A stretch of 64,000 nt of DNA from Holophagae bacterium (GTDB lineage Bacteria > Acidobacteriota > Holophagae > Acanthopleuribacterales > Acanthopleuribacteraceae): assembly GCA_029263455.1 (NCBI GenBank), contig JAJCXM010000007.1, positions 1 to 64,000 of the forward strand, given 5' to 3'. Under the pieces are notes generated by a model that worked only from the letters and a program-made list of their open reading frames with translations, was not told the DNA's origin and searched no databases. Positions 1 to 64,000 of the stretch are shown piece by piece. The first letter of the stretch is position 1; each line of letters begins with the position of its first letter. The position numbers were made by a program, and so were the translations under genes.

Positions 1-3000
1 CCAGTTCTCGTTCTTGAGGCGGTTCGCGTAGTCGTAATCCAAAACCGCCTGGCCGGTGTCGCGGGACAGGCTGATTTGATTGTCGTTGCCGTCATAGCCA
101 AACGAGCTACTCCCGTTTCCGGGCCTGGTGACCGAGGTTAAACGTAAAGCTGAATCGTAAGACCAGGTGGTGGTCTCGTTTTCGGCATCGGTGACGGACA
201 GTGTCTTCCATTGGTTGGCGTAGTGATAGCTGGTGAGCGCGTCATTGGGCTCGGTGACGGAAATGAGCTGGTTAAGGATGTCATAGCTGTAATGGGTGCT
301 GACCAAAGCGCCTGAGGGCGAGGTGCGGCGATGCTCGATGGTGTTGTGGCTGGCGTCGTACTCGAATTCGCTGCGGGTGCCGACATCGTTCTCTTGGAAG
401 ATGGGGCGATCGTAGAAATCAAAGGCGCTGGTTGAACCACGACCCAAGGCGTCCTGCACCCGTGTGGCACGACCCAAGGCATCAAACCCCGAGTAAGTCG
501 TAGTGGTCGCTTCGTCAAGTTCACCGACTGTGTTCGAGCTAAGCAAACCACGCAGGTTGTAGGTGTAGCGTTGAAGGCGAGCGGTGGCATCCAGGGTCTC
601 GATTACGCGATTCTGTTGGTCGTAATGGTTCTCAATAAGTCGAATCTGTGCTCGATCTTGGGCGATTAAGTTACCCAATTGATCGAAGAACTCCTGGGTT
701 TCGATGCCTTTGGCGTCGACCGTAATCACTTGGCGTTCGTCGTCGATGTAGGCCTTGGAGACCGTTTCGCCGCCCAAACCATCAGACGTGATGATTTGCT
801 TATGGACGCGATTGAGCGCGTCATATTCGAGGGTGGTGGTGATGCCGCGGAAATCGACGGCGCCCACCATGTTCTCACCGTCCCAGCCTTGGGTGGCGGT
901 ACCTCGTAAGCTGTCGACGACACGTGTCAGTCGACCACGCGCGTCCATATGACGGGTGGTCACATGTCCGTGAAGATTGGTGTAGGTTTCAGCGACGTTC
1001 CCCTGGTTTTGCGTGTAGGCGAATGATTCTTGGACCGTAAGCCCATCCAGCAGTCTTTGCGTGGTGAGCGGGCGGTTATAGACATCGTAATTAGTGGATG
1101 TTTGAATGCCACGTGCGTCGGTGCTTGATAGGGTGTTGCCGAACACGTCATAGGACCAAGTTGTGGTGTAACCAAGTGGCGCGTTTTCTGTAATCGGGCG
1201 GCCAAGAGCGTCACGCTGAGTTAACGTCACAGAGCCATCGGCATGGTCGCTGCGATCCACATGACCGTTTTCGTTGTAATGCCAACTGGTTCCGAATCCC
1301 TCTTGAGATTCGCTGGTCAGTTGACCCAGCTCATTGATGTGTCGCGTGATCGCGCCGTCTAATGGCGGATGTTCCACAACCTCACGATCATGTTGATTGT
1401 ATGACCAGATCGTGACCTGGTTGTCGGGCTGGTTGAAGCGGATCTCGTGCGTAAGGCGATTGCGGGAATCGTAATTACGTTCAAAACCGGCACCCGTCAA
1501 AGTGTTGGTTTGCGAGACCAGGTTTCCATTGGGGTCATATGTATGAAGGATGCTATGTCCCAAGGGTTGATCGATTGTGTCTAGACGTCTGGCAGCATCA
1601 TAGCTGTAACGTGTCTCATTGCCGTTGGCATCCGATTCACTTCGTTTCAAGCCAACGGCATCGAAGCTGTAGTGAAGGGTGTGATTGGTTGGTAACACTA
1701 GTCTTTTGAGATTTAGACGGGCGTCATACGTGTATTGTGTGGTGGCCCCACGCCAATCCGTTTCAGATTCAATCAGTTCGGTGCCCGTCAAATAGGAGCG
1801 AGACTCGAAAAAGAATCCATTCAGCGTTGTGAATTCAAGCCGGTCCGCATCGTCGTATTGGTAGATGTAAGTGCGATTGCCTGTCTGTTCGAAGGTTTTA
1901 TTGCCATGAATATCGTAACGATAGGTCGTCTCTATGTTTGGGCTTTCAATAAATGGGCCCGTGTCAACATCGATGGAAAGTGGGCGATTCAAAAAATCAT
2001 ATAGGGTTACGGTTGTCAGCGAGCCATTGATTTCAAGGGTGATCTGACCAAGCGGCTTGTAACCGAAACCACGATTTATGCCCTGTGACGCATCAGCGCT
2101 GGCGGTCACAGCTACGAGCTGATCGATCCCATTGTAATCAAATCGTTTAACAAGTCCGTTGGATTCGCTCTGTTGCCGCACCCTTCCCCGAGAATCATGG
2201 ACGGTGGTGATGGTGTAGTTGTCGGGCAGCGTTTTGGTGGCCGGCATGCCATAACGATCGTAGCTCATGTGCGTGCGGTTGCCATTAGGGTCAGTGATCT
2301 CGATCAAATCGCCATTGCGCGCATACTCGAATCTGGTGGTGATTTGGCTGCCTAATCGCTGAGAGCTAATCGAGCCATTGCTTGGATCAATTTGCCAAGT
2401 GGTGGTCGTACCAATCGCATCGACGTGTAGCTGCGGCTTATTCCATTCTTGATCATAAACCCAGGTTTCGGTGGAGCCAGCAAGTGATTTAAAGGTTAGG
2501 TTCCCTTTTTCATCGTAGCCGTAGCTGATGAACTGGCCTGCTTCGTTGGTTTCTGACATAAGTAAGACGTCATTTACCGCCCAGTCCATGGACTTGATGC
2601 CTAGAGGTCCTTCGATTCTGGTTGCCTGACCGTGGAAATTGAATTCATAGTATGTCGTGGCAATCGCGTCCCAAACGGTGGACGCGTCATCCGTGAAGTC
2701 AAAATGAGTGACGATGGGAGGTTGTCCAAACTCTGGATGTTCTGTCAGTGTCCGTACAAAATCGCCTGGTCCAGGGTCCGGTGCATTGGGGAAACTTACG
2801 ACGCTGTGATAGTCGATGTTCAGTACGAGTCCGTTGGCGTTCTCGTGGGATGCCATGTTGTTGGCATAGGGTTCTGGCAGACAAGGATCGAGGTAGGTAT
2901 AGTTATCCTCCCGAGCATCGCGCTGTACCTTTAACAGCCGACCCCACTCATCGTGCGTGAAAAGGATTTCATCGCTCGGTGTCACGCCCAAAGTGGTGAC

Positions 3001-6000
3001 AGCCGTAATCATATAGGTCTGCATTTTCGTGTGAAACTCGTAGTGGAAAACGAGAGAACGTCCAGACGAATCGGTGACGCGAGATATGTGGCCTTCGGTG
3101 TTGTAATAGCAGGTAAGTCGGTTACCGAAAGGGTCAACGATGGCTTTGAAGTTCTGAAAATAAGTAAAAGGGTGTTCCCTTTGCTGTTCGGGATGGATTA
3201 AGGGGCCATATTCGTAGCGCATGCCGGACTTCAGGCGCAAGGTCAGTACGTGAGTTGTAGGATCTTCAAAAAGTTGAGCGTGATTACCTGGGCCTTCGGG
3301 TTCATATCCGTTTCCGCCGCGTGTAAACACCAGACCCGAACCATCGCCGCCGAGCACTTTAACGCGTGTTGCGTCTAACTTGACAATGCGGGTCAGATAG
3401 TTATGTGTCCACCCAATCCCCATTGGATTGTAGTTGATTCCTACGGCTGAGTTGTAGCTGCGATTGAATTCAAGTGTCGGCCCGCGACCCGGGTAAGCGA
3501 TATCGGTGAAACCAGTGGAAAAGCTGCCATTAGTGAGACTGACGTTCTTGACCTGAGTATCGCCAACGCGTAGTCCCGATCGGAATTTTTGCACAATCTC
3601 CACTTTACCGGTGCGATGGATGGGCACTTCCATACCCGATTGCGTGGTGAATACGGCATCAAAGTTCCATGTACGTTTGCCAGGCGTCATATCCAAATCG
3701 AAGATGTAATTGCCCGGTTCTAGATACTCATTGAATACATAAGTGGTCCCGTCCCCAAGAGCAAAAGTAATAACGCCGGGCATGAGAGTTTCAAAACCGA
3801 TTTTGCGGCCAGAAGGTGGGGTTGGCGGGTTGATTGATGTGGGATCGATTTCCATGTGATAGACGTAGTTGGGATCAAAATCGAAGCCCAACCCATCTTC
3901 GTCTATCGCCGCGACTCCGATATCCTCAATGGTTCTTGCATTTATGGCAATACGATTGCTCAGTGTGCGATCGCCTTGCTTGATCCCAACCAATTCGAAC
4001 TCGTATTCTTCTCGTCGTTTCATCTCGAAATCGGCGGGCAACGACAGGTAACGTAGATTCTGGCCGGTGACGTAGCTCGGATCGACCGGATGGATTAGGA
4101 ACGGCTCAAGTCCCGCATAATCGTAAACGTGAATCTCCAGTTGATCGTATTCCTGAGCCTGGTTGACGGCTAACTGTTGTTCGAAGGCCGTAAACACGTC
4201 GCGGTCTGTGTCCATTTCGCAATCGAGTCGTTTATCTTTCGCGGCCGCGCTATCGGTGTTGAGTTTGTAAATCCAGGCATCGTTTTCGATGGCACGAATG
4301 ATCAAGTCTTTGTCGCGCACGACTTTGATAGGGATGCGCCCTGATTGGTAGGATTGTCCAGGGTTCCGGTTTTCGTCGACGTTGAAGAATAGCTGGACGG
4401 CATAGCTCTTGGTGGGGTCGAAATAGCTGTTCTTGGCAATTTTGATGGCTGGTGAAAGCGCCGCAAATGTTTGGATACGTCGCCCGTCTTCATAGATTTC
4501 CCAAGTATGATTTGCGGCACCGATGAAGTTGGTTGGCGTGATTAAGGGGTCTAGAGTGACATCGTCCGTTAGTTGATTTTGTACATTGACCATAAATTCG
4601 GGGATGTTAGATTCGGCAAGTCCTACGGCGTAACTCATGACCGCAAAACGGTGTGGCGGACTGTAATGATGGTCTGTAGGTTCAACTCTCTTGAAATCAG
4701 ACATGAAGGCGGCCGTCCAGATGCCCGGACAAGTCAGGTTATAAACCAGGCTGCCTTCGCCTTGGTTTTCTGTATAAATATCGATGTATGATTGGTCAGG
4801 AAACCGCTCTGAAGGCCATTTCTTCGAGTAGGAACGGATGAATTGGAACTCAAGCGTTTGGTTCTCTGTCGGCACCAATTCACATTCGGTGGTGATGCCA
4901 CAGATGGTTTCAGGATCACCGCAAGGGGCTCCGGAGTAGGGCGGCCCAAAGATTTGATTTTCGAAACTAACTTTTCTTGTAATCGTAAGTGGGTGAGCCC
5001 GAGTAACCGTGGGTTGTTCGTCGGTTAATAGGAACTGATAGGCGGGCCATGTTTGCAGGGCCGGATCGATTTCGACGCTCAAATCATTGAATTCGATATC
5101 TGAACTGATCTTGATACAAGGATCCACTTCGCGTTCAAGCAACGTGGTACAGGCATCTTCAAAGACAAATTCATCGGTGTTGTCTTCGCAGCCAGAAGGA
5201 CCAAGTACACTATTTGGCCAGATAATATTGGCGCATGGACTGTATTCGAGACCCTCGGGCAGTTCGTCAGCGGGAATTTCGAAAGGGATGATGGGAATGG
5301 ACCATTCACTAACGGAACTTGAACTTACCACTAGATAACTAACGGCTTCCCCGGGCCCATCCACAGGTTGCTGTTGATTTAGCATGCCTCTTTCTATGTT
5401 GATCCAGCGATCTAAAGGGCCTCCATCTAGACTGTAACTCTTAAGCTTTGAATCTCGTTCATCGGCGTCGCGATAAAGGAACGGGGTCAAATCATCCTGT
5501 TCATAGCCCAGCACATCAAGCAGGTCGGTCAGTTCTTGTTGGCAGATATCATAAGGTCCATGTTCCACTTCAAGGTTGATGGCTTGGTTGGCGATAGGGT
5601 TTTGTTTGGCATCAACCAACTCGAAGACAATCTTGTATTTATCGTTGGGTCCCATTTCTATGATTGAAGGGTCAACCCCAAAGTCTGTTGGTCGATAGTA
5701 GCGACCGCGAAAATGAGATGGTTCGCCTGGCACGACCCGGACCGTAACAGGAACACCGGCAAACGCAAATGGACCCAAATTTTCAGGTGGATCCGTACTT
5801 ACGAAGTAGTAGTGATAGGCAACCACATCTTGGTTTGGTTCTTCTAATAATTCGTAACTGGGGTTGTCCGCTAGGATCTCTGTAGGTGGCGTGAATGTGA
5901 ATGAAACCACGCCGGAATCATCACTAATAGACTCAACATAAAAATCCAACTTAATAGGATCTAAAAGATAACTTGCTCGATTGCGAATGAGTTTACCGAA

Positions 6001-8394
6001 ATAGTCGTAAGCTTCGAATTTCAGGATAAGTTCGCCACTATCGGCTGGATAGTCTTGGAAGGTTCGATCTAGTGCAACAAAGTAGGCCAGGTTGTAGGCA
6101 GACTCGAAATAGTGGACAGGTTGCTGGATGGGCTCTTCAGATTCAGGCGGGAAATCACTCATAGCTGACGAGGTGCTGCCACCTGACTCCGAATGGTTAA
6201 GCAACCAAATGGATTGGCCCGTTTGTGGAAATAGAGCGCGCGCACCTTCCCAAACAAATGCGTCAATACTCACGGGCTGCTGCGGCAATCGGACGTGAGA
6301 ACCGGCCACTAGAAGATCACGAATCTGATCCAAAAACGGGGTGCTGAAAGGGAGAAAGGGGATCTGATCGATATCGGCGGATGTCAAATCAAGTATCGCG
6401 ACTCCGCTTGAATTGGCCTCTTTCAATAGGTCAGGCACCGACAAAGTGTTAACCGACTCACCAAGGTGATCGATTTTTGTGGCTTCATTCTGAGCAGCTA
6501 CCAGGCCGGCCAGTAATTGGAAAGTACCGGTCCGGGAGTCCGGAATATTTGCGTGTTCGGGAACGGCGCGGGTGGGTCGGGCGTCCGCATCCAACACAAT
6601 GCGACTTGGTTGCAAAAAAAGATCGTCGCCCATAGTCATCGTCGGCACATGGTCGATAGAAAGCATAGCGAAATGAGGCGTTGCATGAACGGGTCTGATG
6701 CCTAAGGCAGCGCCAATCTGGTGTTCTGTCAACATGCTGTCCTGCAAATAGCCGGTTAGCATTTGACGCATATAGTTGCCGAAGGGATAGAAGTCTTCCG
6801 GTATCGTGACCGAATCTGGCGCTAGAACGCCGACCGCACTTTGAAAGCCAAAAACAGTGTATCCGCCCACTCTTAGAGGATTCTTGCTGATCCATTGCGG
6901 TTGCTGTCCTGGAAGTGCAACGCCAACCTCTAGCGTCAGCAAGGCGCCTGGCTCGAACCCGTGAGCAGCTCGAGTTAAAGGGAAATCACCCAACCTGATA
7001 GCGGGGCTGAGGCGCAAAAGCTGGGCAGGCACGCGCCACCTATTGCCGTATTGAGTAACCAGATCGCGGTCCACCTCGTCATAAGGGACTGCATCCCAAA
7101 TCAGAGCTTGTCGATACGCTTGCACCATTGAAGTTTCGTACTGATGTACTTCGAGTCCGGTCTCATCGGTCACGCGGAAAAGGACTTTTTGGTGGAATGA
7201 TGCAGGTATGGTCGCCCAAGTATCTCTGAGTTCAATCACCTCATAGGGCAAGCTTAGAGGTAGGATATTTGGTAAATCGGGGTTGTTTTGCCAGCGATCG
7301 GCCATCGTTGAAAGATCACTGCCTGCGACGTCCAACATCTGCTGGTTTAACCAAGACGCGGCGTCCCGATTCTCTTGATCTTGAAACTGATTGAGCCAGG
7401 CAACCGCATCTATCGATAAGCCTTCAAGCGGATCGATCCATTGAGGGTCAGCATGCCAAGTCCCGCTGGCTGGATCAATGGCAAGCCAGGCTCGGTCGCC
7501 AGCGCCCACCTGATTGCCGCGATAATTGGTGATGGGAAGGTAGAGTTCCAGCCAAACACGTTCTATTTGTATGTGAGATCTGACTGCCTGATTGTCGAAA
7601 ACCCATTCGAACGGGATCTCGGCTGCGCGTAACGTATTATCTACAGCCGCTAAATCACCCAGCCTAAGCCAATTGAGCATGGTTTCAATAGGCACATTAA
7701 CTAGGCCGTAATTGAGACGACCTGTCGCGCCCCAAGCCTCGGCCAGCTCAAGGAAGGCGGCGGCGATGTCGGCATCGTTGCCACAACCGTCTGCTAACAC
7801 GGCTTGAGTTGATTTCCGTCGCCCGTAATAGGGTTCGTAACTTATGTTCTGTTCAAAGTAGCTCAGTAAGGCTGGTGCGCTGTCAGGTAGCGCTTTGTTC
7901 AATGGAGACGATTCTCTTGGAATTTCAATTTGAGCTGCTGGGCCAGACCAATCTATGGACGGCAAGCTATTCGCCTTTAACGGGATGGTATCGCCCCACC
8001 TGGGCGTGATGGATTGGCCGTTTAATCTTTGGGGGGACGAAAGGACCGCTGCGAGCTGTTGGCGGAGCGATTCAGTCTTACCTTGGAGCGTTAGGGCCTG
8101 GGCAAGCGACTGGCATTTTTGGCGAGCTGATCCCACGGCCGGTGACTGCTGATTTGGGTCAGATTTCTGTAGCAGATAGTCCCATAACACCAAGGCGTCC
8201 AGAAGTTCGTCTTTCACCGCGGTCTGTGGTTGTTTGTTTTTCTTTAACCCTTCAAGCAAATGACTTGCGTTTTGATGGATGGTGCTAGCCAACTTCTCGT
8301 GCGTTGCGCGACGCGCAAGGCTCGGGTCAAACGCCGGTTCCTGTGCCAACGTCAGAAATCCTGTGCAAAGCAGGAAGAGAACAGAGCGCCCCAT
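1..8394 (-). CDS. Secreted transglutaminase-like / Rhs YD-repeat protein (C-terminus beyond window)
   Basis: The frame is open from the ATG at 8394 to position 1 (2798 codons) and continues off the window, so the C-terminal tip is unseen. The N-terminus MGRSVLFLLCTGFLTLAQ is a signal peptide. Residues ~165-310 resemble the transglutaminase-like domain found in front of many YD proteins: a G-C-G-N-D block with Cys204, then R-V-W-L-E, N-Y-R-G and W-L-A-I-D-P with Asp307. Arg279 sits where the block normally reads H-V-W. About 1300 residues of unassigned beta-rich sequence follow. Near residue 1630 comes the Rhs entry block (R-S-Y-N-S ... G-I-G-W-T-H-N-Y), then YD repeats (such as YDALNRV, YDVFGN, YDANGN-like units) to the edge. 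It is the last visible gene of the 30.6-kb operon; its ATG is one base after the preceding stop. Known: Rhs shells encase C-terminal toxin or effector modules. Inferred: an exported Rhs effector or surface protein; the cargo cannot be named from this window. Confidence 0.9.
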   Translation of the reverse strand, partial: MGRSVLFLLCTGFLTLAQEPAFDPSLARRATHEKLASTIHQNASHLLEGLKKNKQPQTAVKDELLDALVLWDYLLQKSDPNQQSPAVGSARQKCQSLAQALTLQGKTESLRQQLAAVLSSPQRLNGQSITPRWGDTIPLKANSLPSIDWSGPAAQIEIPRESSPLNKALPDSAPALLSYFEQNISYEPYYGRRKSTQAVLADGCGNDADIAAAFLELAEAWGATGRLNYGLVNVPIETMLNWLRLGDLAAVDNTLRAAEIPFEWVFDNQAVRSHIQIERVWLELYLPITNYRGNQVGAGDRAWLAIDPASGTWHADPQWIDPLEGLSIDAVAWLNQFQDQENRDAASWLNQQMLDVAGSDLSTMADRWQNNPDLPNILPLSLPYEVIELRDTWATIPASFHQKVLFRVTDETGLEVHQYETSMVQAYRQALIWDAVPYDEVDRDLVTQYGNRWRVPAQLLRLSPAIRLGDFPLTRAAHGFEPGALLTLEVGVALPGQQPQWISKNPLRVGGYTVFGFQSAVGVLAPDSVTIPEDFYPFGNYMRQMLTGYLQDSMLTEHQIGAALGIRPVHATPHFAMLSIDHVPTMTMGDDLFLQPSRIVLDADARPTRAVPEHANIPDSRTGTFQLLAGLVAAQNEATKIDHLGESVNTLSVPDLLKEANSSGVAILDLTSADIDQIPFLPFSTPFLDQIRDLLVAGSHVRLPQQPVSIDAFVWEGARALFPQTGQSIWLLNHSESGGSTSSAMSDFPPESEEPIQQPVHYFESAYNLAYFVALDRTFQDYPADSGELILKFEAYDYFGKLIRNRASYLLDPIKLDFYVESISDDSGVVSFTFTPPTEILADNPSYELLEEPNQDVVAYHYYFVSTDPPENLGPFAFAGVPVTVRVVPGEPSHFRGRYYRPTDFGVDPSIIEMGPNDKYKIVFELVDAKQNPIANQAINLEVEHGPYDICQQELTDLLDVLGYEQDDLTPFLYRDADERDSKLKSYSLDGGPLDRWINIERGMLNQQQPVDGPGEAVSYLVVSSSSVSEWSIPIIPFEIPADELPEGLEYSPCANIIWPNSVLGPSGCEDNTDEFVFEDACTTLLEREVDPCIKISSDIEFNDLSVEIDPALQTWPAYQFLLTDEQPTVTRAHPLTITRKVSFENQIFGPPYSGAPCGDPETICGITTECELVPTENQTLEFQFIRSYSKKWPSERFPDQSYIDIYTENQGEGSLVYNLTCPGIWTAAFMSDFKRVEPTDHHYSPPHRFAVMSYAVGLAESNIPEFMVNVQNQLTDDVTLDPLITPTNFIGAANHTWEIYEDGRRIQTFAALSPAIKIAKNSYFDPTKSYAVQLFFNVDENRNPGQSYQSGRIPIKVVRDKDLIIRAIENDAWIYKLNTDSAAAKDKRLDCEMDTDRDVFTAFEQQLAVNQAQEYDQLEIHVYDYAGLEPFLIHPVDPSYVTGQNLRYLSLPADFEMKRREEYEFELVGIKQGDRTLSNRIAINARTIEDIGVAAIDEDGLGFDFDPNYVYHMEIDPTSINPPTPPSGRKIGFETLMPGVITFALGDGTTYVFNEYLEPGNYIFDLDMTPGKRTWNFDAVFTTQSGMEVPIHRTGKVEIVQKFRSGLRVGDTQVKNVSLTNGSFSTGFTDIAYPGRGPTLEFNRSYNSAVGINYNPMGIGWTHNYLTRIVKLDATRVKVLGGDGSGLVFTRGGNGYEPEGPGNHAQLFEDPTTHVLTLRLKSGMRYEYGPLIHPEQQREHPFTYFQNFKAIVDPFGNRLTCYYNTEGHISRVTDSSGRSLVFHYEFHTKMQTYMITAVTTLGVTPSDEILFTHDEWGRLLKVQRDAREDNYTYLDPCLPEPYANNMASHENANGLVLNIDYHSVVSFPNAPDPGPGDFVRTLTEHPEFGQPPIVTHFDFTDDASTVWDAIATTYYEFNFHGQATRIEGPLGIKSMDWAVNDVLLMSETNEAGQFISYGYDEKGNLTFKSLAGSTETWVYDQEWNKPQLHVDAIGTTTTWQIDPSNGSISSQRLGSQITTRFEYARNGDLIEITDPNGNRTHMSYDRYGMPATKTLPDNYTITTVHDSRGRVRQQSESNGLVKRFDYNGIDQLVAVTASADASQGINRGFGYKPLGQITLEINGSLTTVTLYDFLNRPLSIDVDTGPFIESPNIETTYRYDIHGNKTFEQTGNRTYIYQYDDADRLEFTTLNGFFFESRSYLTGTELIESETDWRGATTQYTYDARLNLKRLVLPTNHTLHYSFDAVGLKRSESDANGNETRYSYDAARRLDTIDQPLGHSILHTYDPNGNLVSQTNTLTGAGFERNYDSRNRLTHEIRFNQPDNQVTIWSYNQHDREVVEHPPLDGAITRHINELGQLTSESQEGFGTSWHYNENGHVDRSDHADGSVTLTQRDALGRPITENAPLGYTTTWSYDVFGNTLSSTDARGIQTSTNYDVYNRPLTTQRLLDGLTVQESFAYTQNQGNVAETYTNLHGHVTTRHMDARGRLTRVVDSLRGTATQGWDGENMVGAVDFRGITTTLEYDALNRVHKQIITSDGLGGETVSKAYIDDERQVITVDAKGIETQEFFDQLGNLIAQDRAQIRLIENHYDQQNRVIETLDATARLQRYTYNLRGLLSSNTVGELDEATTTTYSGFDALGRATRVQDALGRGSTSAFDFYDRPIFQENDVGTRSEFEYDASHNTIEHRRTSPSGALVSTHYSYDILNQLISVTEPNDALTSYHYANQWKTLSVTDAENETTTWSYDSALRLTSVTRPGNGSSSFGYDGNDNQISLSRDTGQAVLDYDYANRLKNENW

Positions 8395-8395
8395 G

Positions 8396-8776
8396 TTACT
8401 GATCACGAGACAACTCCTGCATAGACTCATAGACAGGTTTATTTTGAACCGGCTGGATCATTCGCCAAACGGTCCCGTTTGGTTGGCGTACCAGAGCCGA
8501 AATCTGCGCTTGTATGCGCAAAATGATGCGGTCCTCGCCGACGGCAAGTATCAACGCACTTTCGCGCCCAACTAAATCACCAATCTCGGCTGCAAAACGC
8601 CCTTCAGTTGACTTGAGAACCGCAAATCGGTCCAGTGTGAGTCCTAGCTGAAGCGCATTTAATGAAACATTTTGTGCAAGGTGGCGTCCGGTTTCGGCTA
8701 CGCTAATCGAAGGCCTTTTCTCCACCATATAGATAGAGTCTTGAGCGAAAAAGGACGCAATAATAATCCAAATCAT
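8396..8776 (-). CDS. Small exported protein of unknown function (126 aa)
   Basis: I do not recognise a family. The N-terminus MIWIIIASFFAQDS reads as a short signal peptide with likely cleavage after F-F-A, leaving about 114 residues, mostly alternating hydrophobic and polar (beta-like) with a few charged helical stretches. No cysteine, metal motif or lipobox is visible after the signal. Its ATG overlaps the TGA of the 6351-residue gene (ATGA at 8773-8776), and its TAA is one base before the ATG of the Rhs gene. It is therefore almost certainly co-translated with both giants. The conserved-looking placement suggests a helper such as a periplasmic chaperone, adaptor or plug for one of the giants, but nothing in the sequence proves this. 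The coupling on both ends is the main argument that it is a real gene. Confidence 0.8.
   Translation of the reverse strand: MIWIIIASFFAQDSIYMVEKRPSISVAETGRHLAQNVSLNALQLGLTLDRFAVLKSTEGRFAAEIGDLVGRESALILAVGEDRIILRIQAQISALVRQPNGTVWRMIQPVQNKPVYESMQELSRDQ
8773..8776 (-). other. Stop-start overlap (ATGA) coupling two genes
   Basis: The TGA ending the 6351-residue gene (8775-8773) shares two bases with the ATG of the 126-residue gene (8776-8774). Such overlaps are typical of translational coupling by re-initiation. Together with the TAA-C-ATG junction at 8398-8392, this ties three genes into one expression unit. Confidence 0.85.
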
Positions 8777-11700
8777 GGTTGGGTACTACCTGGCAGTTGG
8801 AGGTCGATGAGGGCGCGTGTCGTTGAGATGACCCAATCCAGCACATTGATCTGACCGTTGTTATCTATGTCCCACTGGCTGGGGCCTGTGTCACGCCAGT
8901 TTTCGAATCCGCTATTGGCAGGAAGCAAATCGAAAAGGGTATGGGCTTGATGGTCGATTAGCCAAGCGAGGTCGTCTTGGGTTGGTGATTTGATGAGGCT
9001 TCCTTTTTGAGAGGGAAAGGGGCCCAAAATGAGTTGCTCAGAGAAAGCATCAAATACGAAGCCGTTTGAGGTCACCCAGAGGGTTGCGTCAGGAAAAGTG
9101 GCGATCGAATCTGGAATGAACGTGAGCGATTTTGCGGAGGTACTTGTCACCAGATTCAAGTCAACCTCCCAAATCGTCTGATTGGCGCTGTCAGCGACCC
9201 AGTAGATTCGGTTCGCTCCGGGTACAGGCACCATATCAACAGGGTTGCCTGCTAGTGAGATCAAGGGTGTGGGTTGCGGAAGAGTCAACTCAAAAATCTG
9301 ATTGCCCTGCAGGACGAGCGGAGGTTCGCCAATGACTAAAGCCAGAGGTTGGTTAAGGTTGGTGCTTTGCACAAGTTGAATGCTTGGCGTCAATGAGTTG
9401 ATGGAAAATAGATCACCTGCGCTGTCCATGGCCAAGTAGGTGTTGGGCTGCTGGTAAGTCATTAATATGATCGATTGCAGGTCGGGATGGGTCATGATCC
9501 ACTGAGGAACTGATCCGTTGGTTTGTTTGTACAGAGAGCCATCGCTTTGATCAACGAATACCAGGTCGTTTGTTTCTTGGTCAATGGCAGCCGTATGGAC
9601 AAGCGGCGTCGTCCGTTGCCATACCGTTTCACTGGTTGGCGAGCCGTCCGACAGGAATTGAATGGCGTCCTGTTTTTCAGTGCTCCAATAAATGCCTTCA
9701 AGCGTGCGTGCCAAGTTTGTGATTTGAATGGGACTACTAACAACCTCGGTGGGAATACCTAGCGACCAACGTTGAATGCTTGTGCCGTGGTTTGTCCAAT
9801 GTTCATCCGCTCCAGCCACTAACTGGGTTGCGAACCCAAGCAAGGCGTGACTTTGCCAATTGGTGACTTGGCCTGTTTGAATGTCCAACCGGCGAATCTC
9901 GTTTTGGTTGGGAATGAGCAGTAACAGGTCTTGATTGACGGCGTCCCAGCAGATGTCAACCACTTCGGTTAGACTTTGATCTGCCTCAATTTGTCGCAGA
10001 CCGTCCTGATACTGGAATAACAGGTTGTCATTGGTTAAGAAGTACCCGGCGTCAATGAGTGTGGCCCACGTCCAGCTCTTGATTTCGTCAAAACAAGCCA
10101 CTTGCGCCATGCCGGACATATTGCCGGAAAAAAGTCCGACTGGGTGACCGAACCATAACGCTTGAGCTGGATCAAGCGTGAGGTTATGTCCCGATATCTG
10201 GTCGTTCTCGCCGGCCTCCAGCAAAGGTATGAGGCTATTCGATTGCAAGTGCGACAACTTTGGACCGCGACTTACAAAAAGATCACTGCTGTCTGGATTG
10301 CCCCAAATTTTCAATTCATCATCGTTTACGAATCTCGGTTTGGCACTCCAGGCCGTCTGCATGGCACCTAGGCCACATAGCGTTGACTCGACATAGGGCA
10401 ACACGGGATCATCGATAGCCCAAGTGAGCTTAGCGCTGTAGGGACCTGTTTGTGGTGGTAAGAAATAGGCGGTCACGTTTTGACTAGCATTTGCAGGAAT
10501 TTGTTCAGGCGTGTCGAGGTCGGTAGAGAAGATGCTTAAACCATCGATCAATTCATCAAGGATGAACTGGTCTTGATTGGAAAGATTCTGCAATAAAAAC
10601 TGGGTGGTAGCACTTTGGTTCATCGTACGGCGACCGAAAGGGATGAACTCTGGGATCTTGACGACGGAAGCAGAGCGCAAGCCTAACAATTCAATACTGA
10701 TGTCTTGAATAATGGATTGGGTTGATCCGATGGCTAAAAGAGCCTGGTGCACGCCTAACTCGCTTGGTTGGTAACGCAGCCAAATAGAGCCGCTTTGGTA
10801 AGGCCCTAAGTTGAGTGGCGTGCCGCTGAGGATTGAGAAAAATGCTGCCTGTGACCCATCAATCTGCCATTCATCCAATACAAGAGGCTGAGGGCTTTGG
10901 TTAATGATGAAGAGCTGGCGATCTTCGAATCCCGCCACGAAAGCGTTGCCAAAATCAACCGGGTTGGGGAATACGCCGATGGTAGAAGGTGCGTTTATTT
11001 GGAATGTGATGATCGATTCGCTGGCATTACCAGCAAGGTCCGTTGCATGCGCTGTGAGTATGTAAGATCCCTGCTGCGAGAGAGGGGTTCCACTGATAAA
11101 AGGCAAGCCGTTGAGCGTTAGCTCATGTGTGGATAGATACGTGTCGCTGATGTCGACGTAAGGTGTGACGGTGCCTAGGTATTGAGCTTGGTGAACAACG
11201 CCGTAAACCTGAATCGCGGGCGGCGTTTGGTCGATGACAAAATCGGCGAACTTGATGACGGTGCCGAACTTGTTGCTCGCTTCCACGTTGAACAAATAGT
11301 TGCCTTCATTACTTACTGGGCTTCCGCCGACAAAGGGTTGCTGGTTAAGACGAACCATGGTCGTGTTTGGATCCGCCAATTGTACGCTGTAATCTGGAAA
11401 CACGGTTTGATTGTAGAAAGCACTGTTTTGCACACCAAGAATCTGAATGATGGGCGCACCTTCGCCTTCAATGGTGAAGTTCACTTGCGTTTTGGATAAG
11501 TTACCTGCAAGATCCTCTGCTCGCAATGTCAACGTGTGATTGCCCAGAGCGCTAACAGAGGTTCCGGAGCTGAATGGAACGCGGTCCAACATGAATTGGA
11601 ACGAACCAGGATGAGCATCATTGATTTGAATGACAGGGGTCACTGGGTTGTTGTAGGTGGCGCCATCAACCACGCCCTGCACCTGAATTTGAGGCGGGAC

Positions 11701-14700
11701 GGTGTCGATACTGAATTGCAGAGTGCGAATGACGATGTTCCCAGTGGCATCATGCGCTTCAACAATTAACGTGTAGTCATTGTCCGCGGTTAACAAGTCG
11801 CCGGAGGTGAAGGGAACGCCATTAAGTAAAACTGAGCTAAAGGTGAGGTCGTCATCCAAAATATCGACGATAGGGGTTAATGATGTTGCGGTTACTTGGC
11901 CATCAAAAACACCGCTAATCAGAATCAACGGGGCGTCACGATCAAGTGTAAAGGCACGCTTTTCACTGGCCGAGTTGCCGGCCAGATCTGTCCCCAAGAT
12001 CTCGACGATGTAATACCCGGAAGTCCGCACGACAAAGGGTGATTGTATAAGCGCACCGTTGAGCCGTGCTTCTTGTCGATCAAGCCAGGGATCAGATAGA
12101 TTCCAAGTAAGATTGACATCGGTTTGATAAGTAAGGCCGTGTTGAACACCGGCAAGAAAAATTACTGGGGCCGTTTTATCAATCACAAAATCACGACTCG
12201 CTTGAGCCACATTGCCTGCTTCATCAATGGCTATAACTTGAAGCTGATAGGAACCCTCAATGCTAATGGGTGTGCCGCTTTGAAACGGCTGGCCATTTAA
12301 TTGTAATTGCGTCATGGAGGCCGGCGCGCCGTCTACGAAGACGATTGGCGTTACATCGTTTCGATAGTGCTGGTTGGCGACACCTTGGACTTCGATGACC
12401 GGTGCGGTGTAGTCCATGATAACCTGAGCAAATATATGCTGTGTCCAGGAACCATCAACAGCTTCGGCCCATGCGTGTAACCAATTGGGTCCTGGCTGGT
12501 CAATCAGTAGCGGGGCAGAAACCGGTTGATCCAGCCACTCAAATCCCCGCAGGTTGGCCCCGTTGAATAAGTCAATATTAACGATTACCGGTACGTTATA
12601 GAGCCCATTTGGTTGAATGCCGTTGAAAGCAAGTAAGGTGGAAGGGCTGCTGATGATCTCGAATTCGATCGTTTGCTGTGATTGATGTCCTAATACGTCA
12701 ATGGCCGTGACGGCTAGAAGATGCATGCCTAATGTCTCGATTGGCGTGCCCAACGAGTAGGGCATGTCATCAAGTAAAACCGTATGATCAAAAAGGTGAG
12801 GGTCCGAGATGATGACCCACGGTAATACCATGTCGGTATAGATTCCCTGGTCGACAATTCCTAAGACGTCAATTTGGGGCGCTTGACTATCAATACTAAA
12901 GAACTCGCGTTTAGCGGCAAAGTGTCCCGATTGGTCGGTGACCTCCACTTCCAATAGATAGGCTCCGTCTTGGGAAAGCGACGTACCAGATGTATACGGC
13001 TGCTGATTCAGCCAGATCTGAGCGATCGGCATCGGCGTTTCGTTGTCCACGACCGTTATCTCAGGTGTAATATCAGGTTCACCAACGCCTAATTGCGGTA
13101 TACCTGTTATCACAATTCGCGGAACAAGATCTTCGAGGAAATCGAACTCAACCGAGCGGTCCGAGATAAATCCTTGATCACTAGATAGTAGCAGTCGGTG
13201 GCGGCCGGCTGTATAAGACTGGCTATCCAATTGCCAAGCTTGCTGCGCCGCTTGCGTCGGTGCCAAATCAGACACCTGCCAGTTCTCGCTAGTTAGGGTT
13301 ACAAAGTCCGGGGCTTGCCAACGTTGAAGTTCCATCGTTAATTCGGTGGTTAGGTTTTGGTTACCTGTATTTGAAATGCGTGCGCTGACCTCCAGCGGTG
13401 TGCCGACTAAGGGCCGTAAACTGCCCGGGTATATTCCGAGATTTGCGGATTGAATAATCGAGGGATCCACCGTTCGGATCTCTGTCCAAACGGCTGCTAA
13501 CTGCCCATCCTGAAAAACGGAAACGCGCACTTCGACATCAGGAACCACGACCAAATCACTCAGTACCGCATCCACGTTACTAAATCCGCCCGGTAATAGG
13601 TTAGGCAGAAGCCCTTGATCTTGACTGAGCAGTTCACCCGTCAGCCGACATACTTTAAGGGTCCACGACAATTGTGTCATGTAAACATGTGATGCTTTGT
13701 TGCTTACCTTAAATTGCACGTCGAATGCTTGTGCTGTTGGCAGTGGTTGGGGTATCGCGAGCAGATTAATGCGTAAATCGGGCTCCTGGAAAAGATCAAA
13801 GGATTGCGTTGATTCCAATATAGTCATCGCGCTCTGGTCGAGCCGCGCCCGTACACGGTAAATGCCTGCAAAACTTTGCTGCGGGTCCCAAGTCCAATTT
13901 GAAATTTGGTGCTGGTTTTGAGGCAGATCAAAAGTCACGGGTTCAAACGAGTGTACGACTTGTCCCTGTTCGTTTTCTATACCAACGGATAGATGAAGTT
14001 CTGAAAGCAACGTGCTGGTATTTGCAATTGTGGTCGTAAACGAAACCGGGTCACCGGCTCTGGCATCGATTATCTCGGCGATTTCCATGCTCGTTTGACC
14101 GGCTTGCTGCAAATAGAACTCGCGATGGGCGATATTGTTGTCTTCAGATTGTTCTTGAATATCATTGTCAGGATCAATTTGCGCGCTCATTCGGTAGGTT
14201 CCCGGGTTCAATGGTGAGGTATTCAGCAACTGTCCGGATTGAACCGATGTGCGAGCATCAATTTTTGCAACGTAGGTTGGACTAAAAGGCGTGCTTATAT
14301 TGGAATTGGAATCTGTTAACCACCATTGCATCCAAACATCTTGTGCTTGGTCAGCGCCTTGGTTGCTGGCCGTAATCAGGAAACTGATTGCATCTCCAGG
14401 GACCGCCAAAGTCGGCAACGCTAAGAAAAACTGGGCATCCAATCGCAAGTCGGGTAAATGGGTCAGGCTCGTAAATAGATTCAACGAGGAAGGCTCAGAT
14501 TTGGTTAGGTCAAATGGATTGGTAGATCTAGCCGTCAGCAAGTGATGTCCTGCTGACAATGGCGGGAGTTCATATTTGAAATAGCCAGCAGGTGTCCAGT
14601 GCCTAATATGCGTTTGTGGCCCGTCAAGTTGCGCAATTAGGATCGAGGCAGGCAAAATTTCAAATGCAAGGTTGGTTTGAGCCCAGCCAATCTCATCAAA

Positions 14701-17700
14701 TGGGTCGTTGCTCAACCTGTCACCCGCAAACAAGGTCGATTGAGGATTCTGAGTAAATATCAATCCAGCGTCAGCAAAGGTGCCCACCAGTTGATGGTCC
14801 ATTGGCAAATCCAGTGCCTGAGAGCCGGTGATCTGATGATTCTCGTCCAACGACCAGATTTCAGCCTGACCAGTCGTGGCTTGTACGATGAGCTGTGCTG
14901 AAAGAGGCACGGCAAAGACACGGCTGTTCAAGTCGATATCCATCACGTGGATGGCTTCACCTTGGAAAGATAGCGACCAGAACTCAGACGGGTCTGTACT
15001 CGTAACTACAAATATTCGCTGTCTTAATGAATCCAGTAGTATTTGCCTAATGACCGAGGCTGAAATCCATAGCAATGCCTGAGTTCCCGCCGATACATCA
15101 AGAATCATCACATGGGTTCCTGTCGCGAAAACCACGTGATTCAAGTCTACCCACAAAAATGAAGAGACCGCCGAGACACTCGCTATCTGCCATTCCTGGC
15201 CAGTATCCAAGCGAAATCCGCGCAGTGTTCCTGGCATTTGGTCCGGCCCATCAATCAAAGTCAAAAAACGAGACAGCGGATCAAATTTAAGTGAATGCGC
15301 GTTCTGTGTGACGGATAGGTTGGTGGTTTGTTGATTAATCAGATCCGTGATTTCAACGGTCGAAGCGTCTGCAGCAGCCAGCCATTGGCCTGAAGATGAA
15401 AGGCTAAGGTGATCAGGTACGATGGCTGTCGTCCTTAAATCGCGTATTCGGTGCTCTGCTGATGAAGTGACTGTGCCTTGTATCTGGCGATCTACATCCA
15501 TCGATATGTAGTGATTGGCCTTTGCAATACCTTCAACGTCAGTCGGCGCTGGAGCGATTATGGCCGTAGAGCGATTCACATTTGGGCTGAGAATGAGCGG
15601 ACCAAAATTGGGAAATTCGATTGAAACCTGATTCGAAACGATACTGGTTCCGTTTTGGTAGCTAGCAATGACTTGATAATCGAAATTTCCTCCAGACGGG
15701 CGATCTATCCAAGTTTTGGCGATAAAGGGTGGACCAGAATTCACGCGTTCAAATGCGTTTGGCGCTTGTGAAGAAGCCTTGCGCAATAGTTCATAGTCCT
15801 GAATGAGCGGGTTGAGGTCAATCCAATCCAAGACCACACGCTTGGCAATCGTGTCGATGTTGGCCGCAAGGATAGGCGCGTTGACCGCACTGTTTGTGAT
15901 CACGATTTCAACGGGCCCGATTGCCGTGCTCTCGTTGCCGGAGTTGTCCACAGCCGTCACCGTGTAGGCATAACTGCCAACCGGTAAGCCCGTATCTTGG
16001 AATGAGTTTATGGGCACAGTAAGGTCTGTACGTATGATCTGATTTCGGCGGATCCGATGAAATGCTACGTCGGGCGATGCTGAGCTTGTAAATCCAATGT
16101 TCACTTCATCGCCTGTGACCGTCGCACTCAGGTTGCTAGGCGGCAAAGGTGGATCCGCGTCACCTAGCATGATAGTGAGCTGTTTTGAAGCTTGCTTACC
16201 CCAATGACTTACGGTCTTTACTTCATATGTATGGATTCCAAAACGATCATCTGGATCTGTCCACTGGTCAAGTGGCGCCGCTCTTGTGGTCGGTTGCCGC
16301 CATTCGAATTCCCAAATGCCAAAAGCGCTGCTGGCATTCAACGTCAACCGGAAATCGGTCGAAAAAACGCCGGGGAGAGGATCGAAATATTGGCTGTCAT
16401 AGCGCGCCGTGTTTGCGATCGGCACATCGGAGATTACAAACCATTCCCCGTCCAGCCAGGCTTCGATGCGAAGTGTATGGGGAAAAGCGCCGTTGGCATC
16501 CCAGTCGAAGACCAAATGGCCAAGTTGAACGGACTCATTGAACGTCATCATGAAGACTTCAGAATCACCAGTCGACTGCCATAAGGTGAGGTCACTGCCG
16601 TCAATCATATTCGCTAGCGAAAGCGGCTGAAAGGTGGATGTAAATTGCGAAATTAACGGGGTCACCAATTCGTTGCCATCGACATGCTCACCGTTCTTGC
16701 AGATCCGGTAGCCTTCTATTGGGCTAATGGGTTCTACCCAAGTTAATTCGACATGAGGGGGGATATCCGCATTGATTGTCGCTTCTAATTGAGTGACAGG
16801 ATCTGGATCACCACTGATCTGTACAGAATGATCAAGGGGATATGTTGCGCTTGTGGTTCCTTGCTTGGCTTGGAAAGATAAAACATGAAGCCCTTGTTGC
16901 AGCCCTCCAACCGCGATTGAAAATGAACGATCTGCTTCGACGTTGACGGTCTGAATCGGAGTGCTTTCATCAGACACGGTGACCGTTAAATAACCGGCAG
17001 GCGCAACTCCGACTAATTCGAAAGGTTGTTGCACATAAAGACTTGGTGGTGTTTCAACGGTTACAGCTTGAATGCGAACTTCAATGGGTGCTGTTAATGG
17101 CGAAAGGTTACCGCTGTTATCCTTAGATTGCAGTTGATAACTGTAGATCTCACCCAGCTGAATAGCTGAATCAGCGTAAGTGTCTTGTGGTATCGGCAAA
17201 GCGGCAATTTGAAGCTGGTCTCTGAATATGAGCGTCTCAGCCAAATCCAAATCGCTAGCTAAATCCCAGTTCAATTGAACTTCGTCACCCATAAGAACTG
17301 CGGTGACGCCAGACGGAGGTTGTGGTGGGTCAATATCGCCCTTTTCAACTTGAATGACGGTTGGCGCTGGATCGGTATTGGCGGTCAAGTCAGTTGCCAA
17401 ACAACGTAACTCGATCAACCCGTCGGCTAGGCTTGTGGCGTCCCAAATTGTGTTCCAAGGAGGATCCAGGATTGTGGTAATCGTTGTCCACGATTGGCTG
17501 GCTTCTCGATATTGGAACTCGGCGGTATCGATGTCCTGTGCATCAAAGCGAACAAAGAGATTGAGGGTCGAGTCAAAGCGAGTGTCTGGGACTGGTTGGA
17601 CCCAAATGGCGTGTGGCGCGTTGCGATCCAATATGTAAGGGTCGGAAGGCACGCTGAGCGCGCTCTTATTTCCAGCCAGATCTTCACTGGCCACTTCAAA

Positions 17701-20700
17701 AACGTAGGTGCCATCGGGTGGATTGACGTATTCGAAAGGTGGGTCACTGATTTGGCCGTTTCTTCCACCGTTAGCGTAAACAATATACTGCATCACATCT
17801 GGCGATACCGACCACGTCCAATTTACGTAGAGGCTATTGCCAATTAAGATGACAGTGGGTTTGCCGGGTGGTTCCGGTGCCAAAGAATCGAGACTCACCT
17901 GTGTTCGGCTTTCAGCTTGGTTACCAAAAAGATCTTCGGCAAACAGACGTAATTGATAGATACCGCTTGTTAATGAAATCGGGTTCCAGGTTCCCAAAGA
18001 GCCGAACGGTAAGGACTGTGTGCTCGTTTGAATCGTTGACCAATTCGTTGGGTTAGATCCAGCACCCGCCATGAGTGTCCATTGCGCTAAATGAAGATCA
18101 ATAACAGACCCCTGAATAGTCACTTGAGTGCCCACAAGCGCGTCGTATTCCGGAACGAAAATAGCCAGGTTTGGTGGCAAAATATCAACAATCGCTGTGA
18201 GTGGGGTCGTCGGCAGACTTTGATTTCCAGCCAGATCAATAGCTTGAATTTGATAAGTCCAAGAGCCGTTGCTCAAATTCTCATCACTATAGAAAGGCGC
18301 CTCCAGCAGTGTGCTGACAAGGATCCCGTTCCGGCTAACGATGTAGCCTTGTAAATCGGATTCGCTGTTTGCAACCCAATTAAGGGTGACGACGCCTCGC
18401 CGATTACTGCCCTGACCCACAATAAGCGTCTGAATGCTGGCACCAACGGGAGTGATTGGCGGTGTTCTGTCGACGCTGAAATCTAAGATGGTTGAAGCAT
18501 GGCGTCCCTGTCGATCCCAAGCAATCAGCCGTAAGCGATATTCACCGTCAGGTGGGAGTACCGCCAGACGATAGAGTTCAGCCTGGGTGATTGGCTGAGA
18601 ACGAGTCACCAAGCGCTGAAACGGGCCAGGAATACCGCCGCTAATCAGAGCTAGCTCGAGTTCAAAACGATCAAGATTGGAGTCCCAAGCTGTACCGATA
18701 ATAGGCCATTCACTGCGGATAGGATTATTGGCAGGCGGTAAAAGGGAAACTTGTGGCGGCTGAATATCGACTGCAACCGTGAAGTTACGTTCTGTGACGT
18801 GCCCCAAAGAGTCGGAACATCTAACCAAAAATGGGTAGTGGTCCTCAGGCAGATAGGGTACGTCAAAGGGCATGTTCAAGCTACCGCTCGTTTGTGGCCC
18901 CAAAGACTGCACAAAAACCAATTGTGAATCTAAGACTATCTCCATGGATTCAGGATGCTCATCAGACCATTCTGCGGTGAGAGTTACGCTTTCACCTGGT
19001 TCAAAAACTGTTGTTGTCAGGGGTTCCACCGTTAATATTGGGGGCAGTGTGTCTAACTCGACGGTGCGTGTTTCTTGGCGCCAGTTCCCAACCGTGTCTT
19101 GGGCGTGGAGCATGAATGACGTGGGACCATCAACCATTAAATCAACAGGAATAATCAGTGCGTTTGCTTCGTTGGAAGACTGGTATATTGGCGCAATATG
19201 GCCATTGGCAAACGTTCCAGTTAACAGCCAAGACTGCAGTTGTGGATCTGATACATTGATTTCAAGTTCTATATTTGGGACTTCAAAGAGTTGGTCTGGA
19301 GTGGGCGCAGCGAAGGAAACTTGTGGTCGATTGACGTCTACCTTGAACGTGAGTAATGCGCTTGAGACACCGGTTGTTTGGGCTGACAACGTCATCGAGT
19401 AGCTGCCAGTCATCAGGGCTTGAGCGCCAATCGTCCCATCAAAACTGATTTGGCTTTGACCTACTGGCATGGGTTGATTGACCAGGATATTACCGCTGGT
19501 GCTGCCGGCAACAGAAAGAGTTACCGTCGCTGGCTCTTCTAGATAAAAAGAGACGCTTACTTGATCCGCTATGCCGTCGTTATTGGGTGAAAAGACCCGC
19601 GGAATGCATTCAAAGCTACGAATGACATCGTTGGGGAAGAGCTCTATCTGAACAAGGTCGTTGCTCGTGTTGCCAGCTTTATCCAATGCTTCGAGCAAAA
19701 GGTCATAAAGTCCCGGTTGAGTTGAGCTTAGGCTGACAACTGATGCCTGATCGAGCGACTGATTCTGCGATGTCCAGATTAGAGTTGACTGGCTTGGGTC
19801 TGCAACGGAGGTCAATCGCAGGTTAGATTCAGCAATACCGCTTTCGTCGTTTACACTGACAACTGCATCGTTTGGTAGTAGAACCGCTCCTGATAAGGGT
19901 TGATGAATCAGGACCGCAGGGGGTTGGGTATCCAAGATGATTGGAGATTGAAGCTCGCTTTGCCTACCGCCGCAACCTTCGCTAATGACATGTAGTCGGT
20001 AACTGCCGTCGGCGAGGACCTGGTCTAACTCGTTCTTGCCATCCCAGGCGAGCACAAGCGTACCCGACGTTACCGGTAACCAAGGCCGAATGAGTCTGAC
20101 GGGCTGACCTGCTTGAGTCGCAATAAAAGCTCTTAGGGTCGCATTTGAGCCTATGTTTAGCGTCCAATTGAGCTGATCCTGTTGTCCATCATCGTTAGGC
20201 GAGAATCGCTTTACAGGAGTTGGGGGCGTGGAAGGTGCGAATGTAACGGGCAACGTCGAATCTTGAGAACAGGCGGCTGATTGATCGAATGAGATGGTTT
20301 GAATATGAGATGCACATGTGCCATTTGGTAATTGGAAATCGAATACAAGATCCCAGTCCAGTTCGTCGCGAAGTTGGATGATATTGATGATGAGCAAATC
20401 GTTCTGGTCGTCATCCCACTCGAAAGTCAGGTTACGGGTGACCGTGCTGCTGGCATTGACCGCAGTGATGGCGGTGAGTTGATGGCAGGACGCTGACTCA
20501 GCAATACAATCGGCGCCATGGAGCTGGTAACCAGCCGGTAAAGTAGGTAGAAACGACTGCTGAATAGTGAGCGGTCGTTGCGCCTTGCCTGTCAGTACTT
20601 CACATGCGCTGGGAACGCACCAAATCGGGTCATCCATATCAACTTGGATTTCAGCCGTCGGAGCGATGATGTTCTTAACGATCTGGCTGCGGTTGTCATC

Positions 20701-23700
20701 AACAAGGGCAAAGGGTGTCATGGAGAAAAAAGATGGATCGCGCGTATTTATGAGCCAGCGCACGGATTGCGCGCCGCTAGTACTGCGCAAAAACACAGAC
20801 CGCGACTGGCTACCAGTAAATGGGATGACTAAGCGAGTTATTTCTGCGACCGTCATCAGTGGCGAAATGGGATTGAGGCTGTTGGCATCCGAGAAGAATT
20901 GTAGTTCGACCTGATTAAAACTTTCATTAGCTGTGGGTTTGAACACTTCAAAGGCTAATTCAGGTAATGAACGGCATTCGGCAATCGGTTTGAATGTCAA
21001 TTCATCGCACCTGCTAGTCGCCATGATGTCGCTGAACTCCAAAACACCAAAATCTGTTTCGAGCCGTAGATCAGCGAATTGAAAAGACACCAATCCAATC
21101 GCCGGCGGTAATTCATTCAGCCAATTCGGTGTATCGATTGGAAAGCTAATGGTCGCTGCAGTGAAGCTTTCACCCACATTGCCACATTGACCGCCCTGAT
21201 TGGTGTTATAAGCCAATTCAAAGGGCGCTTCTAAAGCATACGTCTGAGTTTGTGAATCTTGATAGGATTTTGCCCCCAAGAAGATACCTTCAACGCGACG
21301 GATTGGTTCTCTTGAAATAACCGATAACTGCAATTGCCCATTCTTGTTGTGTGCCTCGAATTGCACATCAGATTCAGTCAACCATTCTGTCAAATAGGTC
21401 GACCCGTTCGCGTCTTCGAATTCAAGTCGATAGCGATCTTGCTGGCTATCGAAGGGGATAACTGTCGGATCAATTCTAGGTTGCATGATGGCCGACTCAA
21501 ATTGACGCGAATCGGCATAGAAATCAGTAATTCGGGAACTATTCAAATGGATTGCTGTCAAGTCGATGGGAAATCGATCGGCAGGTAACGTGGCAACAAA
21601 CACCAGCTGTTGAAGTGCTGTATAAGGTTGATCGCCCAGGTCACTTCCGGCCGCATCAAACGTTGTTTGGTGGCTGGTCCCGTCTAAGGTCCAAACGACT
21701 TGTGGGTACATTGGCGTTTGATATAGAACCGTTTGGTTTCCAGCAGCATCGGTAGCGATGAGGCGCAAATTTTGATTTAAGGAGTCTTCCAACCATAGTT
21801 GCGGGCGATAACACCCCCGCAAAATATTTCCTAGGTTGTCGGTCTGGAAATTGGCATGGGTTTGACTTCCAGATTGCAAAGATTGCCAAAGTCCAGCTGC
21901 CGTTTCTTTCTCCAAATGCCAACTGGTCAAGTTCTGGTCGTCAATCGATAGATCATAGGGGACACCCAAGCTCTGTATACCAATGCATCTTCCCTGAGTA
22001 TCAGCACGCTGACGTATGGGGTCGTCGATTTGAAACGAGATATTGGGCGCTAAGGTATCAACCAAGATTTCAAAAGGAATGCCGTTCAGCTCAATCTGGT
22101 AAGTTCCATCGGGCGCGACACCGTTGAGGCCACTGCCATCCCAAACCCACTGGGCGGGGCCCAATGACGCGATCGTTTGATTTGATGCGTACACAACGGA
22201 ACCCGCATCATCTTTCACGCGAAATTGAGCCTCAAACGGGAGCTGGAAGACCTCAAACTGTAAGTGAAGTTCATCCTGTACCCCGTCCAAATTCGGTGAA
22301 ATCGCCCAGCTTGAAGGTGAAACGTTACCAAAAAGCGGTTGACTGGCTACTTGGACAGCTTGGGCCTTGCGAATTCGATTACCAGCTAGATCCGTTGCCG
22401 TGATCCGTAGAAAGTACGAGCCAGCTTGGGGCGGAATCCAAGTGGCGATGTAAGCATTTCGAATGTTCCTTGTTCCCAATAATGCGGTAGGAATCCACAT
22501 ATCTGGCATACCGCCGTCGGCATATTCAAGCTGCCATGACTTGAGATAGCGGTCAGATACCGTTCCTTGCAACCGGACTGCATATTGTGCAGACACGGTC
22601 GCTTCAAAATCGAGCACCATGTTCGAGCTTGGCTGAGCCATCACAGCTGAATGTTCTGGCTGTTCGGGATCAAAGCCCGTCTGGACAATGTTAGCGACAT
22701 GCAAATTGTCAGGTGAAAAGAGGCCCTTGAGATATTCAGCTTGTGACGTGGGTATATGAAAACGGTCTAACGTTTTCCAGTTGGTTATCTGCTGGATAGG
22801 TGGGTAGTTCCAAGGATTATCGGTTAGAACATGTAAGCCATCTGTCAACAGACGCGCATCATCTGGCGGCTCGCTGAAGATATCGGTCCAACCTGTAGCT
22901 ATTTCTGCACTAGGATCAAAAAAGTATAGGTCAGATATTGAATTCGTTGTGTCTTTGGCGGCAAGTATCCAGCTGGAGTCTGCCTTTAGGACGCTGACCA
23001 TGCTGTTTTCAAATTCAGATTTAGACCAATCCACGAGCGAGCGGATGGTCAATGTGTTGAGATCAATCGCAGCTAACACGAATTCGGTTTGCAATTCGAT
23101 GAGGAAATACAGCTCATCCCCAAATTGTTTTTGGTCAACAAATCCATCATGCCATGGGGTAGCCATGGGCAATGGTGAAAAGGCACTTGCGCCTGTATCT
23201 ACAAGCCCAACTGATCCACCTGATTTAACAAGTAACTTGTCCGTCTGAACCCAAGCCAATACTTCATCGGCAACAGGCCGCGTGAATGTCGCAACCGGTG
23301 GTCCACTAGGAAAGGAAATATGGGGATAGAGCAAATACTCCATATCCCCAGATAGATCATCGCTTTGAAACCAAACAAATCCTGGGTTGGCATGATTGCT
23401 TAGGTCTAAGCGGGGCCCAACAATAGGATCGTTAGAGAAGGGGGTTTCCTCGACCCAAAGCGATCCCTTTAAACTTTGGTCAGGCGATTGGTATTGATAG
23501 GTATATTCTGGGCCTGATCCGGAATCGTCATGTGATCGTGAGTAAAGAAAGGCACCGACCGGTCCCCATTGAAACCAAGTATCACCGGGCATGACGTATT
23601 CTTGCTGCGTTGATAAGTTCCAACTGAGATCTTGATAAGCCAGTGCTTCAGATATCTTCGTGCGGTTGGTGTCGATGATAAAGGTCAGCTCTCGAAGTGG

Positions 23701-26700
23701 CAGCTGGCTATTTGGGCCGAAGAGGCGGGCGAAATAGGCACCGTCAGGCAAGGCCTCGCCATCTGGATCTTTGCCGTCAACCGTGATAGATCCTTGACCA
23801 AGCTGAGTCGAGAACGAAAACTGTTCTTCGTTCTTGCGATCAAAAACAGCCAAGCGCAAAGGTGAAATCGGCAAATCCCAATAGAGCGTTAACTGGTCTT
23901 GTACTCCGTCGTTGTTAGGCGATATGTAGGGTTGGCTTGCACCAAAATCACCGTTCCTAATCGAAAAACCAATCGATGCAAGGTTATCTGATTCGTTCGA
24001 TTCGGCGATTTCGTTTGCGGGATCAACCGTCAGGACCAAAGATGATATATCTGGGGCTGCAGTGAATGTGAAATTGATGGTGAGGGTGCCAGGACCAATG
24101 GTGTGAACGGAACTATCTAGCAAAGGTCCATCGATTTGGTTTGCTCTCAACTCAATGGTTGCGTTAGATGCCGTAGTCGCCCCTGTATTTGCGACATCCA
24201 CCGTCAAGGTTGTGGATTCGCCATCTCCTGGCCAATAGGGTTCCAAGGAAATGGTCTGATCTGAAATACTTAGATTTGCAGCGCCTTGCACCAAGATAGG
24301 TATAAAAGCAATGTTGTCGTCTAGCCTCAGTTCAGGGTCGGTCGTTTCCGCGACAAAAACAAGATAGTGACTTCCTGAAAATGTAACTGGATCCACCGTA
24401 AAGTCAAACGTGTGTGCGGCGCCCGCCGACAATGACGCGAGATTGACGCTGTTTGATAATTCAAGACCATCTTGATGATCCAAGCGCAAGTGCACCATGA
24501 TGTCATTTAAGGCGCTATTGCCGTTATTAGAAACATCAATCGAAACCTCTAATGGCTCACCTTGTAGGTGGGGAGGAGGGTCGAGTAACACCGTTGTCGG
24601 GTTGATGTGAAGGTTGCCCAGCAAATTCGCGTTGACTTGAAACGGCAAGGACTGGCCTTGATCGTCTTCGTCTATTTCGTCAAGAACCTGATCGGGATCA
24701 AGACTTACAACCATATTCCCAGTAAAGATCTGGTTGGGTTCGATGACGGATGAAAAACTTGTTGTGCTCTTGCCAGGAAGACTGATCGGAACATTTTGAA
24801 TGGGAATCGAGGTGCCATCGTCCAAGCTAATACGAACGGTCGTATTGCGACTGGCTACGTGCCGATTCACTATGGAGCCTTCTACCTGTACCGGCTGGCC
24901 CACGACTGAAGGGTTTGGCGTAATCGTAAGGCTATTGTTCACCCATTCGAGGTCTTCATGTGATCTTAAATCGATTAGGTGGTTTTCGAGGTTGTTTAGA
25001 AGTCGTCCATCTGGTGCCCCTACAGGCGTTATTTCCGCCCACAAATCAAGTTGCGTCAGCCAGTCAATAACAACCGATATCTGACGGGGATTGCTTGTGG
25101 GCAAGACGATGGTTTGTGTGGTCAGGACGATCCCACCCTGGCTCGGGTGACCGCTGTAAATGGTTAGGTCTGCTTCTGGGGGTGTAGTTGTTCCTAATGA
25201 GAAGATATTAAACTGCAGATCGATCGATTTGGGGATGGTGTCGAAAAGCGTGAAGACATCACCCGTGGATTGATTGGCGAGAATTGCCAGGTCCACACCC
25301 GCATATGCCGGTTGCACATTGACTGGAAACAGGACGAGATTGTTCTCCAGATTTACATCGCCTGTTGCCGTCACCGAAAATGTGACCTGATGAAGGCCAA
25401 TCTCGCTAGGAATCCAGGACAATTGGATAGGTAAGGTTGAGCCCGGAATGAGAGCTGCGTGATTTTGATCGTAAATGGTGATTGCTGGCCCAGATGGTGG
25501 ATCTACTGCAATTTGTACATTGAAGCTACTCGCTTCCACCGTGCCTATATTAACGACCTCACAAACAAGGATAGCGGATTCGTTGGGTACAGGGTTAATG
25601 GGCTGAATGGCGGTTGCTTCAAAACCAAGATCAGGACCTTGAGCTTGGTGAATGTAGGGACGAACCCATTGATTATTGAACGAATTTGATTCTGGTGTAG
25701 TTGTGGTCAATTGAATGACCAAGTCGTAGGCTGATAAATCGGTAGGGTGATTGAATTGAAATGAAAAGATTTGTTGCGTTGCGGGCGCTAAAGTCGGCCA
25801 ATTCTGACTCTCTAGAGGCAAGGTAGATTGGTCGGGCAGTCGCAGGAAAGCATCCAAAACAACATTGTCGGCAGCCACGGAGCCAATATTTTCGAAGACA
25901 CCATTAACGGTTTGCATGTCTCCCAAACCTGCGTTTTCTGGCATGAGGATGATTGAATTTGAATCAATCGACAGGTCAGGAAACTGAGCATTTGCAAGCA
26001 CTTCTAGGGCCATAGCAGTTGAATAACAACCTGCATTCCATGATCCATTGTCGGATTGTGTCGTTTCCAGCAGTTGCAGAAAAACATTGTTGGGTCGATT
26101 CGCCAATTGGCTAACTTTGGCGTATTGGGCCGTGCTAACCAGTTCATTTGCATTGATTGCAAGCATGCCATCGGCGCGAACCATCGTATCTAAGGCTGAA
26201 AAAGCGAGGTCAGTTTGAACTTCTAAACCCGAAACCAGGTTCTGCCGCAAAAAGAATTCGAGTACCAAGCCCGACTCGTAAATGGTGCCGTTGTCTTGTC
26301 CCCAGAGTCCTGATTGCGACTGTTGGGCTAAAACCCAGCTAACCGACGCTTGAATCGCATCTTGAAATTGAGGAAGGTCAGCCTCGTGTAGCGCCAAACC
26401 CGCTAACACCGTATCGAATAGGTTTCCGAGATACGGCGATCTCAATGCGAATGAACCATCGGCACGTTGATTTGCAATCAAGTTAGAGATGCGGCTGATG
26501 TCGTTTTGACCGACCTCCGAGAGCAAGCGCGATACATATGCAGTCTCCTCGAGTGACTGATCTGACCTAGCCTGAAGAACTTGTAAATAGGGTGATATGT
26601 TTAGACCAACCGAACGCAACGCTCTAAGTACCTGGGTCGTATCGCGAACCTTGGATGATTCATGATCAGAGAAAAGACCGTTTGTCTCGCGTGAGAGTAA

Positions 26701-27828
26701 AAAGATCCGAGCCAAGTCGAGGTCGGCCTGATTGGTTCTTCCTTTCAAATGAGGAACGTGAAAGTCAAGTAGGCCTCGACCTGATGTTGTTCTTTGAAAC
26801 TTCCGAGAAACAGCTTCGATGAATGTTGAAAAAACGGGAAAAACGCTTGGCCCAAATACCGACTCTCCCTCAAGGACGACAAAAATCGCTTTAAGTTCTT
26901 GCCTAGATGCTGATGGTACTCGTATCCCCTCGGCATCGATTACTTGTTGTAGCGTCACAAACTGTTGCGTGGCACTTAGGTTCTGGCCTGCAGAAGGATA
27001 AAGACCATTGTCTGTTTGGATCTCAAGACTAGACAACAATACGAACGGGTCTACTTCATCTGCTTCATAAAATCCCATCAAATACAGATCCAGGGGTGAA
27101 TAAGTTTGAAATGGCTGCGCACTGACGAATTGATCTAAACCCGTTTCAATCCAACTGTTTCCATACATGAATGAACCGGAACTATCCAATAGGAAATTCC
27201 AATGGCCCGGATCCGTTCCGTGTAATAAAGCGTTTGACGGGATCCCAGCATCCAAAAACTGAATGTGAGCGAGCCAACGATGGCCTAACTCGTGAAGAAG
27301 AATAGTCTCAAATTGGCGATATGCGTCGGGATTTACTGACAGGAATCGCACCGCCTCACCTAACTCTGAGAAACCGCTTAAACGACCGCTGGACCCAAAG
27401 AATTCGGCTGAATCAAAGAGGTCGCGCCCTATACCTGTAACTGAATTTTTGATGGGCGTTCTGAATCCTGCTGCGAAGTTAAAGTATTCGAATCCACTGA
27501 CCATGAAAACTTCATCAAATACATCACCAAAATCTTGAACGATCTTTTGGTAAAGGGCTGCCCGTAAAAAGGGGTTAACGTCCTGTGGTGACTGAGCGTT
27601 AAATAGGTCTTCATCTTTGGAGAAGCGGTAGACGACGAAGCGATCGCCGACATGTCGCAGGACGAAGTCTGCAGGACTGACCGCCGATGTTTTGTGACTT
27701 TCGATCAGGTTGACAAGGTCCTTTTCGTCAACCGTTAAACATCGATCCACATGAGTCGAACAAAAAAGACAAAATAGGAAAAGTCCCATTACAACTCGAT
27801 CCCCCCCAGAATAGACATTTTTACTCAA
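8773..27828 (-). CDS. Giant secreted multidomain protein: HELGH peptidase-like, alpha-toroid, Ig/CARDB stalk, dockerin-like end (6351 aa)
   Basis: The start is TTG at 27828. An ATG at 27789 begins MGLFLFCLFC, so the start is uncertain, but a signal peptide is present either way. In order: a zinc-peptidase-like region with H179-E-L-G-H183, a candidate third ligand H209 in G-H-W, and M221 in S-F-M-Y-G-N. Next is a terpenoid-cyclase-like alpha/alpha-toroid region (~375-615; repeated G-x-W/G-x-F blocks). CARDB-type sandwiches occupy ~620-1280. Four FlgD/CHU-C-like S-P-N-x-D-G units lie near 1300, 1835, 2540 and 2745. FN3/Ig domains cover ~3120-3700, a discoidin-like domain ~3715-3850, a propeller ~4120-4380 and CARDB ~4460-4900. 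Nine ~79-residue Ig repeats span ~4903-5615, a Hydin/ASH-like domain ~5615-5815 and a propeller ~5820-6310. The C-terminus carries one dockerin-like loop (DIDNNGQINVLDW). It lies 45 bases after the membrane protein gene and overlaps the next start. Inferred: a long surface fibre bearing an N-terminal enzyme-like head; activity is unproven. Confidence 0.9.
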   Translation of the reverse strand: MSKNVYSGGDRVVMGLFLFCLFCSTHVDRCLTVDEKDLVNLIESHKTSAVSPADFVLRHVGDRFVVYRFSKDEDLFNAQSPQDVNPFLRAALYQKIVQDFGDVFDEVFMVSGFEYFNFAAGFRTPIKNSVTGIGRDLFDSAEFFGSSGRLSGFSELGEAVRFLSVNPDAYRQFETILLHELGHRWLAHIQFLDAGIPSNALLHGTDPGHWNFLLDSSGSFMYGNSWIETGLDQFVSAQPFQTYSPLDLYLMGFYEADEVDPFVLLSSLEIQTDNGLYPSAGQNLSATQQFVTLQQVIDAEGIRVPSASRQELKAIFVVLEGESVFGPSVFPVFSTFIEAVSRKFQRTTSGRGLLDFHVPHLKGRTNQADLDLARIFLLSRETNGLFSDHESSKVRDTTQVLRALRSVGLNISPYLQVLQARSDQSLEETAYVSRLLSEVGQNDISRISNLIANQRADGSFALRSPYLGNLFDTVLAGLALHEADLPQFQDAIQASVSWVLAQQSQSGLWGQDNGTIYESGLVLEFFLRQNLVSGLEVQTDLAFSALDTMVRADGMLAINANELVSTAQYAKVSQLANRPNNVFLQLLETTQSDNGSWNAGCYSTAMALEVLANAQFPDLSIDSNSIILMPENAGLGDMQTVNGVFENIGSVAADNVVLDAFLRLPDQSTLPLESQNWPTLAPATQQIFSFQFNHPTDLSAYDLVIQLTTTTPESNSFNNQWVRPYIHQAQGPDLGFEATAIQPINPVPNESAILVCEVVNIGTVEASSFNVQIAVDPPSGPAITIYDQNHAALIPGSTLPIQLSWIPSEIGLHQVTFSVTATGDVNLENNLVLFPVNVQPAYAGVDLAILANQSTGDVFTLFDTIPKSIDLQFNIFSLGTTTPPEADLTIYSGHPSQGGIVLTTQTIVLPTSNPRQISVVIDWLTQLDLWAEITPVGAPDGRLLNNLENHLIDLRSHEDLEWVNNSLTITPNPSVVGQPVQVEGSIVNRHVASRNTTVRISLDDGTSIPIQNVPISLPGKSTTSFSSVIEPNQIFTGNMVVSLDPDQVLDEIDEDDQGQSLPFQVNANLLGNLHINPTTVLLDPPPHLQGEPLEVSIDVSNNGNSALNDIMVHLRLDHQDGLELSNSVNLASLSAGAAHTFDFTVDPVTFSGSHYLVFVAETTDPELRLDDNIAFIPILVQGAANLSISDQTISLEPYWPGDGESTTLTVDVANTGATTASNATIELRANQIDGPLLDSSVHTIGPGTLTINFTFTAAPDISSLVLTVDPANEIAESNESDNLASIGFSIRNGDFGASQPYISPNNDGVQDQLTLYWDLPISPLRLAVFDRKNEEQFSFSTQLGQGSITVDGKDPDGEALPDGAYFARLFGPNSQLPLRELTFIIDTNRTKISEALAYQDLSWNLSTQQEYVMPGDTWFQWGPVGAFLYSRSHDDSGSGPEYTYQYQSPDQSLKGSLWVEETPFSNDPIVGPRLDLSNHANPGFVWFQSDDLSGDMEYLLYPHISFPSGPPVATFTRPVADEVLAWVQTDKLLVKSGGSVGLVDTGASAFSPLPMATPWHDGFVDQKQFGDELYFLIELQTEFVLAAIDLNTLTIRSLVDWSKSEFENSMVSVLKADSSWILAAKDTTNSISDLYFFDPSAEIATGWTDIFSEPPDDARLLTDGLHVLTDNPWNYPPIQQITNWKTLDRFHIPTSQAEYLKGLFSPDNLHVANIVQTGFDPEQPEHSAVMAQPSSNMVLDFEATVSAQYAVRLQGTVSDRYLKSWQLEYADGGMPDMWIPTALLGTRNIRNAYIATWIPPQAGSYFLRITATDLAGNRIRKAQAVQVASQPLFGNVSPSSWAISPNLDGVQDELHLQFEVFQLPFEAQFRVKDDAGSVVYASNQTIASLGPAQWVWDGSGLNGVAPDGTYQIELNGIPFEILVDTLAPNISFQIDDPIRQRADTQGRCIGIQSLGVPYDLSIDDQNLTSWHLEKETAAGLWQSLQSGSQTHANFQTDNLGNILRGCYRPQLWLEDSLNQNLRLIATDAAGNQTVLYQTPMYPQVVWTLDGTSHQTTFDAAGSDLGDQPYTALQQLVFVATLPADRFPIDLTAIHLNSSRITDFYADSRQFESAIMQPRIDPTVIPFDSQQDRYRLEFEDANGSTYLTEWLTESDVQFEAHNKNGQLQLSVISREPIRRVEGIFLGAKSYQDSQTQTYALEAPFELAYNTNQGGQCGNVGESFTAATISFPIDTPNWLNELPPAIGLVSFQFADLRLETDFGVLEFSDIMATSRCDELTFKPIAECRSLPELAFEVFKPTANESFNQVELQFFSDANSLNPISPLMTVAEITRLVIPFTGSQSRSVFLRSTSGAQSVRWLINTRDPSFFSMTPFALVDDNRSQIVKNIIAPTAEIQVDMDDPIWCVPSACEVLTGKAQRPLTIQQSFLPTLPAGYQLHGADCIAESASCHQLTAITAVNASSTVTRNLTFEWDDDQNDLLIINIIQLRDELDWDLVFDFQLPNGTCASHIQTISFDQSAACSQDSTLPVTFAPSTPPTPVKRFSPNDDGQQDQLNWTLNIGSNATLRAFIATQAGQPVRLIRPWLPVTSGTLVLAWDGKNELDQVLADGSYRLHVISEGCGGRQSELQSPIILDTQPPAVLIHQPLSGAVLLPNDAVVSVNDESGIAESNLRLTSVADPSQSTLIWTSQNQSLDQASVVSLSSTQPGLYDLLLEALDKAGNTSNDLVQIELFPNDVIRSFECIPRVFSPNNDGIADQVSVSFYLEEPATVTLSVAGSTSGNILVNQPMPVGQSQISFDGTIGAQALMTGSYSMTLSAQTTGVSSALLTFKVDVNRPQVSFAAPTPDQLFEVPNIELEINVSDPQLQSWLLTGTFANGHIAPIYQSSNEANALIIPVDLMVDGPTSFMLHAQDTVGNWRQETRTVELDTLPPILTVEPLTTTVFEPGESVTLTAEWSDEHPESMEIVLDSQLVFVQSLGPQTSGSLNMPFDVPYLPEDHYPFLVRCSDSLGHVTERNFTVAVDIQPPQVSLLPPANNPIRSEWPIIGTAWDSNLDRFELELALISGGIPGPFQRLVTRSQPITQAELYRLAVLPPDGEYRLRLIAWDRQGRHASTILDFSVDRTPPITPVGASIQTLIVGQGSNRRGVVTLNWVANSESDLQGYIVSRNGILVSTLLEAPFYSDENLSNGSWTYQIQAIDLAGNQSLPTTPLTAIVDILPPNLAIFVPEYDALVGTQVTIQGSVIDLHLAQWTLMAGAGSNPTNWSTIQTSTQSLPFGSLGTWNPISLTSGIYQLRLFAEDLFGNQAESRTQVSLDSLAPEPPGKPTVILIGNSLYVNWTWSVSPDVMQYIVYANGGRNGQISDPPFEYVNPPDGTYVFEVASEDLAGNKSALSVPSDPYILDRNAPHAIWVQPVPDTRFDSTLNLFVRFDAQDIDTAEFQYREASQSWTTITTILDPPWNTIWDATSLADGLIELRCLATDLTANTDPAPTVIQVEKGDIDPPQPPSGVTAVLMGDEVQLNWDLASDLDLAETLIFRDQLQIAALPIPQDTYADSAIQLGEIYSYQLQSKDNSGNLSPLTAPIEVRIQAVTVETPPSLYVQQPFELVGVAPAGYLTVTVSDESTPIQTVNVEADRSFSIAVGGLQQGLHVLSFQAKQGTTSATYPLDHSVQISGDPDPVTQLEATINADIPPHVELTWVEPISPIEGYRICKNGEHVDGNELVTPLISQFTSTFQPLSLANMIDGSDLTLWQSTGDSEVFMMTFNESVQLGHLVFDWDANGAFPHTLRIEAWLDGEWFVISDVPIANTARYDSQYFDPLPGVFSTDFRLTLNASSAFGIWEFEWRQPTTRAAPLDQWTDPDDRFGIHTYEVKTVSHWGKQASKQLTIMLGDADPPLPPSNLSATVTGDEVNIGFTSSASPDVAFHRIRRNQIIRTDLTVPINSFQDTGLPVGSYAYTVTAVDNSGNESTAIGPVEIVITNSAVNAPILAANIDTIAKRVVLDWIDLNPLIQDYELLRKASSQAPNAFERVNSGPPFIAKTWIDRPSGGNFDYQVIASYQNGTSIVSNQVSIEFPNFGPLILSPNVNRSTAIIAPAPTDVEGIAKANHYISMDVDRQIQGTVTSSAEHRIRDLRTTAIVPDHLSLSSSGQWLAAADASTVEITDLINQQTTNLSVTQNAHSLKFDPLSRFLTLIDGPDQMPGTLRGFRLDTGQEWQIASVSAVSSFLWVDLNHVVFATGTHVMILDVSAGTQALLWISASVIRQILLDSLRQRIFVVTSTDPSEFWSLSFQGEAIHVMDIDLNSRVFAVPLSAQLIVQATTGQAEIWSLDENHQITGSQALDLPMDHQLVGTFADAGLIFTQNPQSTLFAGDRLSNDPFDEIGWAQTNLAFEILPASILIAQLDGPQTHIRHWTPAGYFKYELPPLSAGHHLLTARSTNPFDLTKSEPSSLNLFTSLTHLPDLRLDAQFFLALPTLAVPGDAISFLITASNQGADQAQDVWMQWWLTDSNSNISTPFSPTYVAKIDARTSVQSGQLLNTSPLNPGTYRMSAQIDPDNDIQEQSEDNNIAHREFYLQQAGQTSMEIAEIIDARAGDPVSFTTTIANTSTLLSELHLSVGIENEQGQVVHSFEPVTFDLPQNQHQISNWTWDPQQSFAGIYRVRARLDQSAMTILESTQSFDLFQEPDLRINLLAIPQPLPTAQAFDVQFKVSNKASHVYMTQLSWTLKVCRLTGELLSQDQGLLPNLLPGGFSNVDAVLSDLVVVPDVEVRVSVFQDGQLAAVWTEIRTVDPSIIQSANLGIYPGSLRPLVGTPLEVSARISNTGNQNLTTELTMELQRWQAPDFVTLTSENWQVSDLAPTQAAQQAWQLDSQSYTAGRHRLLLSSDQGFISDRSVEFDFLEDLVPRIVITGIPQLGVGEPDITPEITVVDNETPMPIAQIWLNQQPYTSGTSLSQDGAYLLEVEVTDQSGHFAAKREFFSIDSQAPQIDVLGIVDQGIYTDMVLPWVIISDPHLFDHTVLLDDMPYSLGTPIETLGMHLLAVTAIDVLGHQSQQTIEFEIISSPSTLLAFNGIQPNGLYNVPVIVNIDLFNGANLRGFEWLDQPVSAPLLIDQPGPNWLHAWAEAVDGSWTQHIFAQVIMDYTAPVIEVQGVANQHYRNDVTPIVFVDGAPASMTQLQLNGQPFQSGTPISIEGSYQLQVIAIDEAGNVAQASRDFVIDKTAPVIFLAGVQHGLTYQTDVNLTWNLSDPWLDRQEARLNGALIQSPFVVRTSGYYIVEILGTDLAGNSASEKRAFTLDRDAPLILISGVFDGQVTATSLTPIVDILDDDLTFSSVLLNGVPFTSGDLLTADNDYTLIVEAHDATGNIVIRTLQFSIDTVPPQIQVQGVVDGATYNNPVTPVIQINDAHPGSFQFMLDRVPFSSGTSVSALGNHTLTLRAEDLAGNLSKTQVNFTIEGEGAPIIQILGVQNSAFYNQTVFPDYSVQLADPNTTMVRLNQQPFVGGSPVSNEGNYLFNVEASNKFGTVIKFADFVIDQTPPAIQVYGVVHQAQYLGTVTPYVDISDTYLSTHELTLNGLPFISGTPLSQQGSYILTAHATDLAGNASESIITFQINAPSTIGVFPNPVDFGNAFVAGFEDRQLFIINQSPQPLVLDEWQIDGSQAAFFSILSGTPLNLGPYQSGSIWLRYQPSELGVHQALLAIGSTQSIIQDISIELLGLRSASVVKIPEFIPFGRRTMNQSATTQFLLQNLSNQDQFILDELIDGLSIFSTDLDTPEQIPANASQNVTAYFLPPQTGPYSAKLTWAIDDPVLPYVESTLCGLGAMQTAWSAKPRFVNDDELKIWGNPDSSDLFVSRGPKLSHLQSNSLIPLLEAGENDQISGHNLTLDPAQALWFGHPVGLFSGNMSGMAQVACFDEIKSWTWATLIDAGYFLTNDNLLFQYQDGLRQIEADQSLTEVVDICWDAVNQDLLLLIPNQNEIRRLDIQTGQVTNWQSHALLGFATQLVAGADEHWTNHGTSIQRWSLGIPTEVVSSPIQITNLARTLEGIYWSTEKQDAIQFLSDGSPTSETVWQRTTPLVHTAAIDQETNDLVFVDQSDGSLYKQTNGSVPQWIMTHPDLQSIILMTYQQPNTYLAMDSAGDLFSINSLTPSIQLVQSTNLNQPLALVIGEPPLVLQGNQIFELTLPQPTPLISLAGNPVDMVPVPGANRIYWVADSANQTIWEVDLNLVTSTSAKSLTFIPDSIATFPDATLWVTSNGFVFDAFSEQLILGPFPSQKGSLIKSPTQDDLAWLIDHQAHTLFDLLPANSGFENWRDTGPSQWDIDNNGQINVLDWVISTTRALIDLQLPGSTQP
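10984..13122 (-). repeat. Nine tandem ~79-residue Ig-like repeats inside the 6351-aa protein
   Basis: About 2139 bases encode nine consecutive units of ~237 bases. The consensus is roughly P-x-I-x-V-x-G-V, Y-x-x-x-V-x-P, L-N-G-x-P-F-x-S-G-T, G-x-Y-x-L-x-V-x-A-x-D-x-A-G-N and F-x-I-D. Unit 3 is the most degenerate. The pattern matches the bacterial Ig-like domains that build cell-surface stalks. Divergence between units is high, so recent unequal crossing-over is not indicated here. Confidence 0.85.
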
Positions 27829-27873
27829 TCCAACGAGAATTTCGAGTCATTAATTTATCCATTCGCGTCTGGA

Positions 27874-29892
27874 TCAGGTAATTGTTTGGTGATAAACAAC
27901 TTTTGGTCTAATAAATAAAGCCAAAAAACCTAAATCCACCAAGCATGTCCAAAAAAATCGTCGATAAACAGGATCCGGAATATACTTAAATTCAATAAGG
28001 TGACGTCCCGTATTCTCGACTACGACGCCACAAAAAGAAGGTGAAACCTCATGGATGAGACCGGGCTCTCCATTAATTGAAACGTGCCAATTTGGATGAT
28101 ACGTCCATTTGGCTATCAAAAGTCCTGGTTCTTCAACCAGTGCAACCACAGCCTGATGTTCAGGCGATATGTCACTTATATCCAAGATACTCCCTTTTCC
28201 GTTCATGGTTGAATCGATCCCGATCACCATGTATTTGGCGTCAGATCGATATGTTCGAATCCAGGACAAAATGGTGTCCTTCTTTTCTTGTGAGTTGGCC
28301 GGTGAAAATGGTTGGTGATTCACAATCTCATACCTACTGGTTTGGTGATGATTTCGGTATAAACCGGAATCTAAGTTAACTAGCCAGGGAAATGTCCATT
28401 GACTAGGAGGTCCGATCGCCCAGCCTATATCCCAGAGTTGCCATATGTGTGGATTGCGGTAATCTGACTCATAAAGAAAATCTGAGTTCCATGACATGCT
28501 GTGCCACAAGAAACCTAGGTGTTCGACATGATTAACCAATCCGATATTGTGCCAAGCAATGCCTGTATATGCTACTTGGTCTGAGAATGGCAGTAGTGTG
28601 CGCGAGGGAATAGCCCCAGACTGAAAATCATCGCTTTGGTACTGTGCTGCCAGTGTGCTAAATTGATGAGATTTCTTATGCAAAACGGGCACATCAACCC
28701 ACGCCAACGTCAAAACGGACACCAGAGTTGGAAAGAGTCCGGCGAATGCTGCCGAACCAGTTAATTTGGGCCACTTTTTGAATAATCTCTCCGCAGCAAG
28801 TCCCGCAATGCAGAAGGAAAACCACTGAACCGGAAACAAAAACCTTTCGAACGGGATGTTCTCCGAAAAAGGCAGGACCCAGGTAACCGGGTTAAGGCCA
28901 GAGCGGCCAAGAAAAGCGATGCTCCAGAACGCAAATAACAAAATGAAGAATCGATACTGATTCTTAGCTACCAGCCACGCAAATCCGGCTAACGCACACC
29001 CAGTGATTAAAGGGAACGAATTGGTTGTATCCAGCAGGTTTCCGGTGATTAGAGCGCCGAAAATTTCGTTTACAGGATAGCTATCCCAATAAGCTTGGTG
29101 TTCAAAAATGGATCTATTGATCGTTGCGGAATCTTTCACAAGCGGTAGGATAAAAAAGAGCGACTTCAACAGGACCAGAGCCCCCCAAACAGTTCCGCGT
29201 TTTAAGGGTTGCCAGGATCTAAGATCTTTGGCGTTAAATAAGCCATCGATGACTAAGGTCAGAACCAAGACATAGCCAACAACCCAATGGCTCCACAGGC
29301 ACAGCCAACACCCGAAAACGGCGGGGTATAGAAGACGCCCATAACGTAGCCACTGGCGACCGAGTCCCAGTGCCAACGGAAACAGGACTATCGCCATGCA
29401 ATAAGGACCTAGGCCCGGACCAACCCAGGCTTGGTTAAGCCATTCAAAGCCAAATCGGAATTGGGTCGACGCAAAACAAGAAAACAGGGTAATCCAGCTT
29501 GCTTGGCTCCTCTCCAAGTCTAACCAGCGTAAGCCCACATACATCGATACGGGCCATAGAGTCCACGCACACAGCAGAATCAAAGCATAGGTAAGAGAAA
29601 TCGGGATTGATGTCACACGCGAAGCGAACCAGGTAAGCGTGTGTAGTAAATGTGGGTAGGTTCGAAAGAAGGGGTAGCCGCACGCCATACTTGGATCCCA
29701 GAAATCCCAGATCGGCAAACCTCGCTGATAAGCGGCATCCATCGCCTGGATTTCGGTGATATGAAGCAGGTGGTCGTTTGTCGGCAATTGGTAGCTTACA
29801 AGCGACGACAGATTAGACAAAAAGTGGAAGAGGCACAAAGAAAATATGAGGTGTTTGTAGCCGAGCCCGTTGAATCGAAAGATGCTATTCAA
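27874..29892 (-). CDS. Polytopic membrane glycosyltransferase-like protein (YfhO / GT-C type)
   Basis: 672 residues with about a dozen hydrophobic segments from residue ~14 to ~400 and one more at the C-terminus. The first large extracytoplasmic loop holds acidic residues (N-D-H-L-L-H-I-T-E ... D-P-S-M-A-C-G-Y-P-F-F), the layout of GT-C enzymes that use polyprenyl-phosphate sugars. The soluble C-terminal part (W-T-Y-H-P-N-W-H-V-S-I-N-G-E-P ... G-R-H-L-I-E-F-K-Y-I-P-D-P) is the block I know from YfhO-like proteins. The frame opens with TTG at 29892 and no nearby in-frame ATG precedes the first membrane segment; an upstream stop limits the start to a short window, so the exact start is uncertain. 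It follows the GT2 gene by 45 bases, paralleling the Bacillus csbB-yfhO pair. Inferred: transfers a sugar from a lipid carrier outside the cytoplasm, possibly onto the giant proteins encoded downstream. Confidence 0.75.
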   Translation of the reverse strand: MNSIFRFNGLGYKHLIFSLCLFHFLSNLSSLVSYQLPTNDHLLHITEIQAMDAAYQRGLPIWDFWDPSMACGYPFFRTYPHLLHTLTWFASRVTSIPISLTYALILLCAWTLWPVSMYVGLRWLDLERSQASWITLFSCFASTQFRFGFEWLNQAWVGPGLGPYCMAIVLFPLALGLGRQWLRYGRLLYPAVFGCWLCLWSHWVVGYVLVLTLVIDGLFNAKDLRSWQPLKRGTVWGALVLLKSLFFILPLVKDSATINRSIFEHQAYWDSYPVNEIFGALITGNLLDTTNSFPLITGCALAGFAWLVAKNQYRFFILLFAFWSIAFLGRSGLNPVTWVLPFSENIPFERFLFPVQWFSFCIAGLAAERLFKKWPKLTGSAAFAGLFPTLVSVLTLAWVDVPVLHKKSHQFSTLAAQYQSDDFQSGAIPSRTLLPFSDQVAYTGIAWHNIGLVNHVEHLGFLWHSMSWNSDFLYESDYRNPHIWQLWDIGWAIGPPSQWTFPWLVNLDSGLYRNHHQTSRYEIVNHQPFSPANSQEKKDTILSWIRTYRSDAKYMVIGIDSTMNGKGSILDISDISPEHQAVVALVEEPGLLIAKWTYHPNWHVSINGEPGLIHEVSPSFCGVVVENTGRHLIEFKYIPDPVYRRFFWTCLVDLGFLALFIRPKVVYHQTIT

Positions 29893-29937
29893 TGGCAGGT
29901 CCCGGTCTGCTGGCTCTTGCCATTCAATTTAACTCCG

Positions 29938-30627
29938 TCATTCCACCGTCTTTACGTACCCATCCATCAAACTGACTCTTAGCAATCGTAATCCTTCCGC
30001 GAAAAAAGAAGCCTTGCTGCGTCCAAACTTACGTTTTGAATAGACAATCGGAACTTCTATGATCTTTTTTCCTTGAGCGATGGCGTTCTGAAGGATTTCA
30101 ACTTGGATATCGAATCCCGTCGATTTTAAGGTTATGCCGTGAAAAAGCTGCTTTTGGTACATCCTGTAACCACTAGTCAAATCAGTGATACCTACATCAG
30201 AACGCAGCGCTAGGTACCAATTCAACCATTTACTTGAGATTGCCCGAACCCAATTCCCATCGTGTGAATGGCCAAACATGTACCTGGACCCAATTACGAC
30301 ATCGGCACTAACCATCGCCTCCAGCATGCTTGCGACGTGTCTGGGATTGTGAGACCCATCGGCGTCGATAGTCATTACCAAAGAATACTTTGATATGTGA
30401 ATCCCTTGGATAAGTGCTTGCCCATAGGATTTTCTTGTCTTCAGATAGGTCACGTGGTCTGTTTGGTTGCACAGGGCCTCGGTCCCGTCGCCGCTAGGCC
30501 AGTCGACTACAATACACTCAAAGCCAGGGACATTCGCTGGTATCGCCTGTTGAATCGATTCAAATAACCAAGGAAGATTCAACACCTCGTTCTTGGTTGG
30601 AATGACAATAGACAGCCCAGGTTGCAT
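29938..30627 (-). CDS. Polyprenyl-phosphate glycosyltransferase, GT2 family (DPM1/CsbB-like)
   Basis: 229 residues, one GT-A domain. The N-terminus S-I-V-I-P-T-K-N-E is the usual nucleotide-sugar strand. D88-A-D90-G-S-H-N-P is the metal-binding D-x-D motif characteristic of dolichol-phosphate mannosyltransferase relatives. The later G-I-T-D-L-T-S-G-Y-R-M-Y and E-V-P-I-V-Y-S-K-R blocks also fit. No C-terminal membrane segments are present, as in short DPM1-type enzymes. The usual V-D-D-G-S-x-D-G-T strand reads V-V-D42-W-P-S-G-D-G-T, so the second Asp and the Gly are replaced. The ATG at 30627 has GAGGA about six bases upstream. It is the first gene of the run leading to the giant secreted protein. 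Expected role: load a sugar from its nucleotide donor onto a polyprenyl phosphate for the GT-C-like partner downstream. The sugar cannot be read from sequence. Confidence 0.88.
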   Translation of the reverse strand: MQPGLSIVIPTKNEVLNLPWLFESIQQAIPANVPGFECIVVDWPSGDGTEALCNQTDHVTYLKTRKSYGQALIQGIHISKYSLVMTIDADGSHNPRHVASMLEAMVSADVVIGSRYMFGHSHDGNWVRAISSKWLNWYLALRSDVGITDLTSGYRMYQKQLFHGITLKSTGFDIQVEILQNAIAQGKKIIEVPIVYSKRKFGRSKASFFAEGLRLLRVSLMDGYVKTVE

Positions 30628-30819
30628 AAGAATCCTCGAGCCAATTATTTTCAGAATCTGAGTTTAGCACGGCAACTACATCACAAACATGAATGCCATC
30701 AATGTTCGAGAACCCAATCCAGTTTTCTGAATTGTTTGAACATTAGGCATGGTTGGTTGTTGGGTCCGGGGATTGGGGACCGTTAGTCTGATATCAAATT
30801 GCTGGCTATTGAGAATCGG

Positions 30820-31032
30820 TTAGCGGGCGGCGAGGCCTGCGGCTAGGGCCTCAATTTGGGTTATCCAGTGGAATGCGGTTTGGCGATCGAGATTGAGGTC
30901 TAGTGGTGACCTCACATGGTCTCCGATGAACATTTCACGACGGGTAACTTGAAGGATAAATGGCAAATCACTAACGTCGATCACATCCAATACCTTCTGC
31001 CATGAATGTTGGATATCAGTTTGAATCATCAT
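30820..31032 (-). CDS. Possible small protein, unknown function (70 aa)
   Basis: A 70-codon frame with a double ATG (31032 and 31029) and an AAGGCGG-like ribosome binding site about six bases upstream. The sequence is acidic and amphipathic, with a central D-V-S-D-L-P-F-I-L-Q block and an alanine-rich helical end. It has no signal peptide or membrane segment, and I do not recognise a family. It stands alone between the 492-residue gene and the GT2 gene, about 190 bases from the latter, with no clear terminator or promoter visible. The binding site and sensible composition favour a real gene, but length alone does not exclude chance. Confidence 0.45.
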   Translation of the reverse strand: MMIQTDIQHSWQKVLDVIDVSDLPFILQVTRREMFIGDHVRSPLDLNLDRQTAFHWITQIEALAAGLAAR

Positions 31033-31260
31033 TGGAAACCGCCTTAAGTCACCGAAAATTTTGGTTCGTTATTAACTAAGACGTTTCTTGATCGCGTTTT
31101 TGGTTAGTTATGATGAAAACTATTTGTAAAAAGAATTGAGCAATTGCCATTAGACCAACTCCTCTTTAGGAATTCGCTGCCTGCAAGCCCTAGGGAGCGA
31201 GACGTGGCATTGCGCTTATCGCCGCGATCTATTCGGTAATGAGGTCTCTTAGGTGCGTGA

Positions 31261-32739
31261 CTAGTTTGGAGGGACGAAGTCGATAGCACTGGCGTTTCCG
31301 ATAGCGGGTTCACCGTCATCATTGAAAACAAAAACGACACCGCTCAAGGGTTGATCTGGACTATGGGCGACCATACTGACGTTTCCTAATCGACCGCCCA
31401 CTAAATCAAGCGTTAAGCGCGCAAATGGCCTAAAAGGCTGTAGCTGGCGCGCAGACTCGAAGTCCGAAGCAATTACACGTCCTTGCTGATCATAGAAGTA
31501 GAGCGTCACGTCGGTTGGCGCGTCACCGACATTAACGATGACCGGTGCCGAAACGAAATCGTTATTCAAAGGCAAGTACCCAAATAATAACGAATTGCCA
31601 ATATCGGCATTGGCTGGTAGGGGATTAAGTAGCGTGTCAGGAACTTGGATGGCGACGCCCTGAGAAGGCGAGTTGGTGGTGATGTTATTGGTAACCCAGC
31701 GGCCGCGGATACCGGATGTAGGCGTGTTAACCTCAACGGCGTAACCGGGCCCCACCCCTAAGTCGGGAAAGAGATCGGCGGCCTTTGTCTCTAAGAATCC
31801 CAAAGCTGGCACGGTGCGTGTGATGGTTTGTATATCGCCGTTTTCTCGCTTCGCCTGCATTGAGACGTCAGCGGGCAGGCAGTTGATGTTATTGATAATC
31901 AATGTGCTTTCGTATTGTTCGCTATTGGAGATCCAGGGGAATAGGAGCGCCTGGTCAACGGCTTCGTCTAGGAAGCTGTCGATCCCGTAACCTGCTTGGC
32001 CTTCATGGTTTAGGTATGTCTTGACAATGCCAGACAGCGTGTCGGTGACTTTAAGTGAGTAGTTTGCCCCAGTGAGCGAAGTGTATGCCAACCAGTAATG
32101 GCCGTTAATCGAACGTGCATCAGTGATTTGAACGTAAACGTTTAGGTCTGAGCGATCCAAAAACCAGAATGCACCTGCTACCGGTGTAGCCACACCAACT
32201 TGTCCTTTGCCGGAACCTTGGCCAGGAATCGTCCAGTCGATCTCGAGCAGAAAACGATCGTCGATGAGGGAGAGGCTATCGACTCGTTGGTCGGCTTGGC
32301 TTTGCATCGATGTATGTTTGGTTTTAGACGATGGGCAAGTCGCAAAAGCGACCGTATCCTGAATGGGCGGAGCTAATTTGCTCGGCCCAGACACATAGGT
32401 TGCTTCGTCAGATGTCAAGGTGTCGACAACGGTTAATTCGTACTCGACATTGGTTAACGAAGCGGCAAAAACCCAAAACCGATCATTTAACGCGCAGCCA
32501 TCTAGTACGCGAACTACAAGATCCAATTGATCTGGATCATTCACCCAGAAATAGCCAGTCTCATCGAAACCGGTGGCTTCGTCCAGTCGCATAGAGCCGC
32601 TTGTTAGTGACTGACCGTTGCTGTCCATAAATTCGGCGTGTACTTGAAAACGCTCGTGGTTCAACAAAAGGTCGTCTGCTGCAAACGTCGTCCAGTTGAC
32701 AAGGCAAAAAACTGCCGCTATCCATCGTGCCATGATCAT
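31261..32739 (-). CDS. Secreted protein with tandem Acidobacteriota-type beta domains (492 aa)
   Basis: The signal peptide MIMARWIAAVFCLVNWTTFA is followed by two copies of a ~115-residue domain (about residues 26-145 and 155-270). Shared blocks are N/D-x-E/D-R-F at the start, F-W-F/V in the middle, then L-x-V-x-V/I-x-D, F/Y-W-V/L-A, S-L-T-x-x-x-Y-x-L-x-V-x-D-T-L-T/S and a terminal T-Y. The first copy ends Q-D-T-V-A-F-A-T-C. I know this module from many secreted Acidobacteriota proteins; its function is not established. The C-terminal half has two or three ~100-residue beta repeats with P-A-D-V-S/P-T-D-V-T and Y-D-Q-Q-G-R features, related to repeats at the end of the 1205-residue BNR protein. 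The ATG at 32739 has GGGGGT four bases upstream; an ATG at 32733 is the alternative. It is divergent from the PQQ-esterase gene. Inferred: cell-surface or released binding protein. Confidence 0.85.
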   Translation of the reverse strand: MIMARWIAAVFCLVNWTTFAADDLLLNHERFQVHAEFMDSNGQSLTSGSMRLDEATGFDETGYFWVNDPDQLDLVVRVLDGCALNDRFWVFAASLTNVEYELTVVDTLTSDEATYVSGPSKLAPPIQDTVAFATCPSSKTKHTSMQSQADQRVDSLSLIDDRFLLEIDWTIPGQGSGKGQVGVATPVAGAFWFLDRSDLNVYVQITDARSINGHYWLAYTSLTGANYSLKVTDTLSGIVKTYLNHEGQAGYGIDSFLDEAVDQALLFPWISNSEQYESTLIINNINCLPADVSMQAKRENGDIQTITRTVPALGFLETKAADLFPDLGVGPGYAVEVNTPTSGIRGRWVTNNITTNSPSQGVAIQVPDTLLNPLPANADIGNSLLFGYLPLNNDFVSAPVIVNVGDAPTDVTLYFYDQQGRVIASDFESARQLQPFRPFARLTLDLVGGRLGNVSMVAHSPDQPLSGVVFVFNDDGEPAIGNASAIDFVPPN

Positions 32740-32912
32740 GTAGACCCCCGATATTGATTGTGAACACTTAGTGGTTTGTTGAATATATCACTCGTGGAAG
32801 GCTATATGTCTGTCAATGCTTGCCATTTTTTGCTTCATCGCTTACGGCCAGAGCGGGGTCAGAAAAGTGAAGATGAACGCATAATTAGTGATTACAGGGC
32901 GTGCACCCGGAT

Positions 32913-32930
32913 TGTTTACATTTGTGAACA
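32913..32930. promoter_or_regulatory. Possible operator dyad
   Basis: TGTTTAC-ATTT-GTGAACA: two 7-base arms, complementary except for one G:T position, with a 4-base centre. It lies in the divergent intergenic region, about 160-185 bases from either start. The symmetry suits a dimeric regulator, but one site without a second copy or neighbouring regulator gene is weak evidence. Confidence 0.3.
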
Positions 32931-33080
32931 GATTGTTTCAGAAGCGTAAATTCAGTGGTGGCGGGTCTTTTTTCCTTCTCAATTGTTAAAACTCCTAACC
33001 TAGATGTGCGTAGAATAGTAACAGGCTCAGGGTACGTAAAAAAATAATGAACGAATCTGAACGATGGTGGATTCACGAGT

Positions 33081-33085
33081 GGAGG
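33081..33085 (+). promoter_or_regulatory. Ribosome binding site deciding the start at 33091
   Basis: GGAGG five bases before the ATG at 33091. An in-frame ATG at 33064 would add nine residues in front of a good signal peptide and would put this site inside the coding region. The later ATG is therefore preferred. Confidence 0.8.
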
Positions 33086-33090
33086 CATTC

Positions 33091-35511
33091 ATGTTGAGGA
33101 AGAAGAATGGGGTGGCGTGGTGTGTGTTCTTAACGCTGATGGTAGGGTTGTTGCCTGCGTTTGCATGGGGTGATGGCGACTGGACTCGTTGGCGAGGAAA
33201 TCAGTTAAACGGAGCTACAAGTGTGAGCGAGAGTCTCCACGTTGGCGAAGAAGGTTATGGGCTAAAGCTGACATGGAAAAAGGAACTAGGCTCTGCCTAT
33301 TCCAGTATTTCTGTTAAAGACAACCGAGCCATCACGATGTTTTCGGATGGTACGGAAGATTTTGTTGTTTCCATGAAAGAAGATACCGGAGAAGAGCAGT
33401 GGCGCTACAAGATAGGTGAAGCCTATAAAGGCCACAATGGATCTCACGATGGCCCCAACTCGACCCCCATCATAGATGGCGATCGGGTTTATGGTTTAGG
33501 TGCGTTTGGCGAACTTTTTGCCTTGCAGCTGGATACAGGAAAAGTCATCTGGCAGACACACCTTGTCAACGATCATCAAGGCGTCATCCCAGGTCACGGA
33601 TTCACAACCGTCCCTGTCGTTTTTGACGATATGTTAATCGTGGAGACAGGTGCGGAGCAAAAGGCAATCAGTGCTTTTTCGGCCAGTGACGGGAAATTAG
33701 TTTGGTCGGCTGGCAACGATCAGATCAATTACGAATCGCCTATCACCGCCACTTTAGCTGGTGTCCCACACGTGATTTGTGCAGGTGGACAGTTTGTTTT
33801 TGGTCTTAACCCAAAGACGGGCGCCAAATATTGGGAATATGAACACAATACCCAAGGTGGTGGTATGAACCCCTTGGCAATTGGTAAAGATCGTTTGTTC
33901 TTAGCCAGTAATGGCCGGGAATCGACCATGATCCAAATCACGGGTGAAGCCGATGCATTACAAGTTAAAGAGCTTTGGCGATCTCCCAACATGACCCGTT
34001 CCTTCAACGTGCCAGTCGAGCACAAGGGGTTCTTGTTTGGATACACAGGTCGATTTTTGACCTGTCTCAACGCTGAAACGGGGGAAATAGCATGGAAGTC
34101 GCGTCCGCCAGGAGATGGTTTCTTGATTGTGGTCGACGACTTCTTGGTGATTCAAACAAAGAATGGAACGATGCATGTCGCTAAGGCGGCAGGCGACGAT
34201 TATCACGAGCTGGCAAGCACAGAAATATTCGACAGTATTGTTTGGACGCCACCAAGTTTTGCGTCCGGCAAGATATTCACTCGCAGTCTCGAAGATATTG
34301 CGGCCGTCGAAGTTGCGAAGGTTGACCAGGTACTCGTTGAAACGGAACCTCCAGCAGCAGCCATGTTGGCAAATAGCAAATTTCAAATGTTCATCAATGA
34401 AGTCTCAAAGTCGACTGACAAGAAAGAAAAAATTGAAGCTTTCATTAATCAACAAAAACAATTCCCAATTATTGAAGGTGATACATACGCTCACTTTCTC
34501 TATTACGGCGAAGCGAGAGATATTGCTCTGATAGGCGACATGATTGATACCAATACGGAAATGCCTTTGGTTAACGTGCCTGGTACTAATCTCTTCTACG
34601 CCTCTTTCGAGTTACCTGCAGATACGCGTCTCAACTACCGCTTTAATAAGGATTTTGGTCAGGCGACACTAGATCCACGTAATGACCAAACAGTGCCAAG
34701 CTTTTTTGGTGATATATCGCAAATTGCCATGCCTAAGTGGCACCAACCAGATCACTTCAAGGCGCCCGAGGGCGGACTCAAGGGAACCTTGGACACTTTT
34801 GGTTTTGACAGTAAGGTGCTAGAGAACAACCGCAATATCACCGTCTATCTGCCACCCGGATATGAGAAAGCGACAACTAAGTATCCAACCGTCTACGTGA
34901 ATAATGGCGCGATGGCTATTTCGGCGGCGCAAGTTCCCAACTCCATTGAGAATTTGATTCGCGCAAACAAAATACCACCTGTCGTGGCTGTTTTCATTGA
35001 TGCACCTAATAGTGGTCAAGAGTATGCTCGAGGTCAACGCGACGGCTTTGCGCAGATGATCGCGGAAGAAATCGTACCAGCGATTGACGCCAAATATCGT
35101 ACCCAGGCGAATGCGGCATCACGCGCCTTCATGGGTTGCGATGAAGGCGGCTACGCGGCCATTTATACGGCGTTCAAACACCCTGGCGTTTTCAGCATGC
35201 TGGGTGGGCAATCAACTCACCTGCTGAATGGCAACGGTGGCGAGGAGATCCTTGCCATTGTGAACGATTCTGAGAAGCAACCGGTCCGTTTCTATCTGGA
35301 TTGGGGTAAGTACGAGTACCGAAACGAGCAAGGTAACTATAATTGGGCGACGCTAAACCGTTCATTTGTTGAGTTGCTCAAAGGGAAAGGTTACCAAGTT
35401 GATGGAGGAGAGCATCCTGAAGGTTGGGGTTGGGCCAGCTGGCGTAATTACACCGACAAGGTATTGCTCAATTTCTTTGCGACACCCCCAACCGGAAGTG
35501 GCGCTAAATAA
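33091..35511 (+). CDS. PQQ-type beta-propeller fused to an esterase-fold domain lacking the nucleophile Ser (806 aa)
   Basis: The signal peptide MLRKKNGVAWCVFLTLMVGLLPAFA is followed by D-W-T-R-W-R-G. Residues ~30-410 form a PQQ/YncE-like propeller with repeated G-x-x-x-W blades. Residues ~455-555 are an E-set domain with the F-L-Y-Y-G ... D-P-R-N-D pattern seen in front of enterochelin-esterase-like domains. Residues ~565-800 are an esterase-D/Fes-type alpha/beta hydrolase: N-I-T-V-Y-L-P-P-G-Y-E, a nucleophile-elbow position G-C-D684-E-G-G, candidate acid D737 and histidine H775 (G-E-H-P). The elbow normally reads G-x-S-x-G-G, so the serine is replaced by Asp and ordinary serine-hydrolase chemistry is unlikely. 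A strong terminator follows, so the gene is probably a single unit. Inferred: periplasmic or surface protein using the hydrolase fold for binding, or an unusual enzyme. Confidence 0.88.
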   Translation: MLRKKNGVAWCVFLTLMVGLLPAFAWGDGDWTRWRGNQLNGATSVSESLHVGEEGYGLKLTWKKELGSAYSSISVKDNRAITMFSDGTEDFVVSMKEDTGEEQWRYKIGEAYKGHNGSHDGPNSTPIIDGDRVYGLGAFGELFALQLDTGKVIWQTHLVNDHQGVIPGHGFTTVPVVFDDMLIVETGAEQKAISAFSASDGKLVWSAGNDQINYESPITATLAGVPHVICAGGQFVFGLNPKTGAKYWEYEHNTQGGGMNPLAIGKDRLFLASNGRESTMIQITGEADALQVKELWRSPNMTRSFNVPVEHKGFLFGYTGRFLTCLNAETGEIAWKSRPPGDGFLIVVDDFLVIQTKNGTMHVAKAAGDDYHELASTEIFDSIVWTPPSFASGKIFTRSLEDIAAVEVAKVDQVLVETEPPAAAMLANSKFQMFINEVSKSTDKKEKIEAFINQQKQFPIIEGDTYAHFLYYGEARDIALIGDMIDTNTEMPLVNVPGTNLFYASFELPADTRLNYRFNKDFGQATLDPRNDQTVPSFFGDISQIAMPKWHQPDHFKAPEGGLKGTLDTFGFDSKVLENNRNITVYLPPGYEKATTKYPTVYVNNGAMAISAAQVPNSIENLIRANKIPPVVAVFIDAPNSGQEYARGQRDGFAQMIAEEIVPAIDAKYRTQANAASRAFMGCDEGGYAAIYTAFKHPGVFSMLGGQSTHLLNGNGGEEILAIVNDSEKQPVRFYLDWGKYEYRNEQGNYNWATLNRSFVELLKGKGYQVDGGEHPEGWGWASWRNYTDKVLLNFFATPPTGSGAK

Positions 35512-35540
35512 GCAAGTTACATTCGCCATGAATGTGGAGA

Positions 35541-35569
35541 AGGACCTCGCGGTGCGAGGTCCTTTTTTT
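35541..35569 (+). terminator. Rho-independent terminator after the PQQ-esterase gene
   Basis: A perfect 10-base stem (AGGACCTCGC / GCGAGGTCCT) with a 3-base loop runs straight into seven T residues, 30 bases after the TAA. It should end the transcript of the preceding gene. The rest of 35512-35809 holds only a CATAAT (35721-35726) as a weak -10 candidate for the next gene. Confidence 0.95.
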
Positions 35570-35809
35570 ATGCGATTGCAGCTTGCGGTTAAAGCCCAAT
35601 ATCACCCCACTTGCGCAGCCAAATTTGTGACTCCAATTCGTCTGTGTACGGGAAGGACGAGACGCAAGAACATGTCAAAATCTTTACAAATCGCAACGAT
35701 TTTCAGTGCGTTGGGTCTGTCATAATCTTTGTCTGAACGATTCCGTTCCCTAAGATTGGTCCCTAGACGTCAGTTCGGTTCGTTGAAATCGACATTTGGA
35801 TAAGTAATT

Positions 35810-38800
35810 ATGATGAGAACCTGCATAGCTATCTTCGTGCTAACTATTTTGTTCTTGACCCAACCCGGACCAGAGAGCGGAACGTTTGATTTAGTATTAC
35901 CAAAAATTGAAAAGAGTTTGGCAGACAAACATGCGCCAAATCCTTGGTTCTATCGCCAACGATCTTATCCCTATGATGAAGTTAAAGTTGACCTTTACCA
36001 TCAAGAACTGGGCAAAGTGGCTCGCCTGCAGAGTATGGCTCAAGAGAAACGTTCAACTTCGTGGGTGCAGGAAGGTCCTTATAATATAGGCGGGCGCATT
36101 ACCGATATTGAAGTGACAGCAACGGGAGCTCTTTATGTGGGTTCTGCTTCCGGGGGTGTCTTCCACTCTCAAGATCAAGGCCAAAGTTGGACGCCATTGC
36201 TGGATGCGTTTGGAGCTCAGCCCATCGGTGACATTGCCCTTGCACTTAGCAATCCAGATATCATCTATGTTGGCACAGGAGAGCCCAACGGCGGTGGCGG
36301 CTCGCAAACCTATCCTGGCATGGGCGTGCTTAAATCTGTTGATGCAGGCCAATCGTGGTTGCCAGTGGGGCTTAGTCAATCCCGTTACATTGGGCGAATC
36401 CAGGTGGACCCAAATGATGCGGACCTGCTTTATGTAGCTGTCTTGGGAGGCTTGTTCTCCAGCGGTGAGGCGCGCGGCATCTATCGTAGTAAGGATGGCG
36501 GCCTGAATTGGGAGCAGGTGCTATTTGTGTCAGAAACGGCTGGCGCGATTGATGTGATCGTTAATCCTGAGCAACCAAACATTTTGTATGCTTCGTTTTG
36601 GGATCGCATACGCAATGAGAACGATCTTTTTTATTCGGGCCCGGGCAGTGGGCTATATCGTTCGCAAGACAAGGGCGATACGTGGGAAAAAATGACGCAG
36701 GGCTTACCGGTAAATTCTGGGAACCATTCTCGGATTGGTCTGGCTCTGTCCAAGAGTCACTCGAACATTCTTTATGCCTATTACAGTCAAAATAATGGCG
36801 AATTCTTGGGTATCTATCGGAGTGATGACGGCGGACTCAATTGGCAAGTATTCACGACGGCTGGCATTGATCCAAATGAAGTCCCGCTTGGCGATTGGTG
36901 CGGCAAAATCTATATCCATCCCACCGACCCAGACTATGTGTATCTGCCGAATCTTCAGTTCTATGTCAAGCGACCGAACTCGGTTTGGACGGAATATCAT
37001 GACTATGTAACAGAGATATTTGGGTTTGATCAGGCACATAGTAGCTTTCCATGGGTTCATGTGGACCACCACGCCATGGCTTTTCATCCTGAAGACCCCA
37101 CACTCATATATTTAGGTAATGACGGCGGTCTCTACCGATCGCAAGGTGCGTTTCTTTTTGAGCCGCTCAAAAATATGCCTAACAACCAGCTCTATGCGGC
37201 TACTATTTCGCCAGGAAATGGGGAGACACTTTTTGCGGGCATGCAGGATAATGGGACCTGGTCTCGATTTCCGCAAAATAGTGACTGGACAGAATGGCTG
37301 GGCGGAGACGGCTTTCATACGGCGATAGATCCTCGCGATGAATCCCACATCATCATGGAAGCCCAATTTGGCAACATATTTGAGTTCATCAACTATGCGC
37401 AGATCTGGCATCATTTAGCCGCTGACTTTCCTGGCAGTGACCGTCGTAACTGGAATACGCCCATTAGCTTCGACCCAAACGATGGCAACATTTTTTATTA
37501 TGGTGCCCAGAGACTATATCGCCGAACTGGTCCGTACCCGACAATTTTTGAAGCCATCAGCCCAGACTTAAGTAAGCAAAATGGAACGGGGCAGGAGCGC
37601 TACCCTTGGGGCACCATCACTACCTTCGATGTCGCTGAAAGTGATAGTCGTGTGATATATGCGGGCACCGATGACGGCAATGTTTGGGTCACTCAAAACG
37701 GGGGCGAAGCGTGGCAACTAATCAACCAGGGACTTCCTAATCGCTGGGTCACACGTGTCGTTGCCGATCCAATTGATGCCGCGATCGTGTATGTGACTCT
37801 GTCTGGGTTTCGTTATGAGGACTATCAGCCTCATGTGCTCAGGTCAGATAGTTTTGGCAGTAATTGGGTGGATATTTCAGGCAATTTACCGGAGGTTCCT
37901 TGTAATGACTTGGTCGTTCATTCGCTAGACACTCAGGTCTTGGTCGTCGCCACCGATCTGGGTGTTTTTGTGTCAAAACAAGGTGGTCACGTATGGTCTT
38001 TGCTTGGACGAGACCTGCCAAGTTGTCCAGTTAATGATTTGGACTATCATGCGCCCAGCGGAAAAATGATTGCGGCAACCTATGGCCGCTCGCTCTTTTC
38101 AATCAACCTCGATGAGGCTCTGCTTGACGAGCAAAGCAATAACTCATTAAGCGAGCTGGCAGTGGTTGCCGCTATCAATGATCGAGACGGTGGAACGACC
38201 CTCATTAAAATAATCAATAACCATGATCGCGATTCCCAACTCGTTGTCGAAGCCTTCGATGCCAAAGGCGGCTATTTGGGCCAAATAACGACTCCGCCCC
38301 AGGTTCCTGCCATGGGTAGCCACACCATAAAGTTCCAAGACGTACCAGCGGCGATTGCAGCGGAAACGGCGTCGGTTCAGGTTAAGAGCAGTGAGCGACT
38401 TGACGTCTTGAGCGAATGGCTGGATCCACTTAATTGGGCTGCGGCATGGGCTGGCACTTCACTGGCCGATCAACACTATGTCCCACACGTAGCTAAGAGG
38501 ACGGAACAGTTTCAGACCTTTATCGCCAGCGTTAATGCGGGCACGACGGGTGCTAATGCTCAATTAATTGACCCAGATGGCAGCAACCATCAGCTGCTGG
38601 ATCACTTTTTGCCCAACGGGCAGAGCCACGAAGACGTACGCCACTTTTTGGGTACTAACCTCGCCAACGTCAACTTTTTGAGCATCTCAAGTAGTATGCC
38701 TCAACTCGCATCTTTGGAATATTTTGTCAGACTACCGGGCGAGAACCAATTGGCCATGATCGATCTTGTGGGTGAAACATCTCAGCAGCTTCAATTCCTA

Positions 38801-39427
38801 CACATTGCCACCGACCTGGATCAGTTTTGGAGTGGTTTGGTCTACATCAATGTGGGCAGTGAATCCGACATGGTCATGGAACGCTATTACGCTGCCAGCG
38901 GTGAATTGCTGCTGGAACGCGCGGTTGATGTTACCGCAAATGGCAAAATAACTCGGCTTTTTGACCTACACTCCATGGCAGAGTTTCCGGTTGGCAGCGC
39001 CTGGCTTGATGTCACATCAAGTCAACCACTGATAGGCTACGAGTTATTTGGAGCCTCGACTCAAAGTGAACATACATTCTTCGCTGGGCTGAATGCCAAT
39101 AATCAATTCAAAGCAAACTTGCTCATGCCACTGAATAGCGCTGGGCCCAATCAGTGGACGGGCTTGGCATTCCTAAACGGTGGCTCGGAGACGATTGATG
39201 TTCAAATAGAATTGATTGATGACCAAGGCCAGATTGTTGCGACCGCCTCTCTGTCTGATCTGGCACCTAAGGCAAAAGTGGTTCGCTTGCTAAGTGATTT
39301 GTTTCCAAGTGGTGAAACGGGGTCCTGGATCAAAACGACGACATCTCAAGCAAGCCTAGCTGGATTTGTCCTATGGGGCGATTTAGCGGGACCACGCCAA
39401 CACCTTGCGGGATTACGCGCACGTTAG
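35810..39427 (+). CDS. Secreted BNR / sortilin-type beta-propeller protein (1205 aa)
   Basis: The signal peptide MMRTCIAIFVLTILFLTQPG is followed, from residue ~83, by the entry block G-P-Y-N-I-G-G-R-I-T-D-I typical of VPS10/sortilin-like exo-alpha-sialidase-fold propellers. At least eight Asp-box variants (S-x-D-x-G-x-x-W type: SQDQGQSW, SVDAGQSW, SKDGGLNW, SQDKGDTW, SDDGGLNW, TQNGGEAW and two degenerate ones) mark blades to residue ~763. Residues ~770-1205 are three or four ~105-residue beta repeats related to the end of the 492-residue protein. The N-terminal region between signal and propeller resembles a propeptide. A second ATG at 35813 is equally possible. The fold is shared by sialidases, xyloglucanases and pure binding proteins; no catalytic residue set could be recognised, so a binding or structural role is as likely as hydrolysis. 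Confidence 0.87.
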   Translation: MMRTCIAIFVLTILFLTQPGPESGTFDLVLPKIEKSLADKHAPNPWFYRQRSYPYDEVKVDLYHQELGKVARLQSMAQEKRSTSWVQEGPYNIGGRITDIEVTATGALYVGSASGGVFHSQDQGQSWTPLLDAFGAQPIGDIALALSNPDIIYVGTGEPNGGGGSQTYPGMGVLKSVDAGQSWLPVGLSQSRYIGRIQVDPNDADLLYVAVLGGLFSSGEARGIYRSKDGGLNWEQVLFVSETAGAIDVIVNPEQPNILYASFWDRIRNENDLFYSGPGSGLYRSQDKGDTWEKMTQGLPVNSGNHSRIGLALSKSHSNILYAYYSQNNGEFLGIYRSDDGGLNWQVFTTAGIDPNEVPLGDWCGKIYIHPTDPDYVYLPNLQFYVKRPNSVWTEYHDYVTEIFGFDQAHSSFPWVHVDHHAMAFHPEDPTLIYLGNDGGLYRSQGAFLFEPLKNMPNNQLYAATISPGNGETLFAGMQDNGTWSRFPQNSDWTEWLGGDGFHTAIDPRDESHIIMEAQFGNIFEFINYAQIWHHLAADFPGSDRRNWNTPISFDPNDGNIFYYGAQRLYRRTGPYPTIFEAISPDLSKQNGTGQERYPWGTITTFDVAESDSRVIYAGTDDGNVWVTQNGGEAWQLINQGLPNRWVTRVVADPIDAAIVYVTLSGFRYEDYQPHVLRSDSFGSNWVDISGNLPEVPCNDLVVHSLDTQVLVVATDLGVFVSKQGGHVWSLLGRDLPSCPVNDLDYHAPSGKMIAATYGRSLFSINLDEALLDEQSNNSLSELAVVAAINDRDGGTTLIKIINNHDRDSQLVVEAFDAKGGYLGQITTPPQVPAMGSHTIKFQDVPAAIAAETASVQVKSSERLDVLSEWLDPLNWAAAWAGTSLADQHYVPHVAKRTEQFQTFIASVNAGTTGANAQLIDPDGSNHQLLDHFLPNGQSHEDVRHFLGTNLANVNFLSISSSMPQLASLEYFVRLPGENQLAMIDLVGETSQQLQFLHIATDLDQFWSGLVYINVGSESDMVMERYYAASGELLLERAVDVTANGKITRLFDLHSMAEFPVGSAWLDVTSSQPLIGYELFGASTQSEHTFFAGLNANNQFKANLLMPLNSAGPNQWTGLAFLNGGSETIDVQIELIDDQGQIVATASLSDLAPKAKVVRLLSDLFPSGETGSWIKTTTSQASLAGFVLWGDLAGPRQHLAGLRAR

Positions 39428-39555
39428 CGTCAAGCGTTAGACATTGAAAACCTGGCCGATTTTGTCTCTGGTGTCGTCCATGTGCCGCAGCATGATTTGG
39501 CTCGCATGTTATATTCTGCGCTGCAAGTAAGCGAGAATGCAGGGTAGGGGAGTTC

Positions 39556-39846
39556 ATGTACGGTTTGATTGGTAAGATTATTTCGGTTGCAGGTCAGCGT
39601 GCGCAACTCATTTCGATCCTTGTGGATGGCGTCACTGGCATGCCAGGCTGTTTGAGTTATATCGTTGCGGAAGACCAAGTAGATGGAAATGGGATCTGGG
39701 TAACGGAAGTCTGGGAAAGCAAGGAAAAACACCAAGCATCATTGTCGTTGCCCAGCGTCCAAGCGGCTATATCAAAAGGCCGTCCATTAATGGCGAGCTT
39801 CGGCGAACGATTTGAAACTCATCCCATCGGTGGGCAAGGTATCTAG
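39556..39846 (+). CDS. Antibiotic-biosynthesis-monooxygenase-fold protein (YgiN-like, 96 aa)
   Basis: The full length of the ABM/YgiN family. It opens with M-Y-G-L-I-G-K-I and a helix containing R-A-Q-L-I-S-I-L, then G-C-L-S-Y-I-V-A-E-D, the strand W-V-T-E-V-W-E-S-K-E-K-H-Q-A-S, and an S-V-Q-A-A-I end helix. The W-x-E-V-W-x-S/D-x-x-x-H block is the family hallmark. The ATG at 39556 is preceded by a purine-rich GTAGGGGAG stretch. Members act as small dimers on quinols or polyketides, or as heme-degrading enzymes, without classic cofactors; the substrate cannot be read here. It stands alone, 128 bases after the BNR gene and 259 bases before the channel gene, with no feature seen in the latter gap. 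Confidence 0.85.
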   Translation: MYGLIGKIISVAGQRAQLISILVDGVTGMPGCLSYIVAEDQVDGNGIWVTEVWESKEKHQASLSLPSVQAAISKGRPLMASFGERFETHPIGGQGI

Positions 39847-40105
39847 AGGCCAGTCTTGGCTTTGAAGATCAGCGCCCAGATATGAACGTCAGCGAGGTTT
39901 TTTGTTGGTTTGAAGGTGTCGGCGCGAGACCGCTAACACCGACCGAATTTGATTGTCATCGACAGGTACTGGCCAGAATTTGCAATCATTGATTTAATGC
40001 GGGGGCATTCAGGTAAGGCGGATTCAAATTGATGGTTGCCTGGCGTCACTCTTGTTATGACGTGGACAGTGTTCAAACTCTTAAAGATCGAAAAGGGGAT
40101 TAGAA

Positions 40106-41167
40106 ATGAACGAGTTTCTCGAAAAAACTTATTACGGCAATACGGTCATGGAATGGTTAGTAACCTTCCTGATCATTGCGGGCGCATTCTTTGTGTCCAA
40201 GATAATGTATTGGGCCCTAAGCCGAATTGTGCGCGGGCTTACCAAAAAAACGAAAACCAAATTTGATGACATTGTCGTGGACATGGTTGAAGAGCCGGCG
40301 GTATTCATTGTTACGGTGCTTGGCATTCTGTATGCGCTTTTACGTCTGAACACGAGTGATTCAGTAAGAGTTTGGATTCAAGCTGGTGCCACCATGTTGA
40401 TCACGCTGGCAGTCGCTTGGTTACTGGCGAGATTGCTCGACGCTATCTATGAGAATTACCTCGTCCCCATCGTTGAAGCGTCAGATAACAAGCTCGATGA
40501 TCAACTATTACCCATCCTCAGACGCATGACTCGCATCATCGTGTGGTCGGTAGGCATCATCGTCGCCCTGAACAATTCAGGCTATGACGTGGGTGCTCTG
40601 ATTGCTGGATTAGGCATCGGTGGACTGGCTTTAGCGATGGCGGCGAAAGATACGGTTTCCAACTTTTTTGGCGGCTTCACGATCTTTATCGACAAACCAT
40701 TTACGCTTCACGAACGCATCAAAGTGGGCGGCTTCGACGGCACGGTGGTGGAAATTGGTATGAGGAGCACGCGCCTTAAGACCTTGGAAGGTCGCATAGT
40801 TACCATCCCCAATGCCAAATTCGCCGATAGCTCCGTTGAAAACGTGACTGCCGAACCATCACGAAAAGTGGTTTTGAACTTGGGTCTAACCTATGACACC
40901 AGCCCAAGCAAAATCCGCGAGGCGATGGAAACGCTAAGGGAGATCGCGGGCAAACAGGAAGCGCTTGACGAGAACGTGGTGATCGCAATGAGCGGATTTG
41001 GCGATTTTTCGCTCAACATCCTGTTCATTTACTACATATTAAAAGAAGCCGACATTATGGCCACCCAAACGGCCGTGAATTTGGAGATTCTAGAAGAATT
41101 CAACCATCGCCAGTTGGAATTCGCCTTTCCAACGCAGACTATCTATCGCATCGAACAAGCCAGCTAA
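40106..41167 (+). CDS. MscS-family mechanosensitive ion channel (353 aa)
   Basis: An inner-membrane channel that opens on membrane tension and protects against hypo-osmotic shock. Hydrophobic segments lie near residues 15-37, 64-84, 91-112 and 143-160, followed by the pore helix. The signature G-A-L-I-A-G-L-G-I-G-G-L-A-L-A-M-A-A-K-D is followed by N-F-F-G-G and the beta domain F-I-D-K-P-F-T-L-H-E-R-I, G-x-V-x-E-I-G-M-R-S-T-R and I-P-N-A-K-F. The length fits YbdG/YnaI-like members with extra N-terminal helices more than the 286-residue E. coli MscS. The ATG at 40106 has AAAAGGGGATT upstream. It is monocistronic, followed by hairpins at 41175-41238. Confidence 0.95.
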   Translation: MNEFLEKTYYGNTVMEWLVTFLIIAGAFFVSKIMYWALSRIVRGLTKKTKTKFDDIVVDMVEEPAVFIVTVLGILYALLRLNTSDSVRVWIQAGATMLITLAVAWLLARLLDAIYENYLVPIVEASDNKLDDQLLPILRRMTRIIVWSVGIIVALNNSGYDVGALIAGLGIGGLALAMAAKDTVSNFFGGFTIFIDKPFTLHERIKVGGFDGTVVEIGMRSTRLKTLEGRIVTIPNAKFADSSVENVTAEPSRKVVLNLGLTYDTSPSKIREAMETLREIAGKQEALDENVVIAMSGFGDFSLNILFIYYILKEADIMATQTAVNLEILEEFNHRQLEFAFPTQTIYRIEQAS

Positions 41168-41174
41168 ACGCGAG

Positions 41175-41197
41175 GGAGAGGACAACTCGTCCTCTCC
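41175..41197 (+). terminator. Hairpin after the channel gene, terminator-like without T run
   Basis: GGAGAGGAC, 5-base loop AACTC, GTCCTCTCC: a perfect 9-base stem starting 8 bases after the TAA. No T run follows, so it is not a classic intrinsic terminator. It may stabilise the 3' end or assist Rho-dependent ending. Confidence 0.45.
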
Positions 41198-41206
41198 GTC
41201 GTCTAT

Positions 41207-41238
41207 CTCGAAAGTAACTTCTGCGAAGTTACGTCGAG
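41207..41238. repeat. Second hairpin (inverted repeat) after the channel gene
   Basis: The inner stem GTAACTTC / GAAGTTAC (41214-41221 and 41225-41232, loop TGC) is perfect. The outer arms CTCGA / TCGAG pair across a small internal loop. It lies 10 bases after the first hairpin. No T run follows on either strand. Confidence 0.5.
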
Positions 41239-41331
41239 AACCGGAGATCTTTTCGGCAATAATTTTTGCATATCCCAATAGATAATGTCAGGAATGGATA
41301 CCATTTTTATTTAGAAAGGCTTTAAGACAGT

Positions 41332-41622
41332 ATGAGGGTTAGACGACGAATCTGGGCAAACTTTATTTTGACCAGTGAACGTAGTAACGTGGAGTCCCAC
41401 ATAGTGATAGCTAGGGAACAGGTTCCTTTTCCAATTAAAATTGGACATAACCTAAACTTTGGCAGGTTGGACGAGATTTTCGATGATCCCAGCCATACTG
41501 AAGTGCTCTCAAATCGATTCACAGATACAGACCTATTCATTAAGACAAATTGGGAAGTGAGACTCTATTATTTCGTGACCATGTGTGCCCGTGACATTTT
41601 GAATTATTCAGCACGAGAGTAA
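41332..41622 (+). CDS. Doubtful small frame, 96 aa, converging on the immunity gene
   Basis: A basic N-terminus, a mixed middle (F-G-R-L-D-E-I-F-D-D-P) and a hydrophobic Y-Y-F-V block near the end; no family recognised. It overlaps the 3' end of the minus-strand immunity gene by 19 bases. Only a distant GAAAGG lies upstream of the ATG. It could be a small orphan gene of the toxin-immunity locus or chance; composition is the only argument for it. Confidence 0.3.
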   Translation: MRVRRRIWANFILTSERSNVESHIVIAREQVPFPIKIGHNLNFGRLDEIFDDPSHTEVLSNRFTDTDLFIKTNWEVRLYYFVTMCARDILNYSARE

Positions 41623-42590
41623 TCGAAAGCGACCTCTTTGCTGTTTGATTCATGCATACCACCGTATCGTTTGAAGGCGCTAATTTGGTGTGGCCATCTG
41701 AGGTTCATAAAGTAGGGTTGCAATTTGATTGCAAGTCGATCACAGTCAGGGCAGCTTATAAAAAGGCGAGCAGCGCCGCTATTCAAATCCCGCCCTTCGT
41801 AGGATCCAAAATAGAATGTGTCGATGTTAATTGTCTGCAGAAACGAATCGAGCTCATTCTCAATCGTATTGATCCGTTTTAACTCACTCGCAGTTAGCTG
41901 ATCTCCAGATATATCAAGCGTGATGACGAATGAATTTCGTTTAAGATCACGACAGTCAACACCGACCTGGGAAAGCTTTTTGTTGTAATCTCTCCAGTTT
42001 ACATCGATGGGAAGCGGCCAGATCTTGCGAAATCTCATGCCAGCTAACCCGTAAATGGACACACGTTCTACGAATGCGCTCGACACGATGGTGACTGTGG
42101 GTTCCTCGTAGATTCTGAAAATCGGCTGGTCTTCGATTACCTTTTCATGAAACGCGAAGTAATCTATGTCGATGGCCGTTGTTGGCGGATCGCACCAGAA
42201 CTCACATCTTGATCGTTCGTGGTCAAGTGCATCCAACACGGTTGTTATGTTGTAGAAATAGTATTCCCCTACATCTGAACGAAGAGGAAGGAGTTCGCCA
42301 TTCGGTTCGAGTAAATCCCTGAGGGCGTCGCATGCCTTGCGGCTGAATGCTGGAAAGATTAAGTTGATTCCGGGAAAATCATTGTAGGTTCCTACACGTC
42401 CAATGACTTTTGGAGCCTTCCACACTTTTCTTAGGACCGTCGGTTTCCAGAGCCTGGTTTCCTCCGACCCAAATCCTGGAGTGATGTCGGATTCTAGGTC
42501 ATCGCGGTCCAACAGGGATGGCGAATCCTCAAGTCCGAATCCTTCGAATCTCGGATCATCAGTAATGACATCAAGGGTATGAAGTTCCAT
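41604..42590 (-). CDS. Imm11/DUF1629-like immunity protein with an extra C-terminal domain (328 aa)
   Basis: The cognate protector expected for the toxin encoded immediately upstream: the ATG at 42590 is two bases after the toxin TGA (a TTG at 42596 would overlap it). Residues ~45-200 fit the Imm11/DUF1629 family: F-S-R-K-A-C-D-A-L, G-E-L-L-P-L, Y-Y-F-Y-N-I-T-T-V-L-D-A-L-D, P-I-F-R-I-Y and F-V-E-R-V-S-I-Y-G-L-A-G-M-R-F-R-K-I-W. Residues ~215-328 look like a separate alpha/beta domain with I-E-N-E-L-D-S-F-L-Q, G-S-Y-E-G-R and R-L-F-I-S-C-P-D-C-D blocks, not part of the usual family length. No signal peptide, as expected for a cytoplasmic antidote to a nuclease. Composition is about 47% GC in the lines I counted, well below the Rhs shell next to it. 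The family call is from remembered motif order, not an alignment. Confidence 0.75.
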   Translation of the reverse strand: MELHTLDVITDDPRFEGFGLEDSPSLLDRDDLESDITPGFGSEETRLWKPTVLRKVWKAPKVIGRVGTYNDFPGINLIFPAFSRKACDALRDLLEPNGELLPLRSDVGEYYFYNITTVLDALDHERSRCEFWCDPPTTAIDIDYFAFHEKVIEDQPIFRIYEEPTVTIVSSAFVERVSIYGLAGMRFRKIWPLPIDVNWRDYNKKLSQVGVDCRDLKRNSFVITLDISGDQLTASELKRINTIENELDSFLQTINIDTFYFGSYEGRDLNSGAARLFISCPDCDRLAIKLQPYFMNLRWPHQISAFKRYGGMHESNSKEVAFDYSRAE

Positions 42591-42592
42591 TG

Positions 42593-45500
42593 TCAAAGAA
42601 AGTCCCCGCTAAGAATTCTGTGTCTCAGGCGATCCAGAACCAGCTCCGCATGGCGCGTGGAGTTAACCTTACTGAATGCCCGTCCTAGCTCCAAGAAATA
42701 CTCGTCTTTGTGCGTACCCAAGTGTCCTGACTTCGCCCAAAAACCGTTGATTAATGTATCACGTTGATGCTCCCCAAGGAATTTGTTGAACTTCTTTTGC
42801 GCTGTGCGAATTGACTGGCGCACAGGTGCCGAACGATTAACGAATTCGTTCGTTGGAACAATATGCGCCGCTTGATGTTTTCTTGTTGGCCTCGGGGACC
42901 CGTCCGCGCGTAAACTCGTGCCGAGTTTTTTAGAATGCTTGCTGGTCCGCTTGAGCGGTTTTTGGCGTAAACGGGGTTTAGCGTTGTGGGTGAGGAGGTC
43001 GCCTTCTACGTAATAGGAATGGGTGGTGTCTACTTCCAAGTTATGGATCGCAAAGTGACCCTTACGCCATTGCACGCCAGCTACGCACGCAGAGCCTTCT
43101 TGGGTTTGGATGCACTCACCCGGTAACAGCTCATCTGCCGCGACCCAATCGGCGCGATCGTCTGAATAGAGCAGGTGCTCATCGGTCAGGTAAATCGGTT
43201 CGTCGGATTCTGCGAGTGTTAACTCCAGTAAGTCGTCGGCGTGTGTGGTGAAGGTGGTAAACACCAAGCGGCCCGGGCCTTCCTCGACAGGCGGGCAGTC
43301 TTCCACCGCCATCACTAGCGCATCCGACTGAATGCCCAATTCGTCGAGCACCATGAAGACAGGCTTGCCGGCCTCAACGCCTAACGCGGCCAGCCACTCC
43401 AGCGGCCGGATCATCTGGATCTCGATGTATGCTGCTGCGTCGCCCGCAGGATCGCCACGGGTCGGCATCCACAGCGTCACTTTGCGCCAGTGCTCGGCAT
43501 CCACTTGCGGTGAGGGCTTAGCCTCATCGGCCTCACTCATCACGCGGTCACCTACCTGAACCGACTCGATGGGCACGTAGTTACCGTCACCGGTTTGCAC
43601 TTCCGTGCCTTCCAGGAAACAGGTCGCCTGGCCTCTGACCAACGCTTGAGCCTCGAGGATTGAGCTTTCGATGCCGTAGCCCTCAAGGAGGGCCGAATCC
43701 AAGTCACCGCCGCCCACCAACACGTCATAGGCCGCATCGGCCATGTCCAAGAGCTCCATGGTGGTAACGATGGCCCGCGCAGCGCGCAGCACTTTGATGG
43801 TCTTGAAAATGCGCAAAAGCTTGGGCAGTGCCGCAACACGTACGCCCGAGAAGAAGGTAACGATGCCTGAGCCCGCAGATAGGGCGGCACCCTTCAAATC
43901 ACCTTGGAACAAGCTGTTGAGGGTACTGAATCCGTCGGCGAAAACGGCAAGTTTATTGTAAGGAAGAATGGCGGATCCGGCATCGAGGATGGCGGCCGCT
44001 ACGTTGAATTTAAATCCGTACTCGCCCTTTAATCGATCCAATTGGGCCTTGAACCATTCACCGCGGGATTGGGCGTATTGAATATCGCCGATGTCGCCCA
44101 CCATATTGGTATAGCCCATGGCTAACTTGAGCGAGCTCAAGCGACCATCAGCATCCCAGTTCATGACCGGGTTGGCGTTGGCGTACAGGTAGCGATCGGC
44201 CGTGAAGTGGTCGCGGTTGACCTGGAACATCGACCAAGTGTCTGGCTGTGTAAAGCGCTGGCTCAACGGACTGTATAGACGTGCTCCCAAATCGTGGAGC
44301 GCACCCAGCGGCGTAGTCGCCAGACCAGATGGCGCTTGGCGCGCCTCGTCCGGCGGATCCAACAAACCGCCCACGCGCATCTTGCCGCTATAGCCGGGAA
44401 TTAACTTGTGTTTGGCCTGGGCGGCCCAGGCGGCACCAGTTGCTGGATCCAGTTCATTGCCGTAACCGGAAAGACCTAACTCTTCAGGGGCGATTTCCCA
44501 GGTCTGACCCAACACATTAGCTAGCGAACCATCAAATGGAAGGGTACCTAATTGATCCAACAGATTCACCGGATCCAGCGAAACGCCGCTACCCCAGACA
44601 TCCCAATGGCTGGCCATGGCCAGGGTCGCCACAGCGGGCGACTGGTTCATGACGTGGGGTTCCAGCATGCCAATCACGTTCTGGAAGGGATCGGACAGTT
44701 GCGGACTAATCGAGCCGGCAGTCCAACTGCCAGTTGGAAAGGAGGAAACGTGATTCAGTCCTGCGGGACCGTAGCTGTATCCCATCACTTGAGGTTGACC
44801 GCGACCTGCGCGGGTGGTCATCAGGACCTCTTGGGTTAGGGTGCCTTGGGCGGCCGCGATGGGAAGTGTCTGTTCATTGCCGCGGATGGCTGGTGAAAGG
44901 GTGTAGAAGTTCCAGCCGATGGATTCAGAGCTACCGTTGCGCTGGCCGCGCATGCGGCCGAATTGGTCGAACTCAAAGACTTGGGTGAGTTCGTCGTCTG
45001 GGGGCCCACGTTCGGTGAGGCTGGACAACATGCCTGTGGCATCATAGCTAAAGTTGCGTTCGTAACCGGTGGTGCCCACGCCGTCGCTTTCGGTCTCCAA
45101 CATCAATCGACCGGCCTGATCGTAGGCGTAGTCTGTGGTCTTGCCTTGGAAGCTCTGACTGGTGAGTTGGTCCAGGTTGTTGTATTGGTAGCTCATGTCA
45201 CCGTAAGGTGTTTGCATAGCTTCAATCTGACCAAAGATTCCGTGTTGGATCTGAGTGACGCCCACCTGAATGCCGGGAATCCCGCTAGCCGCAGTCACTT
45301 CGTGCTGGGTCATCATGCCCATGGCGTGGTAGCCGAAGGACTCGCTGAGGCTCACATCACCCCATTGTAGGCGGTGACCGGTCATATCGTCGGGGTGCGG
45401 CGAACCCACGCCGTAGCTAAAGGTTTCGTGGCGAGTGGATTGTTGGGCGGTTCCCGGAGCCACGGCCAGTAAATGGTCTACGATGCGGCCATAGTCGTCG

Positions 45501-48500
45501 TAGCCGTAGATGGCTTCCGAGCCCGCTTGGAACACGCGACTCAGGTCGCCGAATTGGTTGTACTGGAAGCTGGCCTGTTGGTGGCCGCCCTCGGAAATGG
45601 CGGTCAAGCGGCCGGCCGCGTTGAAGTTGCGCTGCACGCGGCGCCCCGAGGGGAAGGTGACCCCAGTATTATTGCCTGAGCGATCGTATTGGTAGCTGGT
45701 AGTCAGCGGCTGGTTATGGTTGGCGAGTTGCCAGGTCTCGCTGGCCAACTGACCCAATTGGTCGAACTGGAACGAGGCCGACTGGCCGTTGGAGGCGTCG
45801 TAGCCGATTAGACGGTCCTGACCATCGAATAATTGGGCTACATCCAACACTTGAACGCCGTCGCTGTAGCTGACGGAGACCGGGTTACCGAAGCCGTCGA
45901 ACTGACGGGTCACGGTGCGGCCGTCGGGATGGGTTTCGGTTTCGGGTGCTTTGGCACCTTCCAGGTAGGTGTAGGTCCAGGTTTGGGTGTCGTTGACCGT
46001 GTGTTCCAGGATGTTGCCGTGATCGTCGTGGCGAATACGCACACTCATGCCACCGCGTTGATAAAGCACGTTGCGGCCGCCGTCGCGGTATGTCCAGTTC
46101 TCTAGTTGACCTTCCGAATTGCTGCGTTCGGCTAGTTCGCCGGTCACGGAGTCGTAAATCATGGTCCAGGTCACACCGCGGTCGTCGATGCGTTCGGTCA
46201 CCAAATTCGAGTTGGCGACAAAGGTTAGTTGTTCCCAGAGTTGGGGTACGCCCTGGTCGTCCAGTCGATAGCTGTGTGTACGACGACCCATGCTGTCGTA
46301 GGCGTAGGTCCAAATGATGCCGCCAACGAAATTGCCTTCTTCATCGCGTTCCACGCGGTTCCGTCGTTCGATGAGGCGTTGATTCCTGTCGTAAGTGTAG
46401 AGCGTGATGTGCTCTTCATCGCCTGCTCGCATAATTTCGAGCCACGGGAGCCGCAGGTCGCCCACATAATTGAGCGTGCGCTCGCGGCCCAGCACATCAA
46501 CTTCGCGCGCCAAACGGCCCTCACCATCGTATTCTTGGTCAATGATCACCACGTCGTTTTGCTCGATGGTCCTCAGACGCCCTTCATCATCGAATTTCTG
46601 GACGAAGGCGAAACCCTCGGGCCCCGTGTTTTTGACCGTGATCCAGGTTTGCTCGCCATGTTCCTCGGTTCCGTGTTCTGTGTACCACGATCGGGCTACC
46701 GCTTTGGCGCGTTTATTTTCGGGTTCCGGAATCTCGTCGGCCCGGAGCAATTCGCCCAGGGCACTGTAATAGAAGTTCGTACTGCCTGCACCGTCGATCT
46801 CTTCGAAAATCTTGTTGTCGCCGGGACCACTGTAATTGCCGCCTTCCACGCCGTTACCAAAGCGCGCTTTCCAGGTGTAGGAGGTTAAGCGACTATCGTC
46901 GCCGCGTTCTTCCGGCGTTCGCAGATCGCGAATGGTGTGTTCTACCATTCGGCCCAAGCCATCGTAATACTTGGCCGAGTTAATCTTCTTGGCCGTGCGT
47001 ATCACGTTCTCGTAACCGGGTGCACGATCAACAGTGAAATCTTCGCCTTGTAGGTTAAACGACGAGGGTCGACCCAAGGGATCCCATTCTTGCACCTGTA
47101 AGTTGGTGTGGTCTCCCACCTGTTGCGAGCTCAGCAGAGCGCCCTGGTAGGACTCTTGCCCATGTTCGCCACCGGAAATGAAACTCGCCCTTTGGTTGTG
47201 ACCCGTTAAGCCCTGCAACCGATAGATCAAAGTGTCGCCGGACTTGGTTTCAAGTACTTGGCCGTAACCGGTGAATGTTTGGTTTAGGGTCTTGCCGTTG
47301 GACGTGATTGAAAGCGCACGCCCATCGCCGCTGATCTTTTTGCTGACGTTTTTAGGTACTGACGACTGGAACACGTATTCCTGATCTCCAGTTAGCGTGA
47401 CCTGACGGGAAACACTGCGACCCTTAACTGTCCCGTTTACGGCATGCAGCCGCCCACCGGATCCGCTTTCGAATAAGGAGACACCGGGACCTGTAATGGA
47501 GCGTCGCCAAGTGGCGCCAGGGACGAAGTTCAAATTGTATGTGGATGAATTTCGGGTAATGGTTTGCGCCGTTAACGAGCTGTAGTCCAGTTGCACGTCT
47601 TCCAACAATTCGCTGCGATCAAGGCTAAATTTCTTGATCGACGTCATCTGACCGAGGTTGTTGTAGGTGATGTCCTGGAGCAGACCACGATCGAAATCGC
47701 GAGTGACGGCATAGCGTCCGTAGTTGTCAGGGTCGCCACTCCAGAGGAGGTTGTCCCCTACCCAAATGGCGTCGGCTACATCGCCCGCCCAGGTTGTGGT
47801 GTAAGTAGTGCGACGCACCGAGCCGTTGAGCTCCCAGTGCAGGGTTTCGGATCCGGGCCCGCCTAGCTTGTATTCGCGAGCTTCGTAGAGCATGGCTCCA
47901 TTACGTGTGGATCGGGTGAGTTGACCCCAGGCATCGAATTCCTGCACGGTGCGCATGCTGGGCGAAATACCGTCGCCAGCGGAAAGGTCACTGGTCACAT
48001 TGAATCCGGAACCGGTGACCTGGTAGTTGAGTTTCTCGTTGTAGTCTAGGCCGCCATCGCCTTTGTGACTGGAGGAGTAACCGCTGGCCGTGTAATTGGT
48101 GGTTACCTGGTAGTCACGGGTATTGGACTTGGTAAGGCGTCCAAGCACATCGTAGGTGAATGAGGTGGAGTTGCCGGTCTCATCGGTCTGTTCAGCTACT
48201 AGGTTCGTTTTGCCCTTGTACGAGCCTATTTGGATGACGCCGCCCAGGCCATCATCGATCTTGGTGGGTCGACCAAAGGAGTCGTAGCTGTTTCTCTGAA
48301 CGCGGTTATCAGTGTGAGTGATCTTCGTAATCAAGCTACTGTTGCCGCGGTACTCATAGTCTGGGTTATCGGTGGGGCTACCGTCCTGGCTGGTGACAGT
48401 GCGTTTACTGAGGCGATGGAAATCATCAAAGTCCAACTTCTCCGTAATCCCCGTGGGGAAATCCATGGAGAAGCTCGCTGGCCATTGGGAGAAATCAGCA

Positions 48501-51500
48501 AAGGTGAAAAAGCCGTTTCTCAGAATGTTCGATTGGAAACCTTGCGCGTTGTATCCCCAAACCAGGGATTGGGCAGAACCGTTAAGCGATTCGTCGAGGG
48601 TGGTCTCAAGCGTTCGACCGGTGAGGTCTGTCTGCCAGGTGTAGCTCCAACTTTGCTGGGTGTGGCTTTGGTGATTGACCGACGCCACGTAGGGCCAACT
48701 CATACCCGGAGGCAGGCCCTCTTGCTCGTTTTGCAGCGCAAAGGTGAAGGTGGTTACCGCCTTGAAGGGCGAGGTGACGGTCTCCGGCAGGCGCGTTTGC
48801 ACTTCTAAAGAACCACTCAACCCAATAGACCGCTCTTTGTACTTATAGACCCAATCGCCGAATCCGCGTTGTTCACTGCTGGCCTTTTGCAGCAGCAGAA
48901 AATCCTCTTCTTTTTCGTCTTGAGCGTATTCTGCACGGGCCCGACCGGGCAGGTCTGAACTGGTGATTTCAAGTACGCGTAACCCTTGTTGCCGGGTATA
49001 GGCTTGGCGTTTGTATTCCAACTTGATCATGTAAGTGTCGAAGTCCGAGGTGATCTGGCTGATGCGTTGGCCTTTGTCGTCCTCGTGTCCGAACACCCAT
49101 CCAGCTGGCGTGCCGCCGGTGTTGCGGCGCCAAGTTTGGATGCGGTATCTACCTTGGCGCAGGCGGTCGCTATTGTCCACCTTGCCGTCTTCGTTGAGGC
49201 TGTACTTGATGTCATCCATGACACCGGTGAAGTCACCGGCCGTGAACTGGCGAACGTACTGGAAGATGAACTCGTCTGTACCCCACTGGATCGTTATCAG
49301 TTCGGGAAAGGGTTCGCTGTCGCCCATGCCGTCGAGTTGTGCGTCGATACTGTAGTTCTCATTATCGCGGTAGCGGTCGTTGTCGATGGTCCAGTCACCA
49401 TTGGCGTATTGGGCGGCGACTACCTCGCCGTTGGGCAAACGGATCTGAATCCACTGGTCGGTCTCATTAGCTAAGACGGACCAATTAAGCTTAGAGTCCC
49501 AGGGTACGAACCAACCGCGGCCCAATGACCCATCCCAGAAACCCTGGCTACTGTAACGACGGTCGAAGTCGAGTTCGACACCGGGGAAAGCCAACGGATC
49601 AAATTCGGCGTGATTCAGGATCGCGCGACCAGACCAGGGTTCCACCTCGTCGAAAGCGTTCAGATGTGCGTCACCCACTCCCCAGGGATCCACCTGCAGG
49701 TCGACCCACAGATTGGCATCCTCGTCGTCCGACGGATCGCGAACCGGTTGGCCTTTGAGTCGGATCTTGCGTTTGATCGCGACGGGGATCCCGGCCTCAG
49801 CGGCGTCGGCCTCATAGAGCTCGATTTTCGAGAGCGGGAAGGTGAGGCGATGGATGTTGGCACCCTTGGCGGATTTCAGGGGCTCTGAGCCCATCCAGAT
49901 TTCGGTTTCCTGATCGTTTTTGTCCACCGTCACCAGTTTCACAATGGCGTCTTCGCGTAGGCTGAACTCGAGATTGAGCATCAGGCCTTCGTCGCTGCCC
50001 TCGTGGGCTGCTTGTGGGATGACGTCGATTTGGGCCACCCGGGAGCGGGTTCCGGTGGCATCATCGGGGTAAAAACCCGGATTGATGAAAAGCTCGCTAC
50101 GCAAGCGCACTTCAAACTGCTCACTGTCCTCGCCGTCCTGGTGACCGACAATCAGTCGATCATCCATGAAGGCCAGTGGGTAGTTGGCGTCCTCCACATC
50201 GATGTCCAGCAGCATGCCTGGCAAGAAGTCGCCTGGTTCAATGGGCTCGGCCTGGTTGGACAGCCGTTGATCCAGTTCTTGCAGATCCGCGTTCATGGGA
50301 TCTTCCTTGAACTTGAGGCCCAGATCAATCCAGGTAGGGATATCGATGACCATCAGGCGGCCGTCTTCGCAGATAGCGGCCACGCGCTGACGTTCCTTAT
50401 CGACTTTGATGTTACGGATGGGTCGACTGAAGCGTAGGTACGCGTAGTAAGTGACACTGGTTCGCGAATCGAGGCCAGCGAACATGAGTCCACCGTGTTT
50501 GGACTCGCGCGGATTGGCGCGCATGACGGCGATATCCAGCGGCTTGTCCATTTCGGCGCTTTGTACCTGAGGCACAATCTTGATGAAAATGGGGCGGAAC
50601 TTCTCACCTATGGCACCGCGACCCAAGAGCGGGGGTCCGCCTTGGAGGTTGCTGTCAGACGCGGACCAATAGGTGATGCGGTCGTCGTACTTGTCGTCGT
50701 CGATATCCCAGATGGCTATGCGTTCAGCGTTTGTGTCGTAACGATCCACGCCGTAGGGGTCGAAGGGACTGTACGAGGCGTCCAAACCCATCAGCAGGAA
50801 CTCTTCGGGCGGGTCGCCGCCGTATTGATCAAGGGCCAGTCCGCCAGTGCCCCAAAGGACGGATTCCAAACCCTGGCGTTCTTGCGGATCAGCGGGAACG
50901 CGTCCGATTTCGGTTTGGAAGGGAGACAGGAAGCCCCCGGACACTACGAAATCTTCGTCCAAGTGATAGGGCATGAAGCGTTCGAGGATGGCGTTATTGG
51001 GGATAAACAGACCGTGTAAGGTGGCATGGGGTGGACGGTCGCGGTTCTGTTCGAGCCAGGTCTGCAAATCGCGGCTATTGTCGTAGTACTTCAAGACCGT
51101 TTTCAAGTCTATGGCGTAGACGCCGCCCCACAGGGTATTGACCCACAGAATGCCGTCGGAAACCGAGAGGTGACCGATGCGGTCGGCGTCTTCGGTGCTG
51201 ATGGCCATGCCGCCGACTCGGGCGGCATCTACTTTGGTGGGGTTGAGCACCGTGATGTCTTGCTCGATGTTGGGGTTATAGATCTTGAAACGGGTTGCGC
51301 GGCCGACAGCTAAACCGCCGTCATATGATGTGACCGTTCCTCCGAACCCAACGATGATGTAACCGGGTATCTCGCCGGCTTCGGGATTTGGCCAGAAGGC
51401 CAGACTGCGGGCACCTGAATTCAAATAGGCAAAGATGGCCGCGCGGGTGTCCCAAACGTAGGTCTCGCGGACCATCTGTAGGCTATAAGCTGCATTGATT

Positions 51501-54500
51501 TTGTATGTCACCACTTTCGGGTAGAACCCGTCATATTGGAGTTCGAACAGGTATTTGCCAAAGACGGCGTAGTCGACAACGTTATTTTCGGTGAACGGTT
51601 TGTAGGAGCCCGATTCGGGGTGTGTCAGGTACTCTGCTTGGTAGTGGATGCCGGCGCCGAAATCGGGATCGGTTTCTAAGCCCATGGGCGATGCGGTGCC
51701 AATATCTTGTATGGCACCGGCAGCGTTGACGGTGAGACGGAAGATAAAGTTATTGGGTAATGTACCCAGCGGCTGGATGTAGAACGACTTGGCTTGGATG
51801 GTTGACGAAATGGGTTCGAGGTCGGTCTCGTCGAGGAATTCAATCGGCCAAGGCTTCCACTGCCCACCGGCTGAACCCACCTGACGCACTTCGGCGATGA
51901 CCTGTTGGCGCAAGGCTTCCCTTTCACCGGTCATGATGGGTTCGCTGAACGGTAGGAAGATGAGTTGGTTACCAGTGAGTTCGCCTTGGTCGTCTTGATT
52001 CGCTGCGTTGCGGTCTAAGGGCTGCGGAGTGACTGCTTGTAACAACACGAATGGTCGACCGGGGACGGGCTCAATGCCATCGCCGCCACCCGCTGGCAGC
52101 ACCACGAAGCCGAAGCTGGCGTACATCTCCAGTCCGTGCTGGTTGCGAACCGTGATCTTCACCTGGTGAGCGCCTACCGAGGGTGGTGGGATGTGAACGA
52201 CCACGGTTTTGCCGGCCGACTCGGACGATTCCACGCGGCCGGGCGCCGCAACGCCATCAAAGAGTGCCATCACACTGTGGGTGAGACTGGCCTCGTCACC
52301 TATTTTCCATACGAATTCCAGGTCGTGGCCGAGTTCCACACGAGCATTTGATTTGAACACTTCGCTTAGCTGGGTATCGATTGTGCCGTCTGTCTTGAAG
52401 ACTTTAGCGGCCACCAAATCCAACCCGATGCCCGGTGGACGGGCGTTGCCGATGCCACCATCGGGATCGACGTACCAGAATCCGAAATCACGGCGGGTAT
52501 AGGAATCAGGTGCCAATAGACCTAATATTTGAGTAGGTGGAAAGCCCTCGTGAACGGTCTTGACGAAGATTAACTTGGCCAAGCCAATGAACGCCGGATG
52601 GGTCGAATAGGTGGGTAGACCGAAGGTCTGCGTGTCTCCCGGTAGCCACCATTGCGAGGATCCCCAATAGCCGCCTTCACTGTCGGTACGTGCGATTCGG
52701 GTAGGTAACTGGCGGCCTGTGGATCCAAGCTCCAATTGGCCCATGACCCAGGCGCCACTTACGGGGTCGCCGTCGCTGCCCATCAAGGTGCCAACCCCGT
52801 CAATCACGGTTTGTTTGTAATCAAAAGCACCCACGCGGCCGTACTTGATTCCGCCACGGCCTTCCCAGCCGCCGCCTTGCAAGATGCTGTTAACGGTCAA
52901 CGTCATCTGCGTCTCAAGAAAGGGGATGGCCCAGACGAAGCGTTTCCCGGCGGGCGGTTCACCGAGCAAGTAGTCAGGAATGAACTCGATATCGATGTCC
53001 GTGTAAGCCTGATTGATGATGGGCGATGCCAACTCAACCAAAGGGCGCTCCGGAATACCCAGTTCCTCGGCTTCCAGTTGGGCGCGTAGCCACTCTGGTG
53101 TATAGGGCAGGGCCTGACAGATTTGTTGCATGCGGTCGGGCAACCCGTTTTCATCCACCACAATTTCAGGTTTCCAGGTGAGTTTGGGGACGCCTTGCTC
53201 GTTCTGCAGGCCGTTGATGGTCCAGAAATGGGTGGTAACGTCTTCGGCGGCACCAAAATCGGGTTCGGTACCTAACCAGCGGTCAAAGACAATCTCGCGG
53301 GTGTCGTCAATGGCGTCGGGTTTCAGAGTGAAGGAGCCGACCGACGGTACCTCAAAAGTACCACCATTGGGCCCCAACACCACTTCCACGTGGGTGTTGG
53401 TGGGTTCTGCGCGGTAGTAAACCTGGAGCACGACACGGCGCGTTTGTCCGTTGGGAGCAGTGAGCGTTATGTCGATGGGATCAAGCAACTCGGCATTGAC
53501 GGTAAGCGTGTATTGCTGGCCTAGTACGGCCTGGACCAAGTTGCGATAGGAGCTATTCTGAGCGTTAAACGCTTCGATCAACGTCCCTTTCGGGCCGATG
53601 GGGCCGGTGGTATGGATGACCGCTTCACGTGTGGCCTGATGGTAGACCAGCATCAAGTTGTCGGGGTCCAAGGGCAACGAAACCGGGTTTGCCGGGACGG
53701 AGTAATTGAGGGTAAAGGGCGTCAAGGCAAGCCCGTTAACCGCCTTTACGGCAGCGTGCCCGCCAATTTGAATCTGGTCGCCGCCCTGCAAGAGATGGTT
53801 GTTGGGTTGGTCGATCAGACTTTTCAGTTTGCCCAAGACACGCAAGCCACCGTCTTCCCAACGCCAGTCCATCTGGCGACGAACGCCGTTGACCAGGAAC
53901 TCGAGGTTATTTGGCGTGATGGAGGTGAGGTCGACCGGGTAGTTGAATTCCATGTAGAACTCGGGCGTCACGGAGACAGTTGAACCTGGTTCAGGCAAGC
54001 TATTGACCAGCTCCAATGATGACGGTTCGGTGGGGATTACCCAACTAGGGGAAGTCTCCTGACCGTTGAGGGCGATGGTCAGTGTGCCGTCGCCACGGTT
54101 GGAAGAACGGCCTTGCAGGGCGTAAGATCCTGCGTTTAACGCCAGCCATCCGGGCGTTTCATCGCCGAGCGGGTTCTGCCTTACCTTGGCGAAACCACTG
54201 GCCGGTGGGTCCAAAGCGACGCTGCCGATTACCGGTGCAATCGGAGCTTCCATCAGGTAGTAGACACTTTCTTCCAAGTTGCGATTAGGGAACAGCTGCA
54301 TTTGGCCTGTGCCATTTAGCCGTGCCACTACACGGAAGCGGGCTCCAAGTGGGTTGGATCGTTCTTGTACTAGCAGAACCCGTCCGGCCAAACTTGAGTC
54401 CGCGGCTAACTGGCTGAAATCAAAAGTTAAACTCCCAACGGGTGCGGCGAAGGCCAGCGAGAAAGCGCCTAAGGTGTCCCAGTCAAAGATGTCAATTGAT

Positions 54501-57500
54501 GCCGATGGTAACTGGTCGGCACGGACCCAAAAGCGATCCGTGGAACTGGCGGTTAGCACCCAGCCAGGCAGAACATCAAGTTGAATGGGGTCTTGGGCCG
54601 ACCATTGGCCCGGATCTTGTGTGGCCGCACGTGCGGGACCGCCGATGCGCGCGAAGCGCACATTAGGCAGCAATTCATCGTGGCGGGGAACCAAAGGTAG
54701 ATAGCCGCGTGCGCCGCCGTCAGGGCTACGATAAAGAATCACTTGTTGGGGAATCGGCGTTTCGACGCGATTTCCAGTGATAGGGTTCCAGCCGACGTAG
54801 GATTCCTCACGCAGGATCACCGCACGCGAACCGCTCGGGTGGTCCAAGTTGCCCTGTGCGACACGTACTGCGGAAGTGGCGCCGCCGCGTGCAATGGAAA
54901 CAGGTGGATTGGTGGTGACTTGCAGTTCGCTAGCAGCCGCAGAGTCGGCTTGAGCGGGTAACGCTTCTGTCAGCGTAAGACTCTCGGGTCCATCACCGTC
55001 GGCCATCACCCAGGCGTAGCTGCGATCGGCGGAGAGGGTCAGGTTCCAGGCCAAAGCAGCGTCGCGTTCCACGCGCCAAGTCTCTTCATTCGTCGACGTG
55101 CTGACCAGCCAGGACGAGGCAAGTGCGGGCCCAGACCAGGTTCCGCTGCCGCTTCCTGAGCCGAAGTCTAGGGCAACAAGCGGGGTCCAACCCAAGGGTA
55201 GGTGGAGGGGCAAAGCCTGATTGGAGAGTTCAGCAAAGGCGACTGAACCACTCCATGTGACGCTGGTCTCGGTGGCGGGGTGCTCGCTTGCTTTGTGCCA
55301 GGGTTCACTGGAAACGACTGCTAAGCGTTCGGCACCTTCAGTGGTGTGGCTGCCGTTCAAAGAGCCCATGGGTGTCAAACGCGCGTCGGGTAATTGGGAA
55401 ACGGTGCCCGGATTGAACGGACCTTGCAAGCGCACCTGAATGGTGCCGGCAGCACTGACCAGGACGTGGTCAACGGATTCAAGTCGCCAGGAACGGTAGT
55501 AGCCGCGGTCATCAACAGCCAGGACTTGATTGGAGGGCATCAAGACCACTTGGGCGGAGGGAAGCGGGTGGCCTGTATCGGCATCAAACACGTAGCCTTC
55601 GAGCAAGAGGTTTCCGTTGACGGGCACTTGCAAAATCGCGCTGGCGCGGCTACCGTCCTCGGTTTGGGCAACGGCTTCGAAGTGAAGGGCGCCTACTTCT
55701 GGTTGGAAGGGGATGGCCAGGCTACTGTTGAGCACGGAACTGTCGCCGGTGGCGAAGAGTTTGGGGGTCCCGCTTTCCATGCGGAAGAGATCGATATGAC
55801 GGATGGGGCTATCGCCCAAGGGCGTGGCAACGGCTTGCAACCAAACGGTTTCACCGGTGGCTGCGGTGGCGGGATTGGCGGTCAGGGTAACCTGCACGCC
55901 GCCGCTGGCTTGTGGTTGCCACTGCACGCTGACTTGGGCGGTGTTGCCAACGTGATCGGACGCTTCTAGCGTCAGTGGGTAGGCGATTTCGGAGAATGGG
56001 CCAAAGGCAAATGCTAGCGTGGCAACATTGACTTGGGGGTGATCAGGCAGCTGAATGGTGGGGGCCGGATCCCATTGATCGGTCAGGCTACCGCGCACGC
56101 GTAACGTATCGCCAGTGCCGCGCTGAACCAGTCCGCCTTCCACGTTGATGGTGGGCGGTGTGCGATCGACGATGATCTGACGTCGTTCACGCAGGGTACC
56201 GCCCTGTGTGTCAATGGCGATCAGGTTCAACCAAGTAATGCCCTCGTCAATCAGGTCTAGGTTGACAGTGAAGGCCGTGCCATTGAGGCTGGCGTTCACG
56301 CCGTTTATGGTCAGAGATTGCAATGCACCGCTCTGAATCACGCCATCGCAGGTTTGGATGCTGGCATTGGTCACGTGACCGCTGGGCGGTGTATTCCAGA
56401 GAATGACCAGATCACTGGGGACTCCGCTTTCCACCGTGATCGTGGCGCTATCGATCGTTTCATTTCCGGCCTGGTCGTGCACCAATACGTCGATCATCCA
56501 GTTGGGCGAGGCCAGTGGGCTGGTCCAGCTCCAAGTGATCTGAGCGGAACCGGCGTAACCGATGGTGGGATTCTGACCGTCGCTGATGGCCATATCCGCC
56601 ACCCCGCTGAGTGGGTCGGTCACCATGGCACTGAAGGGCACCACGTCACCGGGGTTCACTTGAGCGGGAGGCGTCCAAGTGAAGTCAGGGGCGGTGCGAT
56701 CAATGCGCAGCGATAATACATGATGGCCTTCGTTCTGCTGGGCGTCGCGGTAAACGAATTCCACCGTGTGATCGCCCTCGTCAAGCTGGGCGGTCCACGG
56801 AGCGATCTGGTTGTTGAGATCGAGTGGGACGGGCAGGTCCTGATCGATGATAACGTCAACTTCCGTGACGTCCACACCCACATTCGCTTCGTAGGATTGT
56901 GTCTCGGTGTTGACCCATTCGCCCATGAGCGGTGCGCCGTCGATGGCGATCAGTTCCAGGTAGAAGTCGGATGAGAGTTGAATGGTTCGCGAGTCTTGCG
57001 CGCTGTTGCCGGCAAGATCCTGGGCTTGGGCGTCAATGACCCATTCGTCGCCCGACGGCGGCGAGGTCCAGGTCCAAATTACGGGTGACTGGTCTATATA
57101 ATCGGCGCTGTTGCCATGACTGTCATTGAAGCTGGCGCTGTCGATGCCACTCAGCGGGTCGTCCACTCCCGCGCTCAGTTCCACGTCTATCTGGTAGCGG
57201 GCGAATTCGGGGAAGCTGGAAAGGTCAATCACGGGCGCAGTACGGTCCAAATTGAGGGTCAACGTTTCCTGGCCGGATTGGCCGAAATCGCCCGCATAGG
57301 CGAAGACCACGTCGAAACTGCCTTCGGGTAAGTTGGCGGTCCATTGAATGGGCGTGGCACTTAGATCGAGGGGCTCGTCGGGGAAGCTGTCAATCTGGAC
57401 AATGACTGAAGTGACATCGGCGCCAATGGTGACTTCGTAGGTCTGACTGACCGTGTTGACCCAGCTCCCGTCCGTGGGAGCACCGTCGATCGAGTTGAGT

Positions 57501-60500
57501 GAAAGGAAGAAGTCCTCGGCCAATTGGATGGTCCAGTCCTGCGAGTCTTGGTTACCTGCCAAATCCTCGAACGTGGCATGGATCAGCCACTCGGTTCCGG
57601 TGGCGGGTGCGTCCCAGGTCCAAGCGGCTTGAATCTCGCTGGCGAACGCGACTGCATTACCGAAATCGTCGCTGAAGTCGCTGGCCACGACGCCGCTTAG
57701 CGAATCGTTTAGGATGACGCTGAGTGGCGTGCTGCGTCCCAAACCCGCGTTTTGCGGCATGGACGACCAATCGATGGTGGGCGCACTACGGTCGATGTTC
57801 AGCGGTAACGGATGCTGGCCGGTCTGACTACCCACATCACTGTATTCGAAGACTACCGCATACCCGTTTTCCGGAAGCTGGGCGGTCCAAAAGGCGACTT
57901 GGTTATCGAGGGTCAAGGACTCGTCCGGGTAGCCCGGCACCCTGACGGTTACCGAAACCACATCCGCACCCACATTGACCTGATAATCCTGGCTCGCGCT
58001 ATTGACCCATTCACCGCCTATGGGTGCTCCATTGAGCGAGATCAATTGCAAATAGAAGTCATTGGTCAAGTTAATGGATGTTGTTTCAAGCAGATGGTTG
58101 CCAGCTAAGTCGGTAGCTTCTGCAGTAAGAATCCAAAGATTACCTGTGTCAGGTGAGATCCAATTCCATTGCATCTGATTTGTGCCGCTATAGTCGATGG
58201 ATTGGCTCAAGTCGTCACGTATTTGACCAACTTCGATACCGCTTAGATTGTCATTGAGCATCGCAGAAAGGGTTGTGATGGTATTGAACGGCGCGTTTTC
58301 AGGGATTCCAGTCCAAGCGATGGTAGGTGCGCTGCGGTCGATGTTCAGACCCATGACATGGGTATCCTGCATCTGGTTCGCACCGCTGTAGTGAAAAATC
58401 ACAGTGTAGGCACCGTCCGTGAGGACAGGGTCCCATATCGCTTCACTTTGAGTCAGCGTTAGCGGCTGGCTGAGAACACCGGGAATCTCAACGGTGACTT
58501 GATCCACATTTTGGCCGACGCTGATTAGGTAGGACAGGGCGGTGGCGTTTGTCCAGGTTCCATCGCTGGGCGCACCGTTGATACCTTCAACTGAAAGGTT
58601 AAAGTCATACGTCAAGTCAACAGATGTACTTCCATTAAAGGTGTTGCCGGCTTCGTCAGTTGTATTTGCCGTTATCACCCACTGTGTGCCATCCAGAGGC
58701 GCGTTCCAGCTCCAGTTATGCTGCGGAGAGCCGAGAAAAGGCTCCGTGAGTCCGTGATCGTCTGAGAATGATGCGTTTTGAATACCACTCAAATCATCGG
58801 TGATGCTGGCTTGTAACGCGACGAGTTCACCCGCAAGTGCGGTGGACGGCATGCCGCTCCAGTCTACCAACGGTGGGGTACGGTCTATGTTTAATGGCAG
58901 AGATACGTTTTCGGTTCGGGTTCCGTCGGAATAGACAAAGGTCGCAATATAGGACCCTTCGGGCAGGTCTGCGGTCCAGGGAGATTGTCCTGAGGTTATG
59001 TCGAGCGTCGTGTCTGGAAACCCCATAATCTGAACAATAGTGGACGTAACAGCGGAGCCTGTGGTCACAAGGTATTCCTGAGTCAATGTATTGACCCAAG
59101 CTCCCTCGAGCGGTGCCCCATTCAAGGCATCTAGCGTCAGGTAGAATGCATCTTCTGTCAGGTTAATGACCGTATCTTGAGCGGCCAGATTGCCAGCAAA
59201 ATCGGTGGCAGTTCCGTGAATAATCCATTCAGTTCCACTCGCTGGCGCGGTCCACGACCAGGTGGCATTGGTCTCTTCACCAAAGACGACAGCGTTGCCA
59301 TAATCATCGCTATATTCGCTAGCCGATATGCCACTTAGATTGTCGGTGAGGGTGACACCCAGGCTGGATGATTGACCCATTCCTGTTTCAAGCGGCATGG
59401 GTGTCCAGTCGAAGGTAGGTGCGCTGCGATCGATGTTTAGCTGTAGCGGATGCGTTCCCACTTGACTGCCCGCATCGCGATACTCAAAGACCACGGCATA
59501 GGCACTCTCTGGTAATTGAGCAGTCCAATACCCGGTCTGATTGTCTAAGTCCAATGGCTCGTCTGCGAAACCGGGTACCTGAACGGTTACCGTAACCACA
59601 TCAGGACCTACATTGACTTGATACTCTTGATCGGTTGAATTGACCCATTCCCCGGTGATTGGTGCCCCATTGAGTGCGACTAATTCTAGGTAAAACTCCG
59701 GAATCAAGCTGATTGACGTGTCGTAGGTGCCTTGGTTGCCGGCCAAATCGCTTGCGTTTCCGTGTATCGTCCAAATAGTTCCGCTAGCTGGGGACGTCCA
59801 ATTCCAAGTAAGGCTGGTTTCTTGATTGAATGACAAGGATTGCCCGAAATCATCGCTGAAATCACTCATAGCTACGCCACTGAGGCTGTCGTTTACCAAG
59901 GCGCCCAGATCGGTAGCCTGGCCCAGGCCAGCACTCGGAGGCATGGGTGTCCAGTCAATGGTTGGTGCACTTCGGTCGATGTTTAGAGCTAATGGATAGG
60001 TGCCCGTTTGGCTGCCAACGTCATGGTATTCGAAGATGACCGCATAGGCGTTTTCGGCTAAGTTTGCTGTCCAGGACCCCGTCTGATTGACTAAGACCAG
60101 CTCTTCGTCGGCATAGCCAGGCACCTGAACGGTGACCCCAGCCACGTCGGCACCCACGTTGACTTGATACTCCTGCGTGGCGCTATTGACCCATTCACCG
60201 CCAATCGGTGCACCGTTCAATGGGACCAATTCCAGATAGAAATCTGGGGTGAGGTTGATGATGGTGGTGGTGAGCAGTTGGTTCCCCGCTATGTCAGTGG
60301 CATCTGCAGTTAGGATCCAGTCGCTCCCACTGGCTGGCGAGATCCAGTTCCATTGCATCTGAGTCGCGCCGCTGTAGTCGATGGTCTGACCAAAATCATC
60401 GCGCACTTGCCCGAATTCGATCCCACTCAGGCTGTCGCTGAGCTCGGCGGAAAGGGCTGTGTTCGTGTTGAAGGGCGCATTTTGGGGGATCCCAGTCCAA

Positions 60501-63500
60501 CTAATGGTTGGTGCGGTACGGTCGATATTGAGCACCATGGTCTGTGTGTCAGACATCTGGTTGGCGCCGCTGTAGTGAAATTCAGCCGTGTAGGCGCCGT
60601 CTGGGAGTACAGGGTCCCATGTTGCTTCGCCTCCGGTCAGTGTCAGTGGCTGGTTGATAACACCCGGTATTACGACGGTGACTTGATCCACGTGTCGACC
60701 GACGCTGATCAGGTATGACAGGGATGTTGCGTTCGTCCAAGATCCATCCGTGGGAGACCCGTTCAGTCCGACCACGGTTAGATTGAATTCGTAGATGAGG
60801 TCGACTGACGTGCTTCCACTGAAGGTGTTGCCAGCGACGTCTGTTGTGTCTGCTGAAATCAACCATTGAAGGCCATCCAGGGGCGCATTCCACGTCCAGC
60901 TATGCAGGGGCGCCCCTGTGAAAGGTTCCAAGAGGCCATGATCGTCGGAGAACGAAGCGCTTTCAATGCCGCTCAAGTCATCCGTGATACTGGCTAATAA
61001 TGAGGCAGGGTCTCCGGCTGCGGCGCTGGCAGGCATGGCACTCCAGTCCACCAAGGGCGGCGTGCGGTCTATGTTTAAAGCAAGCGAAACGTTTTCGGTT
61101 TGGGTCCCGTCGGAATACACAAACAGGGCCGTGTGACTGCCTTCATCCAGCGTTGCTGTCCAAGGTGATTGGCCGGAACTAACGTCCAAAGTCTCGTCAG
61201 GGTAACCGGCAACCTGGACCGTAGCCTCAGTGACCGCTGAACCGACGCTGACCATATATTCCTGGGTCGCAGTGTTCACCCAAGACCCGTCCATCGGCGC
61301 TCCGTTGAGCGGTGCTAGTGTCAGGTAGAATGCGTCCGCTTGCACTTCGATGGTGACGGTTGCGGGTGCTGAGCTGGTTACGCCGTCGTTGGCTATGTAG
61401 GTAAAACTGTCGGGACCTAGGTAGCCTGGATTAGGTGTGTAGGTGACATCCGGTTCTACGCCAGATAGGCCTCCGTTTGAGGGCTGCGAGTCGACCACAA
61501 AAGTAAGCGGATCGTCTTCCGGATCGGCACCGGTTAGGGTGATCGTGACTGCTTGGTCCTGTTGGGTACTTACTTGCAGCTCATCGGCAGTGGGCGGGTC
61601 GTTGATCGGCGCAATGTCGATGGTCAGGGTGGCGATATTTGAGTCAAATTCACCGTCATTGGCCAAAAAGGTAACCGCCTCTTGACCGAACACATCGGGA
61701 TCGGGCATGTAGGTGAGGTTGGGAGGCGTCCCCTGGAAGGTGCCAAGGCTGGGCGATGTTTGCAGGACATAGGTCAGCGGATCGTCATCGGGATCGGTGG
61801 CCTGCAAAGTTACGGCAACTGAAGTGTCTTCGTCAGTCTGTGCGGCGACATCACTGGCGATGGGAGGCCGGTTACCCAAAACCTCGACAACCACCTCGTC
61901 GGTGGCGCTTCTGCCTGCAGTGTCGATCACGGTACATGAAACCGTGTAACCGCCTGGCTCGGTATATGAGTGGGACGGTTGTGGGTCGGCGGACGACGTA
62001 CCGTCGCCGAAGTCCCATGCATAGCTGGCGATAGTGGCGTCGCAACCGGTTTGTACCTGAGCCGTAAAGGAAACCGTTTGGTTGAATTGCGCCGGGTTGG
62101 GGGTCGCGTCGATGGTGATCAGCGGATCAGCAACAGAGATCCCGTAAACGCCGGCTAGGTAGTTCTGTTCGATCTCGCTGGCAGTCAGTGCGCGATCGAA
62201 GACGGCCACCATGTGGTAGTCGCCAATAAACGATCGTTCTTGGGGGTTAACCTCGTTGGCCAATGCAAACGCATAGGTCGGGTCCCAGTTGGAAATATTA
62301 GACCCGATCGATTCGGTACCACTCAGTGCACTGTCCACGTAGAGTTTGGTAACGCCGCTGGAGTCCCAGGTGAAAACCACATGAGCAAGCTCTGTGGTGG
62401 CCAATGATCCAGTCGTGGTCGTAGAGGGATTGTTTCCGTTGATACCTGTTTGGGTAGTGCGGAACCGTACGTCCCATTCGGAGGCCTTTTGGCCCAGGGT
62501 GAAGTTGCGTTGGTTGGGCGTGTCAGAAAGCGTGACCACGCGTGCCGGACTTGATGGACCTTGAGTGGTGTTTTCCGGCTGAATCCAAGCTTCAATAGTG
62601 ATGGCCTGGCTGGCCTGGACTGCATTGTTGAATTTTGATCCCGAAATAGGGCCCAGGATGGTGTCGTCGATGATCGAGAGTCCGCCGCAACTGAGCCATA
62701 CAGTATGGCTGAGGTCTTGTACACGTAAATCTTGCGGGCTGGATCCGCCAACAAGGTCAAAGACATCGTCGCCTTGCCCTTCGCGGAAGGCGTAAAGGCT
62801 CAAGACACCTTCGTTGACGCGGTGAACTTGGCCGGGCTCTACCACCACGATTAAGAGGGAGCGCGTGTCGGTTGCTGCACCGTCATCGGTGACAGTGAGT
62901 TGAACCTCGTAAATGCCGGGCTCGATGTAATTGTGGGTGACCGACGAACCGGAATCGGACGAACCATCGCCGAACAACCATTCGTAGCTGGCAATGGTAC
63001 CGTCAAGATCACGAGACCCGATTGAGTCGAATTCTACTAGCAGAGGTGCTTCACCAAACATTACATCGGACTGGGCACGAGCGATGGGGGGACGATTACA
63101 GTCTGGGTTGGATCCCTGACCGGGCAGACCGGCAAGGTAATTCTGCTGAATTTCTGATGGCAAAAGGGCGCGATCGTAGGCTGCAATTAGGTATATTTCT
63201 CCCAGCCACGGCCTTGCGCCGCCAATTTCGTTGGCCAAGGCAAATACGAAAGTCGGGTCCCAATTAGAAAGATCTCCATCGACCGTGTTTTGGATGGCCG
63301 TGTCGCCATTGATACTAATGGTTGCAACACCTTCGGCGGTGCGGGTGTAGACGACGTGGGTCAGCTCACCGACGGCAGCAGAGCTGCTGGTTTGCGTGAC
63401 TACGTTTGTGCCGTTAATGCCGTTGGTGGTGGTTCGAAGCCGAACCACGAACTCGGCGCCCTCTTGACCTAGGGTGACATTGCGATTGGAGGTCCCGTCC

Positions 63501-64000
63501 GATAGGGTGACCACTCGTGCTGGTCCTGTTTGGTTGATGTCGGCCGTCTGGAGCCATGCTTCAATGGTCAGCGCATTACTCGTATTAATGCCATTGAAGA
63601 GCTTCTCCGTGGAGCCTGTGCTTTGCGCGATGGTGGCTGCATCAAAGGAAAGCCCACCACACTCCAACCAAGATATTTTAGCGGTGTCCTCAATGGTCAG
63701 GTCCAGGCTGGGTGCGACGCCTGAAACGTCAGTCACCTGGTTCCCAGAGCTGGCGTCGAGGTGATATTCAACCAGGAGACCGGCAAAAACACGAGCACCT
63801 TCTTCATAGACAGTGAGGTTTTCTTGGTAGGACGCCTGGTTACCGCCGTCATCGGTGACGGTCAAAGTGATGGTGTAGGTTCCAGGTTCAGTAAAGACGT
63901 GAGACACACTGGTGCCCTGACCGATTTGACTGTCGCCGAAGTCCCAGTCGTAAATGGCAATCGTGCCATCGCAGTCACTCGACGATGAGGCGTCGAAGTC
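42593..64000 (-). CDS. Giant Rhs-family polymorphic toxin (>=7135 aa, N-terminus beyond window)
   Basis: The frame is open to position 64000 and starts outside, so the GTG at 63907 is not the start; a PKD domain crosses the edge. In order: PKD-LamG-PKD-LamG-PKD (64000-61880), two cadherin-like domains (61880-61335), nine ~182-residue repeats (61330-56426), Ig-like domains, and a carboxypeptidase-regulatory-like domain (~55620-55470). Then a Big_5-like domain (~54000-53700), a propeller-like part (~51550-50330), the Rhs entry block with G-R-G-W (~49600) and YD repeats (~49100-44900). The Rhs core-associated domain D-L-G-A-R-L-Y-S-P ... N-A-N-P-V follows (~44290-44130), then hydrophobic pretoxin segments (~44100-43640), HINT (43621-42983) and a nuclease tip (42982-42596). 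Typical bacterial Rhs toxins are about 1400-1600 residues; this is at least four times longer, mainly through adhesive domains. The immunity gene follows directly. Inferred: contact-dependent toxin with its own surface stalk; the export route is unknown. Confidence 0.93.
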   Translation of the reverse strand, partial: DFDASSSSDCDGTIAIYDWDFGDSQIGQGTSVSHVFTEPGTYTITLTVTDDGGNQASYQENLTVYEEGARVFAGLLVEYHLDASSGNQVTDVSGVAPSLDLTIEDTAKISWLECGGLSFDAATIAQSTGSTEKLFNGINTSNALTIEAWLQTADINQTGPARVVTLSDGTSNRNVTLGQEGAEFVVRLRTTTNGINGTNVVTQTSSSAAVGELTHVVYTRTAEGVATISINGDTAIQNTVDGDLSNWDPTFVFALANEIGGARPWLGEIYLIAAYDRALLPSEIQQNYLAGLPGQGSNPDCNRPPIARAQSDVMFGEAPLLVEFDSIGSRDLDGTIASYEWLFGDGSSDSGSSVTHNYIEPGIYEVQLTVTDDGAATDTRSLLIVVVEPGQVHRVNEGVLSLYAFREGQGDDVFDLVGGSSPQDLRVQDLSHTVWLSCGGLSIIDDTILGPISGSKFNNAVQASQAITIEAWIQPENTTQGPSSPARVVTLSDTPNQRNFTLGQKASEWDVRFRTTQTGINGNNPSTTTTGSLATTELAHVVFTWDSSGVTKLYVDSALSGTESIGSNISNWDPTYAFALANEVNPQERSFIGDYHMVAVFDRALTASEIEQNYLAGVYGISVADPLITIDATPNPAQFNQTVSFTAQVQTGCDATIASYAWDFGDGTSSADPQPSHSYTEPGGYTVSCTVIDTAGRSATDEVVVEVLGNRPPIASDVAAQTDEDTSVAVTLQATDPDDDPLTYVLQTSPSLGTFQGTPPNLTYMPDPDVFGQEAVTFLANDGEFDSNIATLTIDIAPINDPPTADELQVSTQQDQAVTITLTGADPEDDPLTFVVDSQPSNGGLSGVEPDVTYTPNPGYLGPDSFTYIANDGVTSSAPATVTIEVQADAFYLTLAPLNGAPMDGSWVNTATQEYMVSVGSAVTEATVQVAGYPDETLDVSSGQSPWTATLDEGSHTALFVYSDGTQTENVSLALNIDRTPPLVDWSAMPASAAAGDPASLLASITDDLSGIESASFSDDHGLLEPFTGAPLHSWTWNAPLDGLQWLISADTTDVAGNTFSGSTSVDLIYEFNLTVVGLNGSPTDGSWTNATSLSYLISVGRHVDQVTVVIPGVINQPLTLTGGEATWDPVLPDGAYTAEFHYSGANQMSDTQTMVLNIDRTAPTISWTGIPQNAPFNTNTALSAELSDSLSGIEFGQVRDDFGQTIDYSGATQMQWNWISPASGSDWILTADATDIAGNQLLTTTIINLTPDFYLELVPLNGAPIGGEWVNSATQEYQVNVGADVAGVTVQVPGYADEELVLVNQTGSWTANLAENAYAVIFEYHDVGSQTGTYPLALNIDRSAPTIDWTPMPPSAGLGQATDLGALVNDSLSGVAMSDFSDDFGQSLSFNQETSLTWNWTSPASGTIWTIHGNASDLAGNQGTYDTSISLIPEFYLELVALNGAPITGEWVNSTDQEYQVNVGPDVVTVTVQVPGFADEPLDLDNQTGYWTAQLPESAYAVVFEYRDAGSQVGTHPLQLNIDRSAPTFDWTPMPLETGMGQSSSLGVTLTDNLSGISASEYSDDYGNAVVFGEETNATWSWTAPASGTEWIIHGTATDFAGNLAAQDTVINLTEDAFYLTLDALNGAPLEGAWVNTLTQEYLVTTGSAVTSTIVQIMGFPDTTLDITSGQSPWTADLPEGSYIATFVYSDGTRTENVSLPLNIDRTPPLVDWSGMPSTALAGELVALQASITDDLSGIQNASFSDDHGLTEPFLGSPQHNWSWNAPLDGTQWVITANTTDEAGNTFNGSTSVDLTYDFNLSVEGINGAPSDGTWTNATALSYLISVGQNVDQVTVEIPGVLSQPLTLTQSEAIWDPVLTDGAYTVIFHYSGANQMQDTHVMGLNIDRSAPTIAWTGIPENAPFNTITTLSAMLNDNLSGIEVGQIRDDLSQSIDYSGTNQMQWNWISPDTGNLWILTAEATDLAGNHLLETTSINLTNDFYLQLISLNGAPIGGEWVNSASQDYQVNVGADVVSVTVRVPGYPDESLTLDNQVAFWTAQLPENGYAVVFEYSDVGSQTGQHPLPLNIDRSAPTIDWSSMPQNAGLGRSTPLSVILNDSLSGVVASDFSDDFGNAVAFASEIQAAWTWDAPATGTEWLIHATFEDLAGNQDSQDWTIQLAEDFFLSLNSIDGAPTDGSWVNTVSQTYEVTIGADVTSVIVQIDSFPDEPLDLSATPIQWTANLPEGSFDVVFAYAGDFGQSGQETLTLNLDRTAPVIDLSSFPEFARYQIDVELSAGVDDPLSGIDSASFNDSHGNSADYIDQSPVIWTWTSPPSGDEWVIDAQAQDLAGNSAQDSRTIQLSSDFYLELIAIDGAPLMGEWVNTETQSYEANVGVDVTEVDVIIDQDLPVPLDLNNQIAPWTAQLDEGDHTVEFVYRDAQQNEGHHVLSLRIDRTAPDFTWTPPAQVNPGDVVPFSAMVTDPLSGVADMAISDGQNPTIGYAGSAQITWSWTSPLASPNWMIDVLVHDQAGNETIDSATITVESGVPSDLVILWNTPPSGHVTNASIQTCDGVIQSGALQSLTINGVNASLNGTAFTVNLDLIDEGITWLNLIAIDTQGGTLRERRQIIVDRTPPTINVEGGLVQRGTGDTLRVRGSLTDQWDPAPTIQLPDHPQVNVATLAFAFGPFSEIAYPLTLEASDHVGNTAQVSVQWQPQASGGVQVTLTANPATAATGETVWLQAVATPLGDSPIRHIDLFRMESGTPKLFATGDSSVLNSSLAIPFQPEVGALHFEAVAQTEDGSRASAILQVPVNGNLLLEGYVFDADTGHPLPSAQVVLMPSNQVLAVDDRGYYRSWRLESVDHVLVSAAGTIQVRLQGPFNPGTVSQLPDARLTPMGSLNGSHTTEGAERLAVVSSEPWHKASEHPATETSVTWSGSVAFAELSNQALPLHLPLGWTPLVALDFGSGSGSGTWSGPALASSWLVSTSTNEETWRVERDAALAWNLTLSADRSYAWVMADGDGPESLTLTEALPAQADSAAASELQVTTNPPVSIARGGATSAVRVAQGNLDHPSGSRAVILREESYVGWNPITGNRVETPIPQQVILYRSPDGGARGYLPLVPRHDELLPNVRFARIGGPARAATQDPGQWSAQDPIQLDVLPGWVLTASSTDRFWVRADQLPSASIDIFDWDTLGAFSLAFAAPVGSLTFDFSQLAADSSLAGRVLLVQERSNPLGARFRVVARLNGTGQMQLFPNRNLEESVYYLMEAPIAPVIGSVALDPPASGFAKVRQNPLGDETPGWLALNAGSYALQGRSSNRGDGTLTIALNGQETSPSWVIPTEPSSLELVNSLPEPGSTVSVTPEFYMEFNYPVDLTSITPNNLEFLVNGVRRQMDWRWEDGGLRVLGKLKSLIDQPNNHLLQGGDQIQIGGHAAVKAVNGLALTPFTLNYSVPANPVSLPLDPDNLMLVYHQATREAVIHTTGPIGPKGTLIEAFNAQNSSYRNLVQAVLGQQYTLTVNAELLDPIDITLTAPNGQTRRVVLQVYYRAEPTNTHVEVVLGPNGGTFEVPSVGSFTLKPDAIDDTREIVFDRWLGTEPDFGAAEDVTTHFWTINGLQNEQGVPKLTWKPEIVVDENGLPDRMQQICQALPYTPEWLRAQLEAEELGIPERPLVELASPIINQAYTDIDIEFIPDYLLGEPPAGKRFVWAIPFLETQMTLTVNSILQGGGWEGRGGIKYGRVGAFDYKQTVIDGVGTLMGSDGDPVSGAWVMGQLELGSTGRQLPTRIARTDSEGGYWGSSQWWLPGDTQTFGLPTYSTHPAFIGLAKLIFVKTVHEGFPPTQILGLLAPDSYTRRDFGFWYVDPDGGIGNARPPGIGLDLVAAKVFKTDGTIDTQLSEVFKSNARVELGHDLEFVWKIGDEASLTHSVMALFDGVAAPGRVESSESAGKTVVVHIPPPSVGAHQVKITVRNQHGLEMYASFGFVVLPAGGGDGIEPVPGRPFVLLQAVTPQPLDRNAANQDDQGELTGNQLIFLPFSEPIMTGEREALRQQVIAEVRQVGSAGGQWKPWPIEFLDETDLEPISSTIQAKSFYIQPLGTLPNNFIFRLTVNAAGAIQDIGTASPMGLETDPDFGAGIHYQAEYLTHPESGSYKPFTENNVVDYAVFGKYLFELQYDGFYPKVVTYKINAAYSLQMVRETYVWDTRAAIFAYLNSGARSLAFWPNPEAGEIPGYIIVGFGGTVTSYDGGLAVGRATRFKIYNPNIEQDITVLNPTKVDAARVGGMAISTEDADRIGHLSVSDGILWVNTLWGGVYAIDLKTVLKYYDNSRDLQTWLEQNRDRPPHATLHGLFIPNNAILERFMPYHLDEDFVVSGGFLSPFQTEIGRVPADPQERQGLESVLWGTGGLALDQYGGDPPEEFLLMGLDASYSPFDPYGVDRYDTNAERIAIWDIDDDKYDDRITYWSASDSNLQGGPPLLGRGAIGEKFRPIFIKIVPQVQSAEMDKPLDIAVMRANPRESKHGGLMFAGLDSRTSVTYYAYLRFSRPIRNIKVDKERQRVAAICEDGRLMVIDIPTWIDLGLKFKEDPMNADLQELDQRLSNQAEPIEPGDFLPGMLLDIDVEDANYPLAFMDDRLIVGHQDGEDSEQFEVRLRSELFINPGFYPDDATGTRSRVAQIDVIPQAAHEGSDEGLMLNLEFSLREDAIVKLVTVDKNDQETEIWMGSEPLKSAKGANIHRLTFPLSKIELYEADAAEAGIPVAIKRKIRLKGQPVRDPSDDEDANLWVDLQVDPWGVGDAHLNAFDEVEPWSGRAILNHAEFDPLAFPGVELDFDRRYSSQGFWDGSLGRGWFVPWDSKLNWSVLANETDQWIQIRLPNGEVVAAQYANGDWTIDNDRYRDNENYSIDAQLDGMGDSEPFPELITIQWGTDEFIFQYVRQFTAGDFTGVMDDIKYSLNEDGKVDNSDRLRQGRYRIQTWRRNTGGTPAGWVFGHEDDKGQRISQITSDFDTYMIKLEYKRQAYTRQQGLRVLEITSSDLPGRARAEYAQDEKEEDFLLLQKASSEQRGFGDWVYKYKERSIGLSGSLEVQTRLPETVTSPFKAVTTFTFALQNEQEGLPPGMSWPYVASVNHQSHTQQSWSYTWQTDLTGRTLETTLDESLNGSAQSLVWGYNAQGFQSNILRNGFFTFADFSQWPASFSMDFPTGITEKLDFDDFHRLSKRTVTSQDGSPTDNPDYEYRGNSSLITKITHTDNRVQRNSYDSFGRPTKIDDGLGGVIQIGSYKGKTNLVAEQTDETGNSTSFTYDVLGRLTKSNTRDYQVTTNYTASGYSSSHKGDGGLDYNEKLNYQVTGSGFNVTSDLSAGDGISPSMRTVQEFDAWGQLTRSTRNGAMLYEAREYKLGGPGSETLHWELNGSVRRTTYTTTWAGDVADAIWVGDNLLWSGDPDNYGRYAVTRDFDRGLLQDITYNNLGQMTSIKKFSLDRSELLEDVQLDYSSLTAQTITRNSSTYNLNFVPGATWRRSITGPGVSLFESGSGGRLHAVNGTVKGRSVSRQVTLTGDQEYVFQSSVPKNVSKKISGDGRALSITSNGKTLNQTFTGYGQVLETKSGDTLIYRLQGLTGHNQRASFISGGEHGQESYQGALLSSQQVGDHTNLQVQEWDPLGRPSSFNLQGEDFTVDRAPGYENVIRTAKKINSAKYYDGLGRMVEHTIRDLRTPEERGDDSRLTSYTWKARFGNGVEGGNYSGPGDNKIFEEIDGAGSTNFYYSALGELLRADEIPEPENKRAKAVARSWYTEHGTEEHGEQTWITVKNTGPEGFAFVQKFDDEGRLRTIEQNDVVIIDQEYDGEGRLAREVDVLGRERTLNYVGDLRLPWLEIMRAGDEEHITLYTYDRNQRLIERRNRVERDEEGNFVGGIIWTYAYDSMGRRTHSYRLDDQGVPQLWEQLTFVANSNLVTERIDDRGVTWTMIYDSVTGELAERSNSEGQLENWTYRDGGRNVLYQRGGMSVRIRHDDHGNILEHTVNDTQTWTYTYLEGAKAPETETHPDGRTVTRQFDGFGNPVSVSYSDGVQVLDVAQLFDGQDRLIGYDASNGQSASFQFDQLGQLASETWQLANHNQPLTTSYQYDRSGNNTGVTFPSGRRVQRNFNAAGRLTAISEGGHQQASFQYNQFGDLSRVFQAGSEAIYGYDDYGRIVDHLLAVAPGTAQQSTRHETFSYGVGSPHPDDMTGHRLQWGDVSLSESFGYHAMGMMTQHEVTAASGIPGIQVGVTQIQHGIFGQIEAMQTPYGDMSYQYNNLDQLTSQSFQGKTTDYAYDQAGRLMLETESDGVGTTGYERNFSYDATGMLSSLTERGPPDDELTQVFEFDQFGRMRGQRNGSSESIGWNFYTLSPAIRGNEQTLPIAAAQGTLTQEVLMTTRAGRGQPQVMGYSYGPAGLNHVSSFPTGSWTAGSISPQLSDPFQNVIGMLEPHVMNQSPAVATLAMASHWDVWGSGVSLDPVNLLDQLGTLPFDGSLANVLGQTWEIAPEELGLSGYGNELDPATGAAWAAQAKHKLIPGYSGKMRVGGLLDPPDEARQAPSGLATTPLGALHDLGARLYSPLSQRFTQPDTWSMFQVNRDHFTADRYLYANANPVMNWDADGRLSSLKLAMGYTNMVGDIGDIQYAQSRGEWFKAQLDRLKGEYGFKFNVAAAILDAGSAILPYNKLAVFADGFSTLNSLFQGDLKGAALSAGSGIVTFFSGVRVAALPKLLRIFKTIKVLRAARAIVTTMELLDMADAAYDVLVGGGDLDSALLEGYGIESSILEAQALVRGQATCFLEGTEVQTGDGNYVPIESVQVGDRVMSEADEAKPSPQVDAEHWRKVTLWMPTRGDPAGDAAAYIEIQMIRPLEWLAALGVEAGKPVFMVLDELGIQSDALVMAVEDCPPVEEGPGRLVFTTFTTHADDLLELTLAESDEPIYLTDEHLLYSDDRADWVAADELLPGECIQTQEGSACVAGVQWRKGHFAIHNLEVDTTHSYYVEGDLLTHNAKPRLRQKPLKRTSKHSKKLGTSLRADGSPRPTRKHQAAHIVPTNEFVNRSAPVRQSIRTAQKKFNKFLGEHQRDTLINGFWAKSGHLGTHKDEYFLELGRAFSKVNSTRHAELVLDRLRHRILSGDFL
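42596..42982 (-). other. C-terminal toxin module: AHH-like HNH/EndoVII nuclease domain
   Basis: About 129 residues after the HINT Asn. A very basic leader rich in Lys/Arg is followed by K-H-Q-A-A-H-I-V-P, then F-L-G-E-H-Q-R-D-T-L-I-N-G-F-W, then S-G-H-L-G-T-H-K-D-E-Y and an end helix. Order and spacing match the AHH toxin nucleases (Q-A-H-H ... I-N-x-x-x-N-G ... H-L-G-S-H-x-x-Y). The first His of the paired motif is Ala here. Expected activity: metal-dependent DNA or RNA cleavage in a neighbouring cell, subject to that substitution. Confidence 0.75.
42983..43621 (-). other. HINT (Hedgehog/intein) pretoxin autoprocessing domain
   Basis: 213 residues from Cys at 43621 (C-F-L-E-G-T-E-V) to a final T-H-N at 42983. 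Visible HINT features are V-P-I-E-x-V-x-V-G-D-R-V after the first Cys, L-T-D-E-H-L-L-Y as the block with the conserved His, W-V-A-A-D-E-L-L-P-G, and the closing V-D-T-T-H-S-Y-Y-V ... L-L-T-H-N. The Cys start and His-Asn end fit intein-type cleavage that releases the toxin tip. An unusually long insert (~90 residues) sits between the first block and the T-D-E-H block. Confidence 0.88.
56426..61330 (-). repeat. Nine tandem ~182-residue repeats in the giant toxin, with a four-unit higher-order period
   Basis: Units begin F-Y/N/F-L and share G-A-P-x-x-G-x-W-V-N, N-I-D-R-x-A/P-P and a closing D-x-A-G-N block. First bases lie at 61330, 60787, 60241, 59695, 59146, 58603, 58057, 57511 and 56965, giving spacings of 543, 546, 546, 549, 543, 546, 546 and 546 bases. 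Units 1-2-3 match units 5-6-7 in order (units 2 and 6 share the F-N-L start and the H-Y-S-G-A-N-Q-M block), displaced by 2184 bases. Each unit appears to be one small sandwich plus one Ig-like domain. Confidence 0.92.
61880..64000 (-). repeat. Duplicated PKD-LamG modules at the visible start of the giant toxin
   Basis: Two LamG-like jelly rolls (about 63810-63110 and 62830-62140) share blocks such as A-R-V-V-T-L-S-D, L-S-N-W-D-P-T-F/N-I-S-N-W-D-P-T-Y, F-A-L-A-N-E and Q-Q/E-Q-N-Y-L-A-G. Each is preceded by a PKD domain with W-D/L-F-G-D-G-x-S, and a third PKD follows. The module period is about 1 kb. LamG and PKD domains usually bind carbohydrate or protein and space the protein from the surface. 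Confidence 0.85.

What the first reader, a model, noticed from the sequence alone, without database searches (positions are those of the whole stretch)
1..30627. Two lipid-linked sugar-transfer genes leading into a giant-protein operon
A GT2 of the DPM1/CsbB type and a YfhO/GT-C-like membrane protein are followed, with gaps of 45, 45, overlap and 1 base, by a 6351-residue secreted protein, a small exported protein and an Rhs protein. The arrangement suggests a dedicated glycosylation pair for the surface proteins. It mirrors the csbB-yfhO logic, but with a protein target.
Basis: inference. Interest (0 to 1): 0.62.

Follow-up and report, generated by a model that had tools for sequence, protein, structure and literature searches.

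The report
Sugar-transfer pair beside giant-Rhs operon
Two genes that look like a two-step sugar-transfer pathway sit at the head of an operon for a 6,351-residue secreted protein and a toxin-type Rhs protein; related bacteria show that the sugar genes travel with this operon in one family only, so a dedicated decoration role is plausible but its target is unproven.

Summary
In detail: GT2, a YfhO-like membrane protein, a 6351-aa giant, a small exported protein and an Rhs protein lie head to tail on the minus strand (gaps 45, 45, -4 and 1 bp, depending on start choice). The Rhs is cut by the contig edge.

The core of the locus is small-giant-Rhs. It recurs in Sulfidibacter corallicola and Holophagae 8_bin.70, with giants colinear over about 6,000 residues at 29% identity, and, diverged, in other Acidobacteriota. 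A GT2 sits directly upstream in all three genomes of this family. A YfhO-like ortholog occurs in exactly those three of seven family genomes: between GT2 and giant here, at the end of the Rhs tip array in 8_bin.70, 0.5 Mb away in S. corallicola. So the link is real but lineage-specific; giants outside the family had no pair in the stretches read.

The enzyme types are supported (DPM-synthase-like GT2; multi-pass protein with invariant ND..[LF]H after TM1). The 'csbB-yfhO' label is weak: no GtrA flippase, no membrane helix in the GT2, YfhO similarity only in the last 50 residues. A protein target is not shown, and the idea has a precedent (pgfS-pgfM1/cnm). The small protein resembles the PilP/GspC HR domain, a lead on export.

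The parts
29938..30627 (-). GT2, DPM-synthase-like polyprenyl-phosphate glycosyltransferase, 229 aa, no membrane helix
   Evidence: Pfam Glycos_transf_2 67 bits; family profile matches P. furiosus DPMS 5mlz E 4e-28; PTxNE, DxDGSH, IGSR motifs invariant; no TM segment
27874..29892 (-). YfhO-like/GT-C-type multi-pass membrane protein, 672 aa, TTG start
   Evidence: 7-10 hydrophobic segments; YfhO C-terminal piece 14 bits here, about 30 bits in two orthologs; ND..[LF]H motif after TM1 invariant in nine relatives; orthologs in S. corallicola and 8_bin.70
8773..27828 (-). giant secreted protein, 6351 aa: HELGH metalloprotease-like N-terminus, toroid-like repeats, CARDB, FlgD-like and Big Ig-like domains, dockerin-like EF-hand at the C-terminus
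   Evidence: full-length colinear homologs at 29% identity in G002 and S. corallicola
8396..8776 (-). small exported protein, 126 aa, PilP/GspC HR-domain-like
   Evidence: family profile matches PilP 2y4x E 5e-4 and 2lc4 E 6e-4; homologs directly before the giant in G002 and S. corallicola
1..8394 (-). Rhs (YD-repeat) protein with degenerate transglutaminase-like N-terminus, cut by the contig edge (alternative start 8430)
   Evidence: RHS_repeat E 1e-48, DUF6531, Transglut_core 23.5 bits; N-terminal homologs in the same 3 of 7 genomes

Best explanation
GT2 and the YfhO-like protein form a two-step envelope glycosylation route. The GT2 loads a sugar from a nucleotide donor onto polyprenyl phosphate on the cytoplasmic side. 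An unidentified, non-GtrA flippase turns it over. The YfhO-like GT-C-type protein then transfers the sugar to an acceptor on the outer side of the inner membrane. In Acanthopleuribacteraceae this pair has become attached to a conserved small-giant-Rhs operon, and the most likely acceptor is a product of that operon in transit through the periplasm, the giant first of all. Basis: the enzyme types and the genetic attachment are shown by sequence and comparison; the chemistry follows from family knowledge; the acceptor is inferred.
For: GT2 directly upstream of and co-directional with the giant locus in all three family genomes that have it. YfhO-like, giant and Rhs N-terminus share exactly the same three genomes of seven; within two genera one species has all of them and its congener none. 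Of eight neighbouring control genes none shows that pattern. YfhO-like lies inside or at the edge of the locus in two of three genomes. DPMS relationship and intact catalytic motifs. Invariant Asp motif after TM1 of the YfhO-like family. Precedent for a GT2/GT-C pair serving an adjacent surface protein: PMC5856776.
Against: Giants outside the family lack the pair in the stretches read, so it is not needed for their basic function. The locus GT2s are not shown to be one clade (p-AU 0.40 does not reject it). YfhO-like is unlinked in S. corallicola. No excess of N-x-S/T or S/T/P-rich stretches in giants with the pair. No GtrA flippase found. The AF2 model of the YfhO-like protein is too poor to show a GT-C fold. 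By label shuffling alone the shared presence pattern has a 1 in 15 chance.
Confidence: 0.45

Rival explanations
1. The pair modifies a general envelope polymer (O-antigen side branches, lipid A or an exopolysaccharide), as in three-component O-antigen/teichoic acid systems. It sits at the giant-Rhs locus because altered surface sugar helps the producer, for example by masking a receptor for its own toxin.
For: Most characterized GT2+GT-C pairs act on polymers (PMC8035078). The YfhO-like gene is unlinked or only at the edge of the locus in two of three genomes. A GT2+YfhO-like pair exists without a giant in G065. No glycosylation signal in the giants.
Against: Shared presence/absence with the giant and Rhs. 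No obvious polysaccharide cluster among the neighbours annotated here.
Confidence: 0.35
2. Chance neighbours: unrelated envelope genes that landed upstream of the giant in this genome, with GT2s recruited independently in the relatives.
For: GT2 phylogeny unresolved; GT2 homologs are common, 5-9 hits per genome; YfhO-like unlinked in S. corallicola.
Against: GT2 adjacent in 3 of 3 genomes although the proteins are only 30-34% identical; YfhO-like beside the Rhs tip array in G002, where a chance location within 15 kb of the locus is below 1% in a 10.4-Mb genome (back-of-envelope).
Confidence: 0.17

Closest known systems
pgfS-pgfM1-pgfE-pgfM2 of Streptococcus mutans (PMC5856776)
   Same: GT2 plus GT-C-type membrane protein next to a gene for a surface protein; modification of that protein is shown there, inferred here
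   Different: PgfS is membrane-bound and PgfM1 belongs to the PMT-2 family; epimerase and second membrane protein are absent here; target Cnm is a far smaller adhesin; Gram-positive
CsbB-GtcA-YfhO three-component LTA/WTA glycosylation (PMC5836110, PMC8035078)
   Same: GT2 plus YfhO-like pair
   Different: No GtrA/GtcA flippase in the genome, GT2 without membrane helices, YfhO similarity restricted to the C-terminal piece, no teichoic acid expected in an outer-membrane phylum
Rhs polymorphic toxin loci with orphan tips (PMC3482391)
   Same: The operon's Rhs in G002 and S. corallicola is followed by displaced Rhs tips
   Different: Preceded by a small HR-like protein and a secreted giant of 5,500-7,000 residues; no T6SS marker was looked for

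Membership tests
CsbB-GtcA-YfhO three-component system | GT2 (GT-A) enzyme with catalytic motifs of polyprenyl-phosphate glycosyltransferases | tested here: met
   Pfam and motifs; DPMS 5mlz E 4e-28
CsbB-GtcA-YfhO three-component system | GT2 with C-terminal membrane helices (CsbB type) | tested here: not met
   hydropathy shows none in this and the G002 GT2, only a weak one in S. corallicola
CsbB-GtcA-YfhO three-component system | GtrA/GtcA flippase (PF04138) | tested here: not met
   no match in 7 of 7 family genomes; 7 named control genomes match; another flippase type is possible
CsbB-GtcA-YfhO three-component system | YfhO family GT-C protein | tested here: inconclusive
   14 bits here vs cut-off 28.5; 30.5 and 29.8 bits in orthologs, C-terminal 50 aa only
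CsbB-GtcA-YfhO three-component system | GT-C fold | tested here: inconclusive
   AF2 pLDDT 39 with 3 sequences; fold search empty
Pgf-type protein glycosylation | co-transcription with and modification of the adjacent surface protein | not testable with these tools
   needs RNA and protein work
Rhs polymorphic toxin | RHS/YD repeats | tested here: met
   RHS_repeat E 1e-48
Rhs polymorphic toxin | variable C-terminal toxin with immunity gene or orphan tips | tested here: inconclusive
   cut off by the contig end here; orphan tips in G002 and S. corallicola
PilP/GspC HR domain (small protein) | HR-domain sequence similarity | tested here: met
   profile E 5e-4 to PilP 2y4x; but no single-sequence hit and no Pfam hit
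PilP/GspC HR domain (small protein) | binds secretin N0 domain | not testable with these tools
   three secretins are encoded in the genome

The most novel reading that the evidence does not exclude
An Acidobacteriota export system in which a PilP/GspC-like HR-domain adaptor guides a secreted giant of over 6,000 residues and a polymorphic Rhs toxin out through a secretin, with a lineage-specific GT2/GT-C pair that glycosylates the giant in the periplasm.
Probability: 0.2. Interest if true: 0.7.

Novelty: new variant of a known kind. Interest (0 to 1): 0.42.

Why it matters
If the pair decorates the giant, this would be a lipid-carrier glycosylation route dedicated to a very large bacterial secreted protein and to a toxin locus, in a phylum with few studied surface proteins, and S. 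corallicola is a cultured species in which it could be tested. Even without that, the small-giant-Rhs operon is a conserved unit for which I found no description.

Tried and rejected
AF2 of the YfhO-like protein with two orthologs (pLDDT 39) and of the small protein alone (pLDDT 50): not usable; the PDB fold search of the former gave no GT-C match and is not counted either way. GT2 tree: locus GT2s neither shown nor rejected as a clade. Sequon and S/T/P counts: no contrast between giants with and without the pair. Teichoic acid target rejected: Acidobacteriota have an outer membrane (general knowledge). Active transglutaminase in the Rhs N-terminus thought unlikely: the catalytic Cys is missing in both relatives and the usual His position is not conserved in any of the three. 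The S. corallicola genome paper does not mention Rhs, giant genes or glycosylation, and no held paper combines Rhs, giant gene and Acidobacteri-.

Full report
Observation. All five genes are present where stated, on the minus strand, closely spaced. The 1-bp gap before the Rhs applies to the start at 8394; the longest ORF starts at 8430 and overlaps. The window begins at the end of contig C7 of a 6.25-Mb, 95% complete assembly, so the Rhs is truncated by the assembly.

Enzymes. The GT2 is intact and DPM-synthase-like, without a membrane helix by hydropathy. The membrane protein is only weakly YfhO: 14 bits against a cut-off of 28.5, while its two orthologs score about 30 bits, always through the last 50 residues or so. 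An ND..[LF]H motif just after the first membrane helix is invariant in nine relatives, at the place where GT-C enzymes carry a catalytic acid (family knowledge). I take it as GT-C-type without structural proof. Several relatives outside the family are tandem proteins of about 1,290 residues.

Locus comparison. Seven genomes of the family are held. The giant's N-terminus, the Rhs N-terminus and a full-length YfhO-like protein are each found in exactly three: this one, G002 (Holophagae bacterium 8_bin.70) and G006 (Sulfidibacter corallicola M133; names). In G002 the order is GT2, small, giant (6342 aa), Rhs, displaced Rhs tips, then the YfhO-like gene on the other strand. In S. corallicola it is GT2, small, giant, Rhs, with the YfhO-like gene half a megabase away. 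The three giants align over about 6,000 residues at 29-38% identity. Congeners of this genome and of G002 lack giant, Rhs N-terminus and a full YfhO-like ortholog. Given that this genome has everything, the exact match has a 1 in 15 chance by shuffling; none of eight control genes gave that pattern. The GT2s cannot be counted this way because GT2 homologs occur in every genome.

Beyond the family. Giants with the same N-terminal region occur in G391, G373 (two), G158, G212 and G339. In G391, G158 and G373:C50 the next gene is an Rhs; in G212, G373:C42 and G339 the contig ends, or the frame is broken, before that can be seen. None of the stretches read holds a GT2 or YfhO-like gene. Small exported genes directly before several of these giants resemble the small protein by profile comparison (hhalign probability 83%). 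So the core unit is small-giant-Rhs, and the sugar pair is a family-level addition. Conversely G065 has a GT2+YfhO-like pair and no giant nearby.

Mechanism. Best reading: polyprenyl-P-sugar synthesis by the GT2, flipping by an unknown protein (no GtrA match in any family genome), transfer by the YfhO-like protein to an acceptor outside the inner membrane, most likely an exported product of the operon. The acceptor is inferred. Nothing in the giant's sequence marks it as glycosylated. The concept of such a pair beside its protein target is known from S. mutans (PMC5856776); most other characterized pairs act on polymers (PMC8035078).

Small protein. Its family profile matches the HR domain of PilP (E 5e-4) and, not significantly, GspC, domains that dock to secretins (family knowledge). 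The single sequence finds nothing, and the diverged set from other families finds nothing. The genome encodes three secretins. This suggests, but does not show, that the operon's products leave through a secretin.

Verdict. Real association, ordinary enzyme classes, unproven target; a new variant of a known kind.

Noticed in passing
window 41604-63907 (-), continuing to contig C7:67495 and 67459-81639: Second giant Rhs operon: a 4,726-aa giant, an Rhs protein of about 8,300 aa ending in a PT-HINT pretoxin domain and a weak AHH nuclease match, then an Imm11 immunity protein; an ECF-like sigma factor and a kinase lie upstream.
   Followed up: partly
window 8396-8776; L044, L039, L037, L041: Small exported protein with PilP/GspC HR-domain similarity, a regular companion of the giants; paralogs without a giant in G001:C29 and G002:C29.
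   Followed up: partly
G002:C69:238971-249453; G006:C1:9142096-9147364: Displaced Rhs tips, 84-95% identical in their repeat part to the main Rhs in G002, typical of polymorphic toxin recombination.
   Followed up: partly
G006:C1:8600001-8605391: Second S. corallicola Rhs, 96% identical to the first over 1,760 residues, without a giant or GT2 next to it.
   Followed up: partly
window 27280-27294 and 8842-8871: Giant N-terminus has an intact HELGH site in all three family members but most giants outside the family lack it; a dockerin-like EF-hand closes the giant only in the family.
   Followed up: partly
window 30819-31031 (-): Possible 70-codon ORF between the P0006 gene and the GT2, read by eye; not tested.
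   Followed up: no
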